DNA from: a virus
Reading direction: 5' to 3' (one strand)
DNA: 59,110 bases
Virus record (IMG/VR): IMGVR_UViG_3300033551_000005
Coordinates: 1 to 59,110 of that record
Of this stretch, positions 1 to 59,110 are shown piece after piece (position 1 is the first letter of the stretch; each line of letters begins with the position of its first letter). The notes below the pieces were generated by a model. That model made no database searches, was not told the DNA's origin, and saw only the letters and a list, made by a program, of their open reading frames with translations. The position numbers and the translations under genes were made by a program.

Positions 1-1582
1 CAGCGGGCGGCTCGGGGGTGGGCTCCGGCTCGGGCTCTTCCTCGGCGGCGCGCCCGGCCAGCACCTCGCGCACCTGGCGCAGCAGTTCCGGCATGCCCGG
101 GTTGGCCGCGAGCGCCGGAGCGGCGTTGACCATGCCGATCACCATCGCCACGTCGGGCTGCACGGCGCCGTCCTTCGGGGCGTCGCTGTCGGTGAAGCCG
201 GTCGCGGTGCGCAGCGCCTCGTCCGTGATGACGCCGACCTCGTGCGCCTTGAACGCGTCGTCCGTGCTGTTCGGGCGGACGATCAGGTGGTCCACCTTGT
301 AGTAGACGACGTAGTCCTTCACGTTGTCCGCGTTCATCCCGCGCGCCTCAAGCACGGGCCACAGGAACTGCGTCGTGGCGGCGTCGCAGAACCGCGCGAG
401 CGGCGGCTCTACGTGCGTCGTGATCGTGTCCTCCTTCACGAGCCACGCGCCCCAGTGGTTCATCGAGCCGAGGCCGAGCAGCACCTCGGGCGGCGCGTCC
501 TGCCCGAGCGCGAGGCGGCGGATCGCCTCGTCGCGCAGTTCCCGCGTCTCCTCGTCGAACGGCGTCGAGAACGTCTGGAAGTGGACATAGTCGGCGGCCG
601 ACCGGCCGGTCCCGTCGTCGGGGATCGGCACGGTCAGCGGCACGACGGCGGCGGCCGACGCGCGGTCCCGGATCGGGGTGAGCATGGCGTCCATGAACGC
701 CGTGTCGAAGTCGACGTCCTCCGCGTCCTCGCCCTCGCCCGCGATGTTCGCCTTGGCCGACTGCATGAGGAACAGCACACCCGCGCCCGCGAGACGCGAG
801 TCCGTCTGGGCCGAGATGTGCATGGTCAGGCCGACGAGTTCGCGCAGCACGGGCAGGCTGGCCTTCGTCGGGCTGGTCGCCTCCTTGCGGCGGCGCGGGT
901 GCGAGTGCCACACCCGGATGAGGTAGATGTCCGACTGCCGGACGTGGATCTTGTCGTCGCTGTCGGCGGCGTCGGCGTCGGCCCACTCGATCTGCACGGA
1001 CTCGCCGTCGATGATCACCTCGTCGATGGACATGTACCGCCACACGAGGTCGTCCACGTTGACAGTGTCCTCGCCCATGCCGATGGCCTCCGGCGCGAGC
1101 CGGAACATCGGGTCGTTGTCCTCCTCGACCGGCACGTCGAGGAACTGCTGCGGCATGCCGACGAGCCAGCCCTCGCCCGCGATGAAGTCGTTGACGCCGA
1201 ACCGCTGGAGCATCTGCGAGCGCTCCGACTCGGTGCCGAGCAGGTCGAGCACGTCGGCGGGGTCGCCTTCCTCGACGGGCTTCGGCGCGCCCATCTCGTC
1301 CTGATCGCTGACCTTGCCGACGTACAACTTCGCCCGGCCGATCGTGTTGGCGAGCGTGTCCGCGAGGTAGCGCTCCTCGCCCACCAGGTCGTACAGGTCC
1401 CAGGCCTCCGCCTGCCAGCCGCCCTTGGCAGCGCCGAGGTTGACCGTCCGGTCCACCTTGCGGCCCATGATGCGGGTCGCGGACGCGATGAGCGCCCGCC
1501 CGAACTCGCCCAGGCGGCTGGACGTCTTCGGCTTGAGGGTGCCCGTGCTGCGTACGCGAGGCGGGGCGGGGGTCATGGTCAT
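1..1582 (-). CDS. Portal protein (3' end cut by the window edge)
   Basis: The portal forms the dodecameric DNA gate at the capsid vertex. The frame opens at ATG 1582 (MTMTPAPPRVRS), overlapping the stop of the upstream membrane-protein gene by ATGA, and stays open for 527 codons to base 1. The protein has the length and layout of actinophage portals, with stretches such as GRKVDRTVNLGAAKGGWQAE near the start and a Glu/Pro-rich tail (EPEPEPTPEPP). Its place between large terminase and the MuF-like head gene fits. If base 1 is joined to base 59110 the frame adds AAGGPA and stops in a GTGA overlap with the gene at 59097, so only the last few codons are missing. The assignment rests on context and general resemblance rather than a catalytic motif. 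Confidence 0.85.
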   Translation of the reverse strand, partial: MTMTPAPPRVRSTGTLKPKTSSRLGEFGRALIASATRIMGRKVDRTVNLGAAKGGWQAEAWDLYDLVGEERYLADTLANTIGRAKLYVGKVSDQDEMGAPKPVEEGDPADVLDLLGTESERSQMLQRFGVNDFIAGEGWLVGMPQQFLDVPVEEDNDPMFRLAPEAIGMGEDTVNVDDLVWRYMSIDEVIIDGESVQIEWADADAADSDDKIHVRQSDIYLIRVWHSHPRRRKEATSPTKASLPVLRELVGLTMHISAQTDSRLAGAGVLFLMQSAKANIAGEGEDAEDVDFDTAFMDAMLTPIRDRASAAAVVPLTVPIPDDGTGRSAADYVHFQTFSTPFDEETRELRDEAIRRLALGQDAPPEVLLGLGSMNHWGAWLVKEDTITTHVEPPLARFCDAATTQFLWPVLEARGMNADNVKDYVVYYKVDHLIVRPNSTDDAFKAHEVGVITDEALRTATGFTDSDAPKDGAVQPDVAMVIGMVNAAPALAANPGMPELLRQVREVLAGRAAEEEPEPEPTPEPPA

Positions 1583-1950
1583 CGGTCGTCCTCCTGGTCG
1601 TCCTGGTCATCGTAGATGTCCAGGCGGGCAGCCAGGTGGGCGACGACGTAGTTCAGGGCGAGCGCGCCGAACAGAATCCGCCAGGTGACGAGCACCCCGC
1701 CGCCTGCCGCGTCGGCGCCGTACCAGAGAAGCACGGACACGAGGCCGATCCACATACCGAGGCAGAACGGGCAGGTGAACCCGTCGGCCACCCACTGCTT
1801 CCCCTCGCTCAGGCGACCGCGCAGGCGCGTCTCCAGGGGGATGAGCATGCGGCGGCCGAGGTCGTCCGCGATGAAGAGGCGCACGAGGCGCAGGGTGGCG
1901 ACGACGAGGATCGCGCCGTCGAGCAGGGCCATCAGGAGGTTGGGCAGCAT
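1579..1950 (-). CDS. DUF1360-like small membrane protein
   Basis: Predicted 123-residue membrane protein starting MLPNLLMALLDG, with hydrophobic segments near residues 5-20, 55-75 and 85-105 and a CPFCLGMW motif typical of DUF1360 proteins. That family is common in actinobacteriophages next to structural genes; its function is unknown. The stop overlaps the portal ATG. An in-frame ATG at 1965 would add five residues (MYDRH). Neither start has a clear Shine-Dalgarno site. The stretch TGCTATGTACG in between resembles the extended -10 of the repeated phage promoter, which favours transcription starting here and use of the inner ATG, but this is inference. Confidence 0.75.
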   Translation of the reverse strand: MLPNLLMALLDGAILVVATLRLVRLFIADDLGRRMLIPLETRLRGRLSEGKQWVADGFTCPFCLGMWIGLVSVLLWYGADAAGGGVLVTWRILFGALALNYVVAHLAARLDIYDDQDDQEDDR

Positions 1951-1969
1951 GTGACGATCGTACATAGCA

Positions 1970-2002
1970 GAGCGCCCCGCCTCCGCGAGGGAGACGGGGC
2001 GC
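1970..2002 (-). terminator. Hairpin between small-gene run and DUF1360 gene
   Basis: CGCCCCGCCTCC and GGAGACGGGGCG arms flank a short GCGA-type loop, directly after the stop of the small gene ending at 2011. No U-tract follows, which is common for actinobacterial terminators. It would separate the tiny-gene transcript from the portal transcript. Confidence 0.6.
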
Positions 2003-2010
2003 CGTGCCGG

Positions 2011-2214
2011 TCAGCCGAAGGCCGCCCGTCGTACTGCGTCCATGGCCGCTTCCTTGTGGCTACAGAGGGCGATCTTGCTACTGCCCGCCTTCTGCTGGAA
2101 GTCCAGGTACGCCTCCCACGGGCCGCCGGGGCGGGCGGGCGGTACGACGTACCCCACCACCGTGCCCCGCTGCTTCACGTCCACCCACTCGCGGTGGTCG
2201 CTGCGCCCGGTCAC
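2011..2214 (-). CDS. Small protein, tandem paralogue A2
   Basis: A 67-residue protein starting at a GTG that overlaps the stop of the preceding gene (GTGA). Its core, WVDVKQRGTVVGYVVPP then GGPWEAYLDF and a C-terminal AAMDAVRRAA helix, aligns with the neighbouring gene at 2211-2405 (WTDVEVKGHVVGFIVTP, GGKWHAYLDN, AAIEAVKRAA). The pair therefore looks like a tandem duplication. The pattern suggests a small beta-sheet protein with a C-terminal helix. I do not recognise a function. Confidence 0.7.
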   Translation of the reverse strand: MTGRSDHREWVDVKQRGTVVGYVVPPARPGGPWEAYLDFQQKAGSSKIALCSHKEAAMDAVRRAAFG

Positions 2215-2405
2215 CGGGCTGCCCGCTTGACTGCCTCGATTGCTGCGGCCCGGGTGCTCTCGGACGAGACCCGCTTGCTGCCGCTGCTGCCGACGTTGTC
2301 CAGGTAGGCGTGCCACTTACCGCCGACCTTGCTCGGGGTGACGATGAACCCGACGACGTGGCCCTTGACCTCGACGTCGGTCCATCCGTTGCCGCTGCGG
2401 CTCAT
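2211..2405 (-). CDS. Small protein, tandem paralogue A1
   Basis: A 64-residue protein starting MSRSGNGWTDVE at an ATG overlapping the previous stop (ATGA), and overlapping the next gene in turn. It is clearly related to the protein at 2011-2214, sharing the W-x-D-V/x-G-x-V-V-G core, the GGxWxAYLD motif and a C-terminal Ala-rich helix. Function unknown. It is the fourth gene of the run that begins behind the repeated promoter at 3134-3178. Confidence 0.7.
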   Translation of the reverse strand: MSRSGNGWTDVEVKGHVVGFIVTPSKVGGKWHAYLDNVGSSGSKRVSSESTRAAAIEAVKRAAR

Positions 2406-2572
2406 CGCTGCGTCCTCTCCACGAACTTGATGTGCTGCTCGCAGAACGACCGCCACGGGCCGCCCGACATGCCGTTGACGTACCGGCGAGCCCACGTCAG
2501 CCACTCCTGATCGGTGACCTCCCCGCGCTCGCGCTTGAGGCGCCAGTTCTGCCACTCCTGCGCCGGGGTCAC
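2402..2572 (-). CDS. Small Trp- and Arg-rich protein
   Basis: A 56-residue protein from GTG 2572, overlapping both neighbours by four bases. It is rich in aromatic and basic residues (EWQNWRLKRERGEV, EWLTWARRYVNG) and ends KFVERTQR. No domain recognised. Translational coupling with its neighbours supports it being real. Confidence 0.6.
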   Translation of the reverse strand: MTPAQEWQNWRLKRERGEVTDQEWLTWARRYVNGMSGGPWRSFCEQHIKFVERTQR

Positions 2573-2754
2573 TTGCTCACCGGCTTCACCAGGATGCCGC
2601 CGATCTGGACCTCGCGACCGCGCATCAGCGCGTCGCAGGCTCGCAGCCGCTCGTCGACCGTGGTCGAGCGCTTGCCGTGCGCCGCGAGGGCGTCGCCCAG
2701 GGCGCCCCTCCACGACGGGGCCTCGAACACCTGCCCACCTACCTTGACCTTCAC
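2569..2754 (-). CDS. Small protein, tandem paralogue B2
   Basis: A 61-residue protein starting at GTG (VKVKVGGQVFEAP). It shares the plan of the gene immediately upstream (2751-2945): a short N-terminal strand, a W-x-x-A-L-x-x-A-L helix, an Arg/Lys-rich middle and a C-terminal V-x-I-G-G-I-L-V/I-x-P strand. This is a second duplicated pair in the run. Function unknown. Confidence 0.65.
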   Translation of the reverse strand: MKVKVGGQVFEAPSWRGALGDALAAHGKRSTTVDERLRACDALMRGREVQIGGILVKPVSK

Positions 2755-2945
2755 TCGCGTGCTCCCCTCGGTGTGATGAGGATGCCGCCGATGGTGACGG
2801 ACACCCCGCGCCGCAGCGCATTCTTCGCTGTCTCGCGCTCGTACTTGTCGGTCCGCCCGGCCCCGGCCCCGCGCAGTGCGGCGGCCAGGGCCTCCGCCCA
2901 GGTCGTCCCCGTGTAGGTGACGCCCCGGGCGGAGACCTCCTTCAC
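2751..2945 (-). CDS. Small protein, tandem paralogue B1
   Basis: A 64-residue protein from GTG 2945 (VKEVSARGVTYTG) ending VTIGGILITPRGARE. It shares the WAEALAAAL helix and GGIL strand with the gene at 2569-2754. GTGA overlaps join it to both neighbours. No known function. Confidence 0.65.
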   Translation of the reverse strand: MKEVSARGVTYTGTTWAEALAAALRGAGAGRTDKYERETAKNALRRGVSVTIGGILITPRGARE

Positions 2946-3112
2946 GGCCGCCGCTTCGGGTTCGCCGTGTGGCCGTCCCCGGCCGTCTTGGCGGACTGCA
3001 TCGTTGCGATGCGGTTCGCGGTCCACCGGCAGCCCGTGACCGTGCACCAGACGAAGAACGTCTTGGTCACCTTGTCGTAGTCGAACTCGGTGCGGTGGAT
3101 CGGCTCAGCCAT
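2942..3112 (-). CDS. Small hypothetical protein, first gene of the tiny-gene run
   Basis: A 56-residue protein (MAEPIHRTEFDYDK) with CTVTGC and a His near the C-terminus (GDGHTANPKRRP), so metal binding is possible but unproved. An AGGAGG site lies a few bases upstream of the ATG, and the repeated phage promoter lies 22 bases further up. It opens a coupled six-gene cassette ending at 2011. Confidence 0.7.
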   Translation of the reverse strand: MAEPIHRTEFDYDKVTKTFFVWCTVTGCRWTANRIATMQSAKTAGDGHTANPKRRP

Positions 3113-3133
3113 GCTGACCTCCTGGTTTGTCGT

Positions 3134-3178
3134 TGTGCTGACATACGTAACATTAGCATCGGTGCCAGCACGGCACAA
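3134..3178 (-). promoter_or_regulatory. Repeated phage promoter and leader, copy 1
   Basis: Minus-strand copy of the recurring element. It has -35 TTGTGC (3173-3178), a 17-bp spacer, extended -10 TGCTAATGT, and the conserved downstream ACGTATGTCAGCACA. It drives the tiny-gene cassette just after the large terminase stop at 3195. Confidence 0.75.
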
Positions 3179-3194
3179 CCCCAAACGGGAGGAA

Positions 3195-4805
3195 TTACCG
3201 ACCCGGTATCCGGCGCTGCGTGATGCGGGCCGAGCCGGTGCGGGCTCGCTCCGGCTTCCGGGCCGCCGCCGGGTTGCCCAACTTCATCGGCGCCGCCGTG
3301 CGCAGGCGCCCCAGGCAGTGCACGAGCACGTCGACCATGTCGTCGTGCGCGCCGGTGGGGAAGTTGCGCGTCTCGGTGAGCAGGTCCGTCACCCACTCGC
3401 AGCCGGGCTCCGAGGGGTGCGGGAGCAGCACGTTGCCCGCCTCGACGGTGGGCGTCTGCGCGCGAGCGCGGACCTCCTTGCTGTCCTTGGGGTTGACCGG
3501 GATGATGCCGTCGATTTCGTCGCGGAGCACGTCGATGATCGCCGTGCCGTTCGCCTTGTCCTCGATGAGCCGCGTCGTGACGTGCGCCGCCGAGAACGCG
3601 CGCACCTGCGGGAGCGTCGCCGTGAAGGACCACTTGTCCCGCACCTGCGCCGTGAGGATACGCAGCGCGCCCCGGCGCACCCACCGCTGGCCGACGACGT
3701 AGTCGGACGACTTGGTGTCCTTGAACGCCATGTCCCAGCCCTCGACCCAGGTGTCGCCCGCGTGCGGCTGCGCGACGTCGGGCAGGTACAGCACATCGAC
3801 GCCGTTCGCGCGGGCCGGGTCGGTGGTCCAGTAGCGCCACCACCCGACGTCGAAGATCGCGCCCTTCGCGGGCGAGGGGCGCTGCTGGTAGAGCGCCGCC
3901 CACACGTACGAGCCGACGTCGCGCTTGACCCCCTCCCACCGGACCAGGGCCTCCTCCGGCGTCTCGTCCACCAGCGGCGTGAGCAGCGGCTCGCCCGGCG
4001 CGCGGCCGAGCACGTCGTCCTCCTCCGCGAGGGCCGGGAACGAGATGACCTCCCACTCGGTGGGGTCGCCTTCGTGCTCGGCCGACAGCAGCCGCCCGAT
4101 GAAGTCGTCCTCGTGCCACCGCGTGCCGATCGCGATGACGAGCGCGGGCGGCTCCAGGCGGGTGCTCGCGGTGGACAGCCACCAGTCCCACACGGACTGC
4201 CGCAGCAGTTCCGAGTGGGCCGCGCCGAAGTCCTTGATGAGGTCGTCGAGCAGCAGCACCTTGAAGCCACGGCCGGTGATCGAGCCGCCGACGGACCGCG
4301 ACAGGACGCCGCCGCCCTCGGCCGTCTCCCACTCCTGCGCCGCCCCGGCGTCGGGCGCAATGCGGATGCCGAGTTCGGGGTGCTCGGTGACCCACCGGCG
4401 CACGGCCCGGCCCCACGCGGTGGAGAGGCTGGCCTCGTGCGAGACCATGCCGATCTTCCACTCGGGGTGCCGCCGCAGCAGCCACAGCGGCAGGTACTGG
4501 CTCGCGAGCGTGCTCTTCCCGGCACGGGGCGGCATCGAGATGGCGATGCGCCGGTTGCGCCCCGCCTCGACGTCGGCAACGGCCTGCTCCAGCCGCTCGG
4601 CCAGGTACGTCAGGTGCGGGCGCGAGCGGTAGCCCTCGTCCAACTCCTGGGCCTGGTCGAGCGGCGTCCGGGGCAGGTCCACCTGACTCGCGGGCAACGC
4701 CTCCAGCAGCGCACGCGCGGCGGGCTCGGGCAGGCTCTCCAGCAGGTCGTAGACCTGCTCCTCCGTGAGGTCGGCCAGCATCGCCACCAGTTCGTCGTTG
4801 CTCAT
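3195..4805 (-). CDS. terL: Terminase large subunit
   Basis: A 536-residue packaging motor and nuclease that cuts concatemeric phage DNA and pumps it through the portal. It has a Walker A-like SMPPRAGKST (about residues 90-99), a Walker B VLLLDD (about 183-188) and an RNase H-like nuclease half with GWDMAFKDT and a C-terminal GAHDDMVDVLVHCLGRL typical of TerL. The ATG at 4805 gives an N-terminal acidic helical region followed by the ATPase. It lies two bases after the glf stop, so it is probably co-transcribed with the modification genes upstream. Packaging could therefore be coordinated with DNA modification. Confidence 0.95.
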   Translation of the reverse strand: MSNDELVAMLADLTEEQVYDLLESLPEPAARALLEALPASQVDLPRTPLDQAQELDEGYRSRPHLTYLAERLEQAVADVEAGRNRRIAISMPPRAGKSTLASQYLPLWLLRRHPEWKIGMVSHEASLSTAWGRAVRRWVTEHPELGIRIAPDAGAAQEWETAEGGGVLSRSVGGSITGRGFKVLLLDDLIKDFGAAHSELLRQSVWDWWLSTASTRLEPPALVIAIGTRWHEDDFIGRLLSAEHEGDPTEWEVISFPALAEEDDVLGRAPGEPLLTPLVDETPEEALVRWEGVKRDVGSYVWAALYQQRPSPAKGAIFDVGWWRYWTTDPARANGVDVLYLPDVAQPHAGDTWVEGWDMAFKDTKSSDYVVGQRWVRRGALRILTAQVRDKWSFTATLPQVRAFSAAHVTTRLIEDKANGTAIIDVLRDEIDGIIPVNPKDSKEVRARAQTPTVEAGNVLLPHPSEPGCEWVTDLLTETRNFPTGAHDDMVDVLVHCLGRLRTAAPMKLGNPAAARKPERARTGSARITQRRIPGR

Positions 4806-4807
4806 GG

Positions 4808-5938
4808 TCACATCTTGCCGTCCGTGAGCACGAGCGCGGACGCCACGGCCATGTGCATGTCCAGGTACTGGTACGTGCCGAGCCGCCCGCCGAAGTGGAC
4901 GTCCGGCTCGGCCGCCGCCCGCGCCCGGTAGTCGAGCAGCAGCGCCCGGTCGGCCGCCGTGTTCACGGGGTAGTACGGCTCGTCGCCGGGCTCGGCCTCG
5001 CGGCTGTGCTCGGTGGCGATCAGCGTCTCCAGGTCGGACATGCGGCGGCGCGGCGTGAAGTGCCGGAACTCGATGGTGCGCGTGTGCATGGTGGTGGGGT
5101 CGGCCTCGTTCATCACGGCCGTGCCCTGGTAGTCGGCGCCGTCGACCCGCCGGTGGCGGAAGTCGAGCGTGCGCCACCGCAGCCGCCCGGCGTCGTGCCC
5201 GAAGTACGCATCGAGCGGGCCGGTGTAGACCACGGGGATCTGGCCGAGCACGCCGTGCGTGTGCTCGGGCGCGAACCGCACGCCGAGGTTCACCTCGATG
5301 AGCGGGTGGTCGGCCATGTTCGCCGCGAGCGCGCCGTAGCCCGTGTGCGGCATGGCCTGGTAGCGGTCCGAGAAGTACCGGCTGTCGTAGTTGTACCGGA
5401 CCGGCAGCCGCTTGATCACGTCGGCAGGCAGGTCGCGCGGGTTGGTCTGCCACTGCTTCGCCGTGTAGTCGCGGATGAACGCGTCGTACAGCGGGCGGCC
5501 GACCTCGCACAGCGCCCACTCCTCCAGATTGGCTGGATTAGTGATGCCCTCCTCGATGCGCGCGCGGTTCGCCTCGTGCCGGATCAGCGCCCGCGCGGAG
5601 GACGGGCTCAGGTCCTCGCCGTAGAGCGCGTTGATCGTCGCGAGGTTGATCGGCATCGGGTACACGCGGCCCGCCCGCCGGGTGAGCACACGGTGCTCGT
5701 AGCGGTCCCACTGCTCGAACCGCTGCATCCACGCCCAGACCCGCTCGTTGCTCGTGTGGAAGATGTGCGCGCCGTAGTCGTGCACCTCGATGCCCGTCGT
5801 CGGGTCGGTGTGGCTGTAGGCGTTCCCGCCGACGTGGTCGCGGCGCTCCATGACGGTGACCCGCCGCCCGGCCTCAGCCAGACGACGGGCCACCGTGAGG
5901 CCGAACAGCCCGGCCCCGACGACGAGGACGTCGCTCAT
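4808..5938 (-). CDS. glf: UDP-galactopyranose mutase
   Basis: Predicted flavoenzyme of 376 residues that interconverts UDP-galactopyranose and UDP-galactofuranose. The N-terminus has the FAD-binding GxGxxG (VVGAGLFGLTVARRLAEAG) followed by RRDHVGGNAYSH. Later motifs usual for Glf include HIFHTS, YTAKQW, PVRYNYDSRYF and the C-terminal GGRLGTYQYLDMHMAVASAL. The length matches bacterial Glf and no key region looks lost. The ATG overlaps the preceding glycosyltransferase gene. In a phage, a sugar-nucleotide enzyme next to two glycosyltransferases and a TET-like dioxygenase suggests it supplies Galf for a base or virion modification. Lysis-related or host-wall roles remain possible. Confidence 0.92.
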   Translation of the reverse strand: MSDVLVVGAGLFGLTVARRLAEAGRRVTVMERRDHVGGNAYSHTDPTTGIEVHDYGAHIFHTSNERVWAWMQRFEQWDRYEHRVLTRRAGRVYPMPINLATINALYGEDLSPSSARALIRHEANRARIEEGITNPANLEEWALCEVGRPLYDAFIRDYTAKQWQTNPRDLPADVIKRLPVRYNYDSRYFSDRYQAMPHTGYGALAANMADHPLIEVNLGVRFAPEHTHGVLGQIPVVYTGPLDAYFGHDAGRLRWRTLDFRHRRVDGADYQGTAVMNEADPTTMHTRTIEFRHFTPRRRMSDLETLIATEHSREAEPGDEPYYPVNTAADRALLLDYRARAAAEPDVHFGGRLGTYQYLDMHMAVASALVLTDGKM

Positions 5939-6753
5939 GCGGACGCCCCCGGCGGCGGGACGTCGACCGGGTGCCCGCCGGTGCGCGGCTGGCGCACGAG
6001 GTCGACCTCCGGCCACTCGGACTTCTTCTTGGTGTTCCAGCGGAGGTAGTCGGGCCACTGTGCGACGAGCGCCTCCGACGAGCGCAGCACCTCGGCGTAG
6101 TTGCGGCCGTCGGCCTGGCAGCCGCCTGGCGTGTAGAACTCCCCGACGGGCGCCGTGTCGTCGCTGCGCAGGACGCCGCCGTCGTACCACCACGCACGCA
6201 GGGTGAGTTCCTGCTCGTCCTTGTACTTGACCGTCTGGACGTGCACGGGGTGGCCCGGCCGGTTGACGAAGCCGTAGAGGTTGAACATCACCAACTTGAG
6301 CCCCGTGCTGTACGGCCGGTCGTGCCGCATGTAGAACGCGTTCGGCACCGGCGCCGCGCCCCAGACGTGCAGCCCCTCGCGCTCGGTGTCCGCGAACATC
6401 TGCCGGAACCAGGCGTCCAGGTCGGCCACCTGCACAAGCGCGTCCTTCCCCGACGGCGCGACGGCGCGCATGACGCGCTTGATGTCGTCGTCCATCGAGA
6501 CGATGCGCTCGCCCGCCGGGAAGTCGCGGAGGATCTGCTGCCGCTGCGGGCCGATGCCCCGGTGGTTCGTGATGCGCGCGTTCACGCCCATCCCGCCGAG
6601 CAGGTCGATGTACGTGTCGATGAACGGGTCGTGCGCGTGCAGGTAGACCGTGATGGCCTCGCGCGGGACGCCACCCGCAAGCAGGGTGGACAGCGTCTTG
6701 CGGACCAGGCCCTCGGGGCGCTGGTAGGACGGGATGACGACGGAGTAGTTCAC
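5935..6753 (-). CDS. Glycosyltransferase, probably TET-associated (TAGT-like)
   Basis: A 272-residue GT-A-type glycosyltransferase beginning at GTG 6753 (VNYSVVIPSYQRPEG). A nucleotide-sugar binding N-terminal strand is followed by the metal-binding DDD (IVSMDDDI, residues 88-90). The GTG overlaps the stop of the TET-like dioxygenase. Viral TET/JBP enzymes are known to travel with glycosyltransferases that put sugars on 5-hydroxymethylated bases, so this gene is the best candidate for adding the first sugar to phage DNA. The family name is inferred from context and the DDD motif; protein glycosylation is the alternative. Confidence 0.75.
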   Translation of the reverse strand: MNYSVVIPSYQRPEGLVRKTLSTLLAGGVPREAITVYLHAHDPFIDTYIDLLGGMGVNARITNHRGIGPQRQQILRDFPAGERIVSMDDDIKRVMRAVAPSGKDALVQVADLDAWFRQMFADTEREGLHVWGAAPVPNAFYMRHDRPYSTGLKLVMFNLYGFVNRPGHPVHVQTVKYKDEQELTLRAWWYDGGVLRSDDTAPVGEFYTPGGCQADGRNYAEVLRSSEALVAQWPDYLRWNTKKKSEWPEVDLVRQPRTGGHPVDVPPPGASA

Positions 6754-7694
6754 AGGGCGCTCTCATCGTTCACGGGCCGAGGCGTGGGGTTGCCCCAACT
6801 GCCACGGCGGTCGGCACTCTTTGGACGGGTTTCCTTCGTGATGAGCCGGTCCGGGGTGTAGTCCGGATCGGCCATGCGCTCTTCGCGCTCGGTCCGCCGA
6901 CGGCGAGCCGAGGCCGTCTCGACGGCGTACGTGTGGCAGTCCTTGAGGCCGCGCAGCGCGTAGTAGACCACCGAGATTCGGTAGCCGCCCTTCGCCGTGA
7001 CCTTCATCGGCGTGACGCCGTGCACGAGCCCCTTGCCGTAGAACATGACGGCGTAGCCGTCCTGGCACGGGACCACCATGTCGTACTCGGGGATGTGCAG
7101 GTGCCCGCCCCGCACGTTCCGCCGGATGACCGGCATGGCCGACCACGCCTCGAAGTTGTTCCCGTCCCGGTGGTAGGGCAGGGCGCTCTCCGAGTTGATG
7201 ACGCCGCTCGTCCACAGGGACTCGTCCGACAGGCGCCACTCGGGCAGCACCTGCTGGATGGTCTCGCGGTCGGCCAACTCGATCTCCGGGAACGCCTCAC
7301 CGAGGGCGCGGCCCATGGTCTCGCTGTAGGCCACGAGGTGCGCGTGCACGTCGGGCTGCTCGTCGGCGAGCCGGGCCACCATGCACGCCTCCTGGCGCAT
7401 CATCGGCTTGCGCGGCCGGTTGCCGAACGTGCGCGAGGTGTTGCTCACCCCGGACGACCGGGCCTGCCCCGCCATCGGGCCGCCCATCTTCACCTGGAGG
7501 ATGTTCCGGCGGAACGCGGCCCGCTCGGGCATGGCGAGGTTCGCGAGCACGGGGGCGCCCGTCTCCTCGTCGACGAACAGCACGTCGCCTCGGAACGTCG
7601 GCTCCAGGGCCGGGGCCTGCGTGCCGACGAGGGCGCCCGCCTCCTCGTAGGACATGACGCGCTTGATCGGCACGCGAGGGATGTCGTCACGCAT
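6750..7694 (-). CDS. TET/JBP-family 2-oxoglutarate/Fe(II) dioxygenase
   Basis: A 314-residue dioxygenase predicted to hydroxylate the 5-methyl group of a pyrimidine in DNA. The double-stranded beta-helix core shows the iron ligands H175-x-D177 (ALPYHRDGNNFEAW) and H225 (GKGLVHGVTP), and the 2-oxoglutarate-binding arginine R239 in GGYRISVVYYALRG. GGHLHIPEYD lies between them, as in TET/JBP proteins. The N-terminal half has TSRTFGNRPRKPMMR, which resembles conserved TET/JBP segments. The ATG at 7694 overlaps the ParB gene by eight bases. No C5-cytosine methyltransferase is visible in this genome, so the substrate may be thymine, as for JBP, or host-made 5-methylcytosine. Confidence 0.85.
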   Translation of the reverse strand: MRDDIPRVPIKRVMSYEEAGALVGTQAPALEPTFRGDVLFVDEETGAPVLANLAMPERAAFRRNILQVKMGGPMAGQARSSGVSNTSRTFGNRPRKPMMRQEACMVARLADEQPDVHAHLVAYSETMGRALGEAFPEIELADRETIQQVLPEWRLSDESLWTSGVINSESALPYHRDGNNFEAWSAMPVIRRNVRGGHLHIPEYDMVVPCQDGYAVMFYGKGLVHGVTPMKVTAKGGYRISVVYYALRGLKDCHTYAVETASARRRRTEREERMADPDYTPDRLITKETRPKSADRRGSWGNPTPRPVNDESAL

Positions 7695-8463
7695 CGAACG
7701 TCTCCACGCCCAGCGCCTCGTCGATCGGGTCGACGTCGGCCTGCTCCAGTTCGGCGGGCGGCTGCACGTCGGAGAACTCCTGCGCCAGCCAGATCTGCAC
7801 GGCGCCCGCGTTGTTGTCGACGCCGTAGCGCTCGCGCAGCGCACGGAGCCGCGCCTGGATGGTCGGGTACTCGCTGATCGCGTAGTCGAGCACCACGAGG
7901 CGCCGCCCCTCGGCCGCGTACTTGCTCGCCGCCTCGCGGCCCTCCTCGGCCGTGTTCTTGAGCGGCACGGACTTCTCCGTGACGGTGGGCGCGGGCTCCT
8001 CGGCCAGTTCCTCCAGCCGAGCCCGCAGGTCGTCGGTGTCGGTCTCGGTGAAGCCGACGCCCTCGTAGTCGTCGAGGCCGTCGAGCAGGTCCAGCAGCGC
8101 GTCGTCCACCCAGCCGCCGAGTTCGGTGCTGCGGTTCAGGGCGATCAGCGCGGCGCGCGCCTCCGCGTCGGTGCGGCTCGCCCATCCGACGACGACCGGC
8201 ACCAGCCAGTGGCCGCCCGCGTCCACGCGGACGCCGTCGGGCGCGTTCTCGCCCCGGTCGCGCATGGCGGTCAGCGTCTCGTGGCGGCCGTGGCCCGAGA
8301 TGATGTAGCCCGTGCGGTCGTCGCGGACGATCTGGTCGATCACGCCGAACCGGCCGATCGACGCGTCGATGGTCTCCACGCTGTGGCTCTTGGGGTTGGC
8401 CGGGTCAGCGAGCAGGTGATCGAGCGGGATGTACTCGGTGCGGCGGGGAGCGGTCTCGGTCAT
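7687..8463 (-). CDS. ParB-like nuclease-domain protein
   Basis: A 258-residue protein with an N-terminal ParB/sulfiredoxin-type domain: YIPLDHLLADPANP, then RFGVIDQIVRDD and ISGHGRHETLTAM. The middle (ALIALNRSTELGGW, DDYEGVGFTETDTDDL) is the usual extension of phage ParB-domain proteins. A further C-terminal part, about residues 165-258, carries RRLVVLDYAISEYPTIQARL and an acidic tail. Such proteins often sit beside DNA-modifying enzymes in phages and may bind or nick DNA to guide them. It overlaps both the glycosyltransferase upstream and the dioxygenase downstream. It is not accompanied by ParA, so partition is unlikely. Confidence 0.8.
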   Translation of the reverse strand: MTETAPRRTEYIPLDHLLADPANPKSHSVETIDASIGRFGVIDQIVRDDRTGYIISGHGRHETLTAMRDRGENAPDGVRVDAGGHWLVPVVVGWASRTDAEARAALIALNRSTELGGWVDDALLDLLDGLDDYEGVGFTETDTDDLRARLEELAEEPAPTVTEKSVPLKNTAEEGREAASKYAAEGRRLVVLDYAISEYPTIQARLRALRERYGVDNNAGAVQIWLAQEFSDVQPPAELEQADVDPIDEALGVETFDA

Positions 8464-9143
8464 CAGTTGCCTCCGTAGATGGTGGCCGCCCGGTCGGGTC
8501 GGCCGCTGGTGTTCTTGCCGTGCCAGTGCCACGTCCAGGTCCGCTCGGGCAGGTGCTCGAACTTGGCCCCGGCGGCGAGCAGGCGCTGCCACAGGCCCCA
8601 GTCCTCGCAGTCTGCGTGGGGCCACTCCGGGCTGTTGGTCTGCGGGAACCCGCCGACGGCGACGAACAGGCTCGTGCGCACGAGCGCCGTGACCGGGATG
8701 TAGTTGTTCGCCTGGAGTGCAGACGCGCTGAACGGCTGCCCGAACGCGGGGCGGCCGTCGATGAGCAGCAGGTTGTCGCCCCGCTCGTTGGCCGGACGGC
8801 CCCCGGCCATCAGGTCGAACCAGGGGTAGACGACGTCGGCGCCGGTGGCCTCGGCGTGCGCGAGCAACTTGCCGACGTGCCCCGGCTGGAACTCGTCGTC
8901 GTCGTCGAGGAACGCGATGAACTCCGGGTCGCCCCCGGCGTTCAGGGTGTTCAGCACAGCGAGGTTCCGGCAGTAGGCGGGGCCGCGCCCCATGTGGTCC
9001 GTCTCGATCGCTCCAGCGACGAGCAGGTCCTCCTCACGGATGGACTTCACGGCCCGCTTGAGCAGGTCCTCGCGGCCGGTGATGGTCGGGATGACGATGA
9101 GCACGCGCGCGTCCTGGATGCGCAGTTCCTTCGCGGCGCCCAT
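8463..9143 (-). CDS. Family 2-like glycosyltransferase
   Basis: A 226-residue GT-A glycosyltransferase. It starts MGAAKELRIQDARV and carries VLIVIPTITGREDLLKRAV, then RNLAV and the acidic metal site FIAFLDDDDEF (DDDD at about 80-83). Near the end WPHADCEDWGLWQRLLAAG is the acceptor-side ED motif of GT2 enzymes. I chose ATG 9143 because it overlaps the methyltransferase stop by ATGA; an upstream GTG at 9155 is possible. It is the second glycosyltransferase of the modification island, so a disaccharide or a branched modification is conceivable. Confidence 0.85.
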   Translation of the reverse strand: MGAAKELRIQDARVLIVIPTITGREDLLKRAVKSIREEDLLVAGAIETDHMGRGPAYCRNLAVLNTLNAGGDPEFIAFLDDDDEFQPGHVGKLLAHAEATGADVVYPWFDLMAGGRPANERGDNLLLIDGRPAFGQPFSASALQANNYIPVTALVRTSLFVAVGGFPQTNSPEWPHADCEDWGLWQRLLAAGAKFEHLPERTWTWHWHGKNTSGRPDRAATIYGGN

Positions 9144-9733
9144 CAGCGGAGCCACTGGAGGAACGTCACGCCGCGAGGCGTGGGCAGGCTGAGCCGGGCG
9201 AAGCCCAGCGTCGCTGCTGCGTCGGCCACCTGCTGCGAGAAGGCGCCGTACTTGGTGGCCGTGGGCTCGCCGCAGTCGTGCACGCCGACGATCGCCCCCG
9301 GCGCGAGCAGCGGGCGGATCGCGTGCAGTTCCGGCACGCGCAGGTCGAACAGGCTGTCCAGCCAGGCGAACCGCACGGACCGCGCGTGCGTGCCCAGGTC
9401 GACGAGGTGCTGGATGCCGCTCAGGCTCGGCTCCATCGTGACCTGCACCGGCAGCCCGGCAACGCGGTCGGCCGTGGCGGCGACGCGCTCGGGGTCCACC
9501 TCGAACGTGATGAGGTGCCCGACGCCCGCCGTGTGCAGCACCTGCCCGATGAGTTCGGCCGTCTGCCCGAAGGCGGACCCCGTCTCGATGACCAGGTCGG
9601 GCCGCAGCGCCTCGACGAACGCGGCGGCCAGGCGGCTCACCTCAATCTCGGTCGAGTCGCTGTCCGGGCTGTGCCAGCGCTCCGGGTGCGGGCAGTCCTT
9701 GCGGGACGGCGTGAACCGGCTCTCCAGTTCCAT
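9143..9733 (-). CDS. Class I SAM-dependent methyltransferase
   Basis: A 196-residue Rossmann methyltransferase. Motif I is VIETGSAFGQTAELIG, followed by an acidic ribose-binding end of strand 2 (ITFEVDPERV) and a VGVHDCGEP strand in the second half. This layout resembles small-molecule or sugar O-methyltransferases (Methyltransf_24 / CmcI-like). It has no PCQ or ENV motif of C5-cytosine methyltransferases and no target-recognition domain. With a glycosyltransferase on one side and a sulfotransferase on the other, methylation of a transferred sugar is a reasonable guess. ATGA overlaps link it to both neighbours. Confidence 0.75.
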   Translation of the reverse strand: MELESRFTPSRKDCPHPERWHSPDSDSTEIEVSRLAAAFVEALRPDLVIETGSAFGQTAELIGQVLHTAGVGHLITFEVDPERVAATADRVAGLPVQVTMEPSLSGIQHLVDLGTHARSVRFAWLDSLFDLRVPELHAIRPLLAPGAIVGVHDCGEPTATKYGAFSQQVADAAATLGFARLSLPTPRGVTFLQWLR

Positions 9734-10374
9734 CAGCGGTATCCATACCTCTCGGCTCGGTCGATGAGCAGGTGCCCATCGCGGTGTTCGTACAGGTCAG
9801 CGATCGTAGGCCGGTGGTGGAGCACCTTGCTCGGCTCGTCCGCGTTCGCGTTGGGGCGGCCGACGAGGGTCATCGCTTCGCCCACCATGCTCGGGGTGAT
9901 CGTCTCCCGAGTCAGCCTCCGCAGTTCGGCCAGGTGCGGCGCCTCCAGGTAGATCGTGCGGTGCGGCACCGTGATGAGCGGCGCGTCCCAGAACGTGGCC
10001 CACCGGATGACGCGCCCGAGCCAGTCGGTCGCACCGCCGATGATCGGGCAGTGCCGTAGCGCGTAGGCGGCGAACGGCTCCTCGACGTCGCGCAGGAACC
10101 CGCGCTGCATCGCGCTCTGCACGACGGCGTCCGGGTCGCGCATCATGCGCACGATCGACGTCCGCGCGGGCAGGTCAGCGACGAACGGCGCGGCCAGCCA
10201 GGAGGAGTCCGACGCCGGGAGCGTGCCCGGCTCCGGGCGGGCTGTCACGGTGAACTGTGCCTCGTGCCCGCACGGGCGTCCGAGGGCGGTCATCATCGCC
10301 GCCGCCCACGCCGTGCCGGATCGGCCGCACCCCGTGATGAGGAACGGGCGGTCAGTCGTCGCTGTCGGGGGCAT
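9733..10374 (-). CDS. Sulfotransferase-like P-loop protein
   Basis: A 213-residue protein resembling PAPS-dependent sulfotransferases. The 5'-phosphosulfate loop reads FLITGCGRSGTAWAAAMM, and the 3'-phosphate site is seen as SIVRMMRDPDAVVQSAM. A His-rich stretch (VPHRTIYLEAPHLAELRRL) and LIDRAERYGYR complete it. The length is short but complete for bacterial sulfotransferases. It begins the enzymatic part of the modification island, overlapping the small gene upstream by 23 bases. Transfer of sulfate to a DNA-linked or virion-linked sugar is inferred from the neighbours only. A kinase-like use of the P-loop is less likely given the RSGT motif. Confidence 0.75.
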   Translation of the reverse strand: MPPTATTDRPFLITGCGRSGTAWAAAMMTALGRPCGHEAQFTVTARPEPGTLPASDSSWLAAPFVADLPARTSIVRMMRDPDAVVQSAMQRGFLRDVEEPFAAYALRHCPIIGGATDWLGRVIRWATFWDAPLITVPHRTIYLEAPHLAELRRLTRETITPSMVGEAMTLVGRPNANADEPSKVLHHRPTIADLYEHRDGHLLIDRAERYGYR

Positions 10375-10522
10375 CTGCCAACTCCTCGGCCGTCGCGCTC
10401 GTGACGATGACGTCGACCCGCACGCGACGCGGGTTCGCGAGCGAGCCGGACGCCGGGCCAGCGGGCGGGCGCTGCGGGTCGTTGCTCGGCGGTCGCTTGC
10501 GGCCGAGCCAGCCGCCGCTCAC
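10352..10522 (-). CDS. Small Pro/Arg-rich protein before the modification island
   Basis: A 56-residue protein from GTG 10522 (VSGGWLGRKRPPSN), overlapping the previous stop by GTGA and ending ELADAPDSDD inside the sulfotransferase start. It has a basic, Pro-rich first half, a PRRVRVDVIVTSA strand and an acidic tail. No function recognised. The tight overlaps suggest translational coupling. Confidence 0.6.
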   Translation of the reverse strand: MSGGWLGRKRPPSNDPQRPPAGPASGSLANPRRVRVDVIVTSATAEELADAPDSDD

Positions 10523-10749
10523 TCCTTGGCCCGCAGCGTGAGCACGGTCATGGCGGGCACGTTGAAGGCGTAGAAGGCGTCAGCGGGCCGGGCGGGCTCG
10601 TCCCGCACCAGCAGGACGCCCGGCTCGATGCCGAGGTCGGCCAGGGCCTGGTAGAGCGAGCGCTCCGCCGCAGCCCGGAACTCCGGGTCGCTCAGCACGT
10701 CGGCCCGGTGCCGGAACGAGACCTCGCGCAGGGGCGTCTTCTCCGTCAC
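10519..10749 (-). CDS. Hypothetical 76-residue protein
   Basis: Starts at GTG 10749 (VTEKTPLREVSFRHRAD) and ends MTVLTLRAKE. It contains an amphipathic helix (EFRAAAERSLYQALADLGI) and a likely beta-hairpin (GVLLVRDEPARPADAFYAF). GTGA overlaps tie it to both neighbours. It belongs to the late transcript that leads into the modification and terminase genes. No family recognised. Confidence 0.6.
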   Translation of the reverse strand: MTEKTPLREVSFRHRADVLSDPEFRAAAERSLYQALADLGIEPGVLLVRDEPARPADAFYAFNVPAMTVLTLRAKE

Positions 10750-11003
10750 GACGGGTCCGCCGTGGTGACCTCGTAGTAGCGGTACGGGCGCTCCGACACG
10801 GGCACGGTCTCGTCGTCGGCCAGGTCCCGCCAGGTGAACGTGTCGAAGTCCGGCCCCATGGACGACTCGTTCCAGCAGCACTCCTCCAGCAGCGTCCGGG
10901 CGTTCGTCTCCATGTACGGGTTCGCCTCGGCCTCCGAGGTGAGCACCCGCAGACGCGCTCGGAACGCTCCGAGATACCAGCCCCTGATCTGCACGTTCGT
11001 CAC
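10746..11003 (-). CDS. Hypothetical 85-residue acidic protein
   Basis: Starts at GTG 11003 (VTNVQIRGWYLGAFRARL) and is acidic toward the end (FDTFTWRDLADDETVPV). It contains a CC pair in LLEECCWNESS. It overlaps both neighbours by four bases. No known domain. Its co-transcription with terminase-region genes is the only functional hint. Confidence 0.6.
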   Translation of the reverse strand: MTNVQIRGWYLGAFRARLRVLTSEAEANPYMETNARTLLEECCWNESSMGPDFDTFTWRDLADDETVPVSERPYRYYEVTTADPS

Positions 11004-11155
11004 AGTTCACGCCTCTCGTTCCAGTGGATCTTGCCGTCGCGGATCGGGCAGATGAACCGCTTGCTGCCCAGGTGGATTTCGATCGTCTTCTGGCCCATGT
11101 TGACGGGAATCTCGCGCCCGTCGTCCGGACCGCCCAGGACCTGCGCCTTCGCCAT
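11000..11155 (-). CDS. Hypothetical 51-residue protein
   Basis: Starts MAKAQVLGGPDDGREIPV and ends KIHWNERREL. The alternating pattern (TIEIHLGSKRFICPIRDGKIHW) predicts a compact beta protein. The opening GGPxDG motif is frequent in tiny actinophage proteins. Coupled to its neighbours by ATGA and GTGA overlaps. Function unknown. Confidence 0.6.
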   Translation of the reverse strand: MAKAQVLGGPDDGREIPVNMGQKTIEIHLGSKRFICPIRDGKIHWNERREL

Positions 11156-11547
11156 CAGGCGTCGTCTCCCTGCTCGTCGCTGTCGGGGGTGGGCTCGGCC
11201 TCGTCGCGCATCGCCATGATCCGCTCCGCCAGCAGGGCCTTCGCGCTGTCGCCGTCGAGCACGGTCGCCGTGCGCGGCACACCGGCGCGGTCGAGCACGC
11301 TGTTCGCGGCGCGCTGCCGGTCGGCGGACTTCTCGGCCGTGACCATCTCGCGGGCGAGCACGCCGATGGCCGGGTCGATGAGTTCCTGGAGTCGCAGCGC
11401 GGCCTTGCGCCGCACCTGCGGGGCGCTGCCGCCGTGCGTCTTGCACACGGTCCCGCCCTTGATCGGGGCCTGCTCACAGCGCGTGCCTCGGCGGTTCTTG
11501 GCCGTGCACTGCCGCCTAGGGGTGCCCTCCGCCATGGGGTCGCTCAC
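11155..11547 (-). CDS. Putative terminase small subunit (zinc-finger type)
   Basis: A 130-residue protein at GTG 11547 with a good AGGAGG site seven bases away. The N-terminus has a Cys/His cluster, QCTAKNRRGTRCEQAPI followed by GGTVCKTHGGSAPQVRRKA, then a helical half (LQELIDPAIGVLAREM, ANSVLDRAGVP) and an acidic end. Proteins with this C-x-H-GG-x-PQV signature are found as small terminase candidates in many actinobacteriophages. As the first gene of the transcript that ends with the large terminase it is well placed for DNA recognition. A general DNA-binding regulator is the alternative. Confidence 0.55.
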   Translation of the reverse strand: MSDPMAEGTPRRQCTAKNRRGTRCEQAPIKGGTVCKTHGGSAPQVRRKAALRLQELIDPAIGVLAREMVTAEKSADRQRAANSVLDRAGVPRTATVLDGDSAKALLAERIMAMRDEAEPTPDSDEQGDDA

Positions 11548-11597
11548 GGGTGCCTCCTGTACGTAACATGCGGCCGGGGATGGACCGCCTGACAGAC

Positions 11598-11605
11598 ATG
11601 ATACA
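11598..11605 (-). promoter_or_regulatory. Probable -10 box of the modification/terminase transcript
   Basis: Minus-strand TGTATCAT, an extended -10, lies about 50 bp before the GTG at 11547. The same TGTATCATGT string forms the -10 of the replication promoter at 26119. No good -35 is visible. A CATGTTACGTAC motif resembling the phage leader palindrome lies between it and the gene. Confidence 0.45.
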
Positions 11606-11608
11606 GAC

Positions 11609-11749
11609 GCGAGCGCCCCGCCCGCTGCTCGGCTCGTCCGGATGGACGGCTCGTTCAACGAACGGGGCGCTCGGCTTCCCCTGGACCCTGTGGTGAGGCT
11701 CCTGGTCGTGAGGCTAGCACCAGGTGCAGGCGACCACTTGAAACCAGGG
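11609..11749 (-). ncRNA. Structured non-coding stretch (terminator or RNA element)
   Basis: Directly after the stop at 11756 the minus strand can form a nested stem at 11679-11749: arms CCCTGG/CCAGGG, GTGGT/ACCAC and CCTGGT/ACCAGG enclose one another. A second long-range stem follows, with arms CGAGCGCCCCG and CGGGGCGCTCG near 11609-11675. The region lies between two minus-strand transcription units, so terminator function is the simplest reading. A defined RNA is possible. It lacks a GGTTCRA T-arm, so it is not a tRNA. Confidence 0.35.
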
Positions 11750-11755
11750 CAGTTG

Positions 11756-11971
11756 CTACGTGCCGCTCAGGATCACGAGCACGGCGGCTGTGATGTTGAT
11801 GGCGATGAGGAACCACAGCAGCACCACGAGGCGCCGGTTCTGCTGCCGGTACTTGCGCGTGGCCGCCAGGGCAACGACCTCGTCGTGCTGCGCGAGCACT
11901 TCCTCGTCGGCGCCGTCTCCGTCGCCCACGTACTCGCGCAGGGCCTCCTTGATGACCTCGGTCGCGATCAC
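11756..11971 (-). CDS. Small protein with C-terminal membrane anchor
   Basis: A 71-residue protein from GTG 11971 (VIATEVIKEALREYVGD). An acidic N-terminal half and a basic hinge (RKYRQQNRR) precede one hydrophobic segment (LVVLLWFLIAINITAAVLVI) at the C-terminus. It is a likely tail-anchored inner-membrane protein facing the cytoplasm. Last gene of the small-gene operon. Function unknown. Confidence 0.65.
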   Translation of the reverse strand: MIATEVIKEALREYVGDGDGADEEVLAQHDEVVALAATRKYRQQNRRLVVLLWFLIAINITAAVLVILSGT

Positions 11972-12144
11972 TTGCGGGTGACCTGCACGTCGGAGTCGCG
12001 GAGGGTGACCTCGGTGCCGTCGTCGCGCATGACGGTCACCGTGCGGTCCTGGACCTTCACGACGCTGCCGGTGCCCTTGGCCCCGCGCTTGGTGATCTTG
12101 ACCCGGTCGCCCGAGCCGATCATCCCAAATCCCCACAAACCCAT
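11968..12144 (-). CDS. Small KOW/SH3-like protein
   Basis: A 58-residue protein starting MGLWGFGMIGSGDRVKI with a GAAGGAGAA ribosome site. The middle, GDRVKITKRGAKGTGSVV then VQDRTVTVMRDDG, has the hydrophobic-Gly spacing of KOW or SH3-like barrels that bind nucleic acid or ribosomal partners. It overlaps the membrane-anchor gene by four bases. The fold call is by pattern only. Confidence 0.6.
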   Translation of the reverse strand: MGLWGFGMIGSGDRVKITKRGAKGTGSVVKVQDRTVTVMRDDGTEVTLRDSDVQVTRK

Positions 12145-12186
12145 GATGTTCTCCTTCGGTCGGTACGTGCTTGAAAGTCAGGGCAG

Positions 12187-12369
12187 TTAGTGCTTGCCGT
12201 GGCACTGGAACCCCGCGCACGCGGGGCACCAGTCCTCGGTCTTCGCGCGGTTCTGGCTCCAGCCCTTGCGGGCCGCGACCGCGCGCGCTTCCTCGGGGCG
12301 GCGCGCCTGCGTGGCGATGCTGCGGGCGCAGCAGTCACAGCGCAGGTGGGTCGCCTTGAAGTCGGTCAT
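12187..12369 (-). CDS. Small zinc-ribbon-like protein
   Basis: A 60-residue protein (MTDFKATHLRCDCCARS) with Cys pairs CDCC near residue 12 and CPACAGFQC with HGKH at the end, spaced as a zinc-binding ribbon. The ATG overlaps the upstream gene's stop. A motif around its stop (CTGCCCTGACTTTCAAG) recurs at 11733-11750 after the next transcription block. Function unknown; DNA or RNA binding is possible. Confidence 0.65.
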   Translation of the reverse strand: MTDFKATHLRCDCCARSIATQARRPEEARAVAARKGWSQNRAKTEDWCPACAGFQCHGKH

Positions 12370-12500
12370 GAGGTCACCTTCGTCTCGTGGCAGCGCGAGC
12401 ACTCGTAGACCGCGCAGCCGTGGTGCATGGGGTACTCCTCGATGGTCACGAGGTGGTGCAGCGCCCACTTGTGGCCGAGCACCCGGCACAGCGCGTTCAC
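12366..12500 (-). CDS. Small CxxxGHxW...CxxC zinc protein
   Basis: A 44-residue protein from GTG 12500. It has CRVLGHKWALHH and YECSRCHETK, the GHxW-plus-CxxC pattern of a widespread tiny phage zinc-protein family (DUF1660-like). GTGA and ATGA overlaps couple it to both sides. Exact role not known. Confidence 0.65.
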   Translation of the reverse strand: MNALCRVLGHKWALHHLVTIEEYPMHHGCAVYECSRCHETKVTS

Positions 12501-12721
12501 CGAGGGCGCCGGTCGTCGGTGGAGCCCCGGCCCCGCCGGTACGCGGCGAGGCTCGCCCGCTCGATGTAGACCCACTTCCCGCGCTGCACGGTGTTCACCT
12601 CGCCGGAGGCGATGATCATCGTGATCCGCTCGCGGGTCCAGCCGGTGATGGCCGCCGCCTCCTTTCGGGAGACGTACTTGGCGGGGTCGGGCTTCTCGGC
12701 GCCCTGGTAGGCACGGGGCAT
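12497..12721 (-). CDS. Excisionase-like helix-turn-helix protein
   Basis: A 74-residue protein with a winged helix-turn-helix of the MerR/excisionase type: KYVSRKEAAAITGWTRERIT then MIIASGEVNTVQRGKWVYIE and RASLAAYRRGRG. This is a DNA-binding fold used by excisionases and small regulators. No integrase is present, so a transcriptional role is more likely than excision. Its ATG overlaps the stop of the membrane gene upstream. Confidence 0.7.
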   Translation of the reverse strand: MPRAYQGAEKPDPAKYVSRKEAAAITGWTRERITMIIASGEVNTVQRGKWVYIERASLAAYRRGRGSTDDRRPR

Positions 12722-12882
12722 CAGGGGAGGCTCCTAACTAGGATGAACAGGGCGAACACGGACAGGATGAGCCAGCCGCTACGCGGCGTGCGCATGGACC
12801 ACCAGGCGATGTGGTGGCAGAGGGCGACGAGCCCGTAGACGAGCCCGAGCATGAACACCAGGACGGACGCCGACTCGATCAC
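12721..12882 (-). CDS. Small two-helix membrane protein
   Basis: A 53-residue protein from GTG 12882 (VIESASVLVFMLGLVYGLVA). It has two hydrophobic segments, about residues 4-20 and 37-50, separated by HHIAWWSMRTPRSG. The start overlaps the preceding stop by GTGA and its stop overlaps the helix-turn-helix gene. Small membrane proteins of phages include holin accessory factors and exclusion proteins. Nothing in the sequence decides between these. Confidence 0.6.
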   Translation of the reverse strand: MIESASVLVFMLGLVYGLVALCHHIAWWSMRTPRSGWLILSVFALFILVRSLP

Positions 12883-13520
12883 GCCGTCGGCCGCCAGGTC
12901 TCCTGTGGGTCGGTCATGTGCTGGTGCTCGACGCTGTGGCCGTAGGGCACCGTAGGGTCGACACGGGCCTCCGTGCGGAACGGGTAGACGTCCACCCGGA
13001 CGCCGTACTCGCCACCCTGGAGCGCCTGCTCAGCGGCCTTCTCGACGGCGTCGACGTGCTGCTGCGAGCGCTTCTGCACCAGGGTCTCGAACGGGTTCGG
13101 CTCGCCCGTGTGGCCCCGCTCGCGCTCCCACGAGAGGTGGAGTTCCATCTCGCTCAGCGCCCGAGGCTGGCCCGGGTAGCGGTACGGCGCCTTCGGCTGG
13201 TGCAGGTCGCCGGACATCTCGCTGATCGCCTGCTCGACGCGCAGCGAGGTGGCCGCCTGCTGTGCCGGGGTGCCAAGCGGCGTGCGCAGGGCCTCCAGCA
13301 GACGCTCCTCGAAGTCGTCGGCCGGTGCGGGTGCGGGCGGGGCCGGGACGGCACCCACCGGCGGGATCACGTCGAGCGTGACCCGGCGGCCCGGCTCGTG
13401 CCGCATGAGCCACTTGACGTGCTCGACGGCGGAGTCGAGGTCGGTGAACTCGCTCTCGACGTCGCGCCGCTCCCCCTTGACCAGGTGGATACGGAACACG
13501 GTGAACGGGAAGGCGGTCAT
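12879..13520 (-). CDS. Hypothetical 213-residue protein
   Basis: Begins MTAFPFTVFRIHLVKGE. The first 50 residues look like a small alpha/beta domain (DVESEFTDLDSAVEHVKWLM), then an Ala/Pro linker (PPAPAPADD), a helical section (EQAISEMSGDL) and a C-terminal GVRVDVYPFRTEARVD strand pair. DLHQPKAPYRYPGQPRAL is a likely extended loop. I recognise no family. It overlaps the genes on both sides and is part of the operon running 13.8 to 11.7 kb. Confidence 0.6.
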   Translation of the reverse strand: MTAFPFTVFRIHLVKGERRDVESEFTDLDSAVEHVKWLMRHEPGRRVTLDVIPPVGAVPAPPAPAPADDFEERLLEALRTPLGTPAQQAATSLRVEQAISEMSGDLHQPKAPYRYPGQPRALSEMELHLSWERERGHTGEPNPFETLVQKRSQQHVDAVEKAAEQALQGGEYGVRVDVYPFRTEARVDPTVPYGHSVEHQHMTDPQETWRPTA

Positions 13521-13801
13521 CGCTGCGGCTCCTCGTCGAGGATGAGCAGGACGCGGTGGGCCAGGTTGCCCGCGTAGCAGCCCTCGGCCGAGACGGCGAG
13601 GCCGCCGCAGGACAGGCCCTCGCCCTGCGCCGTAGCCAGGTCGCGGAGCCGCTGCTCGCGGTCCCGCTGCCGGGCGAGTTCCTTCTCCATCTTGCGGGTG
13701 CGGTCGGCCAGAGCGACCAACTGGTGCTCCTGCTTGGCCGTGATGTTCCGCGCTCCCGACAGCAGCGTCAGGCGGACGCTCGCCAGTTTGCCCTTCGTCA
13801 T
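13517..13801 (-). CDS. Hypothetical coiled-coil protein
   Basis: A 94-residue protein (MTKGKLASVRLTLLSG). The middle, ALADRTRKMEKELARQRDRE, predicts a coiled coil. A Cys-containing segment (GLSCGGLAVSAEGCYAGN) and AHRVLLILDEEPQR follow. First gene of its operon, with GAAAGGCACCACC before the ATG and a strong hairpin just upstream. Function unknown. Confidence 0.6.
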   Translation of the reverse strand: MTKGKLASVRLTLLSGARNITAKQEHQLVALADRTRKMEKELARQRDREQRLRDLATAQGEGLSCGGLAVSAEGCYAGNLAHRVLLILDEEPQR

Positions 13802-13827
13802 GGTGGTGCCTTTCTGCGAGGTGCGGA

Positions 13828-13853
13828 CGGCCCGCCCGGTGAGGGGCGGGCCG
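13828..13853 (-). terminator. Terminator after the 204-residue protein gene
   Basis: Perfect GC-rich hairpin with arms CGGCCCGCC and GGCGGGCCG-type around a short loop, between the stop at 13867 and the next start at 13801. It separates two minus-strand units. Confidence 0.6.
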
Positions 13854-13866
13854 CTGTTGGGGTGGA

Positions 13867-14481
13867 TTACCAGGACCGGCCGCGACGCGGGGCCAGGTCG
13901 GCCGGGACCGTGACGGCGACCGAAGAGTGCTGCTCGCCGTCCCAGATGACCTCGAAGCCCTCGGCGCGGAACGCCTCGACGATGCGCTCAGCCGAGCCGT
14001 TGCCGTGGTTGATGTAGATCGTGATGTCGTTCACGTCCCACGAGCCGTAGCCGTAGCGGTCGCGGTTGGCGAGGGCCTTCTTGCCGTTCTCGGCCCACTT
14101 GAGCGCCATGCCCTGACCGCCGAAGTTCCAGGCGTACGGGGTGGTCTCGGCGTCGAACGACTTGGTGCTCTTGAACGGCTCCGCGCAGCCCTGGCAGCAG
14201 GCCGACACGTTCTGCCGGGTGGCGACGCCCGCCTTGCGCAGCGCCTTGACGGCCTTCGCCCAGCGCTCCTTGGTGGTCGGGGGCGTCGGCGGCAGCGGGT
14301 CCTCCTCGATCTTGGCGATCGGGAAGCCGAGCAGCGCGGCCAGCCGGGCGTCGTCCTCGTTGAGGGCGATCCAACCCTGCTCGCCAGCGTGCACGGCGTA
14401 CGCCTCGCGGGCGAAGCGGTTGCTCGGGTTGCCGTCGCGGTCGGGGGCCTGGCTGCGGAGAACGGTGCCGGTGGTGTTCAT
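13867..14481 (-). CDS. Hypothetical 204-residue protein
   Basis: Starts MNTTGTVLRSQAPDRDGN behind AGGAGG and the repeated promoter. It has CCQGCAEPFK in the middle, then TTPYAWNFGGQGMALKW and VNDITIYINHGNGSAERIVE, ending in an Arg-rich LAPRRGRSW. The Cys cluster may bind metal. The C-terminal alternation of strands and helices suggests an alpha/beta domain. It is a single-gene unit bounded by its promoter and the hairpin at 13828. No function recognised. Confidence 0.65.
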   Translation of the reverse strand: MNTTGTVLRSQAPDRDGNPSNRFAREAYAVHAGEQGWIALNEDDARLAALLGFPIAKIEEDPLPPTPPTTKERWAKAVKALRKAGVATRQNVSACCQGCAEPFKSTKSFDAETTPYAWNFGGQGMALKWAENGKKALANRDRYGYGSWDVNDITIYINHGNGSAERIVEAFRAEGFEVIWDGEQHSSVAVTVPADLAPRRGRSW

Positions 14482-14508
14482 CTTGAACCTCCTGTTTGGG
14501 TGCTTCGT

Positions 14509-14533
14509 TGTGCTGACGTACGTAACATTAGCA
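14509..14533 (-). promoter_or_regulatory. Repeated phage promoter and leader, copy 2
   Basis: Minus-strand TGCTAATGTTACGTACGTCA followed by GCACA, identical to copy 1 except for one base. The -35 is weak (TAGCGG at 17 bp). It drives the 204-residue protein gene at 14481. Confidence 0.7.
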
Positions 14534-14540
14534 CCCAGTA

Positions 14541-14577
14541 AGCCACCCCGCTACCTGTGCAGGTAACGGGGTGGTTA
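14541..14577 (-). terminator. Terminator of the 175-residue protein gene
   Basis: AACCACCCCGTTACC and GGTAGCGGGGTGG arms around TGCACA form a long hairpin directly after the stop at 14583. It abuts promoter copy 2, so terminator and next promoter are back to back. Confidence 0.75.
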
Positions 14578-14582
14578 CGGTC

Positions 14583-15110
14583 TCAGATGGCGCCGTTCGG
14601 CAGGGGCTCGCGGTAGCCCTGCTCCTTGGTCTTCGCCGCAGCGGCCTCGGCCTCGCCCCAGGTGCGGGACGTGTCCTGGTACATCTGGGCCGCCGAGAGC
14701 ACGTCCACGGCCTCGGGCGTGAACTCGTAGCCGCCGAGCACCCGCAGGCGCTCCATGAGCCACGGGTTGCCGATGCCGGTCGAGTGGTCCGCCGTGCCCG
14801 CGCAGCCCTCGACCTCGCAGTCGTGGTCCTCGTCGTTCTCGAACTCGGTGGACTCGGCCTCGATCTGCTCCAGCACGGAGACCGGCATGCCTTCGAGCAC
14901 GAACGCGACGCCGACGAGGCAGTCGGCCTCGCCGTTGCGGGCGTAGACGCACGCCTTGGCGGTGTCCGGGAACTCGTCGCCCGGGAACCGCTCGGGGTCG
15001 TGCTTGTAGTTGTACTCGGGCGACCGCGTCTTGACGGCGTCCTGGATCATGCGCAGCGCGCGGGACGCGTTGATCTGCACGCGCTCGGGGGTCGGGGTGG
15101 GGTTGCTCAT
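14583..15110 (-). CDS. Hypothetical 175-residue acidic protein
   Basis: Starts MSNPTPTPERVQINASRAL at an ATG overlapping the preceding stop. It contains a Cys/His-rich stretch (EDHDCEVEGCAGTADHS), a CLVGVAFVLEGMPVSVLEQI helix region and a C-terminal LSAAQMYQDTSRTWGEA helix. It is acidic overall. Last gene of the unit that carries the BldC-like regulator. Function not recognised. Confidence 0.6.
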   Translation of the reverse strand: MSNPTPTPERVQINASRALRMIQDAVKTRSPEYNYKHDPERFPGDEFPDTAKACVYARNGEADCLVGVAFVLEGMPVSVLEQIEAESTEFENDEDHDCEVEGCAGTADHSTGIGNPWLMERLRVLGGYEFTPEAVDVLSAAQMYQDTSRTWGEAEAAAAKTKEQGYREPLPNGAI

Positions 15111-15286
15111 GCGAGGGCTCCAGTGCAGGTGTGAAGCGCGACGATCGCGCCGAGGGCAGCACCCGCGAGCCCGGCGCCTCCCAGCGCCCAGGCTCGCAGT
15201 TCAGCGGCCAGCGCACGCCGCAGAGCGCGGCGCCGCCGGTCGACGTCGGTCCGCAGCGGCGGGACCTTGGTGGGCTCCCAGGTCAC
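15107..15286 (-). CDS. Small basic protein with one membrane segment
   Basis: A 59-residue protein from GTG 15286 overlapping the BldC-like gene's stop by GTGA. An Arg-rich N-terminal half (TDVDRRRRALRRALAAEL) precedes a hydrophobic Ala/Gly/Leu segment (WALGGAGLAGAALGAIVAL). It is likely an inner-membrane protein with cytoplasmic N-terminus. Function unknown. Confidence 0.6.
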   Translation of the reverse strand: MTWEPTKVPPLRTDVDRRRRALRRALAAELRAWALGGAGLAGAALGAIVALHTCTGALA

Positions 15287-15462
15287 TCCTTGCCCTCGCC
15301 CCGCTGGAGCAGCGCCCGGACCTCGGACTCCTTGTACCGGCGGTGGCCGCCGAGGGTCCGGATGCTGGACAACTTGCCGTTCTTGGCCCAGCGGGTGACC
15401 GTCTTCGGGTCGACCTTGAACATCGCCGCGACCTCGGCCGGGGTGAGCAGGCTCTCGCCCAT
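15283..15462 (-). CDS. BldC-like MerR-family DNA-binding protein
   Basis: A 59-residue protein almost entirely made of the BldC helix-turn-helix: LLTPAEVAAMFKVDPKTVTR, then WAKNGKLSSIRTLGGHRRYK and ESEVRALLQRGEGKE. Streptomyces BldC, as I recall it, has nearly the same sequence through this region and represses entry into development by binding head-to-tail on DNA direct repeats. The phage copy keeps the recognition helix and the GGHRRY wing. It could bind host BldC sites or regulate phage genes. It lies in a unit of small membrane and zinc-like proteins. The fold call is firm; the effect on the host is inference. Confidence 0.9.
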   Translation of the reverse strand: MGESLLTPAEVAAMFKVDPKTVTRWAKNGKLSSIRTLGGHRRYKESEVRALLQRGEGKE

Positions 15463-15486
15463 GGTTGTGCCTTTCGTTCGGTTTGT

Positions 15487-15513
15487 GCCCGGCCGCCGGG
15501 ATGGCGGCCGGGC
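15487..15513 (-). terminator. Hairpin before the BldC-like gene
   Basis: GCCCGGCCGCC and GGCGGCCGGGC arms around GGGAT form a strong hairpin between the stop at 15520 and the BldC-like start at 15462. No U-tract follows. It may only reduce read-through into bldC. Confidence 0.6.
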
Positions 15514-15519
15514 GTGGTG

Positions 15520-15675
15520 CTAGTCGTCGCTCTTGATGCAGGTGGCGACCTCGCCGCAGTCGTGGCTGACCTGGTCCGAGCCGATGCCGGACAGGCCGAG
15601 CAGGATCGCGAGGGCGAGCACGATGAACAGCGCGCCCCCGCAGCCGATGCCGGAGTTGCCGTCCCGCGCGCTCAC
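15520..15675 (-). CDS. Small single-pass membrane protein
   Basis: A 51-residue protein from GTG 15675 (VSARDGNSGIGCGG) with one hydrophobic segment (GALFIVLALAILLGLSGIG) and two Cys in a short C-terminal domain (HDCGEVATCIKSDD) that could form a disulfide outside the membrane. GTGA overlap with the preceding gene. Function unknown. Confidence 0.6.
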   Translation of the reverse strand: MSARDGNSGIGCGGALFIVLALAILLGLSGIGSDQVSHDCGEVATCIKSDD

Positions 15676-15839
15676 GCCTTCCACTCCTTGCCGGTGACGG
15701 AGTCGCTGTGCCACGGGCTGGAGTGCTTCGGCTTGTCGCAGATCGAGACGGCGAAGTTGCCCTTCGCCTGCCCGGTGGCCGTGAACTCGCCGTGCTTCTT
15801 GGCCCCGCAGATCTGCTGCTTGGTCACTGAGCGGATCAT
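15672..15839 (-). CDS. Small basic protein, possible zinc binder
   Basis: A 55-residue protein (MIRSVTKQQICGAKKHGE) with two Cys and three His spread as CGAKKHG, SICDKPKH and SPWHSD, a spacing that could bind zinc. Start preceded by GAGAGG and by the variant promoter at 15867. Function not recognised. Confidence 0.6.
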   Translation of the reverse strand: MIRSVTKQQICGAKKHGEFTATGQAKGNFAVSICDKPKHSSPWHSDSVTGKEWKA

Positions 15840-15866
15840 GCTGTGTACCTCTCGGTTGGGTGTGTT

Positions 15867-15891
15867 TGTGCTGACATGCGTCACCCTACAC
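15867..15891 (-). promoter_or_regulatory. Variant copy of the repeated promoter/leader
   Basis: Minus-strand TGTAGGGTGACGCATGTCAG then CACA. The -10 is TGTAGGGT instead of TGCTAATGT, but the ATGTCAGCACA leader is kept. It drives the unit starting at 15839. Confidence 0.55.
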
Positions 15892-15909
15892 CCTTCCGCC
15901 CGTTTCGCG

Positions 15910-16059
15910 CTACTTGGGTTGCCCGACGATCAGGCAGAGGATCATGCACACGAGCGTGAGGAACGTGGGCAGTTTGTTCCGCATCGGCGCCTTGTACGTG
16001 ATCGCACCGAGCGCGAGCACCACGAGGCAGGCGAACAGCACCCAGTGCAGCGGGGTCAT
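15910..16059 (-). CDS. Tiny two-helix membrane protein
   Basis: A 49-residue protein (MTPLHWVLFACLVVLALGAI) with a second hydrophobic segment (FLTLVCMILCLIVG) after a short basic loop (KAPMRNKL). Its ATG overlaps the stop of the SWIM-type gene. Holin-like size, but the recognised holin lies at 17379. An accessory lysis or exclusion role is possible. Confidence 0.6.
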   Translation of the reverse strand: MTPLHWVLFACLVVLALGAITYKAPMRNKLPTFLTLVCMILCLIVGQPK

Positions 16060-16325
16060 CCCTCGCGCACCTCCTTCAGGCGGGCGAGCGCCGCCACGAC
16101 GTGGGAGCACTGTGCGACCCCCAGGGCCGCCTTGCCGTGTCGGCAAGTGCAGTTCCGGCTCCGGACCGTTCCGTCGGCCAGAACGACCACCTGCACGCGG
16201 TACGGGGCACCCTGGCGGCTGCCCTCGACCCACCAGATCGAGTCGTCGTTCGCGTCCTGCATCACGCGGCCCTCGGCCACGTACTTCTTCGCCTTCGCCA
16301 GCACGGCGTCGGAGAGTTCTACCAC
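16056..16325 (-). CDS. SWIM-type zinc-finger protein
   Basis: An 89-residue protein from GTG 16325 with a C-terminal SWIM finger, CTCRHGKAALGVAQCSH (C-x-C...C-x-H), preceded by a strand-rich region (PYRVQVVVLADGTVRSRN) typical of SWIM domains. SWIM fingers bind DNA or proteins in transposases, kinases and helicases; a stand-alone copy is unusual. It overlaps the helix-turn-helix gene upstream by seven bases. The domain call is strong; partner and role are unknown. Confidence 0.75.
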   Translation of the reverse strand: MVELSDAVLAKAKKYVAEGRVMQDANDDSIWWVEGSRQGAPYRVQVVVLADGTVRSRNCTCRHGKAALGVAQCSHVVAALARLKEVREG

Positions 16326-16567
16326 TGGACTCCTCCTACGTAGTCGGCCCCGAACTCGTTGGCTCGGGGCGTGAACCGCATCCTTGGGTTGTACCCGGCC
16401 GGGATGCCTTCGGCCTTCCGGTCGCGGAGCACGGTGCGCCACGAGACGCCCAGAGCCTCCCCGATTTCGGCGTCGGTACGGTGGTCGGCCGCGAGCCGCC
16501 GCACCTCCGCCCGACGCCGTGCGAGGGCGTCGGGCGAGAGGATGACGCGGGGCTGCCCCTTCCTCAC
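16319..16567 (-). CDS. Helix-turn-helix protein
   Basis: An 82-residue basic protein from GTG 16567. EVRRLAADHRTDAEIGEALG followed by VSWRTVLRDRKAEGI is a clear helix-turn-helix of the kind used to recognise short DNA sites. The C-terminus (GYNPRMRFTPRANEF) is extended and basic. Overlaps link it to both neighbours. It is probably a small transcription factor or terminase-type DNA binder. Confidence 0.65.
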   Translation of the reverse strand: MRKGQPRVILSPDALARRRAEVRRLAADHRTDAEIGEALGVSWRTVLRDRKAEGIPAGYNPRMRFTPRANEFGADYVGGVQW

Positions 16568-16983
16568 CGCTCGGCTGCGGCCTCGGCCGCGACGTGCTTC
16601 GCGATGCAGTCGTCGCCCGCCATGCGGAACATCTCGCGGGCCGACTCGCGCGTCGAGCGCCAGTCCTCCTCCCGCTCGTTGTGCTTGGCGATCGGGGACA
16701 GGGCCGCCTCCATCTTGGCGGCGTCGCCTGCGGCCACGGAGAGGGTGACCTCCCCCGCGAGGACGGCCGCCTTGTCGGCGTACTGCTCCACGCGGCGCTC
16801 GGCGGCGATGGCCTCGGTGCCCGACTGGATGGCCTGCACGCAGACCTCGGGCACGGCCTCGGACAGGGTCACGACCTCGGGCTCCTGGAGCATCGAGACG
16901 GTGAGCCCGCCGCCGCAGTACGCGGCTCCGGCGACGAGCACGAGCAGGGCCACGCGGGCGCGGGCCGGGGTGATGATCTTCAT
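16564..16983 (-). CDS. Membrane-anchored or secreted helical protein
   Basis: A 139-residue protein (MKIITPARARVALLVLVAGA) with an N-terminal hydrophobic segment that could be a signal anchor, then CGGGLTVSM. The rest is largely helical and charged (KMEAALSPIAKHNEREEDW) with single Cys residues in VCVQAIQSG and DDCIAKHV. The CGGG after the hydrophobic stretch is not a good lipobox. Location outside the cytoplasm is likely; function unknown. Confidence 0.6.
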   Translation of the reverse strand: MKIITPARARVALLVLVAGAAYCGGGLTVSMLQEPEVVTLSEAVPEVCVQAIQSGTEAIAAERRVEQYADKAAVLAGEVTLSVAAGDAAKMEAALSPIAKHNEREEDWRSTRESAREMFRMAGDDCIAKHVAAEAAAER

Positions 16984-17273
16984 GAGCGGCGGGTCTCCTC
17001 GGTGAACTGGGCGAGGGGCCGGGGCGCGATGTGCTGCGCGAGGATCGGCGCCTCGTTGTCGGTGGTCATGCGGGGGCGGGTCGTGTAGTCCGTGACGAGC
17101 GTCGTCGTGCCGTCGCGGTGCCGGGTGATCTTGCGGACCGTCTCGCTGCGCACCCAGCGGGCGCCGTCGTGCCCCTCGTAGACGGTGGCGATGATGTTGC
17201 CGGGAAGGATGCGGGTGCTGCGCAGGTGCTCGCGCCCGACGATCAGCGGCTTGCGGGTGGGCCGAACGGCCAT
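16980..17273 (-). CDS. Hypothetical 97-residue basic protein
   Basis: Starts MAVRPTRKPLIVGREHL with GGAGG upstream and promoter copy 4 behind it. Strand-rich middle (GNIIATVYEGHDGARWVRSE, GTTTLVTDYTTRP) suggests a small beta domain. First gene of the unit that includes the SWIM and helix-turn-helix proteins. No function recognised. Confidence 0.6.
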   Translation of the reverse strand: MAVRPTRKPLIVGREHLRSTRILPGNIIATVYEGHDGARWVRSETVRKITRHRDGTTTLVTDYTTRPRMTTDNEAPILAQHIAPRPLAQFTEETRRS

Positions 17274-17295
17274 GGGGACCTCCAAGGTGTGGGGT

Positions 17296-17319
17296 TGTGC
17301 TGACATACGTAACATACAC
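17296..17319 (-). promoter_or_regulatory. Repeated phage promoter and leader, copy 4
   Basis: Minus-strand TGTATGTTACGTATGTCAGC then ACA. The -10 is TGTATGTT rather than TGCTAATGT; the ACGTATGTCAGCACA leader is intact. It drives the unit starting at 17273. Confidence 0.65.
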
Positions 17320-17329
17320 TAGGAACGCG

Positions 17330-17367
17330 AAAGCCGCTAACCGGGGCATCTGCCCTGGCTAGCGGCT
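17330..17367 (-). terminator. Terminator after the lysis genes
   Basis: AAGCCGCTAGCC and GGTTAGCGGCTT arms, followed on the minus strand by TTTCGCG. It lies right after the holin stop at 17379 and just before promoter copy 4. Confidence 0.75.
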
Positions 17368-17378
17368 TCCGGGTCGGG

Positions 17379-17570
17379 CTACTTCGGGCGGTTGGCCGGG
17401 GCGCCCCACGTCAGGCCGAACGCACCGGCCCCGCCGAGCACGGTCGCCAGGGCGACCACCAGCCACTCCTCCTGCGTGATGCCGGGCGTCTGCGCCGCCG
17501 TGATCATGCTGCCGAGGAACGCCACGAGCGTGCCCGCGACCCCTCCGGCGATGGCCTTCGTGCTGGTCAT
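17379..17570 (-). CDS. Putative holin
   Basis: A 63-residue protein (MTSTKAIAGGVAGTLVAFLG) with two hydrophobic segments, about residues 5-25 and 38-58, joined by AQTPGITQEEW. This matches small two-helix actinophage holins (r1t-like). I chose ATG 17570 because GGAGGG lies six bases upstream. An ATG at 17582 (MEGK) has a poorer site. It follows the endolysin gene directly, and the terminator at 17330 ends the lysis cassette. Holins open the inner membrane to release the endolysin. Confidence 0.75.
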   Translation of the reverse strand: MTSTKAIAGGVAGTLVAFLGSMITAAQTPGITQEEWLVVALATVLGGAGAFGLTWGAPANRPK

Positions 17571-17583
17571 CTTGCCCTCCATG

Positions 17584-18504
17584 TCACACCTTCCCGTCGT
17601 TGAGCCGCCGCTGGAGCGCCATGATGGCGCGCGACTCTCGCGAGAGTACGCCGTCGACCGGGGTCCCCAGGTGGCGCTGGAGGTCGCGGATCGTGTCCGG
17701 CCCCAGGATGCCGTCCGGGTACGAGCCCAGCCGGTTCTGGAGCGCCGCGATGACGCGGCTGCCCTTCGGCCGGGCCTCCCACACCCAGCCCGTGGTGAGC
17801 CCCGGGTTGCTCGCCTTGTACGCGCGGTTCTGCGAGGACACGACGCCGTCCCGCGTGGTGCCGAGCACCTTCTGGAGGCGCCGGGTCGTGGTGCCGCCCC
17901 AGAACCCGTCGACCGTGAGGTCGCCCTTCGGCGTGCTCGGCTTCGGCGGGGTGATGGGGTTGTCCACCTCCTCGGCGCCGTCGTCGGTGCGGTACTCGCC
18001 CCGGTTGATGTCGTCGATCAGGTCGTAGGCGTACCGGCCGGGGCACGCCGTCGAGGCACCGGGGGCGTCCCTGTGCCCGCCTGTGAGACGCGCACGCTTC
18101 CACCACCCTCGGGTGACGCCGAGCCGCAGCAGGCCGTCCACGGCCTCCAGCATCGGCCGAGGCGGGGTCGCCTTGTCGTAGTTGCCGACGAGCACGATGT
18201 TCGCCGTCGGCGTGTTGTAGCCCGCGATGGCGGCGCCGACGCGGTCGATGGACAGGCCCTCGAACACGAGCCCGGCCGGGGTGATGGGGAAGTGGTACGA
18301 GATGCCCTTGCCGAACCGGCTCTGGCCGATGGACTCCAGCGTGCGGATGGCTGCGTAGTCGTCCGTGAAAGGCGGCAGCAGGTCGGGGGCGATCGTCACC
18401 GAGTGGTGCAGGTAGACGTCCAGGTCACCGACCGTGCGCAGCCCGAACCCGTTGCCGTACCGCGCGCCCCACTCGGCGCGCGTGATGATGTCGGGGGTGC
18501 TCAT
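17584..18504 (-). CDS. Endolysin: PGRP/amidase with peptidoglycan-binding repeats
   Basis: A 306-residue lysin. Residues about 5-165 form a PGRP/amidase_2 domain that should cut the N-acetylmuramoyl-L-alanine bond; zinc ligands are visible at H33/H34 (YLHHSVT), H144 (TGGHRDAPG) and C154 (STACPG). After a Pro-rich linker (NPITPPKPSTPKGD) come two peptidoglycan-binding-type repeats (GDLTVDGFWGGTTTRRLQ, and LQNRLGSYPDGILGPDTIRD with VDGVLSRESRAIMALQRRL). There is no signal peptide, so release depends on the holin. A TACGCT box exactly 6 bp before the ATG and no ribosome site suggest a leaderless mRNA. Confidence 0.92.
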   Translation of the reverse strand: MSTPDIITRAEWGARYGNGFGLRTVGDLDVYLHHSVTIAPDLLPPFTDDYAAIRTLESIGQSRFGKGISYHFPITPAGLVFEGLSIDRVGAAIAGYNTPTANIVLVGNYDKATPPRPMLEAVDGLLRLGVTRGWWKRARLTGGHRDAPGASTACPGRYAYDLIDDINRGEYRTDDGAEEVDNPITPPKPSTPKGDLTVDGFWGGTTTRRLQKVLGTTRDGVVSSQNRAYKASNPGLTTGWVWEARPKGSRVIAALQNRLGSYPDGILGPDTIRDLQRHLGTPVDGVLSRESRAIMALQRRLNDGKV

Positions 18505-18516
18505 GTACGGAGCGTA
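18505..18516 (-). promoter_or_regulatory. Leaderless-type promoter of the endolysin gene
   Basis: Minus-strand TACGCT (18511-18516) followed by exactly six bases and ATG. No Shine-Dalgarno sequence is present. The same geometry occurs before 24795, 39244, 46349 and 47347. Confidence 0.5.
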
Positions 18517-18534
18517 ACGCGCGACCCTCGTCTT

Positions 18535-18600
18535 GCGTGTTCTTCTCTCATCACCGTATGCTCGCGCCGCAGGCGCGCATGCGTGATGAAGAAAGAACAG
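18535..18600. repeat. Dispersed palindrome family, member 1 (degenerate)
   Basis: Arms related to GTTCTTnnTTCATCAC and GTGATGAAGAAAGAAC enclose a different GC-rich core (GCGCGCC-like) with imperfect pairing. It lies between the DUF932 gene and the endolysin gene. It shares its outer arms with members at 25960, 28472, 48660 and 57609. Confidence 0.7.
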
Positions 18601-18603
18601 AGA

Positions 18604-18629
18604 AGAGCCCCGGCCGGTTGGCCGGGGCT
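18604..18629 (-). terminator. Terminator of the DUF932 gene
   Basis: GAGCCCCGGCC and GGCCGGGGCTC arms around a GGTT-type loop, 15 bases after the stop at 18644. It is distinct from the adjoining palindrome. Confidence 0.75.
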
Positions 18630-18643
18630 CTCTGCTGTGTGGA

Positions 18644-19663
18644 TCAGGCGCTGACGGCGACGTCCTGCGCGATGCGGCTGGCCGACTGGATCAGCCGGTC
18701 ACGGTCCAGGAACGACCGGCGGAACAGGTTCTCCGCGCGGTCCTGGTCGCTCTTGCCGCGCGTCGAGCGGAACCACTGGCTGTACTCGACGGCGCCCTGG
18801 ACCAGGCCGTACGCCGTGTTCTTCACGCCCTCCGAGGTGGCCGAGGCGAAGATCGTGCGCAGGTCGCCCCGGGCGGTCTCGATGTTCGTCATGACGCGCT
18901 TGCTGACGATCGCGGCCTCCGGCGCCGGGACGAACCGCTCGATGAACTCCTCGCGCTGCGCGTCGGTGATGCGCATGCTGATCAGGTGCTCGTTGAAGAC
19001 CTTCCACTCCTCGACGGACACGCGCCACATGGCGAGCGCCTGCTTGGCCTCCTCGATGCGGTCCTTCACGTTCTTCGTGTGCCGGAACACAATCTCGGTG
19101 CCGTGCGCCTTGGCGCTCATGTCGGCCATCCGGCTGGTGTTCGCGCAGACGATGCGGGTGTTGATCGCCTGGCCCCGGAACGAGCCGCCGCCGTCGTGGT
19201 TGTTCTGGAGGGCGAAGTACTGGAGGGTCGCGCCGTTCGGGTCGCCCCGCAGCACCAGCGGCTCCGCGAGCCGGAGCAGCAGCCACACCTGACGGCCGCC
19301 GCGCAGCGAGCCGCCCGTCTCGTACCGGATGTCGCCGCCGAGGCCGGTCACGGCCTCCGCGATGTCGTACATCTCCTCGTTCGTGACGATGCCGAGCGTG
19401 TCGTTCGTGACGCCGATGTGCCCGCCGTTGTCGCTGCGGACGACCTCCTGCTGGCCCTCGATGGGCTCGTAGGTCACGGTCGGCATGCCGTCCGGGCCGA
19501 AGCCGGGCACCTGCCGGAAGACCGGCGCCGTGATGGGCTCCCACGGGTGGGCGATGGCCTTCGCCTCCTCGCGGCTCGGGTACTCGGTGAGCACCTTGCC
19601 GAGGCCGTGCCACGGCATCTGGCGGACAGAGAACATGTCGTCGGTGCTGGTGATCTCGTGCAT
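18644..19663 (-). CDS. DUF932 (phage/plasmid-like) protein
   Basis: A 339-residue protein starting MHEITSTDDMFSVRQMPWHG. The opening with PWHGLG, the GIVTNEEMYDIAEAV motif, the RQVWLLLRLAEP strand, NNHDGGGSFRGQAINTRIVC and FRHTKNVKDRIEEAK are typical of the DUF932 / TIGR03299 family found in phages and plasmids. The function is not established; proximity to DNA metabolism genes is usual. It is a single-gene unit behind a full repeated promoter and is closed by the terminator at 18604. Length is normal for the family. Confidence 0.88.
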   Translation of the reverse strand: MHEITSTDDMFSVRQMPWHGLGKVLTEYPSREEAKAIAHPWEPITAPVFRQVPGFGPDGMPTVTYEPIEGQQEVVRSDNGGHIGVTNDTLGIVTNEEMYDIAEAVTGLGGDIRYETGGSLRGGRQVWLLLRLAEPLVLRGDPNGATLQYFALQNNHDGGGSFRGQAINTRIVCANTSRMADMSAKAHGTEIVFRHTKNVKDRIEEAKQALAMWRVSVEEWKVFNEHLISMRITDAQREEFIERFVPAPEAAIVSKRVMTNIETARGDLRTIFASATSEGVKNTAYGLVQGAVEYSQWFRSTRGKSDQDRAENLFRRSFLDRDRLIQSASRIAQDVAVSA

Positions 19664-19690
19664 GGGGTGCTCCCTAGGTTGGTGTCGCGT

Positions 19691-19735
19691 TGTGCTGACG
19701 TACGTAACATTAGCATCATCTGTAAGGCAGGGCAA
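19691..19735 (-). promoter_or_regulatory. Repeated phage promoter and leader, copy 5
   Basis: Minus-strand -35 TTGCCC (19730-19735), 17-bp spacer, TGCTAATGTTACGTACGTCA then GCACA. The upstream GTTTCGTGTTGCCC also precedes the copy at 22179, so similarity extends beyond the -35. It drives the DUF932 gene. Confidence 0.8.
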
Positions 19736-19741
19736 CACGAA

Positions 19742-19772
19742 ACGGCCCGGACCTCCAAAGAAGTCCGGGCCG
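19742..19772 (-). terminator. Terminator with U-rich tail
   Basis: CGGCCCGGACTT and GTCCGGGCCG arms followed on the minus strand by TTTCGTGTTG. It sits five bases after the stop at 19777 and runs straight into the -35 of promoter copy 5. Confidence 0.8.
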
Positions 19773-19776
19773 TCTG

Positions 19777-20226
19777 TCACGCGACCAACTCCACCAGGTG
19801 CTTGGCGCCCCAAGAGAAGTGCGCCCAGCCGTGGTTCGGGAGCGGCTTGCTGGTCGCGAAGTTCTTGTACGTGAGCCCCGTCGCGAGCCGGGCGCAGACG
19901 AGGATTTCCTCGACGTCCTTCGGCTCCCGGTCTTCCCGGCCGGGCCGGGGCACCCCGACGCGCAGCCCAGAGCCGGTCGCCGCGCTCGGCTCGATCGAGA
20001 ACGTCACGCGGTACCCGTCGATCCGGTCGTAGTCGACGACGCCGACGTTGCCCTCTCGCTCGATGATGACCCACGAGACCTGCACGAACCCGCCACCCCG
20101 CAGCCGGGGCCGGGCGTAGACGTACACCCGGAACCCGTCTGCGAGCAGCGCCCGAACCGGCTCCTTCATCGCGCCGTCGAGCGGGAAGTCTTCGAGCGCC
20201 ACCCAGGGCGCCTCGGGCGCGTTCAC
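19777..20226 (-). CDS. Hypothetical 149-residue protein
   Basis: From GTG 20226 (VNAPEAPWVALEDFPLDG), overlapping the preceding stop by GTGA. It is a strand-rich protein (FRVYVYARPRLRGGGFVQVS, YRVTFSIEPSAATGSGLRVG) ending in a helix with WAHFSWGAKHLVELVA. I do not recognise a family. It is third in a coupled run (21157 to 19777) ending at a strong terminator. Confidence 0.65.
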   Translation of the reverse strand: MNAPEAPWVALEDFPLDGAMKEPVRALLADGFRVYVYARPRLRGGGFVQVSWVIIEREGNVGVVDYDRIDGYRVTFSIEPSAATGSGLRVGVPRPGREDREPKDVEEILVCARLATGLTYKNFATSKPLPNHGWAHFSWGAKHLVELVA

Positions 20227-20819
20227 CGGCCACCGTCGATCAGGTCGAGCAGGGCCTCCAGGAGGTCGGCCGTCACGGTGCTGACGTCCCCCGCGCTGAT
20301 CCGGCTGCGCTCCAGGATGACCTGACGGTCGATGTGCACGTCCCGCAGCCGCTCGTTGATGCGGCCCTCGCGGTCCCGTCGGATGGACTTCTCGGCGCGA
20401 GCCGCCGACAGCCTCTCCTCCTCGGCCTGCTGGTGCGCGGCCATACGCTGCTCCGCGTCCTCCCAGGTCGTGACGAGGGTGCGCGTCTCCGCCGTCGTCG
20501 GCTCGCCCCAGGCGCCCGTGTTGCCGTTGGCGCCGGGCAGCCACTGCCGGATCAGGACCAGGCTCCCCTTGCCCCGGCCCCGGTCGTACGGCATCGGCCG
20601 CCTGCGCCGGTACCGCTTCGAGACCTCGACCGTCCCGCCGCCGGGAAGTCGCACGACCTCCGCCTCCTCCGTGTCGACGTCGGCCCGGTAGCGAGCCACG
20701 TTCTCCCACGGCTCGGCGTCGAGCACCTGCACCCGGCGGGCGTGGCCCCGGTACTTGTCCCAGTCCCGCCAGGTTGCGAGCGCGTAGTCCGCGCCGACCT
20801 CGATCTTGCTGCGCTGCAT
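20223..20819 (-). CDS. Hypothetical 198-residue basic, helical protein
   Basis: Starts MQRSKIEVGADYALATWRDW. A first, strand-rich part (GHARRVQVLDAEPWENVARY) with an Arg run (SKRYRRRRPMPYDRGRGKGS) is followed by a long charged helix (EDAEQRMAAHQQAEEERLSA) and a C-terminal LLEALLDLIDGGR. The start overlaps the previous stop. It may bind nucleic acid given the basic middle. Function unknown. Confidence 0.6.
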   Translation of the reverse strand: MQRSKIEVGADYALATWRDWDKYRGHARRVQVLDAEPWENVARYRADVDTEEAEVVRLPGGGTVEVSKRYRRRRPMPYDRGRGKGSLVLIRQWLPGANGNTGAWGEPTTAETRTLVTTWEDAEQRMAAHQQAEEERLSAARAEKSIRRDREGRINERLRDVHIDRQVILERSRISAGDVSTVTADLLEALLDLIDGGR

Positions 20820-21157
20820 CAGTTCTTCTCCTCGATCTTGGGCGCCAGCATGGCGTCCCACTTCTCGCCTACGGTGTCGACGATGGCCCAAGCCGCGTCG
20901 ATGAAGTTGTCGCCCCGGAAGTGCTGCTCCAGGTCGTTGTCGGCGCTGGTGACGAACACCGGGACGCCGTCGTACTTCTCGGCCTCGGGGTCCCGCGACA
21001 GCAGGGTGGTGATGAGCAGCGTCTGCCCGACGCCCTCGCCGTCGACCACCAGCACGAGGCCGGTGAAGAACCCGATGCCGCTGCTGCCGTTGCGCTGGTA
21101 CGAGGCGGCCAGCACCTCGTAGGCGCCGTACGGTCCCCTCGCGATCTTGTTGCTCAT
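20819..21157 (-). CDS. Hypothetical 112-residue protein
   Basis: Starts MSNKIARGPYGAYEVLAASY with a GGAGGAGCAGC site upstream. It has a hydrophobic beta core (SGIGFFTGLVLVVDGEGVGQ, TLLITTLL) then an acidic helix-rich end (EQHFRGDNFIDAAWAIVDTV). First gene of a three-gene coupled run. No family recognised. Confidence 0.6.
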   Translation of the reverse strand: MSNKIARGPYGAYEVLAASYQRNGSSGIGFFTGLVLVVDGEGVGQTLLITTLLSRDPEAEKYDGVPVFVTSADNDLEQHFRGDNFIDAAWAIVDTVGEKWDAMLAPKIEEKN

Positions 21158-21219
21158 GCTGCTCCTCCTCGGGGAGCCGGGGCGGGTCGCCGTGCAGCGG
21201 CCCGCCGGGGTGGGGTTGC

Positions 21220-21798
21220 TCAGGCCTCGTCCATCCGGGTGCGGATGGTGACCCGGCCGGGGTGGACGTTGAACCGCGCCGTCGAGCGCTTGCTGTGCCC
21301 GAGCAGGTCCAGCGTCAGGGTGCCGTCGGTCGGCTCGACGTACCGCACGCGCCACCGGGGCGCCTCGCCCTTCGCCAGGAACGGCTTGGTGTACGAGACG
21401 ACGTCGCCCTGGCGGGGCGTGGTGCGCAGGCCCTCGCGGAGGATCTTGCCCTGCTCAGCGAGCGGCGGGACCGGCTCGGTGGAGCGGGTCAGGCCGCAGT
21501 CCATGCACGCCTCGATGGTCGCGAGGCCGGGGACCGGCAGCACCTCTTCGTGGTCGCACACGTCCTGGGCGATCTTCGCGACGTGCAGGTCGCCGCCCGC
21601 CTTCTTGACGAGGGCCATCAGGCCGAAGCCGTGGCGCAGGTTGTGGTCGCCCTTGGTGCCGATGCGGCCGTCCGTCATGCGGAACGCCTCGTGCGCCGTG
21701 ACGAACTGCGGGACGCCCTCGCGGCGGAGCCGGGTGTAGGCGCTGGTGAGCAGGTCGGTGGTGACGTGACGGCGGCGGCGGGTGGTGTTGCGGGACAT
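21220..21798 (-). CDS. Hypothetical 192-residue DNA-binding-like protein
   Basis: Starts MSRNTTRRRRHVTTDLLTSA, a basic N-terminus, then a winged-helix-like stretch (TSAYTRLRREGVPQFVTAHE). The middle has a CDHEEVLPVPGLATIEACMD segment that could hold zinc with CG. The C-terminal third is strand-rich (RWRVRYVEPTDGTLTLDLLG). It follows AGGAGGACACC and a degenerate copy of the promoter/leader. DNA binding is inferred from charge and pattern only. Confidence 0.6.
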   Translation of the reverse strand: MSRNTTRRRRHVTTDLLTSAYTRLRREGVPQFVTAHEAFRMTDGRIGTKGDHNLRHGFGLMALVKKAGGDLHVAKIAQDVCDHEEVLPVPGLATIEACMDCGLTRSTEPVPPLAEQGKILREGLRTTPRQGDVVSYTKPFLAKGEAPRWRVRYVEPTDGTLTLDLLGHSKRSTARFNVHPGRVTIRTRMDEA

Positions 21799-21825
21799 GG
21801 TGTCCTCCTCGATTGGGTGGTGCGT

Positions 21826-21850
21826 TGTGCTGACGTGCCCCGGCTAGGTC
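21826..21850 (-). promoter_or_regulatory. Degenerate copy of the repeated leader
   Basis: Minus-strand CACGTCAGCACAACGCACCA keeps the CGTCAGCACAAC leader, but the TGCTAATGT -10 is replaced by GC-rich sequence. The leader seems conserved even where the promoter box is not. Confidence 0.5.
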
Positions 21851-21882
21851 GTGAACCTGCGCCGCCTACGCGGTGCCGGGGC
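21836..21882 (-). terminator. Imperfect hairpin after the winged-helix gene
   Basis: GCCCCGGCAC and GGCCGGGGC-like arms around a 25-base interior, immediately after the stop at 21889 and overlapping the degenerate promoter region. Modest support. Confidence 0.45.
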
Positions 21883-21888
21883 GGCCGG

Positions 21889-22152
21889 TCAGTTGACCGG
21901 GATGATCGGGAACGCCGCGCCCTTCTCGGTGAGCCGGTAGGCGTCGTGGCCCGGCTTGTCGCCGCACCACTCGATGAGGCCGTAGTTCCGCATCAGGGTG
22001 TGAGCGTGGGTCGCGGCCGACTGGTGCATCCGGGCCACCCGGGCGATGTTCTTCCGCGAGATGTAGCCGGGGTTCATCAGGCGGGCCGCCGCGAACGCCT
22101 TGGCGAGGCTCGGGGTGATCTTGTGACCCTGGATGCGAAGCGTGGTAGCCAT
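21889..22152 (-). CDS. Small winged-helix DNA-binding protein
   Basis: An 87-residue protein (MATTLRIQGHKITPSLAKAF). The helices ISRKNIARVARMHQSAATHA and THAHTLMRNYGLIEW followed by a DAYRLTEKGAAF wing fit a MarR/PadR-like winged helix. It has its own full promoter copy and an AGGAGGTCACG site, so it is probably expressed early. It is a candidate regulator of the phage promoters. No closer family recognised. Confidence 0.7.
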   Translation of the reverse strand: MATTLRIQGHKITPSLAKAFAAARLMNPGYISRKNIARVARMHQSAATHAHTLMRNYGLIEWCGDKPGHDAYRLTEKGAAFPIIPVN

Positions 22153-22178
22153 CGTGACCTCCTGGTTTGGTGCTCTGT

Positions 22179-22225
22179 TGTGCTGACATACGTAACATTA
22201 GCACACCAGCAAGGAGGGGCAACAC
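22179..22225 (-). promoter_or_regulatory. Repeated phage promoter and leader, copy 6
   Basis: Minus-strand TTGCCC, 16-bp spacer, TGCTAATGTTACGTATGTCA then GCACA. The region around -35 (GTTTCGTGTTGCCC) matches copy 5. It drives the winged-helix gene at 22152. Confidence 0.8.
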
Positions 22226-22244
22226 GAAACATGTTACGGTTGTG

Positions 22245-22559
22245 TTACGGCTCCGGCAGGTAGCCCAGCGTCTCGGCCACCGAGAGCACGACGGCGCCGA
22301 CGCCGCCCGCCGCCCGCAGGTCCGCGAGGCGCTTCTGCTGGCGGATCGTCGCCCGGCCGTACGCGTGCTCGGTGCTCTCACCGAGCCGCTGCTTCTTCAC
22401 CTCGAAGCCGTAGATCCGGCCGTCGATGACGACGACGAGGTCGGGCAGCCCGGCGGCCTGGTACGGCCCGCCGTGGATCTTGGTGATCATCGCGCTCGGG
22501 TGCCGCTTCTTGATCGCCCGCGTGATCTGCCCCACGAGCAGGGTCTCCGGCTGTGCCAC
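22245..22559 (-). CDS. VRR-NUC domain nuclease
   Basis: A 104-residue protein from GTG 22559 with an AGGAGG site. The layout is that of stand-alone phage VRR-NUC nucleases: ITRAIKKRHPSAMITKIHGG, the catalytic strand GLPDLVVVIDGRIYGFEVKK (D and E-x-K), then QQKRLADLRAAGGVGAVV. These PD-(D/E)XK enzymes cut branched or structured DNA. It is the last gene of the recombination block, after the two tRNAs, and fits a Holliday-junction or debranching role. Confidence 0.9.
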   Translation of the reverse strand: MAQPETLLVGQITRAIKKRHPSAMITKIHGGPYQAAGLPDLVVVIDGRIYGFEVKKQRLGESTEHAYGRATIRQQKRLADLRAAGGVGAVVLSVAETLGYLPEP

Positions 22560-22581
22560 GAGTCCTCCTGGATACGAGAGT

Positions 22582-22612
22582 GGCCCGCCCCGGAGTGAGT
22601 GCGGGGCGGGCC
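22582..22612 (-). terminator. Hairpin between the tRNA genes and the VRR-NUC gene
   Basis: Perfect GGCCCGCCCCG / CGGGGCGGGCC stem around a nine-base loop. It may end the tRNA transcript or help 3' processing; the nuclease gene follows closely. Confidence 0.65.
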
Positions 22613-22643
22613 GTGCGGCAGCCGGTGAAGGGCGACCGTCGCG

Positions 22644-22714
22644 AGGCGCTGGCGGGAGTTGAACCCGCTTGTCCGGCTTTGCAGGCCGTTCCCTGGCCGT
22701 TCGGGCACAGCGCC
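22644..22714 (-). tRNA. tRNA-Cys (anticodon GCA)
   Basis: Seven-base-pair acceptor stem (GGCGCTG with CAGCGCC), D arm GCCCGAACGGCCAGGG, anticodon loop CTGCAAA giving GCA, and T arm GCGGGTTCAACTCCCGC. CCA is not encoded. It lies four bases after tRNA-Asn, so both are probably cut from one precursor. Cys and Asn codons are rare in such GC-rich phages, yet many of the phage's small zinc proteins are Cys-rich. Confidence 0.92.
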
Positions 22715-22718
22715 TTGG

Positions 22719-22790
22719 CTCCCCACGCAGGACTTGAACCTGCAATACCTGGGTAACAACCAGGCGTGTTGCCAATTACACCAGCGGGGA
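22719..22790 (-). tRNA. tRNA-Asn (anticodon GTT)
   Basis: Acceptor stem TCCCCGC with GTGGGGA, discriminator G, D arm containing GGTGTAATTGGCAAC, anticodon stem CCTGG/CCAGG with loop TTGTTAC giving GTT, and T arm GCAGGTTCAAGTCCTGC. CCA is not encoded. All arms pair normally, so the gene looks intact. Confidence 0.93.
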
Positions 22791-22798
22791 AAGCGCGT

Positions 22799-22916
22799 CC
22801 CCGGGAGCGCGGCCGTCCGGCCGAACCCCCGGGAACACTTCCCGCCGCTCATCGCGGCGGGCGGGGTGCCTGGTGTCGGTGAAGTCACCAGGCGGGGTGC
22901 TGAGCCGGGGAGCACC
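22799..22916 (-). ncRNA. Array of four hairpins upstream of the tRNA pair
   Basis: This 418-base gap between genes holds, besides the tRNAs, four consecutive stems read on the minus strand: 22896-22916 (GGTGCT/AGCACC), 22868-22893 (GCCTGGTG/CACCAGGC, perfect), 22841-22861 (CCCGCCGC/GCGGCGGG) and 22799-22833 (CCCGGG arms with an inner GGCCG stem). They follow the ssDNA-binding gene and precede tRNA-Asn. They could be a terminator plus processing signals, or one structured RNA. No coding frame with a ribosome site is seen. Confidence 0.4.
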
Positions 22917-22977
22917 ACAGAGGTTGAGTGTCAGCACAACCACCCGCTCTACCCAGCCCAGCCGTCATGACCCTACC

Positions 22978-23613
22978 TCAGAGGTTGATGTCCGCCAGAG
23001 ACAGGGTCTCCGGCTCCTCCTTGGCGGGGACGGTGGTGGGCGCCGGTGCGGCGGCCGTGCGCACACGGTCCGCCACGGTGGCCTCGCCGCCGGTCGTGAA
23101 CTCCTTCACGACCTCCGCCGGGGCGTCCTCGACGACGGCGGCCTGCACCGGCTCGGCGACGGCCTCGGGCACGTCCTCGACCATCTGCTCCAGCACCGGC
23201 ACGTCGGCCGGGGCGTCCTCGGCCTCCGGCGCGATGTAGCGAGCGTAGCCGTCGATCTGCGACGTGCCGGGGCGGCCCCGGTACGGCTCGGCGTGGCTCG
23301 TGTCGATGTAGACCTTGCGGTTCTTCCACGCCTCGGGGTTGATGCTGAGGCGCTTCTTCGGCGTGGGCATGCCCAGGCCGTTGAGGAAGCCGACGATCTT
23401 GAAGAGCGCCTTCGGCGTGATGGCGAGCCGGTCGATGATGACCTTGCCGCTCTCCGGCCCCTCGATGATGCGGAGGAAGACGGTGAACATGTCGTTCTGC
23501 GACTTGCTCTTGCCGAACTCGTAGTCCTCGACGATCGCGAGGTAGCGCGCGTCCGCGACCGTGTCCGAGATGTTCGGGCGGTAGCCGGACAGGTCCAGGG
23601 TGTACTGACCCAT
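22978..23613 (-). CDS. Putative single-stranded DNA-binding protein
   Basis: A 211-residue protein (MGQYTLDLSGYRPN). The first 120 residues look like an OB-type DNA-binding domain (ARYLAIVEDYEFGKSKSQND, FTVFLRIIEGPESGKVIIDR, KIVGFLNGLG). A long acidic, Ala/Pro/Val-rich linker follows, and the protein ends EEPETLSLADINL, an acidic-hydrophobic tip like the partner-binding tail of SSBs. It is directly downstream of the Sak4-like ATPase gene. Sak4 recombinases and SSB-like proteins commonly work together in phage recombination. The assignment is by layout and context. Confidence 0.65.
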   Translation of the reverse strand: MGQYTLDLSGYRPNISDTVADARYLAIVEDYEFGKSKSQNDMFTVFLRIIEGPESGKVIIDRLAITPKALFKIVGFLNGLGMPTPKKRLSINPEAWKNRKVYIDTSHAEPYRGRPGTSQIDGYARYIAPEAEDAPADVPVLEQMVEDVPEAVAEPVQAAVVEDAPAEVVKEFTTGGEATVADRVRTAAAPAPTTVPAKEEPETLSLADINL

Positions 23614-23652
23614 GTGGGTTTCTCTTTTCTGTGCTGTTTTGTTGCGGTTTGG

Positions 23653-24495
23653 TTACTTGCTCGCGGCCTTGACCGTGGGCATGCCGCCGATGCCGAGCGT
23701 GGTCCCGAGGGACACGAGCGACAGCGGGGCCTTCCGGCCGAGCACGGGCGGGATACGGCCGTGCAGGTGCGCCGGGACGCGCGCCTTGATGCGGTACTCG
23801 ACGTCGTTGCCGAAGCGGGCGACGTGGCGCTCGGCCGGGTTGCCCTCCTCGTCGGTGTTGTCGTAGTCCTTCTCCGCCTCGCAGAACATGACGTAGTCGG
23901 GCGAGGCGAGCGTGATCGACTGCGCGCCGCGCTGGACGTCGACCGTCCGCGTGGTCGTGTTGTTGATCTCGTCCTCGGTGATCTTCGTCTGCGCCGTCAG
24001 GATGACGTGCATGGGGTTCGCACGCTCCGCGTCCGCGAGGCTGTACCAGAACGTCGGGATGTCCGACATGATGTCGAGCGCCTGCCCCCAGGTGCGCTGG
24101 TCGGCCGGGGCGACGCCCTGACCAATCTCGCGGACGGCCGTCTCGCTGTGGCCGAGGAGGAACCGCATCGTCATCTTCTGGACGCCGGTCAGGCTGTCCA
24201 GGACGACCGCCTTGAAGCCGCCCTCACCCCGGTCCAGGGCGTAGAACAGTTCGTCCAACTGCTTGATGGACTTGGGGCGGACGACGGTGATGTTCTTCGC
24301 CCACGGCGTGCCGAGGAACGACCGGGGGCCGCGCTCGCCTCGCATGTCGACGAAGATCGTCTTGCCGACCTGGGCGATGGTGCTCGCCAGGTACGACTTG
24401 CCCGAGCCCTGGCTGCCGTGCAGCAGGAACCGGCCGTAGTCGTCACCGATCTGGTCGGTGCCGTACAGGGTCAGCCCTGCGATCGTGTTGCTCAA
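23653..24495 (-). CDS. Sak4-like RecA-fold ATPase (recombinase)
   Basis: A 280-residue RecA-fold ATPase of the Sak4/AAA_24 type. Walker A is LLHGSQGSGKSYLAST (about residues 24-39), Walker B is FKAVVLDSLTG, and HVILTAQTKITEDE holds the sensor strand. The start is a TTG at 24495 with GGAGACAGA directly upstream. No earlier ATG has a better site. Sak4 proteins promote strand annealing or exchange with a phage SSB. The neighbours (SSB-like, Cas4/RecB-like and VRR-NUC nucleases) make up a recombination set. The role is inferred from family knowledge. Confidence 0.82.
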   Translation of the reverse strand: MSNTIAGLTLYGTDQIGDDYGRFLLHGSQGSGKSYLASTIAQVGKTIFVDMRGERGPRSFLGTPWAKNITVVRPKSIKQLDELFYALDRGEGGFKAVVLDSLTGVQKMTMRFLLGHSETAVREIGQGVAPADQRTWGQALDIMSDIPTFWYSLADAERANPMHVILTAQTKITEDEINNTTTRTVDVQRGAQSITLASPDYVMFCEAEKDYDNTDEEGNPAERHVARFGNDVEYRIKARVPAHLHGRIPPVLGRKAPLSLVSLGTTLGIGGMPTVKAASK

Positions 24496-24535
24496 TCTGT
24501 CTCCAGTTGTCCGGGTCTGTCACACTGACTTGACC

Positions 24536-24552
24536 TTACGTACGTAATCATA
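24536..24552 (-). promoter_or_regulatory. Promoter with TTACGTACGTAA palindrome before the Sak4-like gene
   Basis: Minus-strand -10 TATGAT in TGTATGATTACG is followed at once by the perfect 12-bp palindrome TTACGTACGTAA. The same palindrome recurs at 28542 before the helicase gene and is embedded in the repeated promoters. It is a candidate operator. Confidence 0.6.
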
Positions 24553-24558
24553 CACGCC

Positions 24559-24795
24559 CTACGAGCGGACGCGAACCGGGGAGTTCTTCTCCTCCTCGGG
24601 CCGCCCCAGAGCCGCCCGGCAGGCGGCGTCCTTGGCGACCAGCAGCGCCTGCATGGCGGCGTCCTTCTGCGGGCCGTCGGGCAGGTACTCGTCCCACCAC
24701 CGCTGCGTCGCCTCGGCGTCGAGCGCCGCGTTGGCGATCCGGGCGTCCTGCGTGCGCTGGGACGTGTCGAAGAACTGCGTCGTGTGGTGAGCCAT
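24559..24795 (-). CDS. Hypothetical 78-residue helical protein
   Basis: Starts MAHHTTQFFDTSQRTQDA and is largely helical and charged (ARIANAALDAEATQRWWDEY, AAMQALLVAKDAACRAALGR). It lies between the two recombination genes. The upstream gene's stop TAG forms part of TAGGGT, six bases before the ATG, so a leaderless start is possible; no strong ribosome site is seen. Function unknown. Confidence 0.6.
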   Translation of the reverse strand: MAHHTTQFFDTSQRTQDARIANAALDAEATQRWWDEYLPDGPQKDAAMQALLVAKDAACRAALGRPEEEKNSPVRVRS

Positions 24796-24804
24796 GCCGG
24801 GACC

Positions 24805-25938
24805 CTACGCCTTCACGGCGAGGCCGTAGCCCGAGGGCTCCAGCCGCTGGTTCGTGCGCATCTCGTCGAGGCAGAGCATCACGAAGTCGCAGCCCTTGCA
24901 GCCGTTGCGCGAGAGGTTCCGCGCGATCGGCCCCAGGCTCGGGTCGTCGAACCGGCGGCGAGCCTCGGCCTGCCCCTCGGCCGTGGCGACGGCCTCCTGG
25001 AGGTGGCCCCGGATGATGCGCGGGTTCACCGGGTCGAGCGTGCGCCGGTTCCACTTGTCGCGCTCCGACGGCGTGCTCAACTTCTCGATGACCTTCGGGT
25101 CGCGCTCGTAGAAGCCCGCGCCGCTGCCGTCCTTCTTGAGCCCCGGGAACGGCACCGGCTCCTCGGTGAACGCGAGGTAGGCCGCGACGTCGTAGTCCGT
25201 GACGGACGCCGACAACTTGCCTGCCTTGGTGACGGCGGGCTGCGCGGCGGGCTTCGAGCGGGCGCGGTCGTAGCCGACGGCCCCCACGTTGATGCCCAAC
25301 TGCACCGACACGCCCCAGGCGTAGAGGTGCAACTGCGAGTCGAGCAGGTCGTCCAGCGACTCGGCCGCCGCGATGGTGCCGTTCGTCTTGTGGTCGCGGA
25401 CGACGATCAGGCCCAGGCGCTTGTCGCGGTAGACCTCGTCGACTCGGCCCCGGAGCACGACGCCGGAGTCCGCGATCGGCACCTCCACGAACACCTCGAC
25501 CGCGATCACCTCCTCGTTCTCGCGGGACTCCGCGCCCCACGCCTCCTCCCACCGAGCGTCCATCTCGACGAGGTGCGGCACGAGCGGGGCGCCGGTCTTC
25601 TCGATCCACTGCTCCTGCCGGGTGAGGTTCAGGCTGTTCCAGAACGACTCGGCGGCGGCGAAGACATGCGCCTTCTGGAGGTGCGGGCCGACCGACAGTT
25701 CCGGCCCCATGTCGCCCGTGCTGATCTTGTCGGGCAGGTACAGCGGCGCGGCCTCCTGCGACCGGCTGCGGGCGATGGCGTCGGCGGCGCGCAGCGCGTG
25801 CCACCACGAGCCGAGTTCGCGAGTGATGAGCGGCTGCACCCCGGCGGGCCGGAGGCGCCGCAGGGTGGAGAACTCGAACTTCTTGGGGCACGCTCGGTAG
25901 GTGCCCAGGCTGCTGGGCGAGACGGTGATCGGGGGCAT
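24805..25938 (-). CDS. Cas4/RecB-like PD-(D/E)XK exonuclease with Fe-S cluster
   Basis: A 377-residue nuclease. It opens with SPSSLGTYRACPKKFEFSTL (the first cluster Cys) and closes with NGCKGCDFVMLC, giving the four Cys of a Cas4/AddB-type 4Fe-4S nuclease. The catalytic core shows VVLRGRVDEVYRD, LIVVRDHKTNG (D-x-K) and the RecB-family QxxxY motif in SQLHLYAWG. It likely resects or trims DNA ends to feed the Sak4-like recombinase. It is the first gene of the minus-strand recombination block and is divergent from the replication genes. Size is typical of phage RecB-like nucleases; no helicase domain is attached. Confidence 0.88.
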   Translation of the reverse strand: MPPITVSPSSLGTYRACPKKFEFSTLRRLRPAGVQPLITRELGSWWHALRAADAIARSRSQEAAPLYLPDKISTGDMGPELSVGPHLQKAHVFAAAESFWNSLNLTRQEQWIEKTGAPLVPHLVEMDARWEEAWGAESRENEEVIAVEVFVEVPIADSGVVLRGRVDEVYRDKRLGLIVVRDHKTNGTIAAAESLDDLLDSQLHLYAWGVSVQLGINVGAVGYDRARSKPAAQPAVTKAGKLSASVTDYDVAAYLAFTEEPVPFPGLKKDGSGAGFYERDPKVIEKLSTPSERDKWNRRTLDPVNPRIIRGHLQEAVATAEGQAEARRRFDDPSLGPIARNLSRNGCKGCDFVMLCLDEMRTNQRLEPSGYGLAVKA

Positions 25939-25959
25939 GGGGCTCCTCGGTTCGGGGTC

Positions 25960-26018
25960 GTTCTTCGTTCATCACTCACCCACCCCTTACGGGGAGGGGT
26001 GAGTGATGAACGAAGAAC
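25960..26018. repeat. Dispersed palindrome family, member 2
   Basis: Arms GTTCTTCGTTCATCACTCAC and GTGAGTGATGAACGAAGAAC pair perfectly over 22 bases, with CCACCCC/GGGGAGGGG core and TTAC loop. It lies in the divergent region between the minus-strand recombination genes and the plus-strand replication genes. It is followed by CACGACTAGGTGA, also seen after member 4. No U-tract follows on either strand. Confidence 0.85.
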
Positions 26019-26095
26019 ACGACTAGGTGAGATGGCGGTCTGACCTGCGGGGTAGGGTGCGTGAACCGCTCCACCCTGCGGGCCGTTGCCCCGGG

Positions 26096-26124
26096 TTGCT
26101 GGGGCGTGTGTTTACTAATGTATC
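26096..26124 (+). promoter_or_regulatory. Promoter of the replication genes
   Basis: TTGCTG (26096-26101), 17-bp spacer, and extended -10 TGTATCAT ending at 26124. This is the best textbook promoter of the plus-strand block. Transcription would start about 26131, giving a leader with its own small reading frame before the primase-polymerase gene. Confidence 0.75.
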
Positions 26125-26165
26125 ATGTGCTCGGCCCGGCAATGGGCCTCGGTGAAAGGAACCAC

Positions 26166-26264
26166 ATGACCCATGAAATGCCGAAGGGCCGCGCCCCCAG
26201 ACGCGGCCCTTCACGTAACAGCAACCCCACCCCGACCGGCACTGACGAGAGGACGGCGGGATGA
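26166..26264 (+). CDS. Small leader gene before the primase-polymerase
   Basis: A 32-residue basic frame (MTHEMPKGRAPRRGPSRN) behind GAAAGGAACCAC, whose stop overlaps the next ATG (GATGA). Codons 7-16 form a near-perfect hairpin, AAGGGCCGCG with CGCGGCCCTT (about 26186-26214), inside the reading frame. That is an arrangement compatible with translation-dependent attenuation or coupling. It may be a true microprotein or only a leader peptide. No function recognised. Confidence 0.55.
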   Translation: MTHEMPKGRAPRRGPSRNSNPTPTGTDERTAG

Positions 26265-28462
26265 ACCTCGGCCCTGAGGGTACCACCGCAAGCGCAGTTG
26301 AGGCATACGAACGTGGGTATGTCCCGGTACCCGTACGACCCGGCACGAAGCGCCCCTTCGACTCGAACTGGACGGACCTCCGGTACGAGTCCGCCGAGCA
26401 GGTGCGCAGCCTGTTCGAGCAGGAGCCGTCCAATCTGGGGATCGCGCTCGGCGCGCCGTCGGGCGGCCTGGTGGACGTCGACCTCGACCACACGAAGGCG
26501 CTCACGGCGGCGCAGGTGTTCCTCCGGGGGACGACGACGGCAGTCAGCGGGCGCATGTCCCGGCCCGGCTCGCACTACTGGTACCGGGTGGCCGACGACC
26601 TGCCCGAGACCACGCGCCGCTACATGCACCCGGACCGCAAGCGGGACGACCGCGTGCTGGTGGAACTGCGGTCCACCGGCGGGCAGACCGTCATCGCCCC
26701 CTCGGTGCACCCCGACGGCGAGCGGTACGCCTGGGACGACGAGCCGTGGGGCGGCGAGAGCGGCCCCGCGCTCATCGGCGGCGGCGAACTGCGCAGCCGG
26801 GTCGGGGCGCTCGCGCTCTCGACGCTGCTCGCCATCGAGTGGCCCACGCGCGGCGGCCGTCACGACGCCTACCTGGCGCTCGCTGGCGCCCTGCTGGCGG
26901 AGGGCTACGGCGACACGCGCCGGGTGTCCCCCGTGTGGAAGAACCTCGCCCCCGGGGTCATCGCCGTGATCGCGCAGGCCACCCACGACGAGGAGGGGAT
27001 GCAGACCCGGATCGACCAGTCGGTCGAGTCGACCCTCCAGAAGATCGCCAAGGGGAAGCCGACGCAGGGTTGGCCCACCCTCGCCGAGCACCTGTCCGAC
27101 GACGTCGTGCAGGCGTGCAAGGACTTCGTGTTCGGCGTCGAGGAAGCCGAGGGCCACACCCGGCCGCTGACGGTGCCCGACGAGGACGCGTACGACCCGT
27201 ACACGGACGCGCAGGTCTACAGCGATGCCCCGGCCCCCATGCTCGAACTCGACCTCTCAGGCGACGCCGAGGAGGACGAGGACGAGCCGGGCGGCGAGGA
27301 CGAGCAGCGCCTCATGGCGTTCGAGCGCATGGTCCAGCACGAACTGCTCCGGATGGAGGTGCGGGAGGAAGCCGGGCAGCGGTACCGCGCCGCCCAGGAG
27401 CCGGAGGACAGCGAGCCGCTGGTCCGGCTCGTGTCCGAGGTGCTGGAGGCCGAGCCGGAGAAGCAGCCGCGCATCGAGCGCGTGCTCCCCTGGGACAGCA
27501 CGCTGTGGCTGTCGGCGCAGCGGAAGACCGGCAAGACGACGCTGCTCGTCAACCTGGCGCACTCGCTGCTCACCGGGGAGAAGTTCCTCGGGGAGTGCGC
27601 CGTCGTCCCGCTGGAGCCGCACGAGCGCGTGGGGATGCTCAACTTCGAGGTGACCCCGGCCAAGGCGGCAGCCATGTTCTCGCGGCGCGGCGTCGCCCCG
27701 GATCGCGTCGTGCAGGTGGACCTGCGCGGCCGGGCGAACCCGTTCCACAACGCGAAGCAACTCCGGGCACTTGGTGAGCAGTTGAAGGCGCTGAACGTGC
27801 GGTCCATCTTCATCGACACGTTCAGCCACGCCTTCACCGGCGACAGCCAGAACGACGCGACGCAGGTCCGCGCGTGGATTCGGCAGGTCAACCAGTGGGC
27901 TCGGCTCGTGGTGGGGGCGACGGACCTCATCGTCACCGACCACGCGGGCTGGTCCGACAACGCTCGGGCGTCCGGCTCGTCGGCGAAGGAAGCCGACGCG
28001 GACCACATCATGCACCTGATGATCAGCGACCCGAAGGACCAGAACTCGGTCCGGCACATCCGGACGTTCGGCCGCACGGACGACCTCGTGAAGGGCGAAC
28101 TGCTGCTGGACAAGGACACCGAGACCGTGACATATCGGGAGATTGACCAGGCGGAGAAGCAGGCCGCCCGCGCCGACCAGGCGCTGGCGGACATGAGCCG
28201 GGCGGAGGACGCGATCCGGCTCGCGCTCATGGAGGCCACCGAGCCGCTGCGGGCGCAGGAACTGTGCGACCTGGCGGGCGAGACGGACCTCGGCGGGCCG
28301 CTGAGCAACCGGGCGCTGGACCAGGCCCGGCAGCGGCTCGTGACGCTCGGGGAGATTCAGACGACCCGGGGCACCGGCCGGGGAACGCCGCTGCTGCACG
28401 CGCTCAACCCCGACTACGTGCCGGACTACCCGCCGGAAGAGGAAGAGCCCGGTTCGGAGTAG
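26261..28462 (+). CDS. Bifunctional primase-polymerase / replicative helicase
   Basis: A 733-residue replication protein. The N-terminus (to about 200) is a Prim-Pol domain: VRPGTKRPFDSNWTDL, then the metal site GGLVDVDLDH (DVD at about 72-74) and the SHYWYR histidine near 105. An acidic linker (about 320-360) leads to a RecA-like ATPase with Walker A SAQRKTGKTTLLVNLAHS (about 415-432), Walker B SIFIDTFSHAF and a VTDHAGWSDNARASGSS segment, as in AAA_25/RepA-type helicases. A short winged-helix-like C-terminus follows. It should synthesise primers and unwind the phage DNA. ATG 26261 overlaps the leader gene. Confidence 0.88.
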   Translation: MNLGPEGTTASAVEAYERGYVPVPVRPGTKRPFDSNWTDLRYESAEQVRSLFEQEPSNLGIALGAPSGGLVDVDLDHTKALTAAQVFLRGTTTAVSGRMSRPGSHYWYRVADDLPETTRRYMHPDRKRDDRVLVELRSTGGQTVIAPSVHPDGERYAWDDEPWGGESGPALIGGGELRSRVGALALSTLLAIEWPTRGGRHDAYLALAGALLAEGYGDTRRVSPVWKNLAPGVIAVIAQATHDEEGMQTRIDQSVESTLQKIAKGKPTQGWPTLAEHLSDDVVQACKDFVFGVEEAEGHTRPLTVPDEDAYDPYTDAQVYSDAPAPMLELDLSGDAEEDEDEPGGEDEQRLMAFERMVQHELLRMEVREEAGQRYRAAQEPEDSEPLVRLVSEVLEAEPEKQPRIERVLPWDSTLWLSAQRKTGKTTLLVNLAHSLLTGEKFLGECAVVPLEPHERVGMLNFEVTPAKAAAMFSRRGVAPDRVVQVDLRGRANPFHNAKQLRALGEQLKALNVRSIFIDTFSHAFTGDSQNDATQVRAWIRQVNQWARLVVGATDLIVTDHAGWSDNARASGSSAKEADADHIMHLMISDPKDQNSVRHIRTFGRTDDLVKGELLLDKDTETVTYREIDQAEKQAARADQALADMSRAEDAIRLALMEATEPLRAQELCDLAGETDLGGPLSNRALDQARQRLVTLGEIQTTRGTGRGTPLLHALNPDYVPDYPPEEEEPGSE

Positions 28463-28471
28463 TTTGCCCGT

Positions 28472-28536
28472 ATCGTCCTTCGTTCATCACGCACCTCCTC
28501 CCCTTAGGGGGAGGTGCGTGATGAACGAAGAACGAT
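28472..28536. repeat. Dispersed palindrome family, member 3
   Basis: ATCGTCCTTCGTTCATCACG and CGTGATGAACGAAGAACGAT arms pair with a single mismatch, around a CACCTCC/GGAGGTG core and a CCCCTTAGGGG tip. It lies between primase-polymerase and helicase genes, on the same strand as both. The core differs from other members but still pairs. Confidence 0.85.
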
Positions 28537-28553
28537 CATACTTACGTACGTAA
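28536..28553 (+). promoter_or_regulatory. Promoter-like box with TTACGTACGTAA before the helicase gene
   Basis: TCATACT followed by the 12-bp palindrome TTACGTACGTAA (28542-28553). The -10 is weak. The palindrome is the same as at 24536, where it abuts a clearer -10. Confidence 0.45.
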
Positions 28554-28573
28554 CAGCCAACCGAAGGAACCCC

Positions 28574-30202
28574 ATGCCCCTGGATTTCAGACCGCGAGGT
28601 GAGGCGCGCTACGCCCATCAGAAGCGGGTCCTCCGCCGGATCATCGAGACGCGCGGCGTGTGCGCGCTGCTGTGCGACCCCGGCACCGGCAAGACGGCGT
28701 CCGTCGTCGACTACTCCAGCGCGCTCGCGCTCAAGATGGGGCGGCCGGTGCGCGTGCTCGTGCTCGCTCCGCTCGTCGCCCTGGACTCGTGGGTCGGCCA
28801 GACGGCGAAGTACGCCGCGCACGGCGTGGGCGTCTGGGCCGAGGCGCTCGGCGGCTCCGTCGCGCAGCGCGCCGAGGTGCTGGCGGCGCGCGGCCCGCAC
28901 CGGTCCGACGCCCGCACCGGCGCCCGCCGGTCGATCGCCTGGGCCGGGATGAACTCGGACGGGTACCGCTACCGCGACAACACGGTCGGCCGGGTGGACC
29001 TGTGGCGCGACATCACCACGAGCGGCGACCCGGCGATCGTGCTCCAGGTGCTCGGGCTGGACTCGCTGAGCCAGCGCCGCGAGGTGAGCAAGACGAAGAC
29101 GGTGGCCGACGTGCTGCACAAGGCGATCGAGCGGTTCTCGCCCGACGTGCTCGTGATCGACGAGAGCCACCGCATCAAGAGCCCGAGCGCGAACGTCAGC
29201 CGGACGGCGGCCCGCCTGTCCCGGCTCGCGCCCCGGCGGCTGATCCTGACCGGCACGGTGATGCCGCACAGCCCGATGGACGTGTGGGCGCAGTGGCGGT
29301 TCCTGGAGCCGATGGCGTTCAACGAGCCCGACCCGAAGCGGCCCGGCCAGACCAAGCCGATGCCGTTCGGCCGGTTCGAGGAGCGCTACGGCGTGTTCGG
29401 CGGGTGGCAGGGGCGGCAGGTGGTCGGGTACCAGAACCTGGGCGAGATGCAGCAGGTGATGGCCCAGAACAGCATCGTCGTCCGCAAGGAGGACGCGCTG
29501 GACCTGCCGGAGACCGTCGACATCACGGTGCCGGTGCATCTGTCGGCCCGCGAGGAGGGCGCCTACGTCCAGATGCACGGGCAGTTGGCCGTCGCCCTGG
29601 CGAACGGCAGCCTCGCGACCGTGCCGAACCGGCTCGCACAAATGATGCGCCTGCGGCAGATCACGTCCGGCTACCTGCCCGACGACACGGGCGTGATGCA
29701 GCGCGTCGGGGACAGCAAGGCGGCGGCCGTACGTGGCGTCGTGTGCGACACGCTCGCCGGGGAGAGCCGGGTCGTGGTGTTCGCGCACTTCCGGCAGGAG
29801 ATTACGGACATCGTCGCGGCGATCGGCAAGGCGGAGGGCAAGGAGACCGTCATCGTGCAGATCACCGGGGACACCCCGCCGAAGGAGCGCGAGGCGATCC
29901 GGAAGCGGTTCGGCTCCGACGAGGCGGTCCGCCTGATCCTCGTGGCGCAGATGCGCACGCTGTCGCTCGCGGTCAACGAACTGGTGACCGCGTCGCACGC
30001 CGTGTACGCCTCGCTGAGCGAGCGCCGGGACGACTGGGTGCAGTCCCGCGACCGGCTGCACCGGATCGGCCAGAAGCGCTCCGTGACGTTCTGGAACGTG
30101 CTCGTGCCGAACAGCGTGGACGACGCCATCTACAAGGCGCACCTGACGCGCGAGTCCGTCGAGAACGCCGTGCTCCAGCACATCGAGGCCACCCCGCAGT
30201 GA
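28574..30202 (+). CDS. SNF2-family DNA helicase/translocase
   Basis: A 542-residue superfamily 2 helicase. Motifs in order are Walker A LLCDPGTGKTASV (about 33-45), motif Ia VLVLAPLVALDSW, the DESH box VLVIDESHRIKSPSA (about 193-207), motif III LILTGTVMP, and the C-terminal SNF2 motifs RVVVFAHFRQE and QSRDRLHRIGQKRSVTF (motif VI, about 490-506). These helicases are standard in phage replication modules and are thought to move along duplex DNA, remodelling forks or displaced proteins. The start is ATG 28574 with GAAGGAACCCC upstream. It is a complete domain set. Confidence 0.92.
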   Translation: MPLDFRPRGEARYAHQKRVLRRIIETRGVCALLCDPGTGKTASVVDYSSALALKMGRPVRVLVLAPLVALDSWVGQTAKYAAHGVGVWAEALGGSVAQRAEVLAARGPHRSDARTGARRSIAWAGMNSDGYRYRDNTVGRVDLWRDITTSGDPAIVLQVLGLDSLSQRREVSKTKTVADVLHKAIERFSPDVLVIDESHRIKSPSANVSRTAARLSRLAPRRLILTGTVMPHSPMDVWAQWRFLEPMAFNEPDPKRPGQTKPMPFGRFEERYGVFGGWQGRQVVGYQNLGEMQQVMAQNSIVVRKEDALDLPETVDITVPVHLSAREEGAYVQMHGQLAVALANGSLATVPNRLAQMMRLRQITSGYLPDDTGVMQRVGDSKAAAVRGVVCDTLAGESRVVVFAHFRQEITDIVAAIGKAEGKETVIVQITGDTPPKEREAIRKRFGSDEAVRLILVAQMRTLSLAVNELVTASHAVYASLSERRDDWVQSRDRLHRIGQKRSVTFWNVLVPNSVDDAIYKAHLTRESVENAVLQHIEATPQ

Positions 30203-30210
30203 CCGCCGGG

Positions 30211-30244
30211 CAACTCCCCGGAGATTAGTTATCCCGGGGAGTTG
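30211..30244 (+). terminator. Terminator after the helicase gene
   Basis: CAACTCCCCGG and CCGGGGAGTTG arms around AGATTAGTTAT, nine bases after the stop at 30202. Its 3' arm overlaps the -35 TTGCAC of the next promoter. Confidence 0.75.
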
Positions 30245-30286
30245 CACGGCCCGGTGGGCGATGCTAATGTTACGTATGTCAGCACA
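30242..30286 (+). promoter_or_regulatory. Repeated phage promoter and leader, copy 7
   Basis: TTGCAC (30242-30247), 14 bases plus extended TGC, -10 TAATGT, then TACGTATGTCAGCACA. It is the plus-strand counterpart of the element seen on the minus strand, driving the gene at 30312. Confidence 0.82.
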
Positions 30287-30311
30287 GCAGGAACCCAACC
30301 CGGAGGTCACC

Positions 30312-30527
30312 ATGAACACCAAGCCCGCCGCCATCGAGGACATCACCGTCGGCCAGAAGGTCATCTCCAAGAAGTACGGCGTCCTGACGGTCACCCGCTC
30401 GGTCGTGGCTCGCAACCCGCGCACCGGCAGCATCGACCCGACGCGCTGGTCGCTCCAGGCCAAGGACGTGCACGGCATGACCTGGCCGATCAAGGCTGTC
30501 CTCGGCACCCGGCTCCGCACCGCCTGA
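30312..30527 (+). CDS. Small beta-rich protein
   Basis: A 71-residue protein (MNTKPAAIEDITVGQKVISK). Alternating strands (YGVLTVTRSVVARNP, RWSLQAKDVHGMTWPIKAVL) predict a small barrel, similar in plan to the 83-residue protein at 54763. It has a perfect leader, GGAGGTCACCATG, and is a one-gene unit between a promoter and a hairpin. Function unknown. Confidence 0.65.
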   Translation: MNTKPAAIEDITVGQKVISKKYGVLTVTRSVVARNPRTGSIDPTRWSLQAKDVHGMTWPIKAVLGTRLRTA

Positions 30528-30537
30528 CACCCGCCCC

Positions 30538-30559
30538 GGGCGGGGCTCCGGCCCCGCCC
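30538..30559 (+). terminator. Hairpin after the small beta-rich gene
   Basis: GGGCGGGGC and GCCCCGCCC arms around TCCG, between 30527 and the next start at 30579. It is a GC-rich stem without U-tract. Confidence 0.6.
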
Positions 30560-30578
30560 CTCTCCTGAGGAGGAGACC

Positions 30579-31019
30579 ATGAAGTACAACGTCGACCTGT
30601 ACGCCTCTGTCCGCCCACACCTGGTGGACACGCTGCACATCGAGGCGGACACCGTCGAGGACGCGATCCACCAGGCAAACCAGGACGAGCGCGTGGAGCG
30701 CGGCCACGTCTACCTGCACAACATCGCCGTCGCCCCGACGCCGCCCACCCAGAAGCCGTTCATCGTCCTGCTGGACACCGGCGGGCGGCCGTACGGCGTC
30801 GGCGGCGAGACGCAGGTGCGCTACGAGTTCGACCGCGAGTCGGAGGCCTGGTCCACGTTCTGGGGCCACGTCGCCGGGATGGCCGACGACGGCGTCCAGA
30901 TGAAGGGCCTGGACGAGCGCTACGTCCTGGAGTCCCGCACGGGGCTCAACCCCAACACCGGTGGCGCGGCCTGGGCCGGGCACCGCTGGTACGTCCACAT
31001 CATGAAGGGCAAGCCGTGA
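30579..31019 (+). CDS. Hypothetical 146-residue protein
   Basis: Starts MKYNVDLYASVRPHLVDTLH after GAGGAGACC. It has a first alpha/beta part with repeated strands (GHVYLHNIAVAPTPP, KPFIVLLDTGG), then ETQVRYEFDRESEAWSTFWG and a C-terminal GHRWYVHIMKGKP. Overlaps the following GTG by four bases. No family recognised. Confidence 0.6.
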   Translation: MKYNVDLYASVRPHLVDTLHIEADTVEDAIHQANQDERVERGHVYLHNIAVAPTPPTQKPFIVLLDTGGRPYGVGGETQVRYEFDRESEAWSTFWGHVAGMADDGVQMKGLDERYVLESRTGLNPNTGGAAWAGHRWYVHIMKGKP

Positions 31020-31336
31020 CCCTCTCCTACATCGACAACATCCCCCACCACCAGGACCCGGAGGTGCTGCGGCACGCCGTGCAGATCTTCCGTGACAGCC
31101 GCCGGGTTGAGACCTCCTGGTCTCGCGGCAACGACGTGCTCAAGCACTGCGAGAACGTCGCCGTGCACCTCGTCCGGACCTACGTCCTGATGGGCAACGA
31201 GGGCGGGCAGCAGAACGCCCTCCTCTACGCCAAGGTGGCCGACCTGTTCGGCGCCCTCTGGTACTTCTCTGCCGGGTGCGCCCGCCGGATCGAGTACCGC
31301 CACCTCCAGTCCCGCCTCTTCCCCCAGGAAGTCTGA
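31016..31336 (+). CDS. Hypothetical 106-residue helical protein
   Basis: From GTG 31016 (VTLSYIDNIPHHQDPEVLRH). It is mostly helical, with HAVQIFRDSRRVETSWSRGN, NVAVHLVRTYVLMGNEGGQQ and ALWYFSAGCARRIEYRHLQS. Translationally coupled to the previous gene. Function unknown. Confidence 0.6.
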   Translation: MTLSYIDNIPHHQDPEVLRHAVQIFRDSRRVETSWSRGNDVLKHCENVAVHLVRTYVLMGNEGGQQNALLYAKVADLFGALWYFSAGCARRIEYRHLQSRLFPQEV

Positions 31337-31337
31337 A

Positions 31338-31553
31338 ATGTCGCTCTTCCAGAACAGCCAGCGCGTCTCGTCCGCCGAGGTCGCCCGCGTCACCCCGACC
31401 GGCAAAACCGTGTGGAGGATCCGCCTGGAGTCCGGCGAGGTCTACCTCACCGACCCCGACCTGCGGGTCAGTGGCAGCGTGACGGCCTTCGTCGGCAAGA
31501 CGGTGGTCATCACGCTCAAGCACAACCGCATCACCGGCCTCTCTCGCCTCTGA
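31338..31553 (+). CDS. Small beta-barrel-like protein
   Basis: A 71-residue protein (MSLFQNSQRVSSAEVARV). Regular strands (GKTVWRIRLESGEVYLTD, GSVTAFVGKTVVITLKHNRI) suggest an SH3- or OB-like barrel. It starts one base after the preceding stop. It is the last gene before the hairpin at 31581. Function unknown. Confidence 0.6.
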   Translation: MSLFQNSQRVSSAEVARVTPTGKTVWRIRLESGEVYLTDPDLRVSGSVTAFVGKTVVITLKHNRITGLSRL

Positions 31554-31580
31554 GGTAGGCTGCACACATACGTAACTACA

Positions 31581-31604
31581 GCGGGCCGCCTTCGGGCGGC
31601 CCGC
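31581..31604 (+). terminator. Terminator before the DNA polymerase gene
   Basis: Perfect ten-base stem GCGGGCCGCC / GGCGGCCCGC with a TTCG loop, followed by TTTCGTC. Just upstream lies TAGGCTGCACACATACGTAA, which looks like a promoter with the phage ACGTA leader. If both work, the hairpin would lie in the polymerase leader as an attenuator. Confidence 0.75.
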
Positions 31605-31620
31605 TTTCGTCAGGAGGACC

Positions 31621-33624
31621 ATGCAGCCCGACCCCTTTACCAAGGGCGACCTGTTCGACGTGACCCGCGTCGCGTGGATCAGGGACGTGGACGAAATCGA
31701 CACGCTCGTCCGCGAGATTGCCCGCTACCCGTACATCACCTGGGACCTGGAGAACACCGGTCTCGACGAGCACGCCTACGAGGGCGGCCCGACCAACGGC
31801 GGCATCGCGGCGCGCATCACGCTGCTGTCGCTCACGCTGGCGAAGTCCCTCGACGACATGGACCCGGTGACGTGGCTCGTGCCGCTGTCGCACAAGGGGG
31901 CGTCCCTGTTCCCGCAGTGGGCCGAGGTGATGACCCGCATCGCGGAGGCGCTGCGCGACTCGGGCGCCGACCTCACGGCGCACAACGGCCGGTACGACTG
32001 CCGGTGGGTGTTCGCGCACACCGGCATCGACCTGGTGCCGTTCCTGACCTGGGACACGATGATCGTGGAGCACCTGCTCGACGAGAACACCAGCACCCGG
32101 CTCAAGGTCCGGGCGCCCCGCCGGTTCGACGTGCCGTCGTGGGCTGACGTCGACCTCTCGACGCCCGGCGCCGCCGAGCGGACGCCGCTGCTCGAACTCG
32201 GCTACTACGCCGCGCGCGACACGTACTGGACGTGGCGGCTGCGCATGGTGCAGCAGCGCGAACTGTGGCTCATGGATGACGACGAGGTGACCGGCCACGA
32301 GGACGCCGACGAGCGCGAGATGATCCGGCTCGGCAGCCTCGCGGAGTTCTGCGTCATGCCGCTGGCCCGCAACCTGGCCGCCGTCGAGCAGCGCGGGTTC
32401 CGGCTGGACCAGGAGTGGGTCGCTCGCACCCTCGCTGAGGTCGATGGCATCGTCTCTGCCGCGTCCGCAGACCTGGTCGGGTTGTTCACCCCGACGGACG
32501 ACCTGCGGGCCGCTGACGTCTCCTGGGCGCCCACGAGCAACTGGTTCCGGGCGTGGGCCGACCAGCAGGTCGAGGCGAAGCGGCTCCGCATCGACTCGAT
32601 GACGAAGAACGGCCGCCCGCAGTGGAACGGCGCCGTGCTCAAGCGGCAGACCCGCGAGGGCAACCCCGTGGCTGAGCGCCTGCTCGCGCTGCGTCAGGCC
32701 GCGAAGAAGGCCGAGTTCCTGCGCTCGTGGCAGGAACTCGTCACCCGGGACTCTCGTATCCACGCGTCTTACAACGTGGGCCGGGTGAGCACCGGCCGCC
32801 TGTCGTCGAGCGAGCCGAACCTCCAGCAGGTGACGAAGACGCTCAAGCCTGCCTTCGTGCCGGACCCCGGGCACCTCGTGGTCGAAATCGACTACAGCCA
32901 GATCGAACTCCGGGCCGCCGCGTTCATCGCGCGGTGCGAGCCGATGATCGAGGCGTACCAGCGCGGCGACGACCTGCACCGGCTCATGGCTGCGCAGATC
33001 ACCGGCAAGGCGCCCGCCGACGTGACGCCAGACGAGCGCCAGCGGGCCAAGGCGTCCAACTTCGGACTGCTCTACATGCAGACCCCCGAGGGCTTCCAGA
33101 CGTACGCCGAGACGGCCTATGGCGTGATCCTCACGCTGGAGCAGGCGTACGAGTCCTACAACGCGTTCTTCTCGCTGTGGGACGGCATGGCGCAGTGGCA
33201 CCAGCAGATCATCAACACGGTGACCCACGACGGCCAGGTGGTGTCCCCGCTCGGGCGGGTGCGGCGCGTGCCCAACGCCCTGACAGGCGACCCGTACCTG
33301 GTGAGCGAGGCGGCCCGGCAGGCGTGCAACGCCCCGGTCCAGTCGTTCGCCTCGGACATCATGCAGATGGTCGCGGCGGACATCTCGGGCGTCTACGGCA
33401 ACCCGGTGCCGGACGTGCAGATGGTCTCCACCGTGCACGACTCGATCGTGCTCCAGGTGCCCGCCGACGACTGGAAGCGGGCCGTCGGCCGGACGATGCA
33501 CCGGATGATCCGCCCTCACCACCTGCTGCGCCCGCTCGGGTGCGACCTGGACGTGCCGCTCGCCGTCGAGGCCACGGTGGGCACGCGGTGGGGCGCCGGG
33601 GACGTAGCGATCGTCACCTCGTGA
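31621..33624 (+). CDS. Family A DNA polymerase
   Basis: A 667-residue replicative polymerase. The 3'-5' exonuclease begins with YITWDLENTG (D42, E44), with TAHNGRYDCRWVF and YYAARDTYWTW as Exo II and III. Polymerase motif A is VEIDYSQIELRAAAFIA (about 421-437), motif B is RQRAKASNFGLLY (about 473-485) and motif C is STVHDSIVLQVP (about 602-613). There is no 5'-3' exonuclease domain, as usual for phage enzymes. ATG 31621 follows AGGAGGACC. It works with the primase-helicase and SNF2-like helicase genes upstream. Confidence 0.96.
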   Translation: MQPDPFTKGDLFDVTRVAWIRDVDEIDTLVREIARYPYITWDLENTGLDEHAYEGGPTNGGIAARITLLSLTLAKSLDDMDPVTWLVPLSHKGASLFPQWAEVMTRIAEALRDSGADLTAHNGRYDCRWVFAHTGIDLVPFLTWDTMIVEHLLDENTSTRLKVRAPRRFDVPSWADVDLSTPGAAERTPLLELGYYAARDTYWTWRLRMVQQRELWLMDDDEVTGHEDADEREMIRLGSLAEFCVMPLARNLAAVEQRGFRLDQEWVARTLAEVDGIVSAASADLVGLFTPTDDLRAADVSWAPTSNWFRAWADQQVEAKRLRIDSMTKNGRPQWNGAVLKRQTREGNPVAERLLALRQAAKKAEFLRSWQELVTRDSRIHASYNVGRVSTGRLSSSEPNLQQVTKTLKPAFVPDPGHLVVEIDYSQIELRAAAFIARCEPMIEAYQRGDDLHRLMAAQITGKAPADVTPDERQRAKASNFGLLYMQTPEGFQTYAETAYGVILTLEQAYESYNAFFSLWDGMAQWHQQIINTVTHDGQVVSPLGRVRRVPNALTGDPYLVSEAARQACNAPVQSFASDIMQMVAADISGVYGNPVPDVQMVSTVHDSIVLQVPADDWKRAVGRTMHRMIRPHHLLRPLGCDLDVPLAVEATVGTRWGAGDVAIVTS

Positions 33625-33630
33625 CGACTC

Positions 33631-33650
33631 TGGTACCCTACATATGTAAC
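33631..33650 (+). promoter_or_regulatory. Promoter before the ribbon-helix-helix gene
   Basis: Extended -10 TGGTACCCT followed by ACATATGTAAC, a variant of the ACGTA-type leader palindrome, 20-40 bp before the gene at 33670. The -35 is unclear. Confidence 0.5.
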
Positions 33651-33669
33651 ACCTAACGGAAGGAGGACC

Positions 33670-34005
33670 ATGGCAGCCAACGGCAAGGGGCGCGCGATCC
33701 GCGTCCCGGAGGCCCTGTGGACGGCGGCCAAGGCGAAGGCAGACGAGCGCGGGGCGAAGAGCCTCGGCGCAGCGATCCGGGAGTTCCTGGAGGCCTACGT
33801 GAAGTCGACCCGCCCTGCGGTCAAGGACGGCGTCGGCGTGATGCGAGCCCGCAGCGGCGCAGCCCAGCGCGAGGTGCACACGTTCTACGTGTCGGACACG
33901 CTCTGGAACGAGGCACACGAGAAGGCAGAGAGCGTCGGCGAGACGCTGTCGGCCGCTATCCTCACGTACCTCATCGCGTACGCAGGCTCGAACTACGAGG
34001 ACTGA
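33670..34005 (+). CDS. Protein with two ribbon-helix-helix-like repeats
   Basis: A 111-residue basic protein. Two similar segments, AIRVPEALWTAAKAKADERG and HTFYVSDTLWNEAHEKAESV, each followed by a second helix (SLGAAIREFLEAYV and TLSAAILTYLIAYA), match a duplicated ribbon-helix-helix DNA-binding unit. A single chain could thus form the pseudo-dimer. It is a good candidate for binding the TTACGTACGTAA operators. AGGAGGACC precedes the ATG. The repeat is visible; the target is inference. Confidence 0.7.
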   Translation: MAANGKGRAIRVPEALWTAAKAKADERGAKSLGAAIREFLEAYVKSTRPAVKDGVGVMRARSGAAQREVHTFYVSDTLWNEAHEKAESVGETLSAAILTYLIAYAGSNYED

Positions 34006-34009
34006 GGAA

Positions 34010-34204
34010 TTGAGCAGCAACCCCACCCCTTTGTTTGACGACGATCCCGAATGGGAATCGCACATCGAGACCGACCCCGAAAAGCGGGCAGCGGCGAATC
34101 GCCGTTTGCGTAATTGGAAACCCCTTCTCGCTGCCCGCAACAGCGACGCGTATTTCCAAAAGCAGATCGAATTGATCGAGGAATACGCCAACCAAGGAGT
34201 TTGA
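34010..34204 (+). CDS. Small acidic protein with AT-richer codons
   Basis: A 64-residue protein from TTG 34010 with GAGGAA upstream (LSSNPTPLFDDDPEWESHIE). Helical, ending IELIEEYANQGV. Its codons (for example AAT, GAA, TTG, TTT, ATT, CCA) are clearly less GC-rich than the neighbours, suggesting recent acquisition. Coupled to the next gene by a one-base gap. Function unknown. Confidence 0.65.
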   Translation: MSSNPTPLFDDDPEWESHIETDPEKRAAANRRLRNWKPLLAARNSDAYFQKQIELIEEYANQGV

Positions 34205-34205
34205 A

Positions 34206-34631
34206 ATGGCAGCGACCCTCATCCTCAAGAGCACGTCGGGAATGCGCCTCCCCCAGGAGGCCATTCCCACCGAGTACGCCTACCTGACCTGGGAGGAGAA
34301 TCCCCGGCTCGCCGGTCCCGCCGACGTGCCGCTGTGGTTCGAGTCGCCCGAGCGCGGCAGCCGCCCGCTGTTCCTGCGGGACTTCCGCCGGTCCTACTTC
34401 ACGCCGGACCGGGGCCTCGTGCCCGAGGTGGCCCAGCACGACGCGACGGAGTTCATCCGGGGCGTGCACGAGGCGCGAGCGCTGCTCGGGCTGCACCGGG
34501 CCGCGCAGTCGTTCGCGTACGACCCGCACCCGACCGGCGGCCGTCGGGCCGGGCGCGCTCGCTGGCTCCGCAGCATGGCGGAGGCGTACCTCGAAACCGC
34601 TGACCAGCGGCCACTTCCGCTGGCCGAGTAG
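34206..34631 (+). CDS. Hypothetical 141-residue protein
   Basis: Starts MAATLILKSTSGMRLPQEAI. Contains YAYLTWEENPRLAG, WFESPERGSRPLFLRDFRRS and a helical C-terminal half (ATEFIRGVHEARALLGLHRA) with an Arg-rich GGRRAGRARWLRSMAEAYLE. No family recognised. It ends just before promoter copy 8. Confidence 0.6.
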   Translation: MAATLILKSTSGMRLPQEAIPTEYAYLTWEENPRLAGPADVPLWFESPERGSRPLFLRDFRRSYFTPDRGLVPEVAQHDATEFIRGVHEARALLGLHRAAQSFAYDPHPTGGRRAGRARWLRSMAEAYLETADQRPLPLAE

Positions 34632-34648
34632 TAATCCGCCTGGGTTGA

Positions 34649-34673
34649 TGCTAGTGTTACGTATGTCAGCACA
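34649..34673 (+). promoter_or_regulatory. Repeated phage promoter and leader, copy 8
   Basis: TGCTAGTGTTACGTATGTCA then GCACA, one base different from consensus in the -10. The -35 is poor. It drives the gene at 34701. Confidence 0.72.
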
Positions 34674-34700
34674 ACGCACCACAACCCGGAGGTTCACACC

Positions 34701-35150
34701 ATGCGCAGCAACGTCACCCCTCACCAGCGGGCACTCAACCTGGCGGCCGAGAAGGCCGAGGTCCGCGCGGCCCGCGCCGCGAAGATCACCACGACGCTCA
34801 CGGCGCCGGGCGAGCGGGTCGTGAAGGCCGACGGCGAGTACATCGGCATGGTCGTCCGCGAGAAGGACGGATGGCACCGGCTCGGCAAGGGCAGCCGGAT
34901 CGCCTACCGCACGTTCACGCTGGCCGCGCAGGCGCTGGCCCGGCGCGTCGAGCGGGAGGCGAACCGCCTCCCCGTGAAGCGCGACCAGATCGTCACCCTC
35001 CGGGACAAGACGGACGGCATCGAGACGCGGCACCGCGTGCAGATCGTCTCGTCCTTCCCGGACGGCGAGTGGGTGCTGTTCTGCGGCACGCTCGGCGTGC
35101 CGTACCACTCGTCCGCCTACGAGTTCGTGTCCGTCAGCGACACCTGGTAA
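34701..35150 (+). CDS. Hypothetical 149-residue basic protein
   Basis: Starts MRSNVTPHQRALNLAAEKAE. A basic helical N-terminus is followed by strands (GEYIGMVVREKDGWHRLGKG), another helix (LAAQALARRVEREANRL) and a C-terminal strand set (HRVQIVSSFPDGEWVLFCG). First gene of the run that leads to 38760. Function unknown. Confidence 0.6.
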   Translation: MRSNVTPHQRALNLAAEKAEVRAARAAKITTTLTAPGERVVKADGEYIGMVVREKDGWHRLGKGSRIAYRTFTLAAQALARRVEREANRLPVKRDQIVTLRDKTDGIETRHRVQIVSSFPDGEWVLFCGTLGVPYHSSAYEFVSVSDTW

Positions 35151-35210
35151 GACCTGGCCGGGGCGCCGCTCGGGCGCCCCGGCATCACCCCACCGAGCAG
35201 GAGAGGACCC

Positions 35211-35384
35211 ATGTACGACCACCAGAAGAACCGCATGACGGCCCGCCTGGCGTTCGGTCGCGACTACAGCGACCGCCCCGCGCCGAAGGCCGAGCCGTGC
35301 CCGCAGGGCGGGAGCAAGGACACCGGCCCCAAGTTCGAGACGCCCGCCGACCGCGCGCGTGCCCGCCGGTGGTGGAAGAGGTGA
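35211..35384 (+). CDS. Small basic protein
   Basis: A 57-residue protein (MYDHQKNRMTARLAFGRDYS) with a basic end (ADRARARRWWKR). The AGGAGAGGACCC site is good and the stop overlaps the next GTG (GTGA). No structure or function recognised. Confidence 0.6.
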   Translation: MYDHQKNRMTARLAFGRDYSDRPAPKAEPCPQGGSKDTGPKFETPADRARARRWWKR

Positions 35385-35722
35385 CCGACGGCTGGAAGGT
35401 CGAGGTCACCCAGACCAAGGACGGTCCGCCGTGGGTCCGAATCAGCGTGCAGGACGTGCCGATCCTCGCGGGGTACGTCACGAACGACCTGCGGGAGCCC
35501 GCCAAGCAGTCAGAGACAGAGGCGGCCCTGCGTGACGCCCGCGCGGACAACGCGTGGCTCCGCAGCGTCGTCGGAGAAGCGATGCGCGATCTGAACATCC
35601 GGGACAACGCTGAGCCCGGCGACGTGCGGGCAGCCGCCGCCACTGCCCGGAGCACGCTGCTCCGGGTAATCCCCACCCCAGCGTCCAAGGGACGCCCGAT
35701 CAAGGACAACCCACAGGCATGA
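35381..35722 (+). CDS. Hypothetical 113-residue protein
   Basis: From GTG 35381 (VTDGWKVEVTQTKDGPPWVR), a strand-rich first half (ISVQDVPILAGYVTNDL) and a helical second half (ETEAALRDARADNAWLRSVV) ending in a basic tail. GTGA and ATGA overlaps at both ends. Function unknown. Confidence 0.6.
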   Translation: MTDGWKVEVTQTKDGPPWVRISVQDVPILAGYVTNDLREPAKQSETEAALRDARADNAWLRSVVGEAMRDLNIRDNAEPGDVRAAAATARSTLLRVIPTPASKGRPIKDNPQA

Positions 35723-36285
35723 GCAACGACACCGTGAACCAGGCCCTCGCCGCGTACCGCGCCGCCGTCGACGAGGTGCGCCGCGCTGAGCACGAGAAGC
35801 AGAAGGCGGCCCGCGCGCTGTACGAGGCCCGACTCGCCGCCGGGCAGGAGGCCAGCCCGAACGAGACGGACACCGGCGAACCGCTGCCCAGCCGCGCCTT
35901 CCGCCACGCCATCGCGTTCGTGGGCGAGCCGACGATCGACGGCCGGACCATCCAGCGCGGCGCCGTCAACTGGCAGTTCGGGGAGCGCATCCCGGTCAGC
36001 CTCGCGCCCGACGGCGGCGTCGCCACGCCCGTCGGCTACGCGATCCCCTCGCACATCGACGACGACGGCGCCGTGCAGGCGACCATCTTCGTGGACGAGA
36101 AGACGATGGCCCTGATCACGCCGCTCAACACCGAGGTCTCCCTCGGCGTCGGGCTGGACTCGCTGGAGGCCGACCTGAGCGGCGACCACAAGGCGATGGT
36201 CGTGAAGGGCGGCCGTCTGCGCCAGGTGCTCGTGCAGGAGGGCGACAAGGCGTCCTGGCCTGGCTGCGTGGTGCGCGGCGGGTGA
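35719..36285 (+). CDS. Hypothetical 188-residue protein
   Basis: Starts MSNDTVNQALAAYRAAVDEV with a coiled-coil-like helix (EVRRAEHEKQKAARALYEAR), then strand-rich sequence: FRHAIAFVGEPTIDGRTIQR, VGYAIPSHIDDDGAVQATIF and NTEVSLGVGLDSLEADL. The second part resembles the barrel of small phage structural or protease-like domains (compare VGYAI...VSLGVGL with head-protease strands), but no catalytic residues are seen. Function unknown. Confidence 0.6.
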   Translation: MSNDTVNQALAAYRAAVDEVRRAEHEKQKAARALYEARLAAGQEASPNETDTGEPLPSRAFRHAIAFVGEPTIDGRTIQRGAVNWQFGERIPVSLAPDGGVATPVGYAIPSHIDDDGAVQATIFVDEKTMALITPLNTEVSLGVGLDSLEADLSGDHKAMVVKGGRLRQVLVQEGDKASWPGCVVRGG

Positions 36286-36494
36286 AGTACAAGGCGATCG
36301 AGCGGCGGCAGATGGGGAAGTTGAAGCGGGGGCCGACGCACTGGATGAAGGACGCCGAGACCACCTGGTGCGGGAGCCGAGCGGCGACGCGCGGAACTCG
36401 CTACAGCGAGGTCTGGGTGGACGTCCCGGCGCCGATGCCCGGCGAGAACTGCCGCCACTGCTCGGCCGCTCACGGCAAGGCGCAACGTGGTTGA
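36282..36494 (+). CDS. Small basic zinc-binding-like protein
   Basis: A 70-residue protein from GTG 36282. WCGSRAATRGTRYSEVWVDV and ENCRHCSAAHGKAQ give C...CxxC...H, a likely zinc site, on a basic background (ERRQMGKLKRGPTHWMKD). First of several tiny Cys-rich proteins in a coupled run. Function unknown. Confidence 0.6.
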   Translation: MKYKAIERRQMGKLKRGPTHWMKDAETTWCGSRAATRGTRYSEVWVDVPAPMPGENCRHCSAAHGKAQRG

Positions 36495-36663
36495 GCCGGG
36501 CTGCTGCCCGGACTGCAAGGGCACGGGCCGGGGCGACTGGACCGAGCCGTACGGATGCACGTCCTGTTACCGAACAGGACATACCCACCTAGAAGAGGAG
36601 CCATGTGATGGACGCACGCCACGAGCAGGCGGCCAAGATGCTGCGGAAGCGCCTGGAGCGTGA
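36487..36663 (+). CDS. DnaJ-type zinc-finger microprotein
   Basis: From GTG 36487. CCPDCKGTGRGDW and GCTSCYRTGHTH reproduce the paired CxxCxGxG motifs of DnaJ-like zinc fingers within the first 35 residues. The frame continues 55 bases into the next gene before stopping (58 residues in all); the last third may carry little function. It could act as an adaptor for protein or nucleic-acid binding. Confidence 0.55.
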   Translation: MVEPGCCPDCKGTGRGDWTEPYGCTSCYRTGHTHLEEEPCDGRTPRAGGQDAAEAPGA

Positions 36664-36751
36664 GGGCCAGACGATGACGCAGAAGGAGTTCGAGGCCGCC
36701 GTGGACTACATCGTCGAGCAGGCGGACGAGAAGGGCCGCGAGCGTGGATGA
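36608..36751 (+). CDS. Small charged helical protein
   Basis: A 47-residue protein (MDARHEQAAKMLRKRLEREG) followed by QKEFEAAVDYIVEQADEKGR, probably two helices. GAAGAGGAG lies eight bases before the ATG; a GTG one codon earlier is possible. The stop overlaps the next GTG. Function unknown. Confidence 0.55.
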   Translation: MDARHEQAAKMLRKRLEREGQTMTQKEFEAAVDYIVEQADEKGRERG

Positions 36752-36977
36752 GCCGTGCCCGACGTGCGACGTCATCGGTCCGGACCCGGACGCGTGGACG
36801 TCTTCGGCCCGCGACCTGCACCGCGCGTTCCACGACTTCTACCGGGCGTTCACGGTCGCGTTCCTCCCGGCCGTCGAACGGATGCGAGCCGCCGCCGAAC
36901 GCGAACGGCTCGCGCGCAAGGACGCCTACGTCCTGCTGAACGAGAGCGTCGCGGCGAGCCTGCGCGGCGAACGGTGA
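36744..36977 (+). CDS. Hypothetical 77-residue helical protein
   Basis: From GTG 36744 (VDEPCPTCDVIGPDPDAW), with CPTC near the start and then one or two long helices (RDLHRAFHDFYRAFTVAFLP, ERMRAAAERERLARKDAY). Overlaps both neighbours. Function unknown. Confidence 0.55.
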   Translation: MDEPCPTCDVIGPDPDAWTSSARDLHRAFHDFYRAFTVAFLPAVERMRAAAERERLARKDAYVLLNESVAASLRGER

Positions 36978-37213
36978 CGGTTGCGGCCGTCATCACGGCC
37001 GCTGACGTCCGGGCCGCAGCCGTTCGCATCTGCGAACGCGACGGGATCACCGAGGGTGACCTACGCGAACGGCTGCGGCTCGGGTCGATAGCGGCCCGGA
37101 CGAAACCGTGCCGCCAGTGCGGCACGGTCTGGACGGCGGCCCGTGAGGGCGCCGCATACTGCTCCGGCTCTTGCCGTTCGCAGTGGAACCGAGAGAACGG
37201 GACGAACGAATGA
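36974..37213 (+). CDS. Small protein with C-terminal zinc ribbon
   Basis: A 79-residue protein from GTG 36974. A helix-turn-helix-like first part (AADVRAAAVRICERDGITEG) is followed by KPCRQCGTVWTAAREGAAYC with SGSCRSQWNREN, a treble-clef-type CxxC...CxxxC zinc site. Possibly nucleic-acid binding. It overlaps the glycosyltransferase ATG by four bases. Confidence 0.6.
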   Translation: MTVAAVITAADVRAAAVRICERDGITEGDLRERLRLGSIAARTKPCRQCGTVWTAAREGAAYCSGSCRSQWNRENGTNE

Positions 37214-38277
37214 AGGTCGCAGTAATCCCCTCCGACACGGGAGCGTGCGGATACTTCCGTCTCATCTGGCCCGCCGAGGCGGTCCGTAGCGTCCGGCCCG
37301 AGTGGACCGTGAACGTTTACCGACCGCAGGACGTGAAGGTCGGCTACGGCCCGAACGGGCTCGCCGTGCAGGGCCTGGACGTTACCGACCTGGACCTTGC
37401 CGTTTTCCAGCGGGTCGGAACCGCACGGCAGGTCGAACTCGTCCGCGCCCTCCAGGCGGGCGGGATCGGGGTCGCCATCGACGTGGACGACGCGCTCTAC
37501 TGCATCGACCCGGACAGCGGCTCGTTCCCGGCCTGGAACCACAGCCGCAGCACGACGCACTGGTCGAACCTGGAGGAGGCGTGCAAGAAGGCCGACCTGG
37601 TGACCGTGACGACGGACGCGCTCGCGCGGCACTACGCGCGGCACGCTCGCGTCGAGCGCATCCCGAACGGGCTGCCGGACCGCGCCTACGTCGAGCCGAG
37701 CCCGCTCGCTGCGCTCACCGACGCCGTGACCATCGGCTGGTCCGGGGTGGCCCCCTCGCACCCGCACGATCTGGAGGTCGTGGGGACGGCCCTGGCGGAC
37801 GTTCTCGCCGAGGACCGCGAGGTCTACGTCAAGATCGTGGGCGACGGCCTGTGGGCCGCTGACGTCCTCCAGGTGCCGAGCGAGCGGCTGGTCAACAAGG
37901 ACCGCGTGCCGCTGTACGACTACCACGAGGCGCTGGCCGGGACCGACATCGGTATCGTGCCGCTGGCCGACACGAAGTTCAACGAGGCGAAGTCGAGCCT
38001 CAAGGCGCTGGAGTACATGGGCGTCGGCGCCCGCGTGATCGCGAGCCCGACCCCGGCCAACATCGAACTCAGCCTCGACACCGGCATGAGCATCGCCAAG
38101 ACGCCCGAGGCGTGGGCGACCGCGCTCCGGATGGAGATTGCCCGCGTGCGCACCGACCGCGCCGAGGGCACGGTGGGCGGCCCGTCCGTCCGCCACCTGA
38201 GCATCCTCGGAAGGGCCGAGGAGTGGGCCACCGCGTGGGAGCGCGCGGCGGCTCGGCGTAAGAACCTGACCAAGTAG
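37210..38277 (+). CDS. Family 4-like (GT-B) glycosyltransferase
   Basis: A 355-residue GT-B enzyme. N-terminal Rossmann part MKVAVIPSDTGACGYFRLIW, a linker with DLVTVTTDALARHYARHARV and RIPNGLPDRAYVE, then the donor-binding half with VTIGWSGVAPSHPHDLEVVG, YVKIVGDGLW and the conserved acidic region SSLKALEYMGVGARVIASPT. This resembles glycosyltransferases of family 4 or 1. Several phages use such enzymes to glycosylate structural proteins or DNA. It is far from the modification island but could act on the same product. No neighbour here explains its substrate. Confidence 0.8.
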   Translation: MKVAVIPSDTGACGYFRLIWPAEAVRSVRPEWTVNVYRPQDVKVGYGPNGLAVQGLDVTDLDLAVFQRVGTARQVELVRALQAGGIGVAIDVDDALYCIDPDSGSFPAWNHSRSTTHWSNLEEACKKADLVTVTTDALARHYARHARVERIPNGLPDRAYVEPSPLAALTDAVTIGWSGVAPSHPHDLEVVGTALADVLAEDREVYVKIVGDGLWAADVLQVPSERLVNKDRVPLYDYHEALAGTDIGIVPLADTKFNEAKSSLKALEYMGVGARVIASPTPANIELSLDTGMSIAKTPEAWATALRMEIARVRTDRAEGTVGGPSVRHLSILGRAEEWATAWERAAARRKNLTK

Positions 38278-38285
38278 GGGGAATT

Positions 38286-38438
38286 GTGGCGAAGTTGGGC
38301 GACATCTGGAACAGCCCGGGGCGCGACTGTGGCCGGTGCGGGGGACACGGCGTCGTGCTCGGCGGCAGCCGGGCCAACCCGCAGGAGGTCCCGTGCCCGG
38401 ACTGCAACCCGGACAAGCAGCAAGGGGCGTGGGCATGA
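38286..38438 (+). CDS. Small double-CxxC zinc protein
   Basis: A 50-residue protein from GTG 38286 (VAKLGDIWNSPGRD). CGRCGGHG and CPDCNPDKQ supply two knuckles of a DnaJ-like or ribbon zinc finger. Weak ribosome site (GGGGAAT). The stop overlaps the next ATG. Function unknown. Confidence 0.55.
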   Translation: MAKLGDIWNSPGRDCGRCGGHGVVLGGSRANPQEVPCPDCNPDKQQGAWA

Positions 38439-38605
38439 GCGTTGTGATCCGGAACGTGGGCGGCGCGGCGCAGTGGACCTGCACCGTGCTCACGAACAAG
38501 GACGGCCAGAAGGCCAAGGTCAAGTGCCTGCACAAGGACGTGGCCGACACCGAGCAGAGCGCCCGGATCGCCTACGAGGCGCACAAGCGCGAGGTGCACC
38601 GGTGA
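38435..38605 (+). CDS. Hypothetical 56-residue protein
   Basis: Starts MSVVIRNVGGAAQWTCTVLT and ends with a helix (TEQSARIAYEAHKREVHR). Two Cys and several Lys. Coupled to both neighbours by four-base overlaps. Function unknown. Confidence 0.55.
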   Translation: MSVVIRNVGGAAQWTCTVLTNKDGQKAKVKCLHKDVADTEQSARIAYEAHKREVHR

Positions 38606-38760
38606 CCCGCCCGGCGCCGATCTGGCGCATGGAGGCGCGCGACGTCGAGGGCGAGCCGATCATCGGCCCGTGGGAGACCAAGGTCGAGGCGGAGCAGCGC
38701 GTCGCTGACGTCGTGGACGGGCACTTCATCGTGCGCGGCAAGGCGGTCCGCCGGAAGTAG
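38602..38760 (+). CDS. Hypothetical 52-residue protein
   Basis: From GTG 38602 (VTRPAPIWRMEARDVEGE). The sequence WETKVEAEQRVADVVDGHFI followed by VRGKAVRRK suggests a small alpha/beta unit. Last gene of the plus-strand block, followed by a strong terminator. Function unknown. Confidence 0.55.
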   Translation: MTRPAPIWRMEARDVEGEPIIGPWETKVEAEQRVADVVDGHFIVRGKAVRRK

Positions 38761-38770
38761 GCCGAGCACG

Positions 38771-38813
38771 GCAGAAGGCCCCACACCCGATGGCTAGGTG
38801 TGGGGCCTTCTGC
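38771..38813. terminator. Bidirectional terminator between converging units
   Basis: GCAGAAGGCCCCACACC and GGTGTGGGGCCTTCTGC pair perfectly over 17 bases around CGATGGCTA. It lies between the plus-strand block ending at 38760 and the minus-strand tail operon ending at 38840. The A/T-bearing base of the stem suits termination in both directions. Confidence 0.85.
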
Positions 38814-38839
38814 TGATGGCGGAGATGCCGTGTCCGATG

Positions 38840-39244
38840 CTACGCCCCGTCCGGCGGGGGTGCTTGCCGGGACACGCTCGTGGCGATGTGGACGTCGAGC
38901 CGCTGCGACAGGGTGCGCACGTCGGTGCGCACGCCCTCCGTCTCCTGGCGAGACGCTGAGCGGTCGTCCTGCACGGTCTTCGCGAGCGCGGTCTGCGTGG
39001 CCGCGAGCGTCTGCACGGCCTCGGTCATCGCCTCGCCCTGGAGCCGGATGGCCGTCACCTCGTCGCGCAGGTTGGGGTACTCGGTGTTGATGTGGCTGTT
39101 CTCCGTCTGGCCGAGCACGCGATCGAGGCGCGGCTTGATCGCCCGCCACAGCAGGAACAGGCCGAGCAACAGCAGCGCGCTGCCGATCGAGGTAATCAGG
39201 CCAGTTACGGAGTCCGGTTCCATGATCTTTTCCAGTAGGTCCAT
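38840..39244 (-). CDS. Membrane protein with coiled coil at the end of the tail operon
   Basis: A 134-residue protein (MDLLEKIMEPDSVTGLITSI). One hydrophobic segment (GSALLLLGLFLLWRAIKPRL) is followed by a long helix/coiled coil (VTAIRLQGEAMTEAVQTLAA, ASRQETEGVRTDVRTLSQRL). The layout resembles phage holin-associated or spanin-like membrane proteins, but the lysis genes are elsewhere. The promoter box TAGCCT lies exactly six bases before ATG and no ribosome site is present, so a leaderless mRNA is likely. Confidence 0.65.
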   Translation of the reverse strand: MDLLEKIMEPDSVTGLITSIGSALLLLGLFLLWRAIKPRLDRVLGQTENSHINTEYPNLRDEVTAIRLQGEAMTEAVQTLAATQTALAKTVQDDRSASRQETEGVRTDVRTLSQRLDVHIATSVSRQAPPPDGA

Positions 39245-39256
39245 GGTCTGAGGCTA
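39245..39256 (-). promoter_or_regulatory. Leaderless-type promoter of the membrane protein gene
   Basis: Minus-strand TAGCCT (39251-39256), six bases, then ATG at 39244. Same geometry as the endolysin, tail-chaperone and connector genes. Confidence 0.5.
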
Positions 39257-39297
39257 AGCGCTTACCGGCGGGCGAATCCGCCGGTCAGCGGGTGAAA

Positions 39298-39744
39298 TTA
39301 CGCCTTGGTGAAGGAGAAGTTCACGCTCACCGAGTTCGTGTGCGTTGCCGTGTTGCACCGCACCTGGATACCGCCGTTCGACTGGATCGCCACCCGGAAC
39401 AGGTTCGCCGCCGAGGTCGCGCCGCTCGCCCCGATCCAGATGAGCGAGACGTCCGGCCGGAGGTCCGCCGGAATGCCGCCCACGACCACGGGCATCTGGA
39501 GGCTGTTGGCAGCGCCCCAGTTCGTGTCCGTCGACAGGGTGCCCTGGAACTGCACCGTATCCCCGATCCGGCGAGCGATCAGCGCAGAGGTGAACCCGGC
39601 CGCCGCCGGGATCGAGACGGGGCCGGAGTCGGGGATGAGCGGCTGGTACGTGCGGATCTTCCGCTCCAGCGCCGAGATGCGCTTGCGGTAGTCGTCCAGC
39701 ATCCCGTCGATGTCGTACCGGCGCGGGGTGGTGTTCGAGGTCAT
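39298..39744 (-). CDS. Minor tail protein with N-terminal coiled coil
   Basis: A 148-residue protein starting MTSNTTPRRYDIDGMLDDYR. A short trimerisation-type helix (RKRISALERKIRTYQP) is followed by a beta-rich tip (GTLSTDTNWGAANSLQMPVV, LFRVAIQSNGGIQVRCNTAT), as in small phage tail-tip or fibre proteins. ATGA overlap with the preceding tail gene. Probably part of the tail tip or a short fibre. Confidence 0.7.
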   Translation of the reverse strand: MTSNTTPRRYDIDGMLDDYRKRISALERKIRTYQPLIPDSGPVSIPAAAGFTSALIARRIGDTVQFQGTLSTDTNWGAANSLQMPVVVGGIPADLRPDVSLIWIGASGATSAANLFRVAIQSNGGIQVRCNTATHTNSVSVNFSFTKA

Positions 39745-40997
39745 CAGCAGTCCTCGCAGTCGGTGGGCTGGGCGGAGAGCGGGCTGCCCGGGAACGAGTC
39801 GGACATCAACTGCGCGGTCACCTGCTCCGGCCCCTCCTGCCCGACGGAGACGGACACTCGGTTGATGGTCAGGCGGTCGGTGCCCGCGCCGGGGATGTCC
39901 GGCCCGGAGACGATCCGCCAGTTGGGCGAGTCGATGTCCACGTTCATCACGTAGCCGGGCAGCAGGTCGTCCAGGCTGAGCGGCGCGACGCCGCCCCCGG
40001 AGCCGTAGTCGAGGCCGGTGAAATGGCACTGGAGGCCGAGCGCCGCGAACATGTGGTCCTGCTGGTAGCCCGCCGCGTTGGCCCCGAGCGTGATCAGGTT
40101 CGTCACGCCGTCGAACGACGGAGCGGCGTCGAAGCGCGGCTCGAACGGCAGAGGGCTGTTCGCCGTCGCGATCAGCGGCGTGCCGTCGTCCTGCGGGTCA
40201 CCGAAGGCGTCGATCTGGTTCGCCGTCTCGTTGCCGTCCACGTCCACCTTGAAGTCCGTCAGGTGATCCCAGGTGATGAACTTCGCAGGAGAATCCTGTG
40301 CGACCGTGTCAAAGAATCCCATTTCGGAATACCAGTTGTCCGTCAGCCCAGGAATGCCCGCCGTGCGGTAGTGGAACATCTGGTAAATCGGGCCGTTCTC
40401 CACCCCGATCAACTGCTTGAGGAGTTCACCGATGATCGGCCGGTCCTGCGCTAGATAGGTGCGGTCCCGGTTGAATGCCGTAGCCCCGAACCCGCCGATG
40501 AGAGGAATTCCGAGCGGCGGGGCCGGGTCAACGCTGCCGCCGTTGATGTTCTCGCCCCGCGCGTACATCACCAGGTCGCGAGCAATGGACACCTGCGACT
40601 CAGCGGTGAATGTCAGATCGGAGCGGATCATCCGGTAGTCGAGGTACTTCTGCATCTCGGCAAAGCCCAGCGTGATGGTGCCGTCGCTGTTTCCCTGGAA
40701 CGTCTCGACGTATCCACCGAACATGTTCACGGGGTTGTTCGGGGTGGCCCCGCCACCGTGAACCCGCTGGAAGAAGATGCCGGTGGTGCGCGGCATGCAG
40801 TCACTCGCGGAGATGAACGCCGAGGTCACCTGCGGGTCGTTGCCTCGCCGGTTGAATGTGATGTTGCCGCGCCCGGCCTCCAGGAATACGGACTCGAACT
40901 CGAAGGACACCGGGATGACCGTGTGCGTAATTGCCCCGGTCAACAGGTCGGTCAGTTCCACGCGCCAGTTCGGCGCGCACGCGCATACCTGGGCCAT
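39744..40997 (-). CDS. Minor tail protein (tail-tip, gp37-like)
   Basis: A 417-residue protein (MAQVCACAPNWRVELTDLLT) typical of the tail-tip protein that follows the Dit-like protein in actinobacteriophages: VSFEFESVFLEAGRGNITFN at the start, FGGYVETFQGNSDGTITLGF, LIGVENGPIYQMFHY in the middle and a strand-rich end. An AT-richer stretch at about 40.27-40.96 kb marks the central part. Likely builds the baseplate hub with the 696-residue protein. ATGA overlaps on both sides. Confidence 0.78.
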   Translation of the reverse strand: MAQVCACAPNWRVELTDLLTGAITHTVIPVSFEFESVFLEAGRGNITFNRRGNDPQVTSAFISASDCMPRTTGIFFQRVHGGGATPNNPVNMFGGYVETFQGNSDGTITLGFAEMQKYLDYRMIRSDLTFTAESQVSIARDLVMYARGENINGGSVDPAPPLGIPLIGGFGATAFNRDRTYLAQDRPIIGELLKQLIGVENGPIYQMFHYRTAGIPGLTDNWYSEMGFFDTVAQDSPAKFITWDHLTDFKVDVDGNETANQIDAFGDPQDDGTPLIATANSPLPFEPRFDAAPSFDGVTNLITLGANAAGYQQDHMFAALGLQCHFTGLDYGSGGGVAPLSLDDLLPGYVMNVDIDSPNWRIVSGPDIPGAGTDRLTINRVSVSVGQEGPEQVTAQLMSDSFPGSPLSAQPTDCEDC

Positions 40998-43087
40998 CAG
41001 CCGCTCACCACCGCGTTCTCCCAGACGACGTTGACGAAGCCGGTGTCCGTCGGGTCGCCGGTCTGCACCGTGACGTCGTGCACGCCCGGCTCCAGCGGCG
41101 AGGAGAAGTCGCCCTCGATGTTGGCCGTCACATCCTCGAAGCCGTCCGAGGCTCGGCCGTACTTGGTGTCCACGGTGATGACCGTACCGATGGGGATGTC
41201 CTCCGTGTAGGTGAACTGGTGGTTGCCGTACGTGACGAGGATCGGCGCCGTCATCTCCGGGAACAGGGTGATTTCGGGGTAGACGCACAGCGAGCCCACC
41301 ACCTCCACCGTGAGCGGGTCGGCCGCCGTCGGGCCGACACTCATCCAGGGCAGCGCAAGGTCGAGCACCTGGTCAGTGAGCGCCGTGCCGGTCCACACGA
41401 GGCGCGGCTGCGCGAACGCCGCGCCGACGGGCGCCACGTTCGTCTGCGAGAAGCGCTGCCACGCCGCGCCGGGCGACATCGACGATCCGTTGTTCACGGA
41501 CAGCGGCGCGCCGCCGCCGTCGTACCACTGCCAGTCCAAGCGCGAGGCCGGGCCGCCGCCGGGCGCCTTCCGAGCCCACCACGCCACCGTGTAGGTCGTC
41601 CCGGCGACGACCGGGATCGCTGACAGCCCCGACCCGGACAGCACCATCAGCATGGGCGACGTCGTGTTCGGCGCGATGATCACGCGCCGGAAGTACGGAC
41701 CTCCGTCGGGACCGGACGGACCGCCGGACTGCGGGTACGAGTCGTCCACCGTGGCGCCGTTGAGCGTCATGCTCCGGCTGGACAGGTCCGGGTCGGGGAT
41801 GAGGTTCTGCTCGGTGGCGTCGATGGACTGGACGTGCTCCGTGGTCCACAGCGCGCCGGGGATCGTGTCGCCCAGCACGAGGCGAGCGTCCGCCGCGTCG
41901 AACCGCAGCAGCACGGTGGCCCCGCCGATGTCCGAGCGGTTCCACGTCACCTCTGCGACGCGCGGTCGGCCGTGCACGAAGTACGGCCCCTGGTAGACGC
42001 GCTCCTCCTCGGTGGCGTCGGGGTCGTGGCAGTCGGTGAACAGCACGAGCGTGGCGCCGGTGCAGTTGCGGGACCACTCCTGCGTGAGCCGGGAGACCTT
42101 CTTGCGGGCGCTCATCTTCTCGGCCACGAACGGCTGGAGGTACGCGGGCGAGACCACGGTCCACGGGTTGCCCTGCGCGTCCACGAACGCCGTCGTGTAG
42201 GGCGGCTGGTCGAAGATCGGGTTGGCGACGATCGTCCCGTCGATGCCGCTGCGGATGCGCACCTCAAACACGCGGCCGGGGAACCGCTCCGAGCCGCCCG
42301 AGTTGTACGCCCCGACGGCTACCTCCGCCGTCGAGTTGTAGATCGAGGTGACGCCCGCCTGCACCACGGTGGCGCCGAGTTGCGTCCAGGTGACGCCGTC
42401 GGGACTGGTGTAGAAAAGGATGCTCCGGCCACCCGCGCCGTTGTCCACGTCGATGATGTACCGCAGCCAGATGCCCTCGCCGTCGGCCACCACCGGGATT
42501 GCCGTCGAGGACGCAGACAGCGTCGTCGTGCCGTCCGGCGACCAGAAGAACCCCAGCGTGCCGGTGGTGTTGACGCGCGTCGTCCAGGCGCGGTCCTGCG
42601 TGGGCGAGGTGATCCACTTGCTCACCGGCGCCGCCGAGCCCGACGGCGTCCAGTCATCCATCGCGAGGTAGACGGACACGTCGAGGTCGCCCGTGATGTC
42701 GAGCGCCGGAGCGTCCGGGGTGCGGGCGCGCCCAGGGCTCACGCCGTCGAGCACGAGCGCAGCCTGCACCTCGGGCGCGTTGTTGCACCCCGGGCAGTCG
42801 TCGTTCTTCACCTCCACCTGGAGCGTGATCTGCCGGGGCTCGTAGTAGTCCGCGAACTGCACGACGCCGTCGCGCTGCGCGAACGCGACGTCACCGTTGC
42901 GCACCGGAGGCACGCCGAGCCCGTCCGGCGGGAGGTTCAGGAAGCCGAGCGGGACCGTCGGCAGGTAGGGCTCCACCGCGTCCCCGCCGGACAGGCTGAT
43001 GCCCTGCTCCTGCGCCTGGAGGTCGCCGGTCGTGTCCTTGCCGTCCTGGTACAGGGCGATGCCCCAGGCCCCGCTGTTGCCGCTCAT
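40997..43087 (-). CDS. Dit-like minor tail protein with two lectin-type modules
   Basis: A 696-residue protein. The first 100 residues (MSGNSGAWGIALYQDGKDTT, ADYYEPRQITLQVEVKNDDC) look like a distal tail hub. An inserted module (about 120-290; DITGDLDVSVYLAMDDWTPS, GFFWSPDGTTT, FYTSPDGVTWTQLG, FPGRVFEVRIRSGIDG) has the jelly-roll pattern of laminin-G/ConA-like lectins. After a second hub part a CBM-like module (about 425-580; LIPDPDLSSRSMTLNG, GTTYTVAWWARKAPGGG, AAWQRFSQTNVAP) follows. Both could bind host wall glycans. ATGA overlaps join it to the tape measure gene and the next tail gene. Confidence 0.75.
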   Translation of the reverse strand: MSGNSGAWGIALYQDGKDTTGDLQAQEQGISLSGGDAVEPYLPTVPLGFLNLPPDGLGVPPVRNGDVAFAQRDGVVQFADYYEPRQITLQVEVKNDDCPGCNNAPEVQAALVLDGVSPGRARTPDAPALDITGDLDVSVYLAMDDWTPSGSAAPVSKWITSPTQDRAWTTRVNTTGTLGFFWSPDGTTTLSASSTAIPVVADGEGIWLRYIIDVDNGAGGRSILFYTSPDGVTWTQLGATVVQAGVTSIYNSTAEVAVGAYNSGGSERFPGRVFEVRIRSGIDGTIVANPIFDQPPYTTAFVDAQGNPWTVVSPAYLQPFVAEKMSARKKVSRLTQEWSRNCTGATLVLFTDCHDPDATEEERVYQGPYFVHGRPRVAEVTWNRSDIGGATVLLRFDAADARLVLGDTIPGALWTTEHVQSIDATEQNLIPDPDLSSRSMTLNGATVDDSYPQSGGPSGPDGGPYFRRVIIAPNTTSPMLMVLSGSGLSAIPVVAGTTYTVAWWARKAPGGGPASRLDWQWYDGGGAPLSVNNGSSMSPGAAWQRFSQTNVAPVGAAFAQPRLVWTGTALTDQVLDLALPWMSVGPTAADPLTVEVVGSLCVYPEITLFPEMTAPILVTYGNHQFTYTEDIPIGTVITVDTKYGRASDGFEDVTANIEGDFSSPLEPGVHDVTVQTGDPTDTGFVNVVWENAVVSG

Positions 43088-45606
43088 CGAGCCACCCCGC
43101 CGATCCTCTCGGTGCGCGACTGCGTCGCGTAACGGACGTTCCAGTTGATTTCGGCCAAGCGGCCACCCGACGTCGTCGGGCCAAAGAACTGCTGCGTGAC
43201 CGCCACGTCGCCTCCCCGGTTCGTCACCTGGGCCGGGGCCACGTTCGACCCCGTAGCCTGCGCTGTGCGCCGCAGAGGCGCGAGCGCAGCGCCGCCGGGG
43301 GCCACGGGCGCCAGAGCCTTCTCCATCGCCCTGGCGGGCACACGCACGTTCTGCGTGATGCCGTCCCCGACCATCTCTGCGATCTTCCGGCCGGACTGCT
43401 CCGGGTTGCCGAGGCCGGACAGCGGCCCCTCCTTGGCGGGCGAGAACGGCAGGTAGGCGCGGATCGTGCCCGCGAGGTTGCCCGCCGCCGAGGCGACTCG
43501 GCCGATCATGGCGTTGATGCCGTCGATGAGCCCCTGCACCACGTTCCGGCCCGCCTGGTACAGCAGTCCACCCAGGTTGCCGAGCGCGTTCCGGATGCGG
43601 CCGGGCAGCCCCGAGAAGAACCCGACCACCCGCCCGACGCCGCGTCCGGCCGAGGTGGCGAGGCGGCTGAACCCGTTGCTGAACAGCGTGCTCGCCGTCG
43701 ACCACAGGGCGCGCACGAACGCGAGCGCGCGGTTCCGCAGGTTGAGGAACCCGTTCACCACCCGGGTCACCCACGAGAGCACGCCGGTGATGACCCGGAC
43801 CTGGAACTGCGTGAAGTTCTGCACGACGCCGTTCCACCAGTTGCGGACGAGGGTGAGCACCTGCTTCCCGCCGTTGTTGAAGTAGTTCTTGATGGTGTTC
43901 CACAGGAACTCCACGACGCTGCCGAGAATGTCCACGACGCCCTCGGCAATCTGCACGAGGCCGGACCATGCCTTGTCCCAATCACCGGTAAAGACACCGG
44001 TGAGGAAGGTAATCAGGCCGCCGAGAATGTCGAAGATTCCGCCCACTACGTCCACAATCAGGTTGATTGCATTGACGACCTGAGCGCCGAATACCGTGAG
44101 GAACACGTCAAGGATCGGCATGAGCACCGGGATCAGGCCGGAGATAGCCGGGTACAGGTTCTCCATGAACAGCCCGGCGATCCGGCTGATCGCCCCGCCG
44201 AGCGCCGTCAGGATCGTGCTCACGAGCGGCGCGAGCGCGCCCACGAGGCCGACCACCAACTGGATGATGACGCCGATCACGGGCGCGAGCGCGGTCAGCG
44301 CCCCGCCGACGGCCTGCCCGAGCACGGCGGCGAGCGGGAGAAGGATGTTACGGAGCGCTGCAATCTGGGGCAGCAGTGCGCCGACGACGGCGAAGATGCC
44401 CTGGAAGATGGGCACGATGACGCCGCCCAACTGCCGGATCGCCTCGCCGCTCTGCTGGATCAGGCCAAAGAACGCCTGGAGGCCCTGCTGCGCCTCGGCC
44501 GTCTGGAGGAAGGCGGCCAGTTGCCCGGTCGCCTGCTCCAGGATGTTCAGCAGCGTGGCGCCCTGCTCGGCCCCGGCACCGAACACGGTGACGAGGATCG
44601 AGCCGACGTTGCCGATGATGCCCACGAGCGTGCCCAGGATGGCGTTGCTGCCCCGCAGGAAGGCGTTCAACTGCCCGCTCTGCGCGACGCCCTCGGCCCA
44701 CCCCGCGAACGCCTCGGCGCCGGTGCTGATGGCGCGAGCCATCTCGGTGGCCGGGCCGATGCTGCCGCCGAACAGCGCGAAGAACCCACGCGCGATCGAG
44801 CCGACGGCGGGCAGGATGGCGGCGAGCGTGTCGTTGAGCCCGCCCAGGATCGCGTCGATCTGGCGGACACGGGTGCCCTCGGTGGCCCACGCGGTGAACC
44901 CCCGGATCGTGCCGTTGAGGATGCCCGCCGTCTCCGTCAGCGAGGACTGGAGCACGGGCAGGAACGTCTCCCCGATGCGCGAGATGTCCTCGCCCACGCC
45001 CTGGAAGAACCGACCCTGGATCGAGCGCTGCACGCCCTCCCACGCGGGGCCGAGGGCGGTCACGGCGGAGACTACCTGGCGAGCCGAGGGCGCCAGGTTC
45101 TTCATCGCGGCGTCGAGTTCCTTCTGCGTCTCGGCCGAGACGGCGCCGGTCGAGGCCAGTTCCTCCTGCGCCTTGCTCTGCGCATCGAACGCCTCGGTCA
45201 GGCCCTGGCTCGCGATCTGCGTCGTCGCGGCGGCGAGCCCGAGCGAGGCGAAGATCGTGCCCGCCGAGAGCGCGCCGCCTGCTGCCTGCCCGAGCGCGCC
45301 GCCGACGGCGACCGCCCCGGCGACGATGCCGCCGAGCAGCGCGGGGATCGGGACGATCGCCCCGATGAGCCCCGCCCCCGCGCCGCCGACCTTCGCCAGC
45401 GAGAACTCCAACTGCCCGAACGTGCTGATGGCGTCCTCGTTGCGGGAGGCGCCCCGGCCGATGCCCTTCGACAGGCTCGTGCCGATCTTGTCGCCCTCCT
45501 GCTCGGCGTTGCGCGCCGCCCGGCGGGTGCCGCGAACGAGGTCGCGGTCCAGGTCGTCGAGGTCGGCACCCACCTCGATTACTGCCTCACCGAGAGACTG
45601 CGCCAC
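43084..45606 (-). CDS. Tape measure protein
   Basis: An 840-residue protein from GTG 45606 (VAQSLGEAVIEVGADLDDLD). It has a helical start, a long Ala/Gly/Ile-rich middle with repeated hydrophobic stretches (GLIGAIVPIPALLGGIVAGA, LIQQSGEAIRQLGGVIVPIF) and a C-terminal RIRNALGNLGGLLYQAGRNV with LVQGLIDGIN-type motifs shared by tape measures. It sets tail length: by the usual 1.5 Angstrom per residue the tail would be roughly 125 nm. It follows the frameshifted chaperones, as in most siphoviruses. An AT-richer patch near 43.9-44.1 kb is present. Confidence 0.93.
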   Translation of the reverse strand: MAQSLGEAVIEVGADLDDLDRDLVRGTRRAARNAEQEGDKIGTSLSKGIGRGASRNEDAISTFGQLEFSLAKVGGAGAGLIGAIVPIPALLGGIVAGAVAVGGALGQAAGGALSAGTIFASLGLAAATTQIASQGLTEAFDAQSKAQEELASTGAVSAETQKELDAAMKNLAPSARQVVSAVTALGPAWEGVQRSIQGRFFQGVGEDISRIGETFLPVLQSSLTETAGILNGTIRGFTAWATEGTRVRQIDAILGGLNDTLAAILPAVGSIARGFFALFGGSIGPATEMARAISTGAEAFAGWAEGVAQSGQLNAFLRGSNAILGTLVGIIGNVGSILVTVFGAGAEQGATLLNILEQATGQLAAFLQTAEAQQGLQAFFGLIQQSGEAIRQLGGVIVPIFQGIFAVVGALLPQIAALRNILLPLAAVLGQAVGGALTALAPVIGVIIQLVVGLVGALAPLVSTILTALGGAISRIAGLFMENLYPAISGLIPVLMPILDVFLTVFGAQVVNAINLIVDVVGGIFDILGGLITFLTGVFTGDWDKAWSGLVQIAEGVVDILGSVVEFLWNTIKNYFNNGGKQVLTLVRNWWNGVVQNFTQFQVRVITGVLSWVTRVVNGFLNLRNRALAFVRALWSTASTLFSNGFSRLATSAGRGVGRVVGFFSGLPGRIRNALGNLGGLLYQAGRNVVQGLIDGINAMIGRVASAAGNLAGTIRAYLPFSPAKEGPLSGLGNPEQSGRKIAEMVGDGITQNVRVPARAMEKALAPVAPGGAALAPLRRTAQATGSNVAPAQVTNRGGDVAVTQQFFGPTTSGGRLAEINWNVRYATQSRTERIGGVAR

Positions 45607-45612
45607 CCCGGA

Positions 45613-46349
45613 TCACCTTCCTCGTGCTGGTCGGCCGCGCGATCCGGGCGTGCCGTTGCTGTTCGCCAGGGTACCGCGCGGGCGCGGCGTGGCCCTGGCC
45701 TTGGTGGTGCCGTCGGGTGCCGGTGGCTTGTCCGGCTGCACCTGCGACTTGAACGCCTGGAAGGCGCTCGTCTCGTTGGCCGCTGACCACGGGGATTCCG
45801 GCGGGGGCTCCTCGCCCTTCGGCGGCATCCACAGTTTGCGGTCAAACTTGGCTAAAGCGTTCTCATCCTGCGCATTCCGGGTGGCCCAGTAGTAGATCAG
45901 GTTGAGCAACCGGTCGATCGGGAGCGCAGCGATATCCGTGTTACGTGACGTTGCCCAACCCTCCAGGGTCGGCCAGTTCTCCGACGCCAGGTGGAGCAGC
46001 CGGAACGTCACGTAGTAGGGCGGCCCGCGACCTTCTTCTGGAGCCAGCCGAGGATGGCCTCCAGGTCGGGGACGTCGAAGTCGTCCGTCTTGTCCTTGAG
46101 CCGGTTGATGAAGTACTGGCTCGGCGGGTTCGGCTCGGAGCCCTCGTCCGCCACGTACTCGGCGTCCAGGCCCTCCTGGAGCCAGTCGAAGGTCTCCTTG
46201 GTGAGGGAGATGATCGTGCCGCCGCCGACGGTCTCCAGGAAGATCTGTGCCTGCTTGGGCGGGAAGAACTTGAACGGGGTGCCGTCCACCGTGAACTCGA
46301 TGGGCTTCTTGTTCCGGGTGCCGGTGGTGAATGCCATGGATGCGCTCAT
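45613..46349 (-). CDS. Tail assembly chaperone GT-type fusion (-1 frameshift product)
   Basis: The frame that opens in -1 register near 46040 reads EEGRGPPYYVTFRLLHLASE and runs to 45613, ending in a basic tail (SRGRPARGR). It has no start of its own, directly precedes the tape measure gene, and overlaps the end of the 113-residue chaperone. This is the standard arrangement of siphovirus tail chaperones G and GT, which coat the tape measure before the tube assembles. The shift should occur between about 46010 and 46045, but no perfect X-XXY-YYZ heptamer is visible. Length of the fusion is about 245 residues. Confidence 0.75.
46008..46349 (-). CDS. Tail assembly chaperone (G-type)
   Basis: A 113-residue protein (MSASMAFTTGTRNKKPIEFT) with VDGTPFKFFPPKQAQIFLET and a helical C-terminus (LEAILGWLQKKVAGRPTT). 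It resembles the upstream tail chaperone of actinophages and is followed by the -1 frame extension. No ribosome site is seen. A TACGCT box lies exactly six bases before the ATG, suggesting a leaderless mRNA. ATG 46349 is chosen over an upstream frame opening for that reason. Confidence 0.8.
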   Translation of the reverse strand: MSASMAFTTGTRNKKPIEFTVDGTPFKFFPPKQAQIFLETVGGGTIISLTKETFDWLQEGLDAEYVADEGSEPNPPSQYFINRLKDKTDDFDVPDLEAILGWLQKKVAGRPTT

Positions 46350-46361
46350 ACGCAGAGCGTA
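46350..46361 (-). promoter_or_regulatory. Leaderless-type promoter of the tail chaperone gene
   Basis: Minus-strand TACGCT (46356-46361) followed by CTGCGT and ATG. The sequence TACGCTCTGCGTATGAGC closely resembles TACGCTCCGTACATGAGC at the endolysin gene. Confidence 0.5.
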
Positions 46362-46379
46362 TCCGACGTACGTCACACG

Positions 46380-46781
46380 TCAGATTTTCAACTGCGTAAG
46401 CACTCGGCTCAGCCACCGAGTTGCCCGGATTCCGCGGACTCGCTTCGCGAAGACGAACGCCCCGCTCTTGCCTCGGAACCGCAGCACCTTGGCCGTGCGC
46501 GGGCCGTGGTCGCGGGTGCCGCGCTCCAGCCAGATGCCGGTGTCGAGGTTGGTGCCGATCTGGTAGTTCACCGGGCGCCGAGCCGAGGGGAAGCGCTGGT
46601 ACTGGACCGAGTTGCGGGTGCGCCCCGTGTCGACGCTGCCGTCCGTCGTGAGGTTCATCCGGGCGCGGTCGCGAGCCTGCCCGGCCACGCGCCGGGTGAA
46701 CGTGTCGACGTCGCCGCCGGGCGCGCTCAGGCGCGCGATGGCCGCGCGGTCGAGCGTGATACGCACGCGGGTGCGGCTCAC
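46380..46781 (-). CDS. Tail completion / HK97 gp10-like protein
   Basis: A 133-residue protein from GTG 46781 (VSRTRVRITLDRAAIARLSA). The RDRARMNLTTDGSVDTGRTR stretch, NYQIGTNLDTGIWLERGTRD and a basic end fit HK97 gp10-like minor tail/tail terminator proteins, which cap or complete the tail. GTGA overlap with the connector gene upstream. Position just before the chaperones matches the usual order. Confidence 0.78.
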   Translation of the reverse strand: MSRTRVRITLDRAAIARLSAPGGDVDTFTRRVAGQARDRARMNLTTDGSVDTGRTRNSVQYQRFPSARRPVNYQIGTNLDTGIWLERGTRDHGPRTAKVLRFRGKSGAFVFAKRVRGIRATRWLSRVLTQLKI

Positions 46782-47347
46782 GACGCCACCCAGACCGAGG
46801 GCTCGGGGAAGTCGTACGGCTCCACGGGCTCGGGGTGGTCCTCCGGGCAGGCGCACGAGCCCTGCGCGAAGTAGACGCGCCACTCCCCGCCCATGCAGCC
46901 GCCCTCGGTCTCCTTGGGCGTCCACTGCTGGATCATCTTCTTGCTGAGCGTGGGGTTCGGCTGCCAGCAGCAGCGGATCGCCGTCTCCAGCAGCGCGGCG
47001 TCACGGTTCATGGCGGCGGCGTCGGCGGTCATCTGCTCGCCGGTCGGGGCGTTCATGTCGTCGTCGATGGTGTGCGCACACCGGAGCACCGAGACGCCCA
47101 ACTGCACGGCCCAGAACAGCGGGTTGCAGTTGCTCGCCGTGGTGTCGATCGAGGGGAACGTGCGGCTCGGGAACCGCTCGATCACGCGGACGGCCAACTG
47201 CCCGGCGCAGCAGTCGTCGTCGGGCACGGTGGCCCCGGGGTTGAGGAACGCCTTGCCGACCGGGACACCGGCCTCCACGAGCGCGCCGTTCGCGCAGGTG
47301 AGCAGCGCCCACATCTCGGCGGTCAGGGTGTCAGGGATCACGGCCAT
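46778..47347 (-). CDS. Head-to-tail connector / tail-completion protein
   Basis: A 189-residue protein (MAVIPDTLTAEMWALLTCAN) rich in Cys, with DDDCCAGQLAVRVIERFPSR, FWAVQLGVSVLRCAH and WRVYFAQGSCACPEDHPEPV. Proteins of this size and Cys pattern sit between the connector and gp10-like genes in related actinophages. TACTCT lies exactly six bases before the ATG and there is no ribosome site, so it may be translated from a leaderless mRNA. It is the first gene after the inserted plus-strand island. Confidence 0.7.
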   Translation of the reverse strand: MAVIPDTLTAEMWALLTCANGALVEAGVPVGKAFLNPGATVPDDDCCAGQLAVRVIERFPSRTFPSIDTTASNCNPLFWAVQLGVSVLRCAHTIDDDMNAPTGEQMTADAAAMNRDAALLETAIRCCWQPNPTLSKKMIQQWTPKETEGGCMGGEWRVYFAQGSCACPEDHPEPVEPYDFPEPSVWVAS

Positions 47348-47359
47348 GCAGCCAGAGTA
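47348..47359 (-). promoter_or_regulatory. Leaderless-type promoter of the connector gene
   Basis: Minus-strand TACTCT (47354-47359), six bases (GGCTGC), then ATG. It restarts late transcription downstream of the plus-strand island and is divergent from the island's own promoter. Confidence 0.5.
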
Positions 47360-47379
47360 GACGGATTTCGCGGCAGGAG

Positions 47380-47424
47380 TTGTTCGTCGCGCTTACTGAT
47401 GCTAATGTTACGTACGTCAGCACA
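47380..47424 (+). promoter_or_regulatory. Repeated phage promoter and leader, copy 9
   Basis: TTGTTC (47380-47385), 17-bp spacing, TGCTAATGTTACGTACGTCA then GCACA. It drives the plus-strand island that interrupts the late operon. Confidence 0.8.
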
Positions 47425-47447
47425 AACCGCCAGACCAGGAGGTCACC

Positions 47448-47969
47448 ATGAACACCGCCACCGTCAAGCAGATCGAGTTCATCAACCGTCTCCAGGCCGA
47501 GCGCCGCTGGGAGACCACCCCGGCGATGGCGACCATGGTCGAGGACGCCCGGTTCGCCTGGCGGAAGGGCGAGTTCAGCAAGCGGGATGCCTCGCTGCTG
47601 ATCCACGACCTGGGGTTCATGCCGCGCCGGGACGCCGAGGTCGCGAAGAGCGCCGACGCCGTCGAGGACCGCGTCAGCCTGGAGGGGATGCACCGGCTGG
47701 GCGGCAAGATCTACAAGGTCCAGGTCGCCGTGAACGGCTCGGGCAACGAGTACGCCAAGGAACTGCGCAACCTGGGCGACGTGGACGGGTTCGGCTTCGT
47801 CTACGCGCCGGGCGTCGTGCGCAAGTTGTCGGTGCGCACCCGGCTCACGCTGGAGGAGGCCAAGGAGTTCGGCGCCCTCTACGGCACCTGCTGCGTGTGC
47901 GGCCGAACGCTGACCGACGAGAAGAGCATCGCGGCGGGCATCGGCCCGGTCTGCGCTGGCAAGTTCTGA
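47448..47969 (+). CDS. DUF6011-like zinc-ribbon protein
   Basis: A 173-residue protein (MNTATVKQIEFINRLQAERR). The N-terminal helical region (KQIEFINRLQAERRW...SKRDASLLIHDLGFMP) and the C-terminal CCVCGRTLTDEKSIAAGIG with PVCAGKF form the zinc-ribbon pattern typical of DUF6011 proteins, common in actinophages and plasmids. Start behind AGGAGGTCACC. First gene of a three-gene plus-strand cassette inside the minus-strand structural operon. Role unknown; nucleic-acid binding is plausible. Confidence 0.75.
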   Translation: MNTATVKQIEFINRLQAERRWETTPAMATMVEDARFAWRKGEFSKRDASLLIHDLGFMPRRDAEVAKSADAVEDRVSLEGMHRLGGKIYKVQVAVNGSGNEYAKELRNLGDVDGFGFVYAPGVVRKLSVRTRLTLEEAKEFGALYGTCCVCGRTLTDEKSIAAGIGPVCAGKF

Positions 47970-48022
47970 CCCACCCCGGCCGGGCGCCCCGCGCGCCCGG
48001 CCTCACCCCGGAGGAGAGCACG

Positions 48023-48238
48023 ATGGCAACACAGCAGGTCAAGGAGCCGGTGTACGAGTACACCTGCGACGGATGCGGCAAGTCGACGATCGTCGTCGAG
48101 GGCGAGGACCAGCCGCTCGGCATCGAGGGCAAGGTGGCCGAGCACCACGCCGGTGGCGGCAACGGGGGCGACTTCTGGGCCTGCTCCCGGAAGTGCCTGC
48201 GCAAGGCGATCATCACGGTCCTGGACGAGGCCTACTGA
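48023..48238 (+). CDS. Small Cys-rich zinc protein
   Basis: A 71-residue protein (MATQQVKEPVYEYTCDGCGK). CDGCGK and CSRKCLRKAI, with HH between them, make a likely zinc finger. GGAGGAGAG precedes the ATG, and the stop overlaps the next ATG. Second gene of the island. Function unknown. Confidence 0.65.
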   Translation: MATQQVKEPVYEYTCDGCGKSTIVVEGEDQPLGIEGKVAEHHAGGGNGGDFWACSRKCLRKAIITVLDEAY

Positions 48239-48657
48239 TGGGCGCCGAGATGCTGCCCGCGTGGGTCGAGGTCGGCGCCCACGCGCTGGTGACGTGGGGC
48301 CTGCGCGACGAGTACGTCACGAAGGTGGTGGTCACGAAGATCACCCCGTCCGGCCAGGTCGTGCTGAACGGCGGCCAGCAGAGCGAGCGCCGGTTCATGG
48401 CCCGGGACTTCAAGGCGGACGGCACGGCGCACCGCTGGGGCTCCGGCACGTTCGCCTCGTCGTACGACCTGTACTCGATCGACCACGAGCGGGCGCCGCG
48501 CATCCTCGCGCAGCAGGAGCAGAACCAGACCTGGAACCGGGTGCGCCGGGACATGGACGCGCTGGAGAAGGGCAAGACGCTGAACGACGCCGCCGCGCTC
48601 GTGCAGTCGCTGACCTCGTGGAGGCGAGCGGTGGAGAACTTGTCCGCTCTGTCCTGA
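48238..48657 (+). CDS. Hypothetical 139-residue protein of the island
   Basis: Starts MGAEMLPAWVEVGAHALVTW. Strand-rich first part (VTKVVVTKITPSGQVVLNGG), then RFMARDFKADGTAHRWGSGT and a helical end (NAAALVQSLTSWRRAVENL-like). It ends three bases before palindrome member 4. No family recognised; typical of a late-inserted accessory gene. Confidence 0.6.
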   Translation: MGAEMLPAWVEVGAHALVTWGLRDEYVTKVVVTKITPSGQVVLNGGQQSERRFMARDFKADGTAHRWGSGTFASSYDLYSIDHERAPRILAQQEQNQTWNRVRRDMDALEKGKTLNDAAALVQSLTSWRRAVENLSALS

Positions 48658-48659
48658 TC

Positions 48660-48718
48660 GTTCTTCCTTCATCACCCACCCTCCTTATAGGGAGGGTGGG
48701 TGATGATGAAAGAAGAAC
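48660..48718. repeat. Dispersed palindrome family, member 4
   Basis: GTTCTTCCTTCATCACCCAC and GTGGGTGATGATGAAAGAAG with terminal AAC, around a CCTCC/GGAGG core and TTATA loop. Three extra bases (ATC repeat) bulge on one side. It lies exactly between the converging island and connector genes and is followed by CACGACTAGGTGA, as is member 2. Confidence 0.85.
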
Positions 48719-48722
48719 ACGA

Positions 48723-49604
48723 CTAGGTGACCGGCCAGGTCTGCTGCCGGTACCGGGGCGGCATCCGGTCCGGGCTGAGCACCCGCCACTTGCGCGGCCG
48801 GTTCACCACGGAGGCCACCCACGAGTCGATCAGCCAGATGCCGGTGTGCCCCGTGTCGATGTCGTCGAACGAGTCGAGCACGGCCACCGTGACGCCCTGC
48901 CGGGTGATCGACTGCACCCGCTGTGGCAGCCCGCAGGACTTGTCGCCGCACGCGGCCTTGGCGAGTTCGTTCGCGAGCCGCCCGGCCGCCACCTGCCCGC
49001 CCTTGGGTACGGCCGTGCCCTTGGTGTACGTGACCGACCAGGTGTCCTCCTGGCCGTCCATGAGGTTCATGTTCTGGCAGGTGGGCCACCGGCCGCCGTC
49101 GGTCCGCACGAGGAACCGCCCGTTGTCCACGCGGTAGGCCAGCGACGACAGCACCTCGCCGTCGATCTGCACCTGCTGCACGGACGCGATCGGGCCGGGC
49201 AGCCGCAGCGACGCCGTGCTGTCGCAGCCGCAGGTGTCCCCGCACGAGCCGCACCCGATGTTGAGCCAGGCGCCCTGGATAAGCACGGGGGTGAACGGCG
49301 CCGCGAGCGGGCCGCCCGCCCCGCCCCAGAACGTCGAGACGCCCTCGTAGCAGGGCTGGCGGCACGGCCGCAGGGTGACCTCGCACTGCCCGTACTTGCG
49401 CCCGGTCCAGTCCCACAGGTACGTCGCAGCCATCTCCTCGAACACGGCCACGCCGGACGCGGGCAGGGACGCCAGCGGCTCGGGCAGGCCGCCGCCGCAC
49501 GCGCTGTAGTCGATCGGCCACGAGCACGGCGCGTCAGGGGAGAGCGCCGTCGTCGCGTCGAACGCGAGCGAGAACGCGTCGCTGAACTCGTTCTCGGCCA
49601 CCAT
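48723..49604 (-). CDS. Head-to-tail connector (adaptor)
   Basis: A 293-residue protein (MVAENEFSDAFSLAFDATTA). A Cys cluster, WLNIGCGSCGDTCGCDSTAS, and the surrounding RLPGPIASVQQVQIDGEVLS match connector proteins of actinophages with capsid and portal of this type. The start overlaps the fibre-like gene's stop by ATGA. It probably binds under the portal. The gene ends at the palindrome bordering the plus-strand island. Confidence 0.75.
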   Translation of the reverse strand: MVAENEFSDAFSLAFDATTALSPDAPCSWPIDYSACGGGLPEPLASLPASGVAVFEEMAATYLWDWTGRKYGQCEVTLRPCRQPCYEGVSTFWGGAGGPLAAPFTPVLIQGAWLNIGCGSCGDTCGCDSTASLRLPGPIASVQQVQIDGEVLSSLAYRVDNGRFLVRTDGGRWPTCQNMNLMDGQEDTWSVTYTKGTAVPKGGQVAAGRLANELAKAACGDKSCGLPQRVQSITRQGVTVAVLDSFDDIDTGHTGIWLIDSWVASVVNRPRKWRVLSPDRMPPRYRQQTWPVT

Positions 49605-50329
49605 CAGGCGGCCGTCCCGTCTGCGAACCGCCACGACGCGCCGTTCCACCAGACCGGGCGGCCGACCGTCGTGTCGAAGTAGGCGAACCCGGTCGGCCGG
49701 ATCGTGGGCCGCTGCGCCGTCGTGCCGGTCGCACCGAGCGTGCGGAACGGGCGCACGAGCACCGCGCCCATGCTGACGTGCGAGTCCAGCACGATGCCCA
49801 CCGTGGACGCCGACACCGTGTTGGTGAGCACGCCGACTGCGCTGGAGTAGACCGTCGACCCGGCGGCGAACGCCGACGTGTTCAGGTCCCGCACGAGGCC
49901 GAACACCGTGACGTTGCCGTTCGCGTTGTTCGGGATGTCCTCGGTCGTCACTGCACGGATGCCGCCCTGGCCGTCATCGAGAGCGATCGTCGGCTGGTTG
50001 CCGACGTTGCCCGTGATCCGCACCGCGCGACCGTTCAGGATCGTGGCGCCCGAATTGTTCCGCACGTTGATGCGCGACTCGTAGCCCACCTGGATAGAAC
50101 TCGTGGGGCTCGTGTCGATGTCGAGCGTGCCCTCCTCCGGGTTCCAGTGGACGTGGCCCGCCAACTGCCCCGGGTCGGGGAGGGACGTGTCGAACAGCAG
50201 CCCCTCGATCGGGTCGGTGCCGTCGGTGCGGTGCCACAGCGCCGTGACGGCCGCGCGCACGTCCGCAGCGTCGATGGCGCCCGTTGCGTTGTCGGGCAGC
50301 AGGTCCAGAATCTCTGCGAGCGTTGCCAT
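49604..50329 (-). CDS. Putative head or tail fibre protein
   Basis: A 241-residue protein (MATLAEILDLLPDNATGAID). The opening helix (AADVRAAVTALWHRT) is followed by a beta-rich repetitive shaft (GNVGNQPTIALDDGQGGIRA, AGSTVYSSAVGVLTNTVSAS) and a tip (RPTIRPTGFAYFDTTVGRPV then WWNGASWRFADGTAA) typical of phage fibre ends. It lies next to the major tail protein, not among tail-tip genes, so a head fibre or decoration is at least as likely as a tail fibre. Confidence 0.65.
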   Translation of the reverse strand: MATLAEILDLLPDNATGAIDAADVRAAVTALWHRTDGTDPIEGLLFDTSLPDPGQLAGHVHWNPEEGTLDIDTSPTSSIQVGYESRINVRNNSGATILNGRAVRITGNVGNQPTIALDDGQGGIRAVTTEDIPNNANGNVTVFGLVRDLNTSAFAAGSTVYSSAVGVLTNTVSASTVGIVLDSHVSMGAVLVRPFRTLGATGTTAQRPTIRPTGFAYFDTTVGRPVWWNGASWRFADGTAA

Positions 50330-50413
50330 GGGGAGTCCTCCTCGTTCGGGGCCAACATACGGCAGCGGCCCCGCCCCGTGAGGGACGAGGCCGCTGGTGT
50401 TCCTACGGCCGGA

Positions 50414-51109
50414 TCAGGGGCCGACCGGCAGGAACGGGACGAAGCCGCACGCCGACGGAGGCGGCGCGACGCCGGTCTCCACGAGCAGCAGGTGGTCGAG
50501 CGGGTCGAGCGCCGTCGGCAGCACCGAGGGGACGCCCGTGTCCATGAGCACCGCGTACGGGCCGACACCCCACGCGTTGCCGCCGCGCGTGAACGCGCCG
50601 GTCATGGAGAACGTGATCGCGTCCTCGCCGGTCACCTCGATGTCGCCCAGGACGCCCGCGTTGATGAAGGGGAGCAGCAGGTAGCCGCTCGCCTCCTCGT
50701 CGCCCGGCTCGCAGGCGCGACCCGACAGGCCGGTCCACAGTTCGAGGGCGAACTTCTTGTCGATCGTGCCCTCGGCGACGGTGATACCAGCGTTCTCGTC
50801 GTCGTAGTCCTGGTAGGGCTCGGCGTTGGTGGTCAGGGACGCGAGGTCCGGGTCCACCCCGCAGAACTCCATCTCCAGCGTGAACCGCTTGAACGAGTCG
50901 CTGGTGCGCTCGTTCACGCACAGCGAGCCGTCCGCCTTGCGGGTGATGATTTCCGTGCCCTCCTCGATCTCCGAGGTGAGCGTGAGCGAGATGAAGCCGT
51001 CGGTCGCGACGACGGACGTCAGGTCCCCGGACGCAGGCAGGTTGCCGCACTCGTCGAGCGCGGTTGCCCGGATGCGCTTCCCGAGGACCGGGATGAAGCA
51101 CTTGGTCAT
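50414..51109 (-). CDS. Major tail (tube) protein
   Basis: A 231-residue protein (MTKCFIPVLGKRIRATALDE). The sequence GFISLTLTSEIEEGTEIITR, ADGSLCVNE, FKRFTLEMEFCGVDPDLASL and a beta-rich end match the major tail protein family of many actinophages. It forms the tail tube. AGGAGGACTC precedes the ATG and a late leader of class L lies 25-65 bp upstream, consistent with strong expression. It lies upstream of the connectors rather than downstream, which is unusual but seen in related phages. Confidence 0.85.
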   Translation of the reverse strand: MTKCFIPVLGKRIRATALDECGNLPASGDLTSVVATDGFISLTLTSEIEEGTEIITRKADGSLCVNERTSDSFKRFTLEMEFCGVDPDLASLTTNAEPYQDYDDENAGITVAEGTIDKKFALELWTGLSGRACEPGDEEASGYLLLPFINAGVLGDIEVTGEDAITFSMTGAFTRGGNAWGVGPYAVLMDTGVPSVLPTALDPLDHLLLVETGVAPPPSACGFVPFLPVGP

Positions 51110-51130
51110 GGCTGAGTCCTCCTGTGGAGA

Positions 51131-51174
51131 GCCCGGCCCAAGCGCCAGCGACGTACATCTGTGCCCAGGCTATC
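51131..51174 (-). promoter_or_regulatory. Late leader/promoter class L, copy 3 (major tail protein)
   Basis: Minus-strand TAGCCT (51167-51172), then CAGATGTACGTCGCTGGCGC and GGGCCGGG. The string CAGATNTACGTCGCTGGCGC recurs before the capsid and protease genes. Confidence 0.6.
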
Positions 51175-51185
51175 CGCCTGGTTTG

Positions 51186-51548
51186 CTACCCGAGAACCGC
51201 AGCGATCGGGTCGTAGTCCTTCTCGTCTGCCGGGGCCGGGTCCTCTACGGGCTCGTCCTCGGGTCCAGCCGCCTCGTCAGCGTCCTCTGCCGCGTCCGGG
51301 GCACCGGCGTCGGTCGGCTCCGGCTCGGTCGCTCCAGCGGGCTCCTGTGCGTCCGACTCCAGGGGGACCGAGAGCAGTTCGAGCGCGAGGTCCGCCGGGT
51401 CGGGCTGTTCGGCGTCCCCCTGCGGCGCCGACTGCCCGGCCGCGAACAGGTCCACGAGCGCGAGGCGGGGGTCCGGCTCGGGCGCGGCCGGGGCGGCTGC
51501 GGCCCGCTTGATGCGGCGGAAGCCGCCGTCCATCACGAGGCGTGCCAT
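51186..51548 (-). CDS. Small structural-region protein with acidic tail
   Basis: A 120-residue protein (MARLVMDGGFRRIKRAAAAP). A basic first 20 residues is followed by a helix (DLALELLSVPL) and a long acidic, Pro-rich tail (ADEAAGPEDEPVEDPAPADE). The ATG overlaps the upstream gene. A minor head component or an assembly protein is possible; no family recognised. Confidence 0.6.
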   Translation of the reverse strand: MARLVMDGGFRRIKRAAAAPAAPEPDPRLALVDLFAAGQSAPQGDAEQPDPADLALELLSVPLESDAQEPAGATEPEPTDAGAPDAAEDADEAAGPEDEPVEDPAPADEKDYDPIAAVLG

Positions 51549-52372
51549 CAGACAATCTCCGTCTCTACCTCGAACGCCATCGGCTCCGGGCACTCGTCCC
51601 AGCCGACGAGGTACCGGCGCTCCGCGACGCCGTACAGGTTGTTCTGTGCCCGGTCGAGCAGGTCGCCCGGCCGGTTGGTGGCCGTGAAGACCTCCGAGCG
51701 GTACAGCATGAGCGCCGGTGCCGCGACGAGCCACCACCCGGCCGTGCCTGACGGGCTCGTGCCGGGGTAGCCCGCGCCCGCGATGACCGGGGTGCCGAGC
51801 CGGGTGTAGAGCCGGGCGCCGCGCACCTCCAGCAGCATCTCCCCCAGCAGCAGAGCAGCCAGGTAGCGGGACATGTGGATCGTGCCGAGCGAGCCGTACT
51901 CCGTGGCGATGTACTGCTCCGCCGCCGCGAGCGCGAGGCGCGGCGCGAGCGCACCGGCGCCGGAGTCGCTGCCCTCGGCAAAGTTCGGGGTGTTGCCGAG
52001 GTCGCCAGTCCAGACAGCCTGCTCAGCGCGAGCCTCCTCGCGGGCGATCAGGTGCTCGGTCGCGCGCTCGTTGGCGTACTCCAGCGAGTGGCCGATCGGG
52101 CTGCACTCGTACGAGCCGTAGACCGTGAACGGCACGGCGTCGTCCACGCCACCCGGGATCGGGAACGCCTTGGGCAGGCCGATGGTCTCGACCTCGGGGT
52201 CGCAGTCGACCGGGCCGATGCCGGACGCGGGGCCGCAGTTCAGCGGCTCCCACACGACGCCGTTCTCCCACCGGGAGTTCCCGGCCGGGCGAGGGGTGAC
52301 AACGGACAGCAGCCCGAACGGCAGCGCCGTGCGAGCGATGGGGTCGACGACGGTCGCCGGTGCGAATGCCAT
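51548..52372 (-). CDS. Second capsid or head structural protein
   Basis: A 274-residue protein (MAFAPATVVDPIARTALPFG). It contains RWENGVVWEPLNCGPASGIG, PFTVYGSYECSP, EQYIATEYGSLGTIHMSRYL and AGAGYPGTSPSG. Proteins like this directly follow the capsid gene in several actinophages, where they are described as a minor or pentamer-type capsid protein. The precise role here cannot be fixed from sequence. It precedes the major tail gene. Confidence 0.65.
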   Translation of the reverse strand: MAFAPATVVDPIARTALPFGLLSVVTPRPAGNSRWENGVVWEPLNCGPASGIGPVDCDPEVETIGLPKAFPIPGGVDDAVPFTVYGSYECSPIGHSLEYANERATEHLIAREEARAEQAVWTGDLGNTPNFAEGSDSGAGALAPRLALAAAEQYIATEYGSLGTIHMSRYLAALLLGEMLLEVRGARLYTRLGTPVIAGAGYPGTSPSGTAGWWLVAAPALMLYRSEVFTATNRPGDLLDRAQNNLYGVAERRYLVGWDECPEPMAFEVETEIV

Positions 52373-52450
52373 GCGGACTATCCCTCCTGGTCAGTGGGGC
52401 GGACCTGCCGACGGGCGGCCTCCGAAGAGACCGCCCGCCGAGAGGGACTG

Positions 52451-54286
52451 CTACGGGGCGACGACCAGCGTGCCGTTGCAGGCGATGTCCACGCCTGCGC
52501 CGGTGGCGCCGTCCGGGCAGACGTTGACGGTCACGACGCGGGAGTCGTGGCACATCTTCGCCATGAGGTAGCCCTCCTCGGTGAACAGGGCCGTGTAGTT
52601 GTTCTGGCCGAGCCCGACGGAGTCGTAGATCGTGTCCAGGGTGATGACGTCCGCCGCGCCCTTGACCCAGGTGCCCGCCGGGTAGAGCAGGAAGTCGACC
52701 TCCGAGGGCCAGGCCGTGAAGCCCGAGGCCGGGGTGGTGGCGATGTCCTGCCAGTCGTAGACGAACTGCGGCGAGATGCCGCGCTGCGTGAACCACGCGT
52801 TGATCTGCTGGTTCGTGACCGACAGCATGTCGACGCCGAGGCGGCGCGACAGGTCGGACCGGACGACGCCGTGCGTCCACATCGGGAACACGGCCTCCAG
52901 GGTGGCCGTGCGCGACATGCGGTTGACGGTCCGCAGGTGCTCCACCTGGAGTTCGATCGCCGTCAGCAGCGGGGCCGTGGCGCCGACCTGCCCGGCGGGC
53001 ATCGTGATGGCCGTCGAGCCCGCCACCATCTTCTCGATGATGTTGGCGTTGAGCCGGTGGTCGTGGCCGATGAGCGCACCGCGCAGCACGCGCGCGATGA
53101 CCTCGGGGTAGCCGCGCGCCTGGAGCAGGCCCGCCGTCAGGCAGAGACCGCAGACGTCGAGGCGCTCCTCGTCGAACTCGGGGCACTCGATGTGGTAGCA
53201 GGGCTTGTCGCCCTCCACGTTCGGGTCGCCCGGGTTCGCGCCCGGCGCGTAGGTCCCGTCGATGTCGTCCTGCTCGGTGAAGCAGAAGCCCGTGGCCGAG
53301 TAGATGGACGAGAAGTCCGGACCCTGCGTGAAGTTGATGCCACCCCGGTTGATGGTGATTTCCGGGACGGACAGGAGGCCGTCACGGGTCTCCAGTTCGC
53401 ACAGGTCGTAGATCGTCTCGGACGGCGCGCACCAGCCACCGGCCGCGAGCAGCGAGCCCGAGCCGCCCTTGCCGTTGTCGAGCAGGGCCTCGTTGCGCGC
53501 GGCAGCGATGACCTCCTCGATGTGCTGCGGGTCCTTGTTCTTGACGAGGAACCGCTCGTCGATCGGCTTCTGGATGACGGCCAGGTTCCCCTGCTCGCGC
53601 AGGCGGCGGCCCGAGCGCGCAGCCGCAGCGTAGTTCTGCTGCGGGAACGAGCGCAGGCGGTCGTCGAGGGTGCCCGCGAGGGTGCCCCAGTCGATGCCCT
53701 GGCCGCTGTCCGGCGTCTTGAGGATGTCGCGGATCGACCGGTTGCCGTACCGGTCGGCCGGGGCCTCCTCGCGCCGGGGCGCGGCGGCGCGCGGGCGGCG
53801 CACCTGCGAGAGCGGCACGCGGCGAGCGCCGGTGCCGGACGCGACGAGCGAGCCGTCCTCGACCGGGGCGTCCTCCACGGGCGCGTCCTCGACCGGGGCC
53901 GGGGTGCCGTCCACGACGGGCTCCGGCTCCTCGACCGTGCCGGTCTCGCCACCGAGCGTGATGCCCGCCGTCGCGGCGAGGTCGGCCGCAGCCGCAGCGC
54001 GCTCGTCGGCCTTGGCCTGGCGCGCGTCCTTCTCGCCCTTGGTGCGGGTGATGCCGTCGGTCAGCGCCGAGAGCGCGTCGACCTGCGCGTCGGTCAGGCC
54101 GGTGCCGTCGCCGTAGACCTCCTGGAAGGCCTCCAGCGCCTGGTTGAGCAGGCCGTCAACGGCCGCGTCGTCCAGCCCGGAGAAGTCCTCGGGGAACGTG
54201 ATCGCGTCGTCCTCGACCGGCTGGTCCTCGTAGTTGGTCGCCAGCGGGAAAAGCGACTCGCGCCGCCCGCCGAAAATCTTCGCCAT
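52451..54286 (-). CDS. Major capsid protein with N-terminal scaffold-like region
   Basis: A 611-residue protein (MAKIFGGRRESLFPLATNYE). The first 200 residues are acidic and helical, with the repeat PVEDAPVEDAPVED, and look like a delta/scaffold domain removed by the protease. The rest carries GWCAPSETIYDLCELETRDG, GGINFTQGPDFSS and NAWFTQRGISPQFVYDWQD typical of actinophage HK97-fold capsids. ATG 54286 has AGGAGGATTTCC upstream and a class L leader. The capsid should be the most abundant late product. Confidence 0.92.
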   Translation of the reverse strand: MAKIFGGRRESLFPLATNYEDQPVEDDAITFPEDFSGLDDAAVDGLLNQALEAFQEVYGDGTGLTDAQVDALSALTDGITRTKGEKDARQAKADERAAAAADLAATAGITLGGETGTVEEPEPVVDGTPAPVEDAPVEDAPVEDGSLVASGTGARRVPLSQVRRPRAAAPRREEAPADRYGNRSIRDILKTPDSGQGIDWGTLAGTLDDRLRSFPQQNYAAAARSGRRLREQGNLAVIQKPIDERFLVKNKDPQHIEEVIAAARNEALLDNGKGGSGSLLAAGGWCAPSETIYDLCELETRDGLLSVPEITINRGGINFTQGPDFSSIYSATGFCFTEQDDIDGTYAPGANPGDPNVEGDKPCYHIECPEFDEERLDVCGLCLTAGLLQARGYPEVIARVLRGALIGHDHRLNANIIEKMVAGSTAITMPAGQVGATAPLLTAIELQVEHLRTVNRMSRTATLEAVFPMWTHGVVRSDLSRRLGVDMLSVTNQQINAWFTQRGISPQFVYDWQDIATTPASGFTAWPSEVDFLLYPAGTWVKGAADVITLDTIYDSVGLGQNNYTALFTEEGYLMAKMCHDSRVVTVNVCPDGATGAGVDIACNGTLVVAP

Positions 54287-54309
54287 GGAAATCCTCCTGT
54301 GAGGGAGGT

Positions 54310-54352
54310 CCGGCCCTGCGCGCCAGCGACGTATCTCTGGTGGGAGAGTAGC
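54310..54352 (-). promoter_or_regulatory. Late leader/promoter class L, copy 2 (capsid)
   Basis: Minus-strand TACTCT (54345-54350), then CAGAGATACGTCGCTGGCGC and AGGGCCGGACC. It is the same leader as before the major tail and protease genes. The gene begins 24 bases further. Confidence 0.6.
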
Positions 54353-54370
54353 ACCTACGCACGTACGCAA

Positions 54371-54406
54371 GAGCCCCGACCACCGCAGATGCGGTAGCCG
54401 GGGCTC
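54371..54406 (-). terminator. Terminator after the lipoprotein gene
   Basis: GAGCCCCGGC and GTCGGGGCTC-type arms with a CCGC/GCGG inner stem, six bases after the stop at 54413. It closes the inserted cassette and is followed by the class L capsid promoter. Confidence 0.75.
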
Positions 54407-54412
54407 GGTGCG

Positions 54413-54766
54413 TCAGCCGGTGCAGGCGCCGTCGCGGTAGTACTGGCCCACCTTGCAGGCCATGTAGACCCGCTCGCCCACGCTGCGCCAGCCCGCCTCG
54501 GGCTCGTGCTTGCCGGGCGCCCCGCCGACCTCCTCGCGGAGGTAGAGGTTGTACGAAGCGGGCCGGTACTGCTGGCACGAGTACGGGTACGAGCGCGACT
54601 GCGGCTTGCCGTTGATGGTCGTGGTCTCCGTGCGGTAACACGTCGTCCAGTACCACTCGGCCGCGCTGTACTGCTTCTCGACCACGGTCCCCTCGCTGGG
54701 GCCGCAGCCGGTCAGGGCCACCGCCGCGAGGATCGCGACGACGGCGGCCCCGAACCGGCGCCTCAC
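54413..54766 (-). CDS. Small lipoprotein
   Basis: A 117-residue protein from GTG 54766 (VRRRFGAAVVAILAAVALTG) with a signal sequence and lipobox LTGC at about residues 18-21, so it should be lipid-anchored on the outside of the host membrane. The rest carries YWTTCYRTETTTINGKPQSR, SYPYSCQQYRPASYNLYLRE and a final pair of Cys (MACKVGQYYRDGACTG), possibly disulfide-bonded. Phage lipoproteins of this sort often block superinfection. GTGA overlap with the previous gene. Confidence 0.75.
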   Translation of the reverse strand: MRRRFGAAVVAILAAVALTGCGPSEGTVVEKQYSAAEWYWTTCYRTETTTINGKPQSRSYPYSCQQYRPASYNLYLREEVGGAPGKHEPEAGWRSVGERVYMACKVGQYYRDGACTG

Positions 54767-55014
54767 GCGCCGCGCCGAACGTACGTCGCGGCCGAGGCGA
54801 GCGTCACGCGCTTGGCGATGCGCGACGCGCCGAGCGGGCGGGCGATCAGCCACTCGCCTTCGATCTGCGTCACCTTCTTGCCGGTGTGCCGGGTGCGCGC
54901 CCGGGTGACGAGCACCGTCGGCATGCCGTCCTCGCTGAGCAGGATGTCGCCCGGCATGACGCGCTGCGCCGAGGTCACGAAGTCCGCCGAGGTGGGGGCG
55001 AGGGTGGTGTTCAT
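54763..55014 (-). CDS. Small basic beta-rich protein of the cassette
   Basis: An 83-residue protein (MNTTLAPTSADFVTSAQRVM). Strands PGDILLSEDGMPTVLVTRAR and KVTQIEGEWLIARPLG suggest a small barrel. It follows AGGAGGACCCC and a degenerate repeated leader. Function unknown. Similar in plan to the 71-residue protein at 30312. Confidence 0.6.
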   Translation of the reverse strand: MNTTLAPTSADFVTSAQRVMPGDILLSEDGMPTVLVTRARTRHTGKKVTQIEGEWLIARPLGASRIAKRVTLASAATYVRRGA

Positions 55015-55043
55015 GGGGTCCTCCTGGTATCGGGGTGGGTTGC

Positions 55044-55068
55044 TGTGCTGACTTGCGTCACCTGCTCC
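55044..55068 (-). promoter_or_regulatory. Degenerate copy of the repeated leader
   Basis: Minus-strand GTGACGCAAGTCAGCACAGC. The AGTCAGCACA leader is kept but no -10 box remains. It precedes the gene at 55014. Confidence 0.45.
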
Positions 55069-55113
55069 GGACTTGCACCGGGGGCGCCTACGCGCTGCGG
55101 GTGGTGACCCTGA

Positions 55114-55146
55114 CGGGGCCTGGTGGATTCCCAAAGCCAGGCCCCG
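55114..55146 (-). terminator. Terminator after the 170-residue protein gene
   Basis: CGGGGCCTGG and CCAGGCCCCG arms around a 13-base loop, immediately after the stop at 55155. No U-tract. Confidence 0.7.
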
Positions 55147-55154
55147 CCGGGAAC

Positions 55155-55667
55155 TCAGGAGAAGGCGGCGAGGATGTCTTCGCTGCTGGCGAGGCCAGCG
55201 CGGACAGCCTGCTCCTCCTCGATGACCCCGATGATGAGGTCGGTCTCTGCGATGCGCTCCTTGCGGTCGGCCCCGACGTACAGGTTGACCAGGTTGCGGC
55301 GGTCGGCGTGCGCCGAGTCGCGCAGCGCCGAGAGGATCGCGTCCGGCAGGCCGGAGACCTGCGCGGCCACCTGGTCACGGGCGGCGAGCCGGGCACGGGC
55401 GGCCCAGGCAGCGTCCTCCTCGGCGCGCTTGGCGGCGGCAGCGGCCTCCTCCTCCTCGACGGTGGCCTGGTACATGGCGACCATCTGGCGGGCGAGACCC
55501 GGGTTCGCGGCGATGACGATGATCTTGTCGTCGTCGCCGAGCGGCATCAGGTAGTTGCGGACCTCGATGACGAACCCGCCCTGCGACAGGAACGGCGTGC
55601 CCTGGACCAGGTCGCCCTCGGCGTTGAGCGAGAACTCGATCTGCTGGCCGTTGCGCAGAACCTTCAT
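55155..55667 (-). CDS. Hypothetical 170-residue protein of the cassette
   Basis: Starts MKVLRNGQQIEFSLNAEGDL after CGGAGGTCATC. A strand-rich first 50 residues (GGFVIEVRNYLMPLGDDDKI) is followed by a long charged helix (VEEEEAAAAAKRAEEDAAWA) and another helical section (DLIIGVIEEEQAVRAGLASS). It carries its own full promoter copy and terminator, so it is an independently expressed gene inside the late operon. Function unknown. Confidence 0.65.
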   Translation of the reverse strand: MKVLRNGQQIEFSLNAEGDLVQGTPFLSQGGFVIEVRNYLMPLGDDDKIIVIAANPGLARQMVAMYQATVEEEEAAAAAKRAEEDAAWAARARLAARDQVAAQVSGLPDAILSALRDSAHADRRNLVNLYVGADRKERIAETDLIIGVIEEEQAVRAGLASSEDILAAFS

Positions 55668-55691
55668 GATGACCTCCGGGTGAGTTGCTGT

Positions 55692-55735
55692 TGTGCTGAC
55701 ATACGTAACATTAGCGTCCCGGCTCGGGCCGCGCA
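55692..55735 (-). promoter_or_regulatory. Repeated phage promoter and leader, copy 10
   Basis: Minus-strand TTGCGC, 17-bp spacing, CGCTAATGTTACGTATGTCA then GCACA. It drives the inserted cassette between the protease and capsid genes. Confidence 0.78.
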
Positions 55736-55753
55736 ACCCCTGGGGATAAGAAA

Positions 55754-55788
55754 TCCCCTGACCAGCGACATCGCCGCTGGTCAGGGGA
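55754..55788 (-). terminator. Terminator after the 40-residue protein gene
   Basis: TCCCCTGACCAGCG and CGCTGGTCAGGGGA arms pair perfectly around GCGAT, followed on the minus strand by TTTCTTATCC. It isolates the head genes from the inserted cassette. Confidence 0.85.
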
Positions 55789-55801
55789 CAGAAATTGCTT
55801 C

Positions 55802-55924
55802 TCAGGAAGCGGGCGCCGGGGCCGGTGCAGGCTTCGGAGCGGGCTTCGGGGCGACCTTGGCGGCGGTCTTCGCCGCGCTGGTAGCCGCCGGGTTCTTCCG
55901 GGGGCGCTTGTTACAGGCGCACAT
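55802..55924 (-). CDS. Tiny Ala/Pro/Lys-rich protein
   Basis: A 40-residue protein, MCACNKRPRKNPAATSAAKT followed by an AKVAPKPAPKP-type repeat. The ATG has AAGGAGGCACCCG upstream. Similar tiny CACNKR-type proteins occur near protease and capsid genes of some actinophages. Role unknown; a head-associated basic peptide is possible. Confidence 0.65.
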   Translation of the reverse strand: MCACNKRPRKNPAATSAAKTAAKVAPKPAPKPAPAPAPAS

Positions 55925-55961
55925 CGGGTGCCTCCTTCTCGTGTGACATGTCGGGTACAGC

Positions 55962-57527
55962 CTACGACGCGAGGCCCAGGCTGGAGGCGAACGCGAGCAC
56001 GCGGACGCGCTTCGCCATGGCGGCGGCCTCCGCCAGCCGCTCGTCCGACGCCGGGGCCGCCGCGCGCTCGCGCTCGCGCTCCACGTTCGCCAGCCGCTTG
56101 AGGTAGCGCAGGTCGTCGAGCGACAGCGCGCCGGGCAGCCCCGGGGCGATCACCTCGCGCGGGGCGAGCATGCCCGCCGCCACGAGCGACTGCATCGCGC
56201 CGCCCGCGACCAGCGCGCGCGTGCGGGGCACCGGGAACCCGGGCACGTTGACGCCGAGCGCCGCGACCAGTTCCATGCCCGCGCCGATGCGCCGCCAGTC
56301 GCCCGAGATGGGCGAGGCACGCAGCGCGCGCACCTGCTCCGGGGTGGCACCGGGCTTCACGATGCCCGCCACCCAGATGCCGTAGGCGTCCTCGCCCGCG
56401 CGCACGTAGGCAACGGCCGTGCCGCTGTTGTCGTAGTGGGCCAGCGCCTCGGGGCTGCGCAGGTTGGCGTCGGCGTGGCCGGTGTCGATGGTCAGGTGCC
56501 CGACCGCCACCTCCGTGCCGTCGTCGGCCTCGATCGCGCCGGTGTGGAAGAACGCGTACCCGCTCGGGGACGACGGCGGGGTGACGCACTGCCCCGGGTA
56601 GCCGATGTGGCAGGTGTCCCAGGTGGCGATGTGCCCGAACACGCGGCCGGTGTCGCTCACGGTGAGCGGCGTCGGGCCGTCGAGGTCGGGCGCGCCGAAC
56701 GCGCTGCGCGGCGGCGCGACGCGGGCCGGGGCGGCAACCGCCGACGCCGTGAGCGCGGGCAGCAGTTCGTTCGCCAGCGCGTCGCCGTCGATCAGCGTGA
56801 TCAGCGCCTCCGCGAACGCGGGCGTCGCGACGAGCGTGGCCGCGCGGATGCGGGCCGACGTCGTGACCATCATCTCGTCGTCGCTGCTCATGCTCGCGAC
56901 GGTGACGTAGCCGCGCTCGTCGACGGCGTTCCGCTCCTCGCCCTCGGGCCAGATCGGCTCGCCGGTCTCCGGGTCGTAGCCCTCGGGCTGCACGGACTCC
57001 ATCGGCTGGAGCAGTTCGGCCTTCACGCGGATCTCGAAGGAGATGTCGTCGAGGTCCATCGAGATGCCGGGCGTCAGCCCGTCCTGCACCTGGCGGTAGG
57101 CCTCGCGGCCGATGTCCGAGCCGAGGTCGAACGCGCCCGAGCCGACGATCGCGCCGTTCTCGCCGCGCGTGATGTCGGTGATCCAGCCGACCACCTGCGC
57201 GCCGAGGTGGCCGCCGTTGTTCTCGGGCGCCCACAGCAGCGGCACCGGCAGAGTCCACGACAGGGCGTTCGCCTCGATGAGCCGCCCGTCGCCGGTGGCC
57301 CGGTTCTCGAAGCCGATCGGGCCGGACCACTGCGCGGCCGGGCCGCCCGCCGCGATGAGCGCGTTGACGCGGTCGATGACGGCGGAGTCGTAGGCGTGCA
57401 CGGTGGCGGCAGCCGTGCACGGAGCGCAGTCGGCGTCGGTGGACGCTGCGCGGGCGGCGGCCTCGTCGACCGCGAGCAGGTCGTACTCACCCAGGCGGGC
57501 GAGTGGGATGGGGGTGAAGCGCGTCAC
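55962..57527 (-). CDS. Putative capsid maturation protease
   Basis: A 521-residue protein from GTG 57527 (VTRFTPIPLARLGEYDLLAV) with ACGGAGG upstream. The middle (VVGWITDITRGENGAIVGSG, REAYRQVQDGLTPGISMDLD, ISFEIRVKAELL) resembles prohead-protease barrels, and FRTLGA-type loops follow. Length and position between the MuF-like and capsid genes match the maturation protease of related phages. Catalytic residues cannot be named with certainty from sequence alone. It should remove the scaffold part of the capsid protein. Confidence 0.65.
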   Translation of the reverse strand: MTRFTPIPLARLGEYDLLAVDEAAARAASTDADCAPCTAAATVHAYDSAVIDRVNALIAAGGPAAQWSGPIGFENRATGDGRLIEANALSWTLPVPLLWAPENNGGHLGAQVVGWITDITRGENGAIVGSGAFDLGSDIGREAYRQVQDGLTPGISMDLDDISFEIRVKAELLQPMESVQPEGYDPETGEPIWPEGEERNAVDERGYVTVASMSSDDEMMVTTSARIRAATLVATPAFAEALITLIDGDALANELLPALTASAVAAPARVAPPRSAFGAPDLDGPTPLTVSDTGRVFGHIATWDTCHIGYPGQCVTPPSSPSGYAFFHTGAIEADDGTEVAVGHLTIDTGHADANLRSPEALAHYDNSGTAVAYVRAGEDAYGIWVAGIVKPGATPEQVRALRASPISGDWRRIGAGMELVAALGVNVPGFPVPRTRALVAGGAMQSLVAAGMLAPREVIAPGLPGALSLDDLRYLKRLANVERERERAAAPASDERLAEAAAMAKRVRVLAFASSLGLAS

Positions 57528-57555
57528 GGGGAACCTCCGTAGGTCCCGTGCGGCC

Positions 57556-57592
57556 CTCGCGCCAGCCACGTACGTATCTGCCGCCAGGGTAG
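57556..57592 (-). promoter_or_regulatory. Late leader/promoter class L, copy 1 (protease)
   Basis: Minus-strand TACCCT (57586-57591), then CAGATACGTACGTGGCTGGC and GCGAGGGCC. It is shared with the capsid and major tail leaders. Confidence 0.6.
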
Positions 57593-57608
57593 CCGATCTG
57601 CCCTCTGA

Positions 57609-57665
57609 CCTTCTTTCATCATCACCCCTCTCCCTTAAGGGAGGGGGTGATGATGAAAGAAGAAC
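57609..57665. repeat. Dispersed palindrome family, member 5
   Basis: CTTCTTTCATCATCACCCCT and GGGGGTGATGATGAAAGAAG arms with a CTCCCTTAAGGGAG core; the centre is a self-complementary TTAA. It lies between the MuF-like gene's stop (57668) and the class L protease leader. The arms match member 4 (CATCATCACC) more than member 2. Confidence 0.85.
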
Positions 57666-57667
57666 GA

Positions 57668-58645
57668 TCAGAGGATGGACGCGCCCACCATGGTGCAGCG
57701 GCAGTTGACGGTCTCGCTCGGGATGCCCGCCGGGTCGCCCGGCATCATGAGCGGGGTGACCCCCACGACGAACGGCTGCGTGATCGGCACGGCCTGCCGG
57801 TCCGCCTCGCGGTGGCTCGGCCGGGTGCGGGCGTCCTCGGTGGCGATCCAGACCTTGGTCGCCTCGCCCTCGTCCGCGAGCGCCGCGAGCCCGGCCGCGT
57901 TGTACGCGCCGGTGCTCTCCGTGCGGGCGATGCGCTGCGCGCGCACCTGCCAGTAGGACTCCTCGGCGTCGAGCGCGAGCCGCGCCCGGTTGCGCTGCGC
58001 TTGCAACTGCCCGACGACGGGGTCGCTCTCGCGGGCCGCCTCGCGCGCGGGGGTTCCGGGCGGGCCGAGCGGGTCGAGGATCGCCTCGATGTCCGTCGTC
58101 AGGCGCTCGTACTCGCTGCGCCAGTACGCGCCGTCGGTCTCCCAGGACAGATCGGCTGCAATCCGCCCAGACAGTTCGTTGTTGGACCAGCCGAACGACG
58201 CCGCCAGCGTGACCGCCACGCGCACGAGGTCGAACGCGGCGTCGGGCAGGGGCGGCGTCAGCCCCTCGACGAGCCGGTCCGAGACGTGGGCCAGGTACTC
58301 GTCCAGGTTGTCCAGGCTGGAGACCGTCTCCTCGCCGTCCGACGTCGCCCCGTACCCGGCTCGCCACGCCGCGCGCACGGCGGCAATCACCGTGTCGCTG
58401 ACGAACTCGGCCCACCACGACGACAGCGTGCCCACCGTGAGCGGCCAGACGCGGGTCGCCCCCGGGCTGAGCGCGGCCACGAGCGCCTGCGGGTTGGGCG
58501 CCTGCCGCAGCCCGTAGTCGGCGGCGTCGTTGACGGCCGCCAGGAAGCCGCGCACGGCCCGGTCGACAGCCGGGGCCACGATGTCCTCCTCGACGCGCTC
58601 CAGGTCCGCCAGCATCCCCGCCTGGGTGCGCTGACGGAGCGTCAC
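57668..58645 (-). CDS. MuF-like minor head protein
   Basis: A 325-residue protein from GTG 58645 (VTLRQRTQAGMLADLERVEE). The C-terminal half has the Mu gpF/SPP1 gp7 signature: RIARTESTGAYNAAGLAALA, then WIATEDARTRPSHREADRQA and MMPGDPAGIPSETVNCRCTM. The N-terminal half is helical. These proteins bind the portal inside the procapsid and help head assembly or DNA ejection. It directly follows the gene at 59097 by a GTGA overlap. Confidence 0.9.
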   Translation of the reverse strand: MTLRQRTQAGMLADLERVEEDIVAPAVDRAVRGFLAAVNDAADYGLRQAPNPQALVAALSPGATRVWPLTVGTLSSWWAEFVSDTVIAAVRAAWRAGYGATSDGEETVSSLDNLDEYLAHVSDRLVEGLTPPLPDAAFDLVRVAVTLAASFGWSNNELSGRIAADLSWETDGAYWRSEYERLTTDIEAILDPLGPPGTPAREAARESDPVVGQLQAQRNRARLALDAEESYWQVRAQRIARTESTGAYNAAGLAALADEGEATKVWIATEDARTRPSHREADRQAVPITQPFVVGVTPLMMPGDPAGIPSETVNCRCTMVGASIL

Positions 58646-59097
58646 GAGCGCACCTCCGGCAGAGGAACGCCGAGCCGGGCCGCGAGCCAGTACCGCAGCG
58701 ACACGGCGTCGTGCTCCAGCCCCCGCTCCAGCAGCAGGCGGACGTACTCGTTGAGCGAGGCGCTGACGTCCTCGGCCGCGATACCGAGGGCGTCGGACCG
58801 GCGCGACGCGAGCAGCGCGGGAAGCACGTCCCACGCCGTTTCGAGCGTGCGGGCTACGTCCTTGGGGTCGGGCCGCCACTGCGTGTGCGCGACGTGCCAC
58901 GGCCGCCCGTCGAACTCCTTGAAGCGTGACCGAGGCTGCCGGACGATCTTGCGCCCGAGCGCGTCGAGCGCCTTGATGACGAGCACGTCGCACACGTCGA
59001 GCAGCGCCGAGCGCTCCGCCGTCGCGGGCAGCGACCAGGCGCCGCACGCGGGGCACGGCGCGACGGGTGCCGTGCCGGTGGGGATGGTGGTGGTCAC
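58642..59097 (-). CDS. Hypothetical 151-residue head-region protein
   Basis: From GTG 59097 (VTTTIPTGTAPVAPCPACGA). A CPAC pair near the start may bind zinc; the rest is helical (LLDVCDVLVIKALDALGRKI, ETAWDVLPALLASRRSDALG, EYVRLLLERGLEHDAVSLRY). AGGAGG lies at the right edge (59105-59110). It sits between the portal and MuF-like genes if the ends are joined. No function recognised. Confidence 0.65.
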   Translation of the reverse strand: MTTTIPTGTAPVAPCPACGAWSLPATAERSALLDVCDVLVIKALDALGRKIVRQPRSRFKEFDGRPWHVAHTQWRPDPKDVARTLETAWDVLPALLASRRSDALGIAAEDVSASLNEYVRLLLERGLEHDAVSLRYWLAARLGVPLPEVRS

Positions 59098-59110
59098 GCG
59101 GGGCCTCCTG

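Follow-up and report, generated by a model that had tools for sequence, protein, structure and literature searches.

A fixed TANNNT box marks predicted leaderless starts at virion-assembly and lysis genes of a tailed phage and recurs at tail-chaperone and tape-measure genes of its wider family

Leaderless mRNA transcribed from host sigma-A-type promoters is a known actinobacterial mechanism. According to the accessible parts of two studies, leaderless genes, which are common in Actinobacteria, are recognized by a TANNNT box lying about 12 bases ahead of the start codon (Zheng 2011, PMC3160421; Shell 2015, PMC4633059), and in mycobacteria a 5'-terminal ATG or GTG was found necessary and sufficient for leaderless translation (available text of PMC4633059). 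In the excerpted results of Nguyen 2020 (PMC7148126), leaderless messages were translated about equally to one leadered control. Among phages, the available portions of the respective papers describe lambda cI as a leaderless gene (PMC9031893, PMC3160421), one predicted leaderless promoter for Adephagia gene 90 (PMC11373665), three predicted leaderless promoters, PL1, PR2, and PL2, in the Cluster O mycobacteriophages (PMC4351075), and phage transcripts in general as often leaderless (AR9 paper, PMC5312081).

The stretch of DNA analysed here, referred to as the window, is a 59,110-base tailed-phage record with 70% GC. With the leaderless (TA-led) actinobacterial genes, the genes discussed below have in common a TANNNT box about 12 bases before the start, the lack of a Shine-Dalgarno sequence (SD), and ATG or GTG as start codon, whereas they are phage virion and lysis genes with predicted transcript starts. 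The Cluster O promoters are likewise predicted to be SigA-like, with the start codon's first base as the +1 position, and likewise belong to an actinophage; in the accessible part of that account, two of them form a divergent pair some 5 kb in from the left end, one serves the gene of a putative DNA-binding protein, and no conserved association with chaperone or tape measure genes is described (PMC4351075). Lambda cI and Adephagia gene 90 have transcripts that begin at the start codon, as proposed here, but are regulatory or toxin-antitoxin genes and not genes of virion assembly. A full-text literature search, in whose coverage subscription journals are mostly not included, returned no description of chaperone or tape measure genes as leaderless, and what looks new is the predicted conservation of the leaderless layout at phage tail genes.

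Gene calling on the window gave 95 genes, 94 of which had at least 60 bases upstream and were used, one start at the window edge being dropped. Portal, terminase, major head, major tail, tape measure, endolysin, primase, helicase, and DNA polymerase genes were recognized with PHROGs. Short DNA matches led to phages of Microbacterium, Tsukamurella, and Actinoplanes, and a megablast of positions 15000-39999 against phages gave no match. Among the 52 of 95 called genes that were scanned (30 with PHROGs and 30 with Pfam, 8 in both), no phage sigma factor or transcription regulator was present; one may still be encoded elsewhere in the window.

When both strands were scanned, the pattern TANNNT-N6-ATG occurred exactly six times in the window, and all six occurrences were gene starts on the minus strand, with ATG as the start codon and no SD. 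The corresponding pattern with GTG was absent from both strands. Taking the offset as the number of bases between box and start codon, the 94 called starts had TANNNT at offset 6 in five cases (1950, 18504, 24795, 39244, and 47347) and at offsets 0-5 and 7-10 in none; the sixth start, 46349, was added by hand, the gene caller having chosen an inner ATG at 46337. TANNNT is scarce in this genome: the two strands together contain 91 sites (0.00077 per position) where about 400 would be expected from base composition, and 63 of the 91 fall in the 5,178 non-coding bases. Six of 94 starts correspond to P = 1.6e-10 at the genome-wide rate and to P = 1.9e-5 at the rate upstream of genes (28/4888 positions), or 5e-4 with a correction for 25 offsets; the five starts found by the caller alone give P = 2e-4 at the upstream rate and 0.006 after correction. 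The first-pass annotation had described a TANNNT box exactly six bases before ATG, without SD, at four named starts and possibly at a fifth (24795) and had judged the repeated spacing unlikely to be due to chance. All five starts were confirmed, and the pattern proved stronger than first described; the start at 1950 was absent from its list. At five of the six sites, no recognizable -35 hexamer stood 16-19 bases ahead of the box, which counts against the leaderless reading. Only 46349 had a -35-like hexamer (CTGACG, 16-base spacer), matching at 4/6 letters compared with 2/6 at the other five sites, and shuffles score as well.

The tail assembly chaperone gene (46008..46349, minus strand), named by position and remote similarity, has the box TACGCT-ctgcgt at 46356..46361, six bases before the ATG at 46349, and a predicted leaderless start. 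It had no PHROG or Pfam match; by hhalign it matched the Teamocil and MementoMori groups with a probability of 88% each and FuzzBuster and Leaf weakly, and gave no match to phiAsp2. The connector-region gene (46778..47347, minus strand; phrog_810, unknown function), which heads the leftward tail block, is preceded by TACTCT-ggctgc at 47354..47359, six bases before ATG 47347, and is also predicted to start leaderless. The same prediction holds for the gene with a hydrophobic segment at 38840..39244 (minus strand; phrog_404, minor tail protein), with TAGCCT-cagacc at 39251..39256, six bases before ATG 39244, and a hairpin directly upstream of the box (39265..39284, minus strand; from a computed fold, with the position counted by hand).

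The endolysin gene (17584..18504, minus strand; Amidase_2, PG_binding_1) has the box TACGCT-ccgtac at 18511..18516, six bases before ATG 18504, and a predicted leaderless start; a terminator-like inverted repeat read from the sequence (18604..18631, minus strand) lies between the gene 18644-19663 and the endolysin promoter. Between terminase and portal, a small hydrophobic protein gene (1579..1950, minus strand; phrog_781) has TACGAT-cgtcac at 1957..1962, six bases before ATG 1950, and is predicted to be leaderless as well. Its product matched DUF1360 weakly, below the Pfam cut-off, and a strong G+C-rich hairpin (1972..2002, minus strand; again from a computed fold, with the position counted by hand) is situated directly upstream of the box. 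The weakest of the six cases is the small gene behind the exonuclease gene (24559..24795, minus strand; phrog_1761 and phrog_5120, both PHROGs of unknown function): the TAG of its box TAGGGT-cccggc (24802..24807, six bases before ATG 24795) also serves as the stop codon that ends the exonuclease gene before it, an overlap which counts against the leaderless reading. The first-pass annotation had called these genes late; judged by gene function, this description suits the endolysin, chaperone, connector, and phrog_404 genes, and the gene at 24795 is not clearly late.

The layout was retained in close relatives. The 47347 protein is encoded in two IMG/VR records, here G001 and G002, at 77-81% identity. 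These two relatives contained eight TANNNT-N6-ATG sites, seven of which were orthologous starts as judged by reading the frames; the remaining one, at 56202 on the plus strand of G002, looks like chance. In G002 the orthologues had TACGCT-cgtcac (1950), TACGAT-gcgtac (18504), TAGCCT-gcctgg (24795, where TAG is again the stop codon), TAGCCT-cggaac (39244), and TACTCT at offset 6 (47347), and in G001 they had TACCCT (47347) and TAGCCT (46349), both at offset 6. The one orthologue missed by the N6 pattern was the G002 chaperone, with TAGTCT at offset 7. The box was thus kept in 8/8 orthologues checked, seven at offset 6 and one at 7, while the upstream columns outside the box were identical in 134/273 cells (49%) in the seven offset-6 pairs. 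Beyond these relatives, a retained layout at the endolysin was rejected: the homologue in L018, 65% identical, has an SD, and this counts against the leaderless reading.

Two classes of leadered promoters in the window served for comparison. Class (a) consists of three late promoters with a TANNNT box, 6-7 bases, a conserved AGA, and a common leader with SD; the boxes are TAGCCT for the major tail gene (51167..51172), TACTCT for the major head gene (54345..54350), and TACCCT for the gene 55962-57527 (57586..57591), all on the minus strand, and G002 has three counterparts. The class (a) spacing fits a +1 position at the A of AGA, in agreement with the A of ATG as the +1 position of the leaderless class. 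Class (b) has the pattern TAATGT-TACGTA[TC]GTCAGCAC, which is matched 10 times in the window; in this class, box and start are 37-43 bases apart and an SD is present. The start-associated sequences (SAS/ESAS) of Cluster K mycobacteriophages (PMC11373665) resemble the window's leadered class in having a repeated motif before SD and start. Having leaders and SD, the SAS/ESAS-like class is separate from the leaderless class.

The same spacing was found in named phages. Deposited starts from 12 named phages, 211 in all, had the box at offset 6 in 21 cases and at offset 7 in 8, with none at 0-5 and 8-15, whereas the controls phiC31, lambda, and Giles had it at offsets 6-7 in 1/110 starts. Deposited starts were transcribed by hand, excluding end-cut genes, a frameshift product sharing its start, base-1 genes, and one ill-fitting phiC31 row; SM23, with its genes annotated on the opposite strand, and TPA2, for which our own caller was used, were kept outside the 12-phage table. 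Our own gene calls on phiAsp2, Teamocil, TPA2, and MementoMori gave 11 boxes at offset 6 and 7 at offset 7 among 155 starts, and none at the other offsets from 0 to 16. A layout common to all actinophages was rejected, as phiC31 lacked the box at both offsets 6 and 7 and in Giles a single start (gene 4) had it.

Where a chaperone-position gene could be named, it was boxed in 10 of 12 phages, namely phiAsp2, Teamocil, MementoMori, Leaf (doubtful), Kozie, MO526, FuzzBuster, Margaery, ClearAsMud, and BrazzalePHS; no box was present at this gene in Ranunculus and TPA2. The chaperone is annotated only in ClearAsMud, BrazzalePHS, and Ranunculus and was otherwise named mostly by position, and since several of the boxed phages are close kin, they represent about five lineages besides that of the window. 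In phiAsp2, pas27 has TAAGCT-ggcagg-GTG, with the box at N6. The phiAsp2 record states that translation of Pas27 was confirmed by N-terminal sequencing, which supports the start codon and not the transcript end, and annotates a 'ribosome binding site' at 16310-16313, on the box itself.

For the wider family, 72 loci were fetched by a major head protein scan, which together with the window, three G002 pieces, and L018 made 77 sequences. Starts were picked blind to SD and box and were used only with at least 45 bases upstream. Among 1618 starts, the box stood at offset 6 in 58 and at offset 7 in 27, with 0-5 boxes at each other offset from 0 to 14. De-duplication, in which L019 (same contig as L014-L016) and near-duplicates were removed, reduced 1589 starts to 1425, with the box at offset 6 in 52 and at offset 7 in 25. 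SD-like sequences accompanied 9/77 boxed starts compared with 689/1348 other starts in this de-duplicated set. The 77 boxed starts used ATG (60) or GTG (17) and no other codon, which supports the leaderless reading in view of the requirement reported for mycobacterial reporters (available text of PMC4633059). Their box has T, A, and the final T fixed and nearly free inner letters, with no T at the fifth position, and a faint pooled excess of T lies about 22 bases before it (28/77).

On sequence evidence, tail-chaperone and tape-measure genes are where the layout is concentrated. When the starts were grouped by protein cluster, the box was present in 16/38 tape measure starts, in 13/23, 3/3, and 2/2 starts of chaperone-like clusters, and in 11/29 of a small hydrophobic-protein cluster, the names 'chaperone-like' and 'hydrophobic' being assigned from position and sequence. 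The 1950 cluster had it in 3/3 (two from the same relative), the neck cluster in 5/51, and the 47347 cluster in 3/59 (two from the same relative), so that 47347 orthologues in the wider family are mostly without the box, a further point against the leaderless reading. A further comparison covered 32 loci in which a tape measure gene and the genes directly upstream had been called; the window, its close relatives, and duplicates were excluded. The box stood at the start of the tape measure gene or in the preceding stretch in 22/32, compared with 27/579 other genes, the former being counted per locus and the latter per gene. The tape measure gene of the window itself has an SD-like start at 45606, as determined by comparison with homologues, and its SD-led look counts against the leaderless reading.

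Taken as a whole, we consider it very probable that the six genes have their own promoters, with the transcript starting at or beside the A of ATG, and are translated leaderless. The leaderless starts proposed in the first pass are supported by the fixed 6(-7) spacing, the lack of SD, the box in all eight orthologues, and the family-wide peak. Each gene would possess a promoter of host type (sigma-A-like), with TANNNT as its -10 box and six bases between this box and the start codon. RNA polymerase would begin transcription on the A of ATG or an adjoining base, and the ribosome would initiate on the 5'-terminal AUG without an SD. The boxes would be bound by the host housekeeping sigma factor, with the start codon as the +1 position of a leaderless message.

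It is unlikely, in our estimation, that the boxes are promoters whose leaderless transcripts are minor, and that longer late transcripts reading through from upstream are the main templates for translation, which would start by coupling or, independently of an SD, at unstructured sites. Most of the six genes lie 9-139 bases behind the preceding gene on the same strand, a distance at which read-through is possible, but 47347 has no same-strand neighbour directly upstream, hairpins stand directly upstream of several promoters, and read-through does not require a fixed spacing of 6-7 bases. TANNNT might instead be no -10 box at all and serve as the site of a phage regulator, an operator at the start codon, in keeping with the -35 hexamer missing at five sites. 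We regard this as very improbable, because the inner letters are nearly free, neither a flanking motif nor symmetry is conserved, many phages show identical spacing, and a TANNNT box at this distance from the start, about 12 bases, is known to mark leaderless genes (PMC3160421, in its accessible part).

That the pattern is a by-product of upstream stop codons (TAG or TAA) lying a constant number of bases ahead of the next start is scarcely credible. The box at 24795 does share its TAG with a stop codon, both in the window and in G002, but the third letter of the 77 boxed family starts shows no bias to stops (A17 C25 G19 T16), four of the six window boxes begin with TAC, and almost no boxes occur at neighbouring offsets. 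The third-letter counts led us to reject a stop-codon artefact, which stays as a caveat for 24795.

Under the leaderless reading, the likely effect would be to tie the chaperone, connector, lysin, and small late genes to their own promoters, largely independent of read-through. Because these genes carry no SD, they would be expected to be poorly served by read-through messages, and the hairpins upstream of 1950, 18504, and 39244 would cut read-through further. The dose of each gene would probably be set by its own promoter. Since the starts lack an SD, the layout also aids start-codon annotation, as illustrated by the box of phiAsp2 pas27, on which a 'ribosome binding site' is annotated. The Microbacterium phages Teamocil, MementoMori, Kozie, and ClearAsMud, which have laboratory hosts, are named test cases. 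Actinobacterial genes and some phage regulators are already known to use leaderless initiation; a leaderless layout conserved at genes of virion assembly, if true, would mean that phages place leaderless translation at particular points of the late programme.

A start-associated element, TAATGT-TACGTA[TC]GTCAGCACAAC, followed by a Shine-Dalgarno (SD) sequence and the start codon, is repeated on both strands of the window, with copies at 3142, 14517, 15875, 17304, 19699, 22187, and 55700 on the minus strand and at 30278, 34665, and 47416 on the plus strand. The distance from box to start is 37–43 bases, and the element was also found in G001 and G002, two IMG/VR records of close relatives. It looks like a second promoter class, which is leadered.

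Three major late genes of the window share a 5′ leader, AGA..TACGTNGCTGGCGC..GGGCCG, ahead of the SD (51110–51172, 54287–54350, and 57528–57591). This leader is retained in G002 and possibly has a regulatory or stabilising role. The endolysin orthologue of G002 (57,632 bases) is divided between both record ends, which means that this sequence is either circular or circularly permuted.

An open frame at 45607–46020 on the minus strand, conserved in G002, continues beyond the stop of the tail assembly chaperone gene and overlaps its end in about the −1 register; it is likely a chaperone extension produced by programmed frameshift. In the phiAsp2 record (AY576796.1), pas27 is annotated with a "ribosome binding site" at 16310–16313, but these bases sit on the TAAGCT box, which does not resemble an SD.

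An unusually high number of TANNNT boxes ahead of ATG was observed in one relative, the IMG/VR locus L046, with 10 at an offset of six bases and 10 at seven within 19 kb, a set that takes in small minus-strand genes. Across the whole window, TANNNT is about fourfold rarer than predicted from base composition, and 63 of the 91 sites lie in non-coding DNA (9% of the window), a pattern that looks like avoidance of stray −10 boxes.
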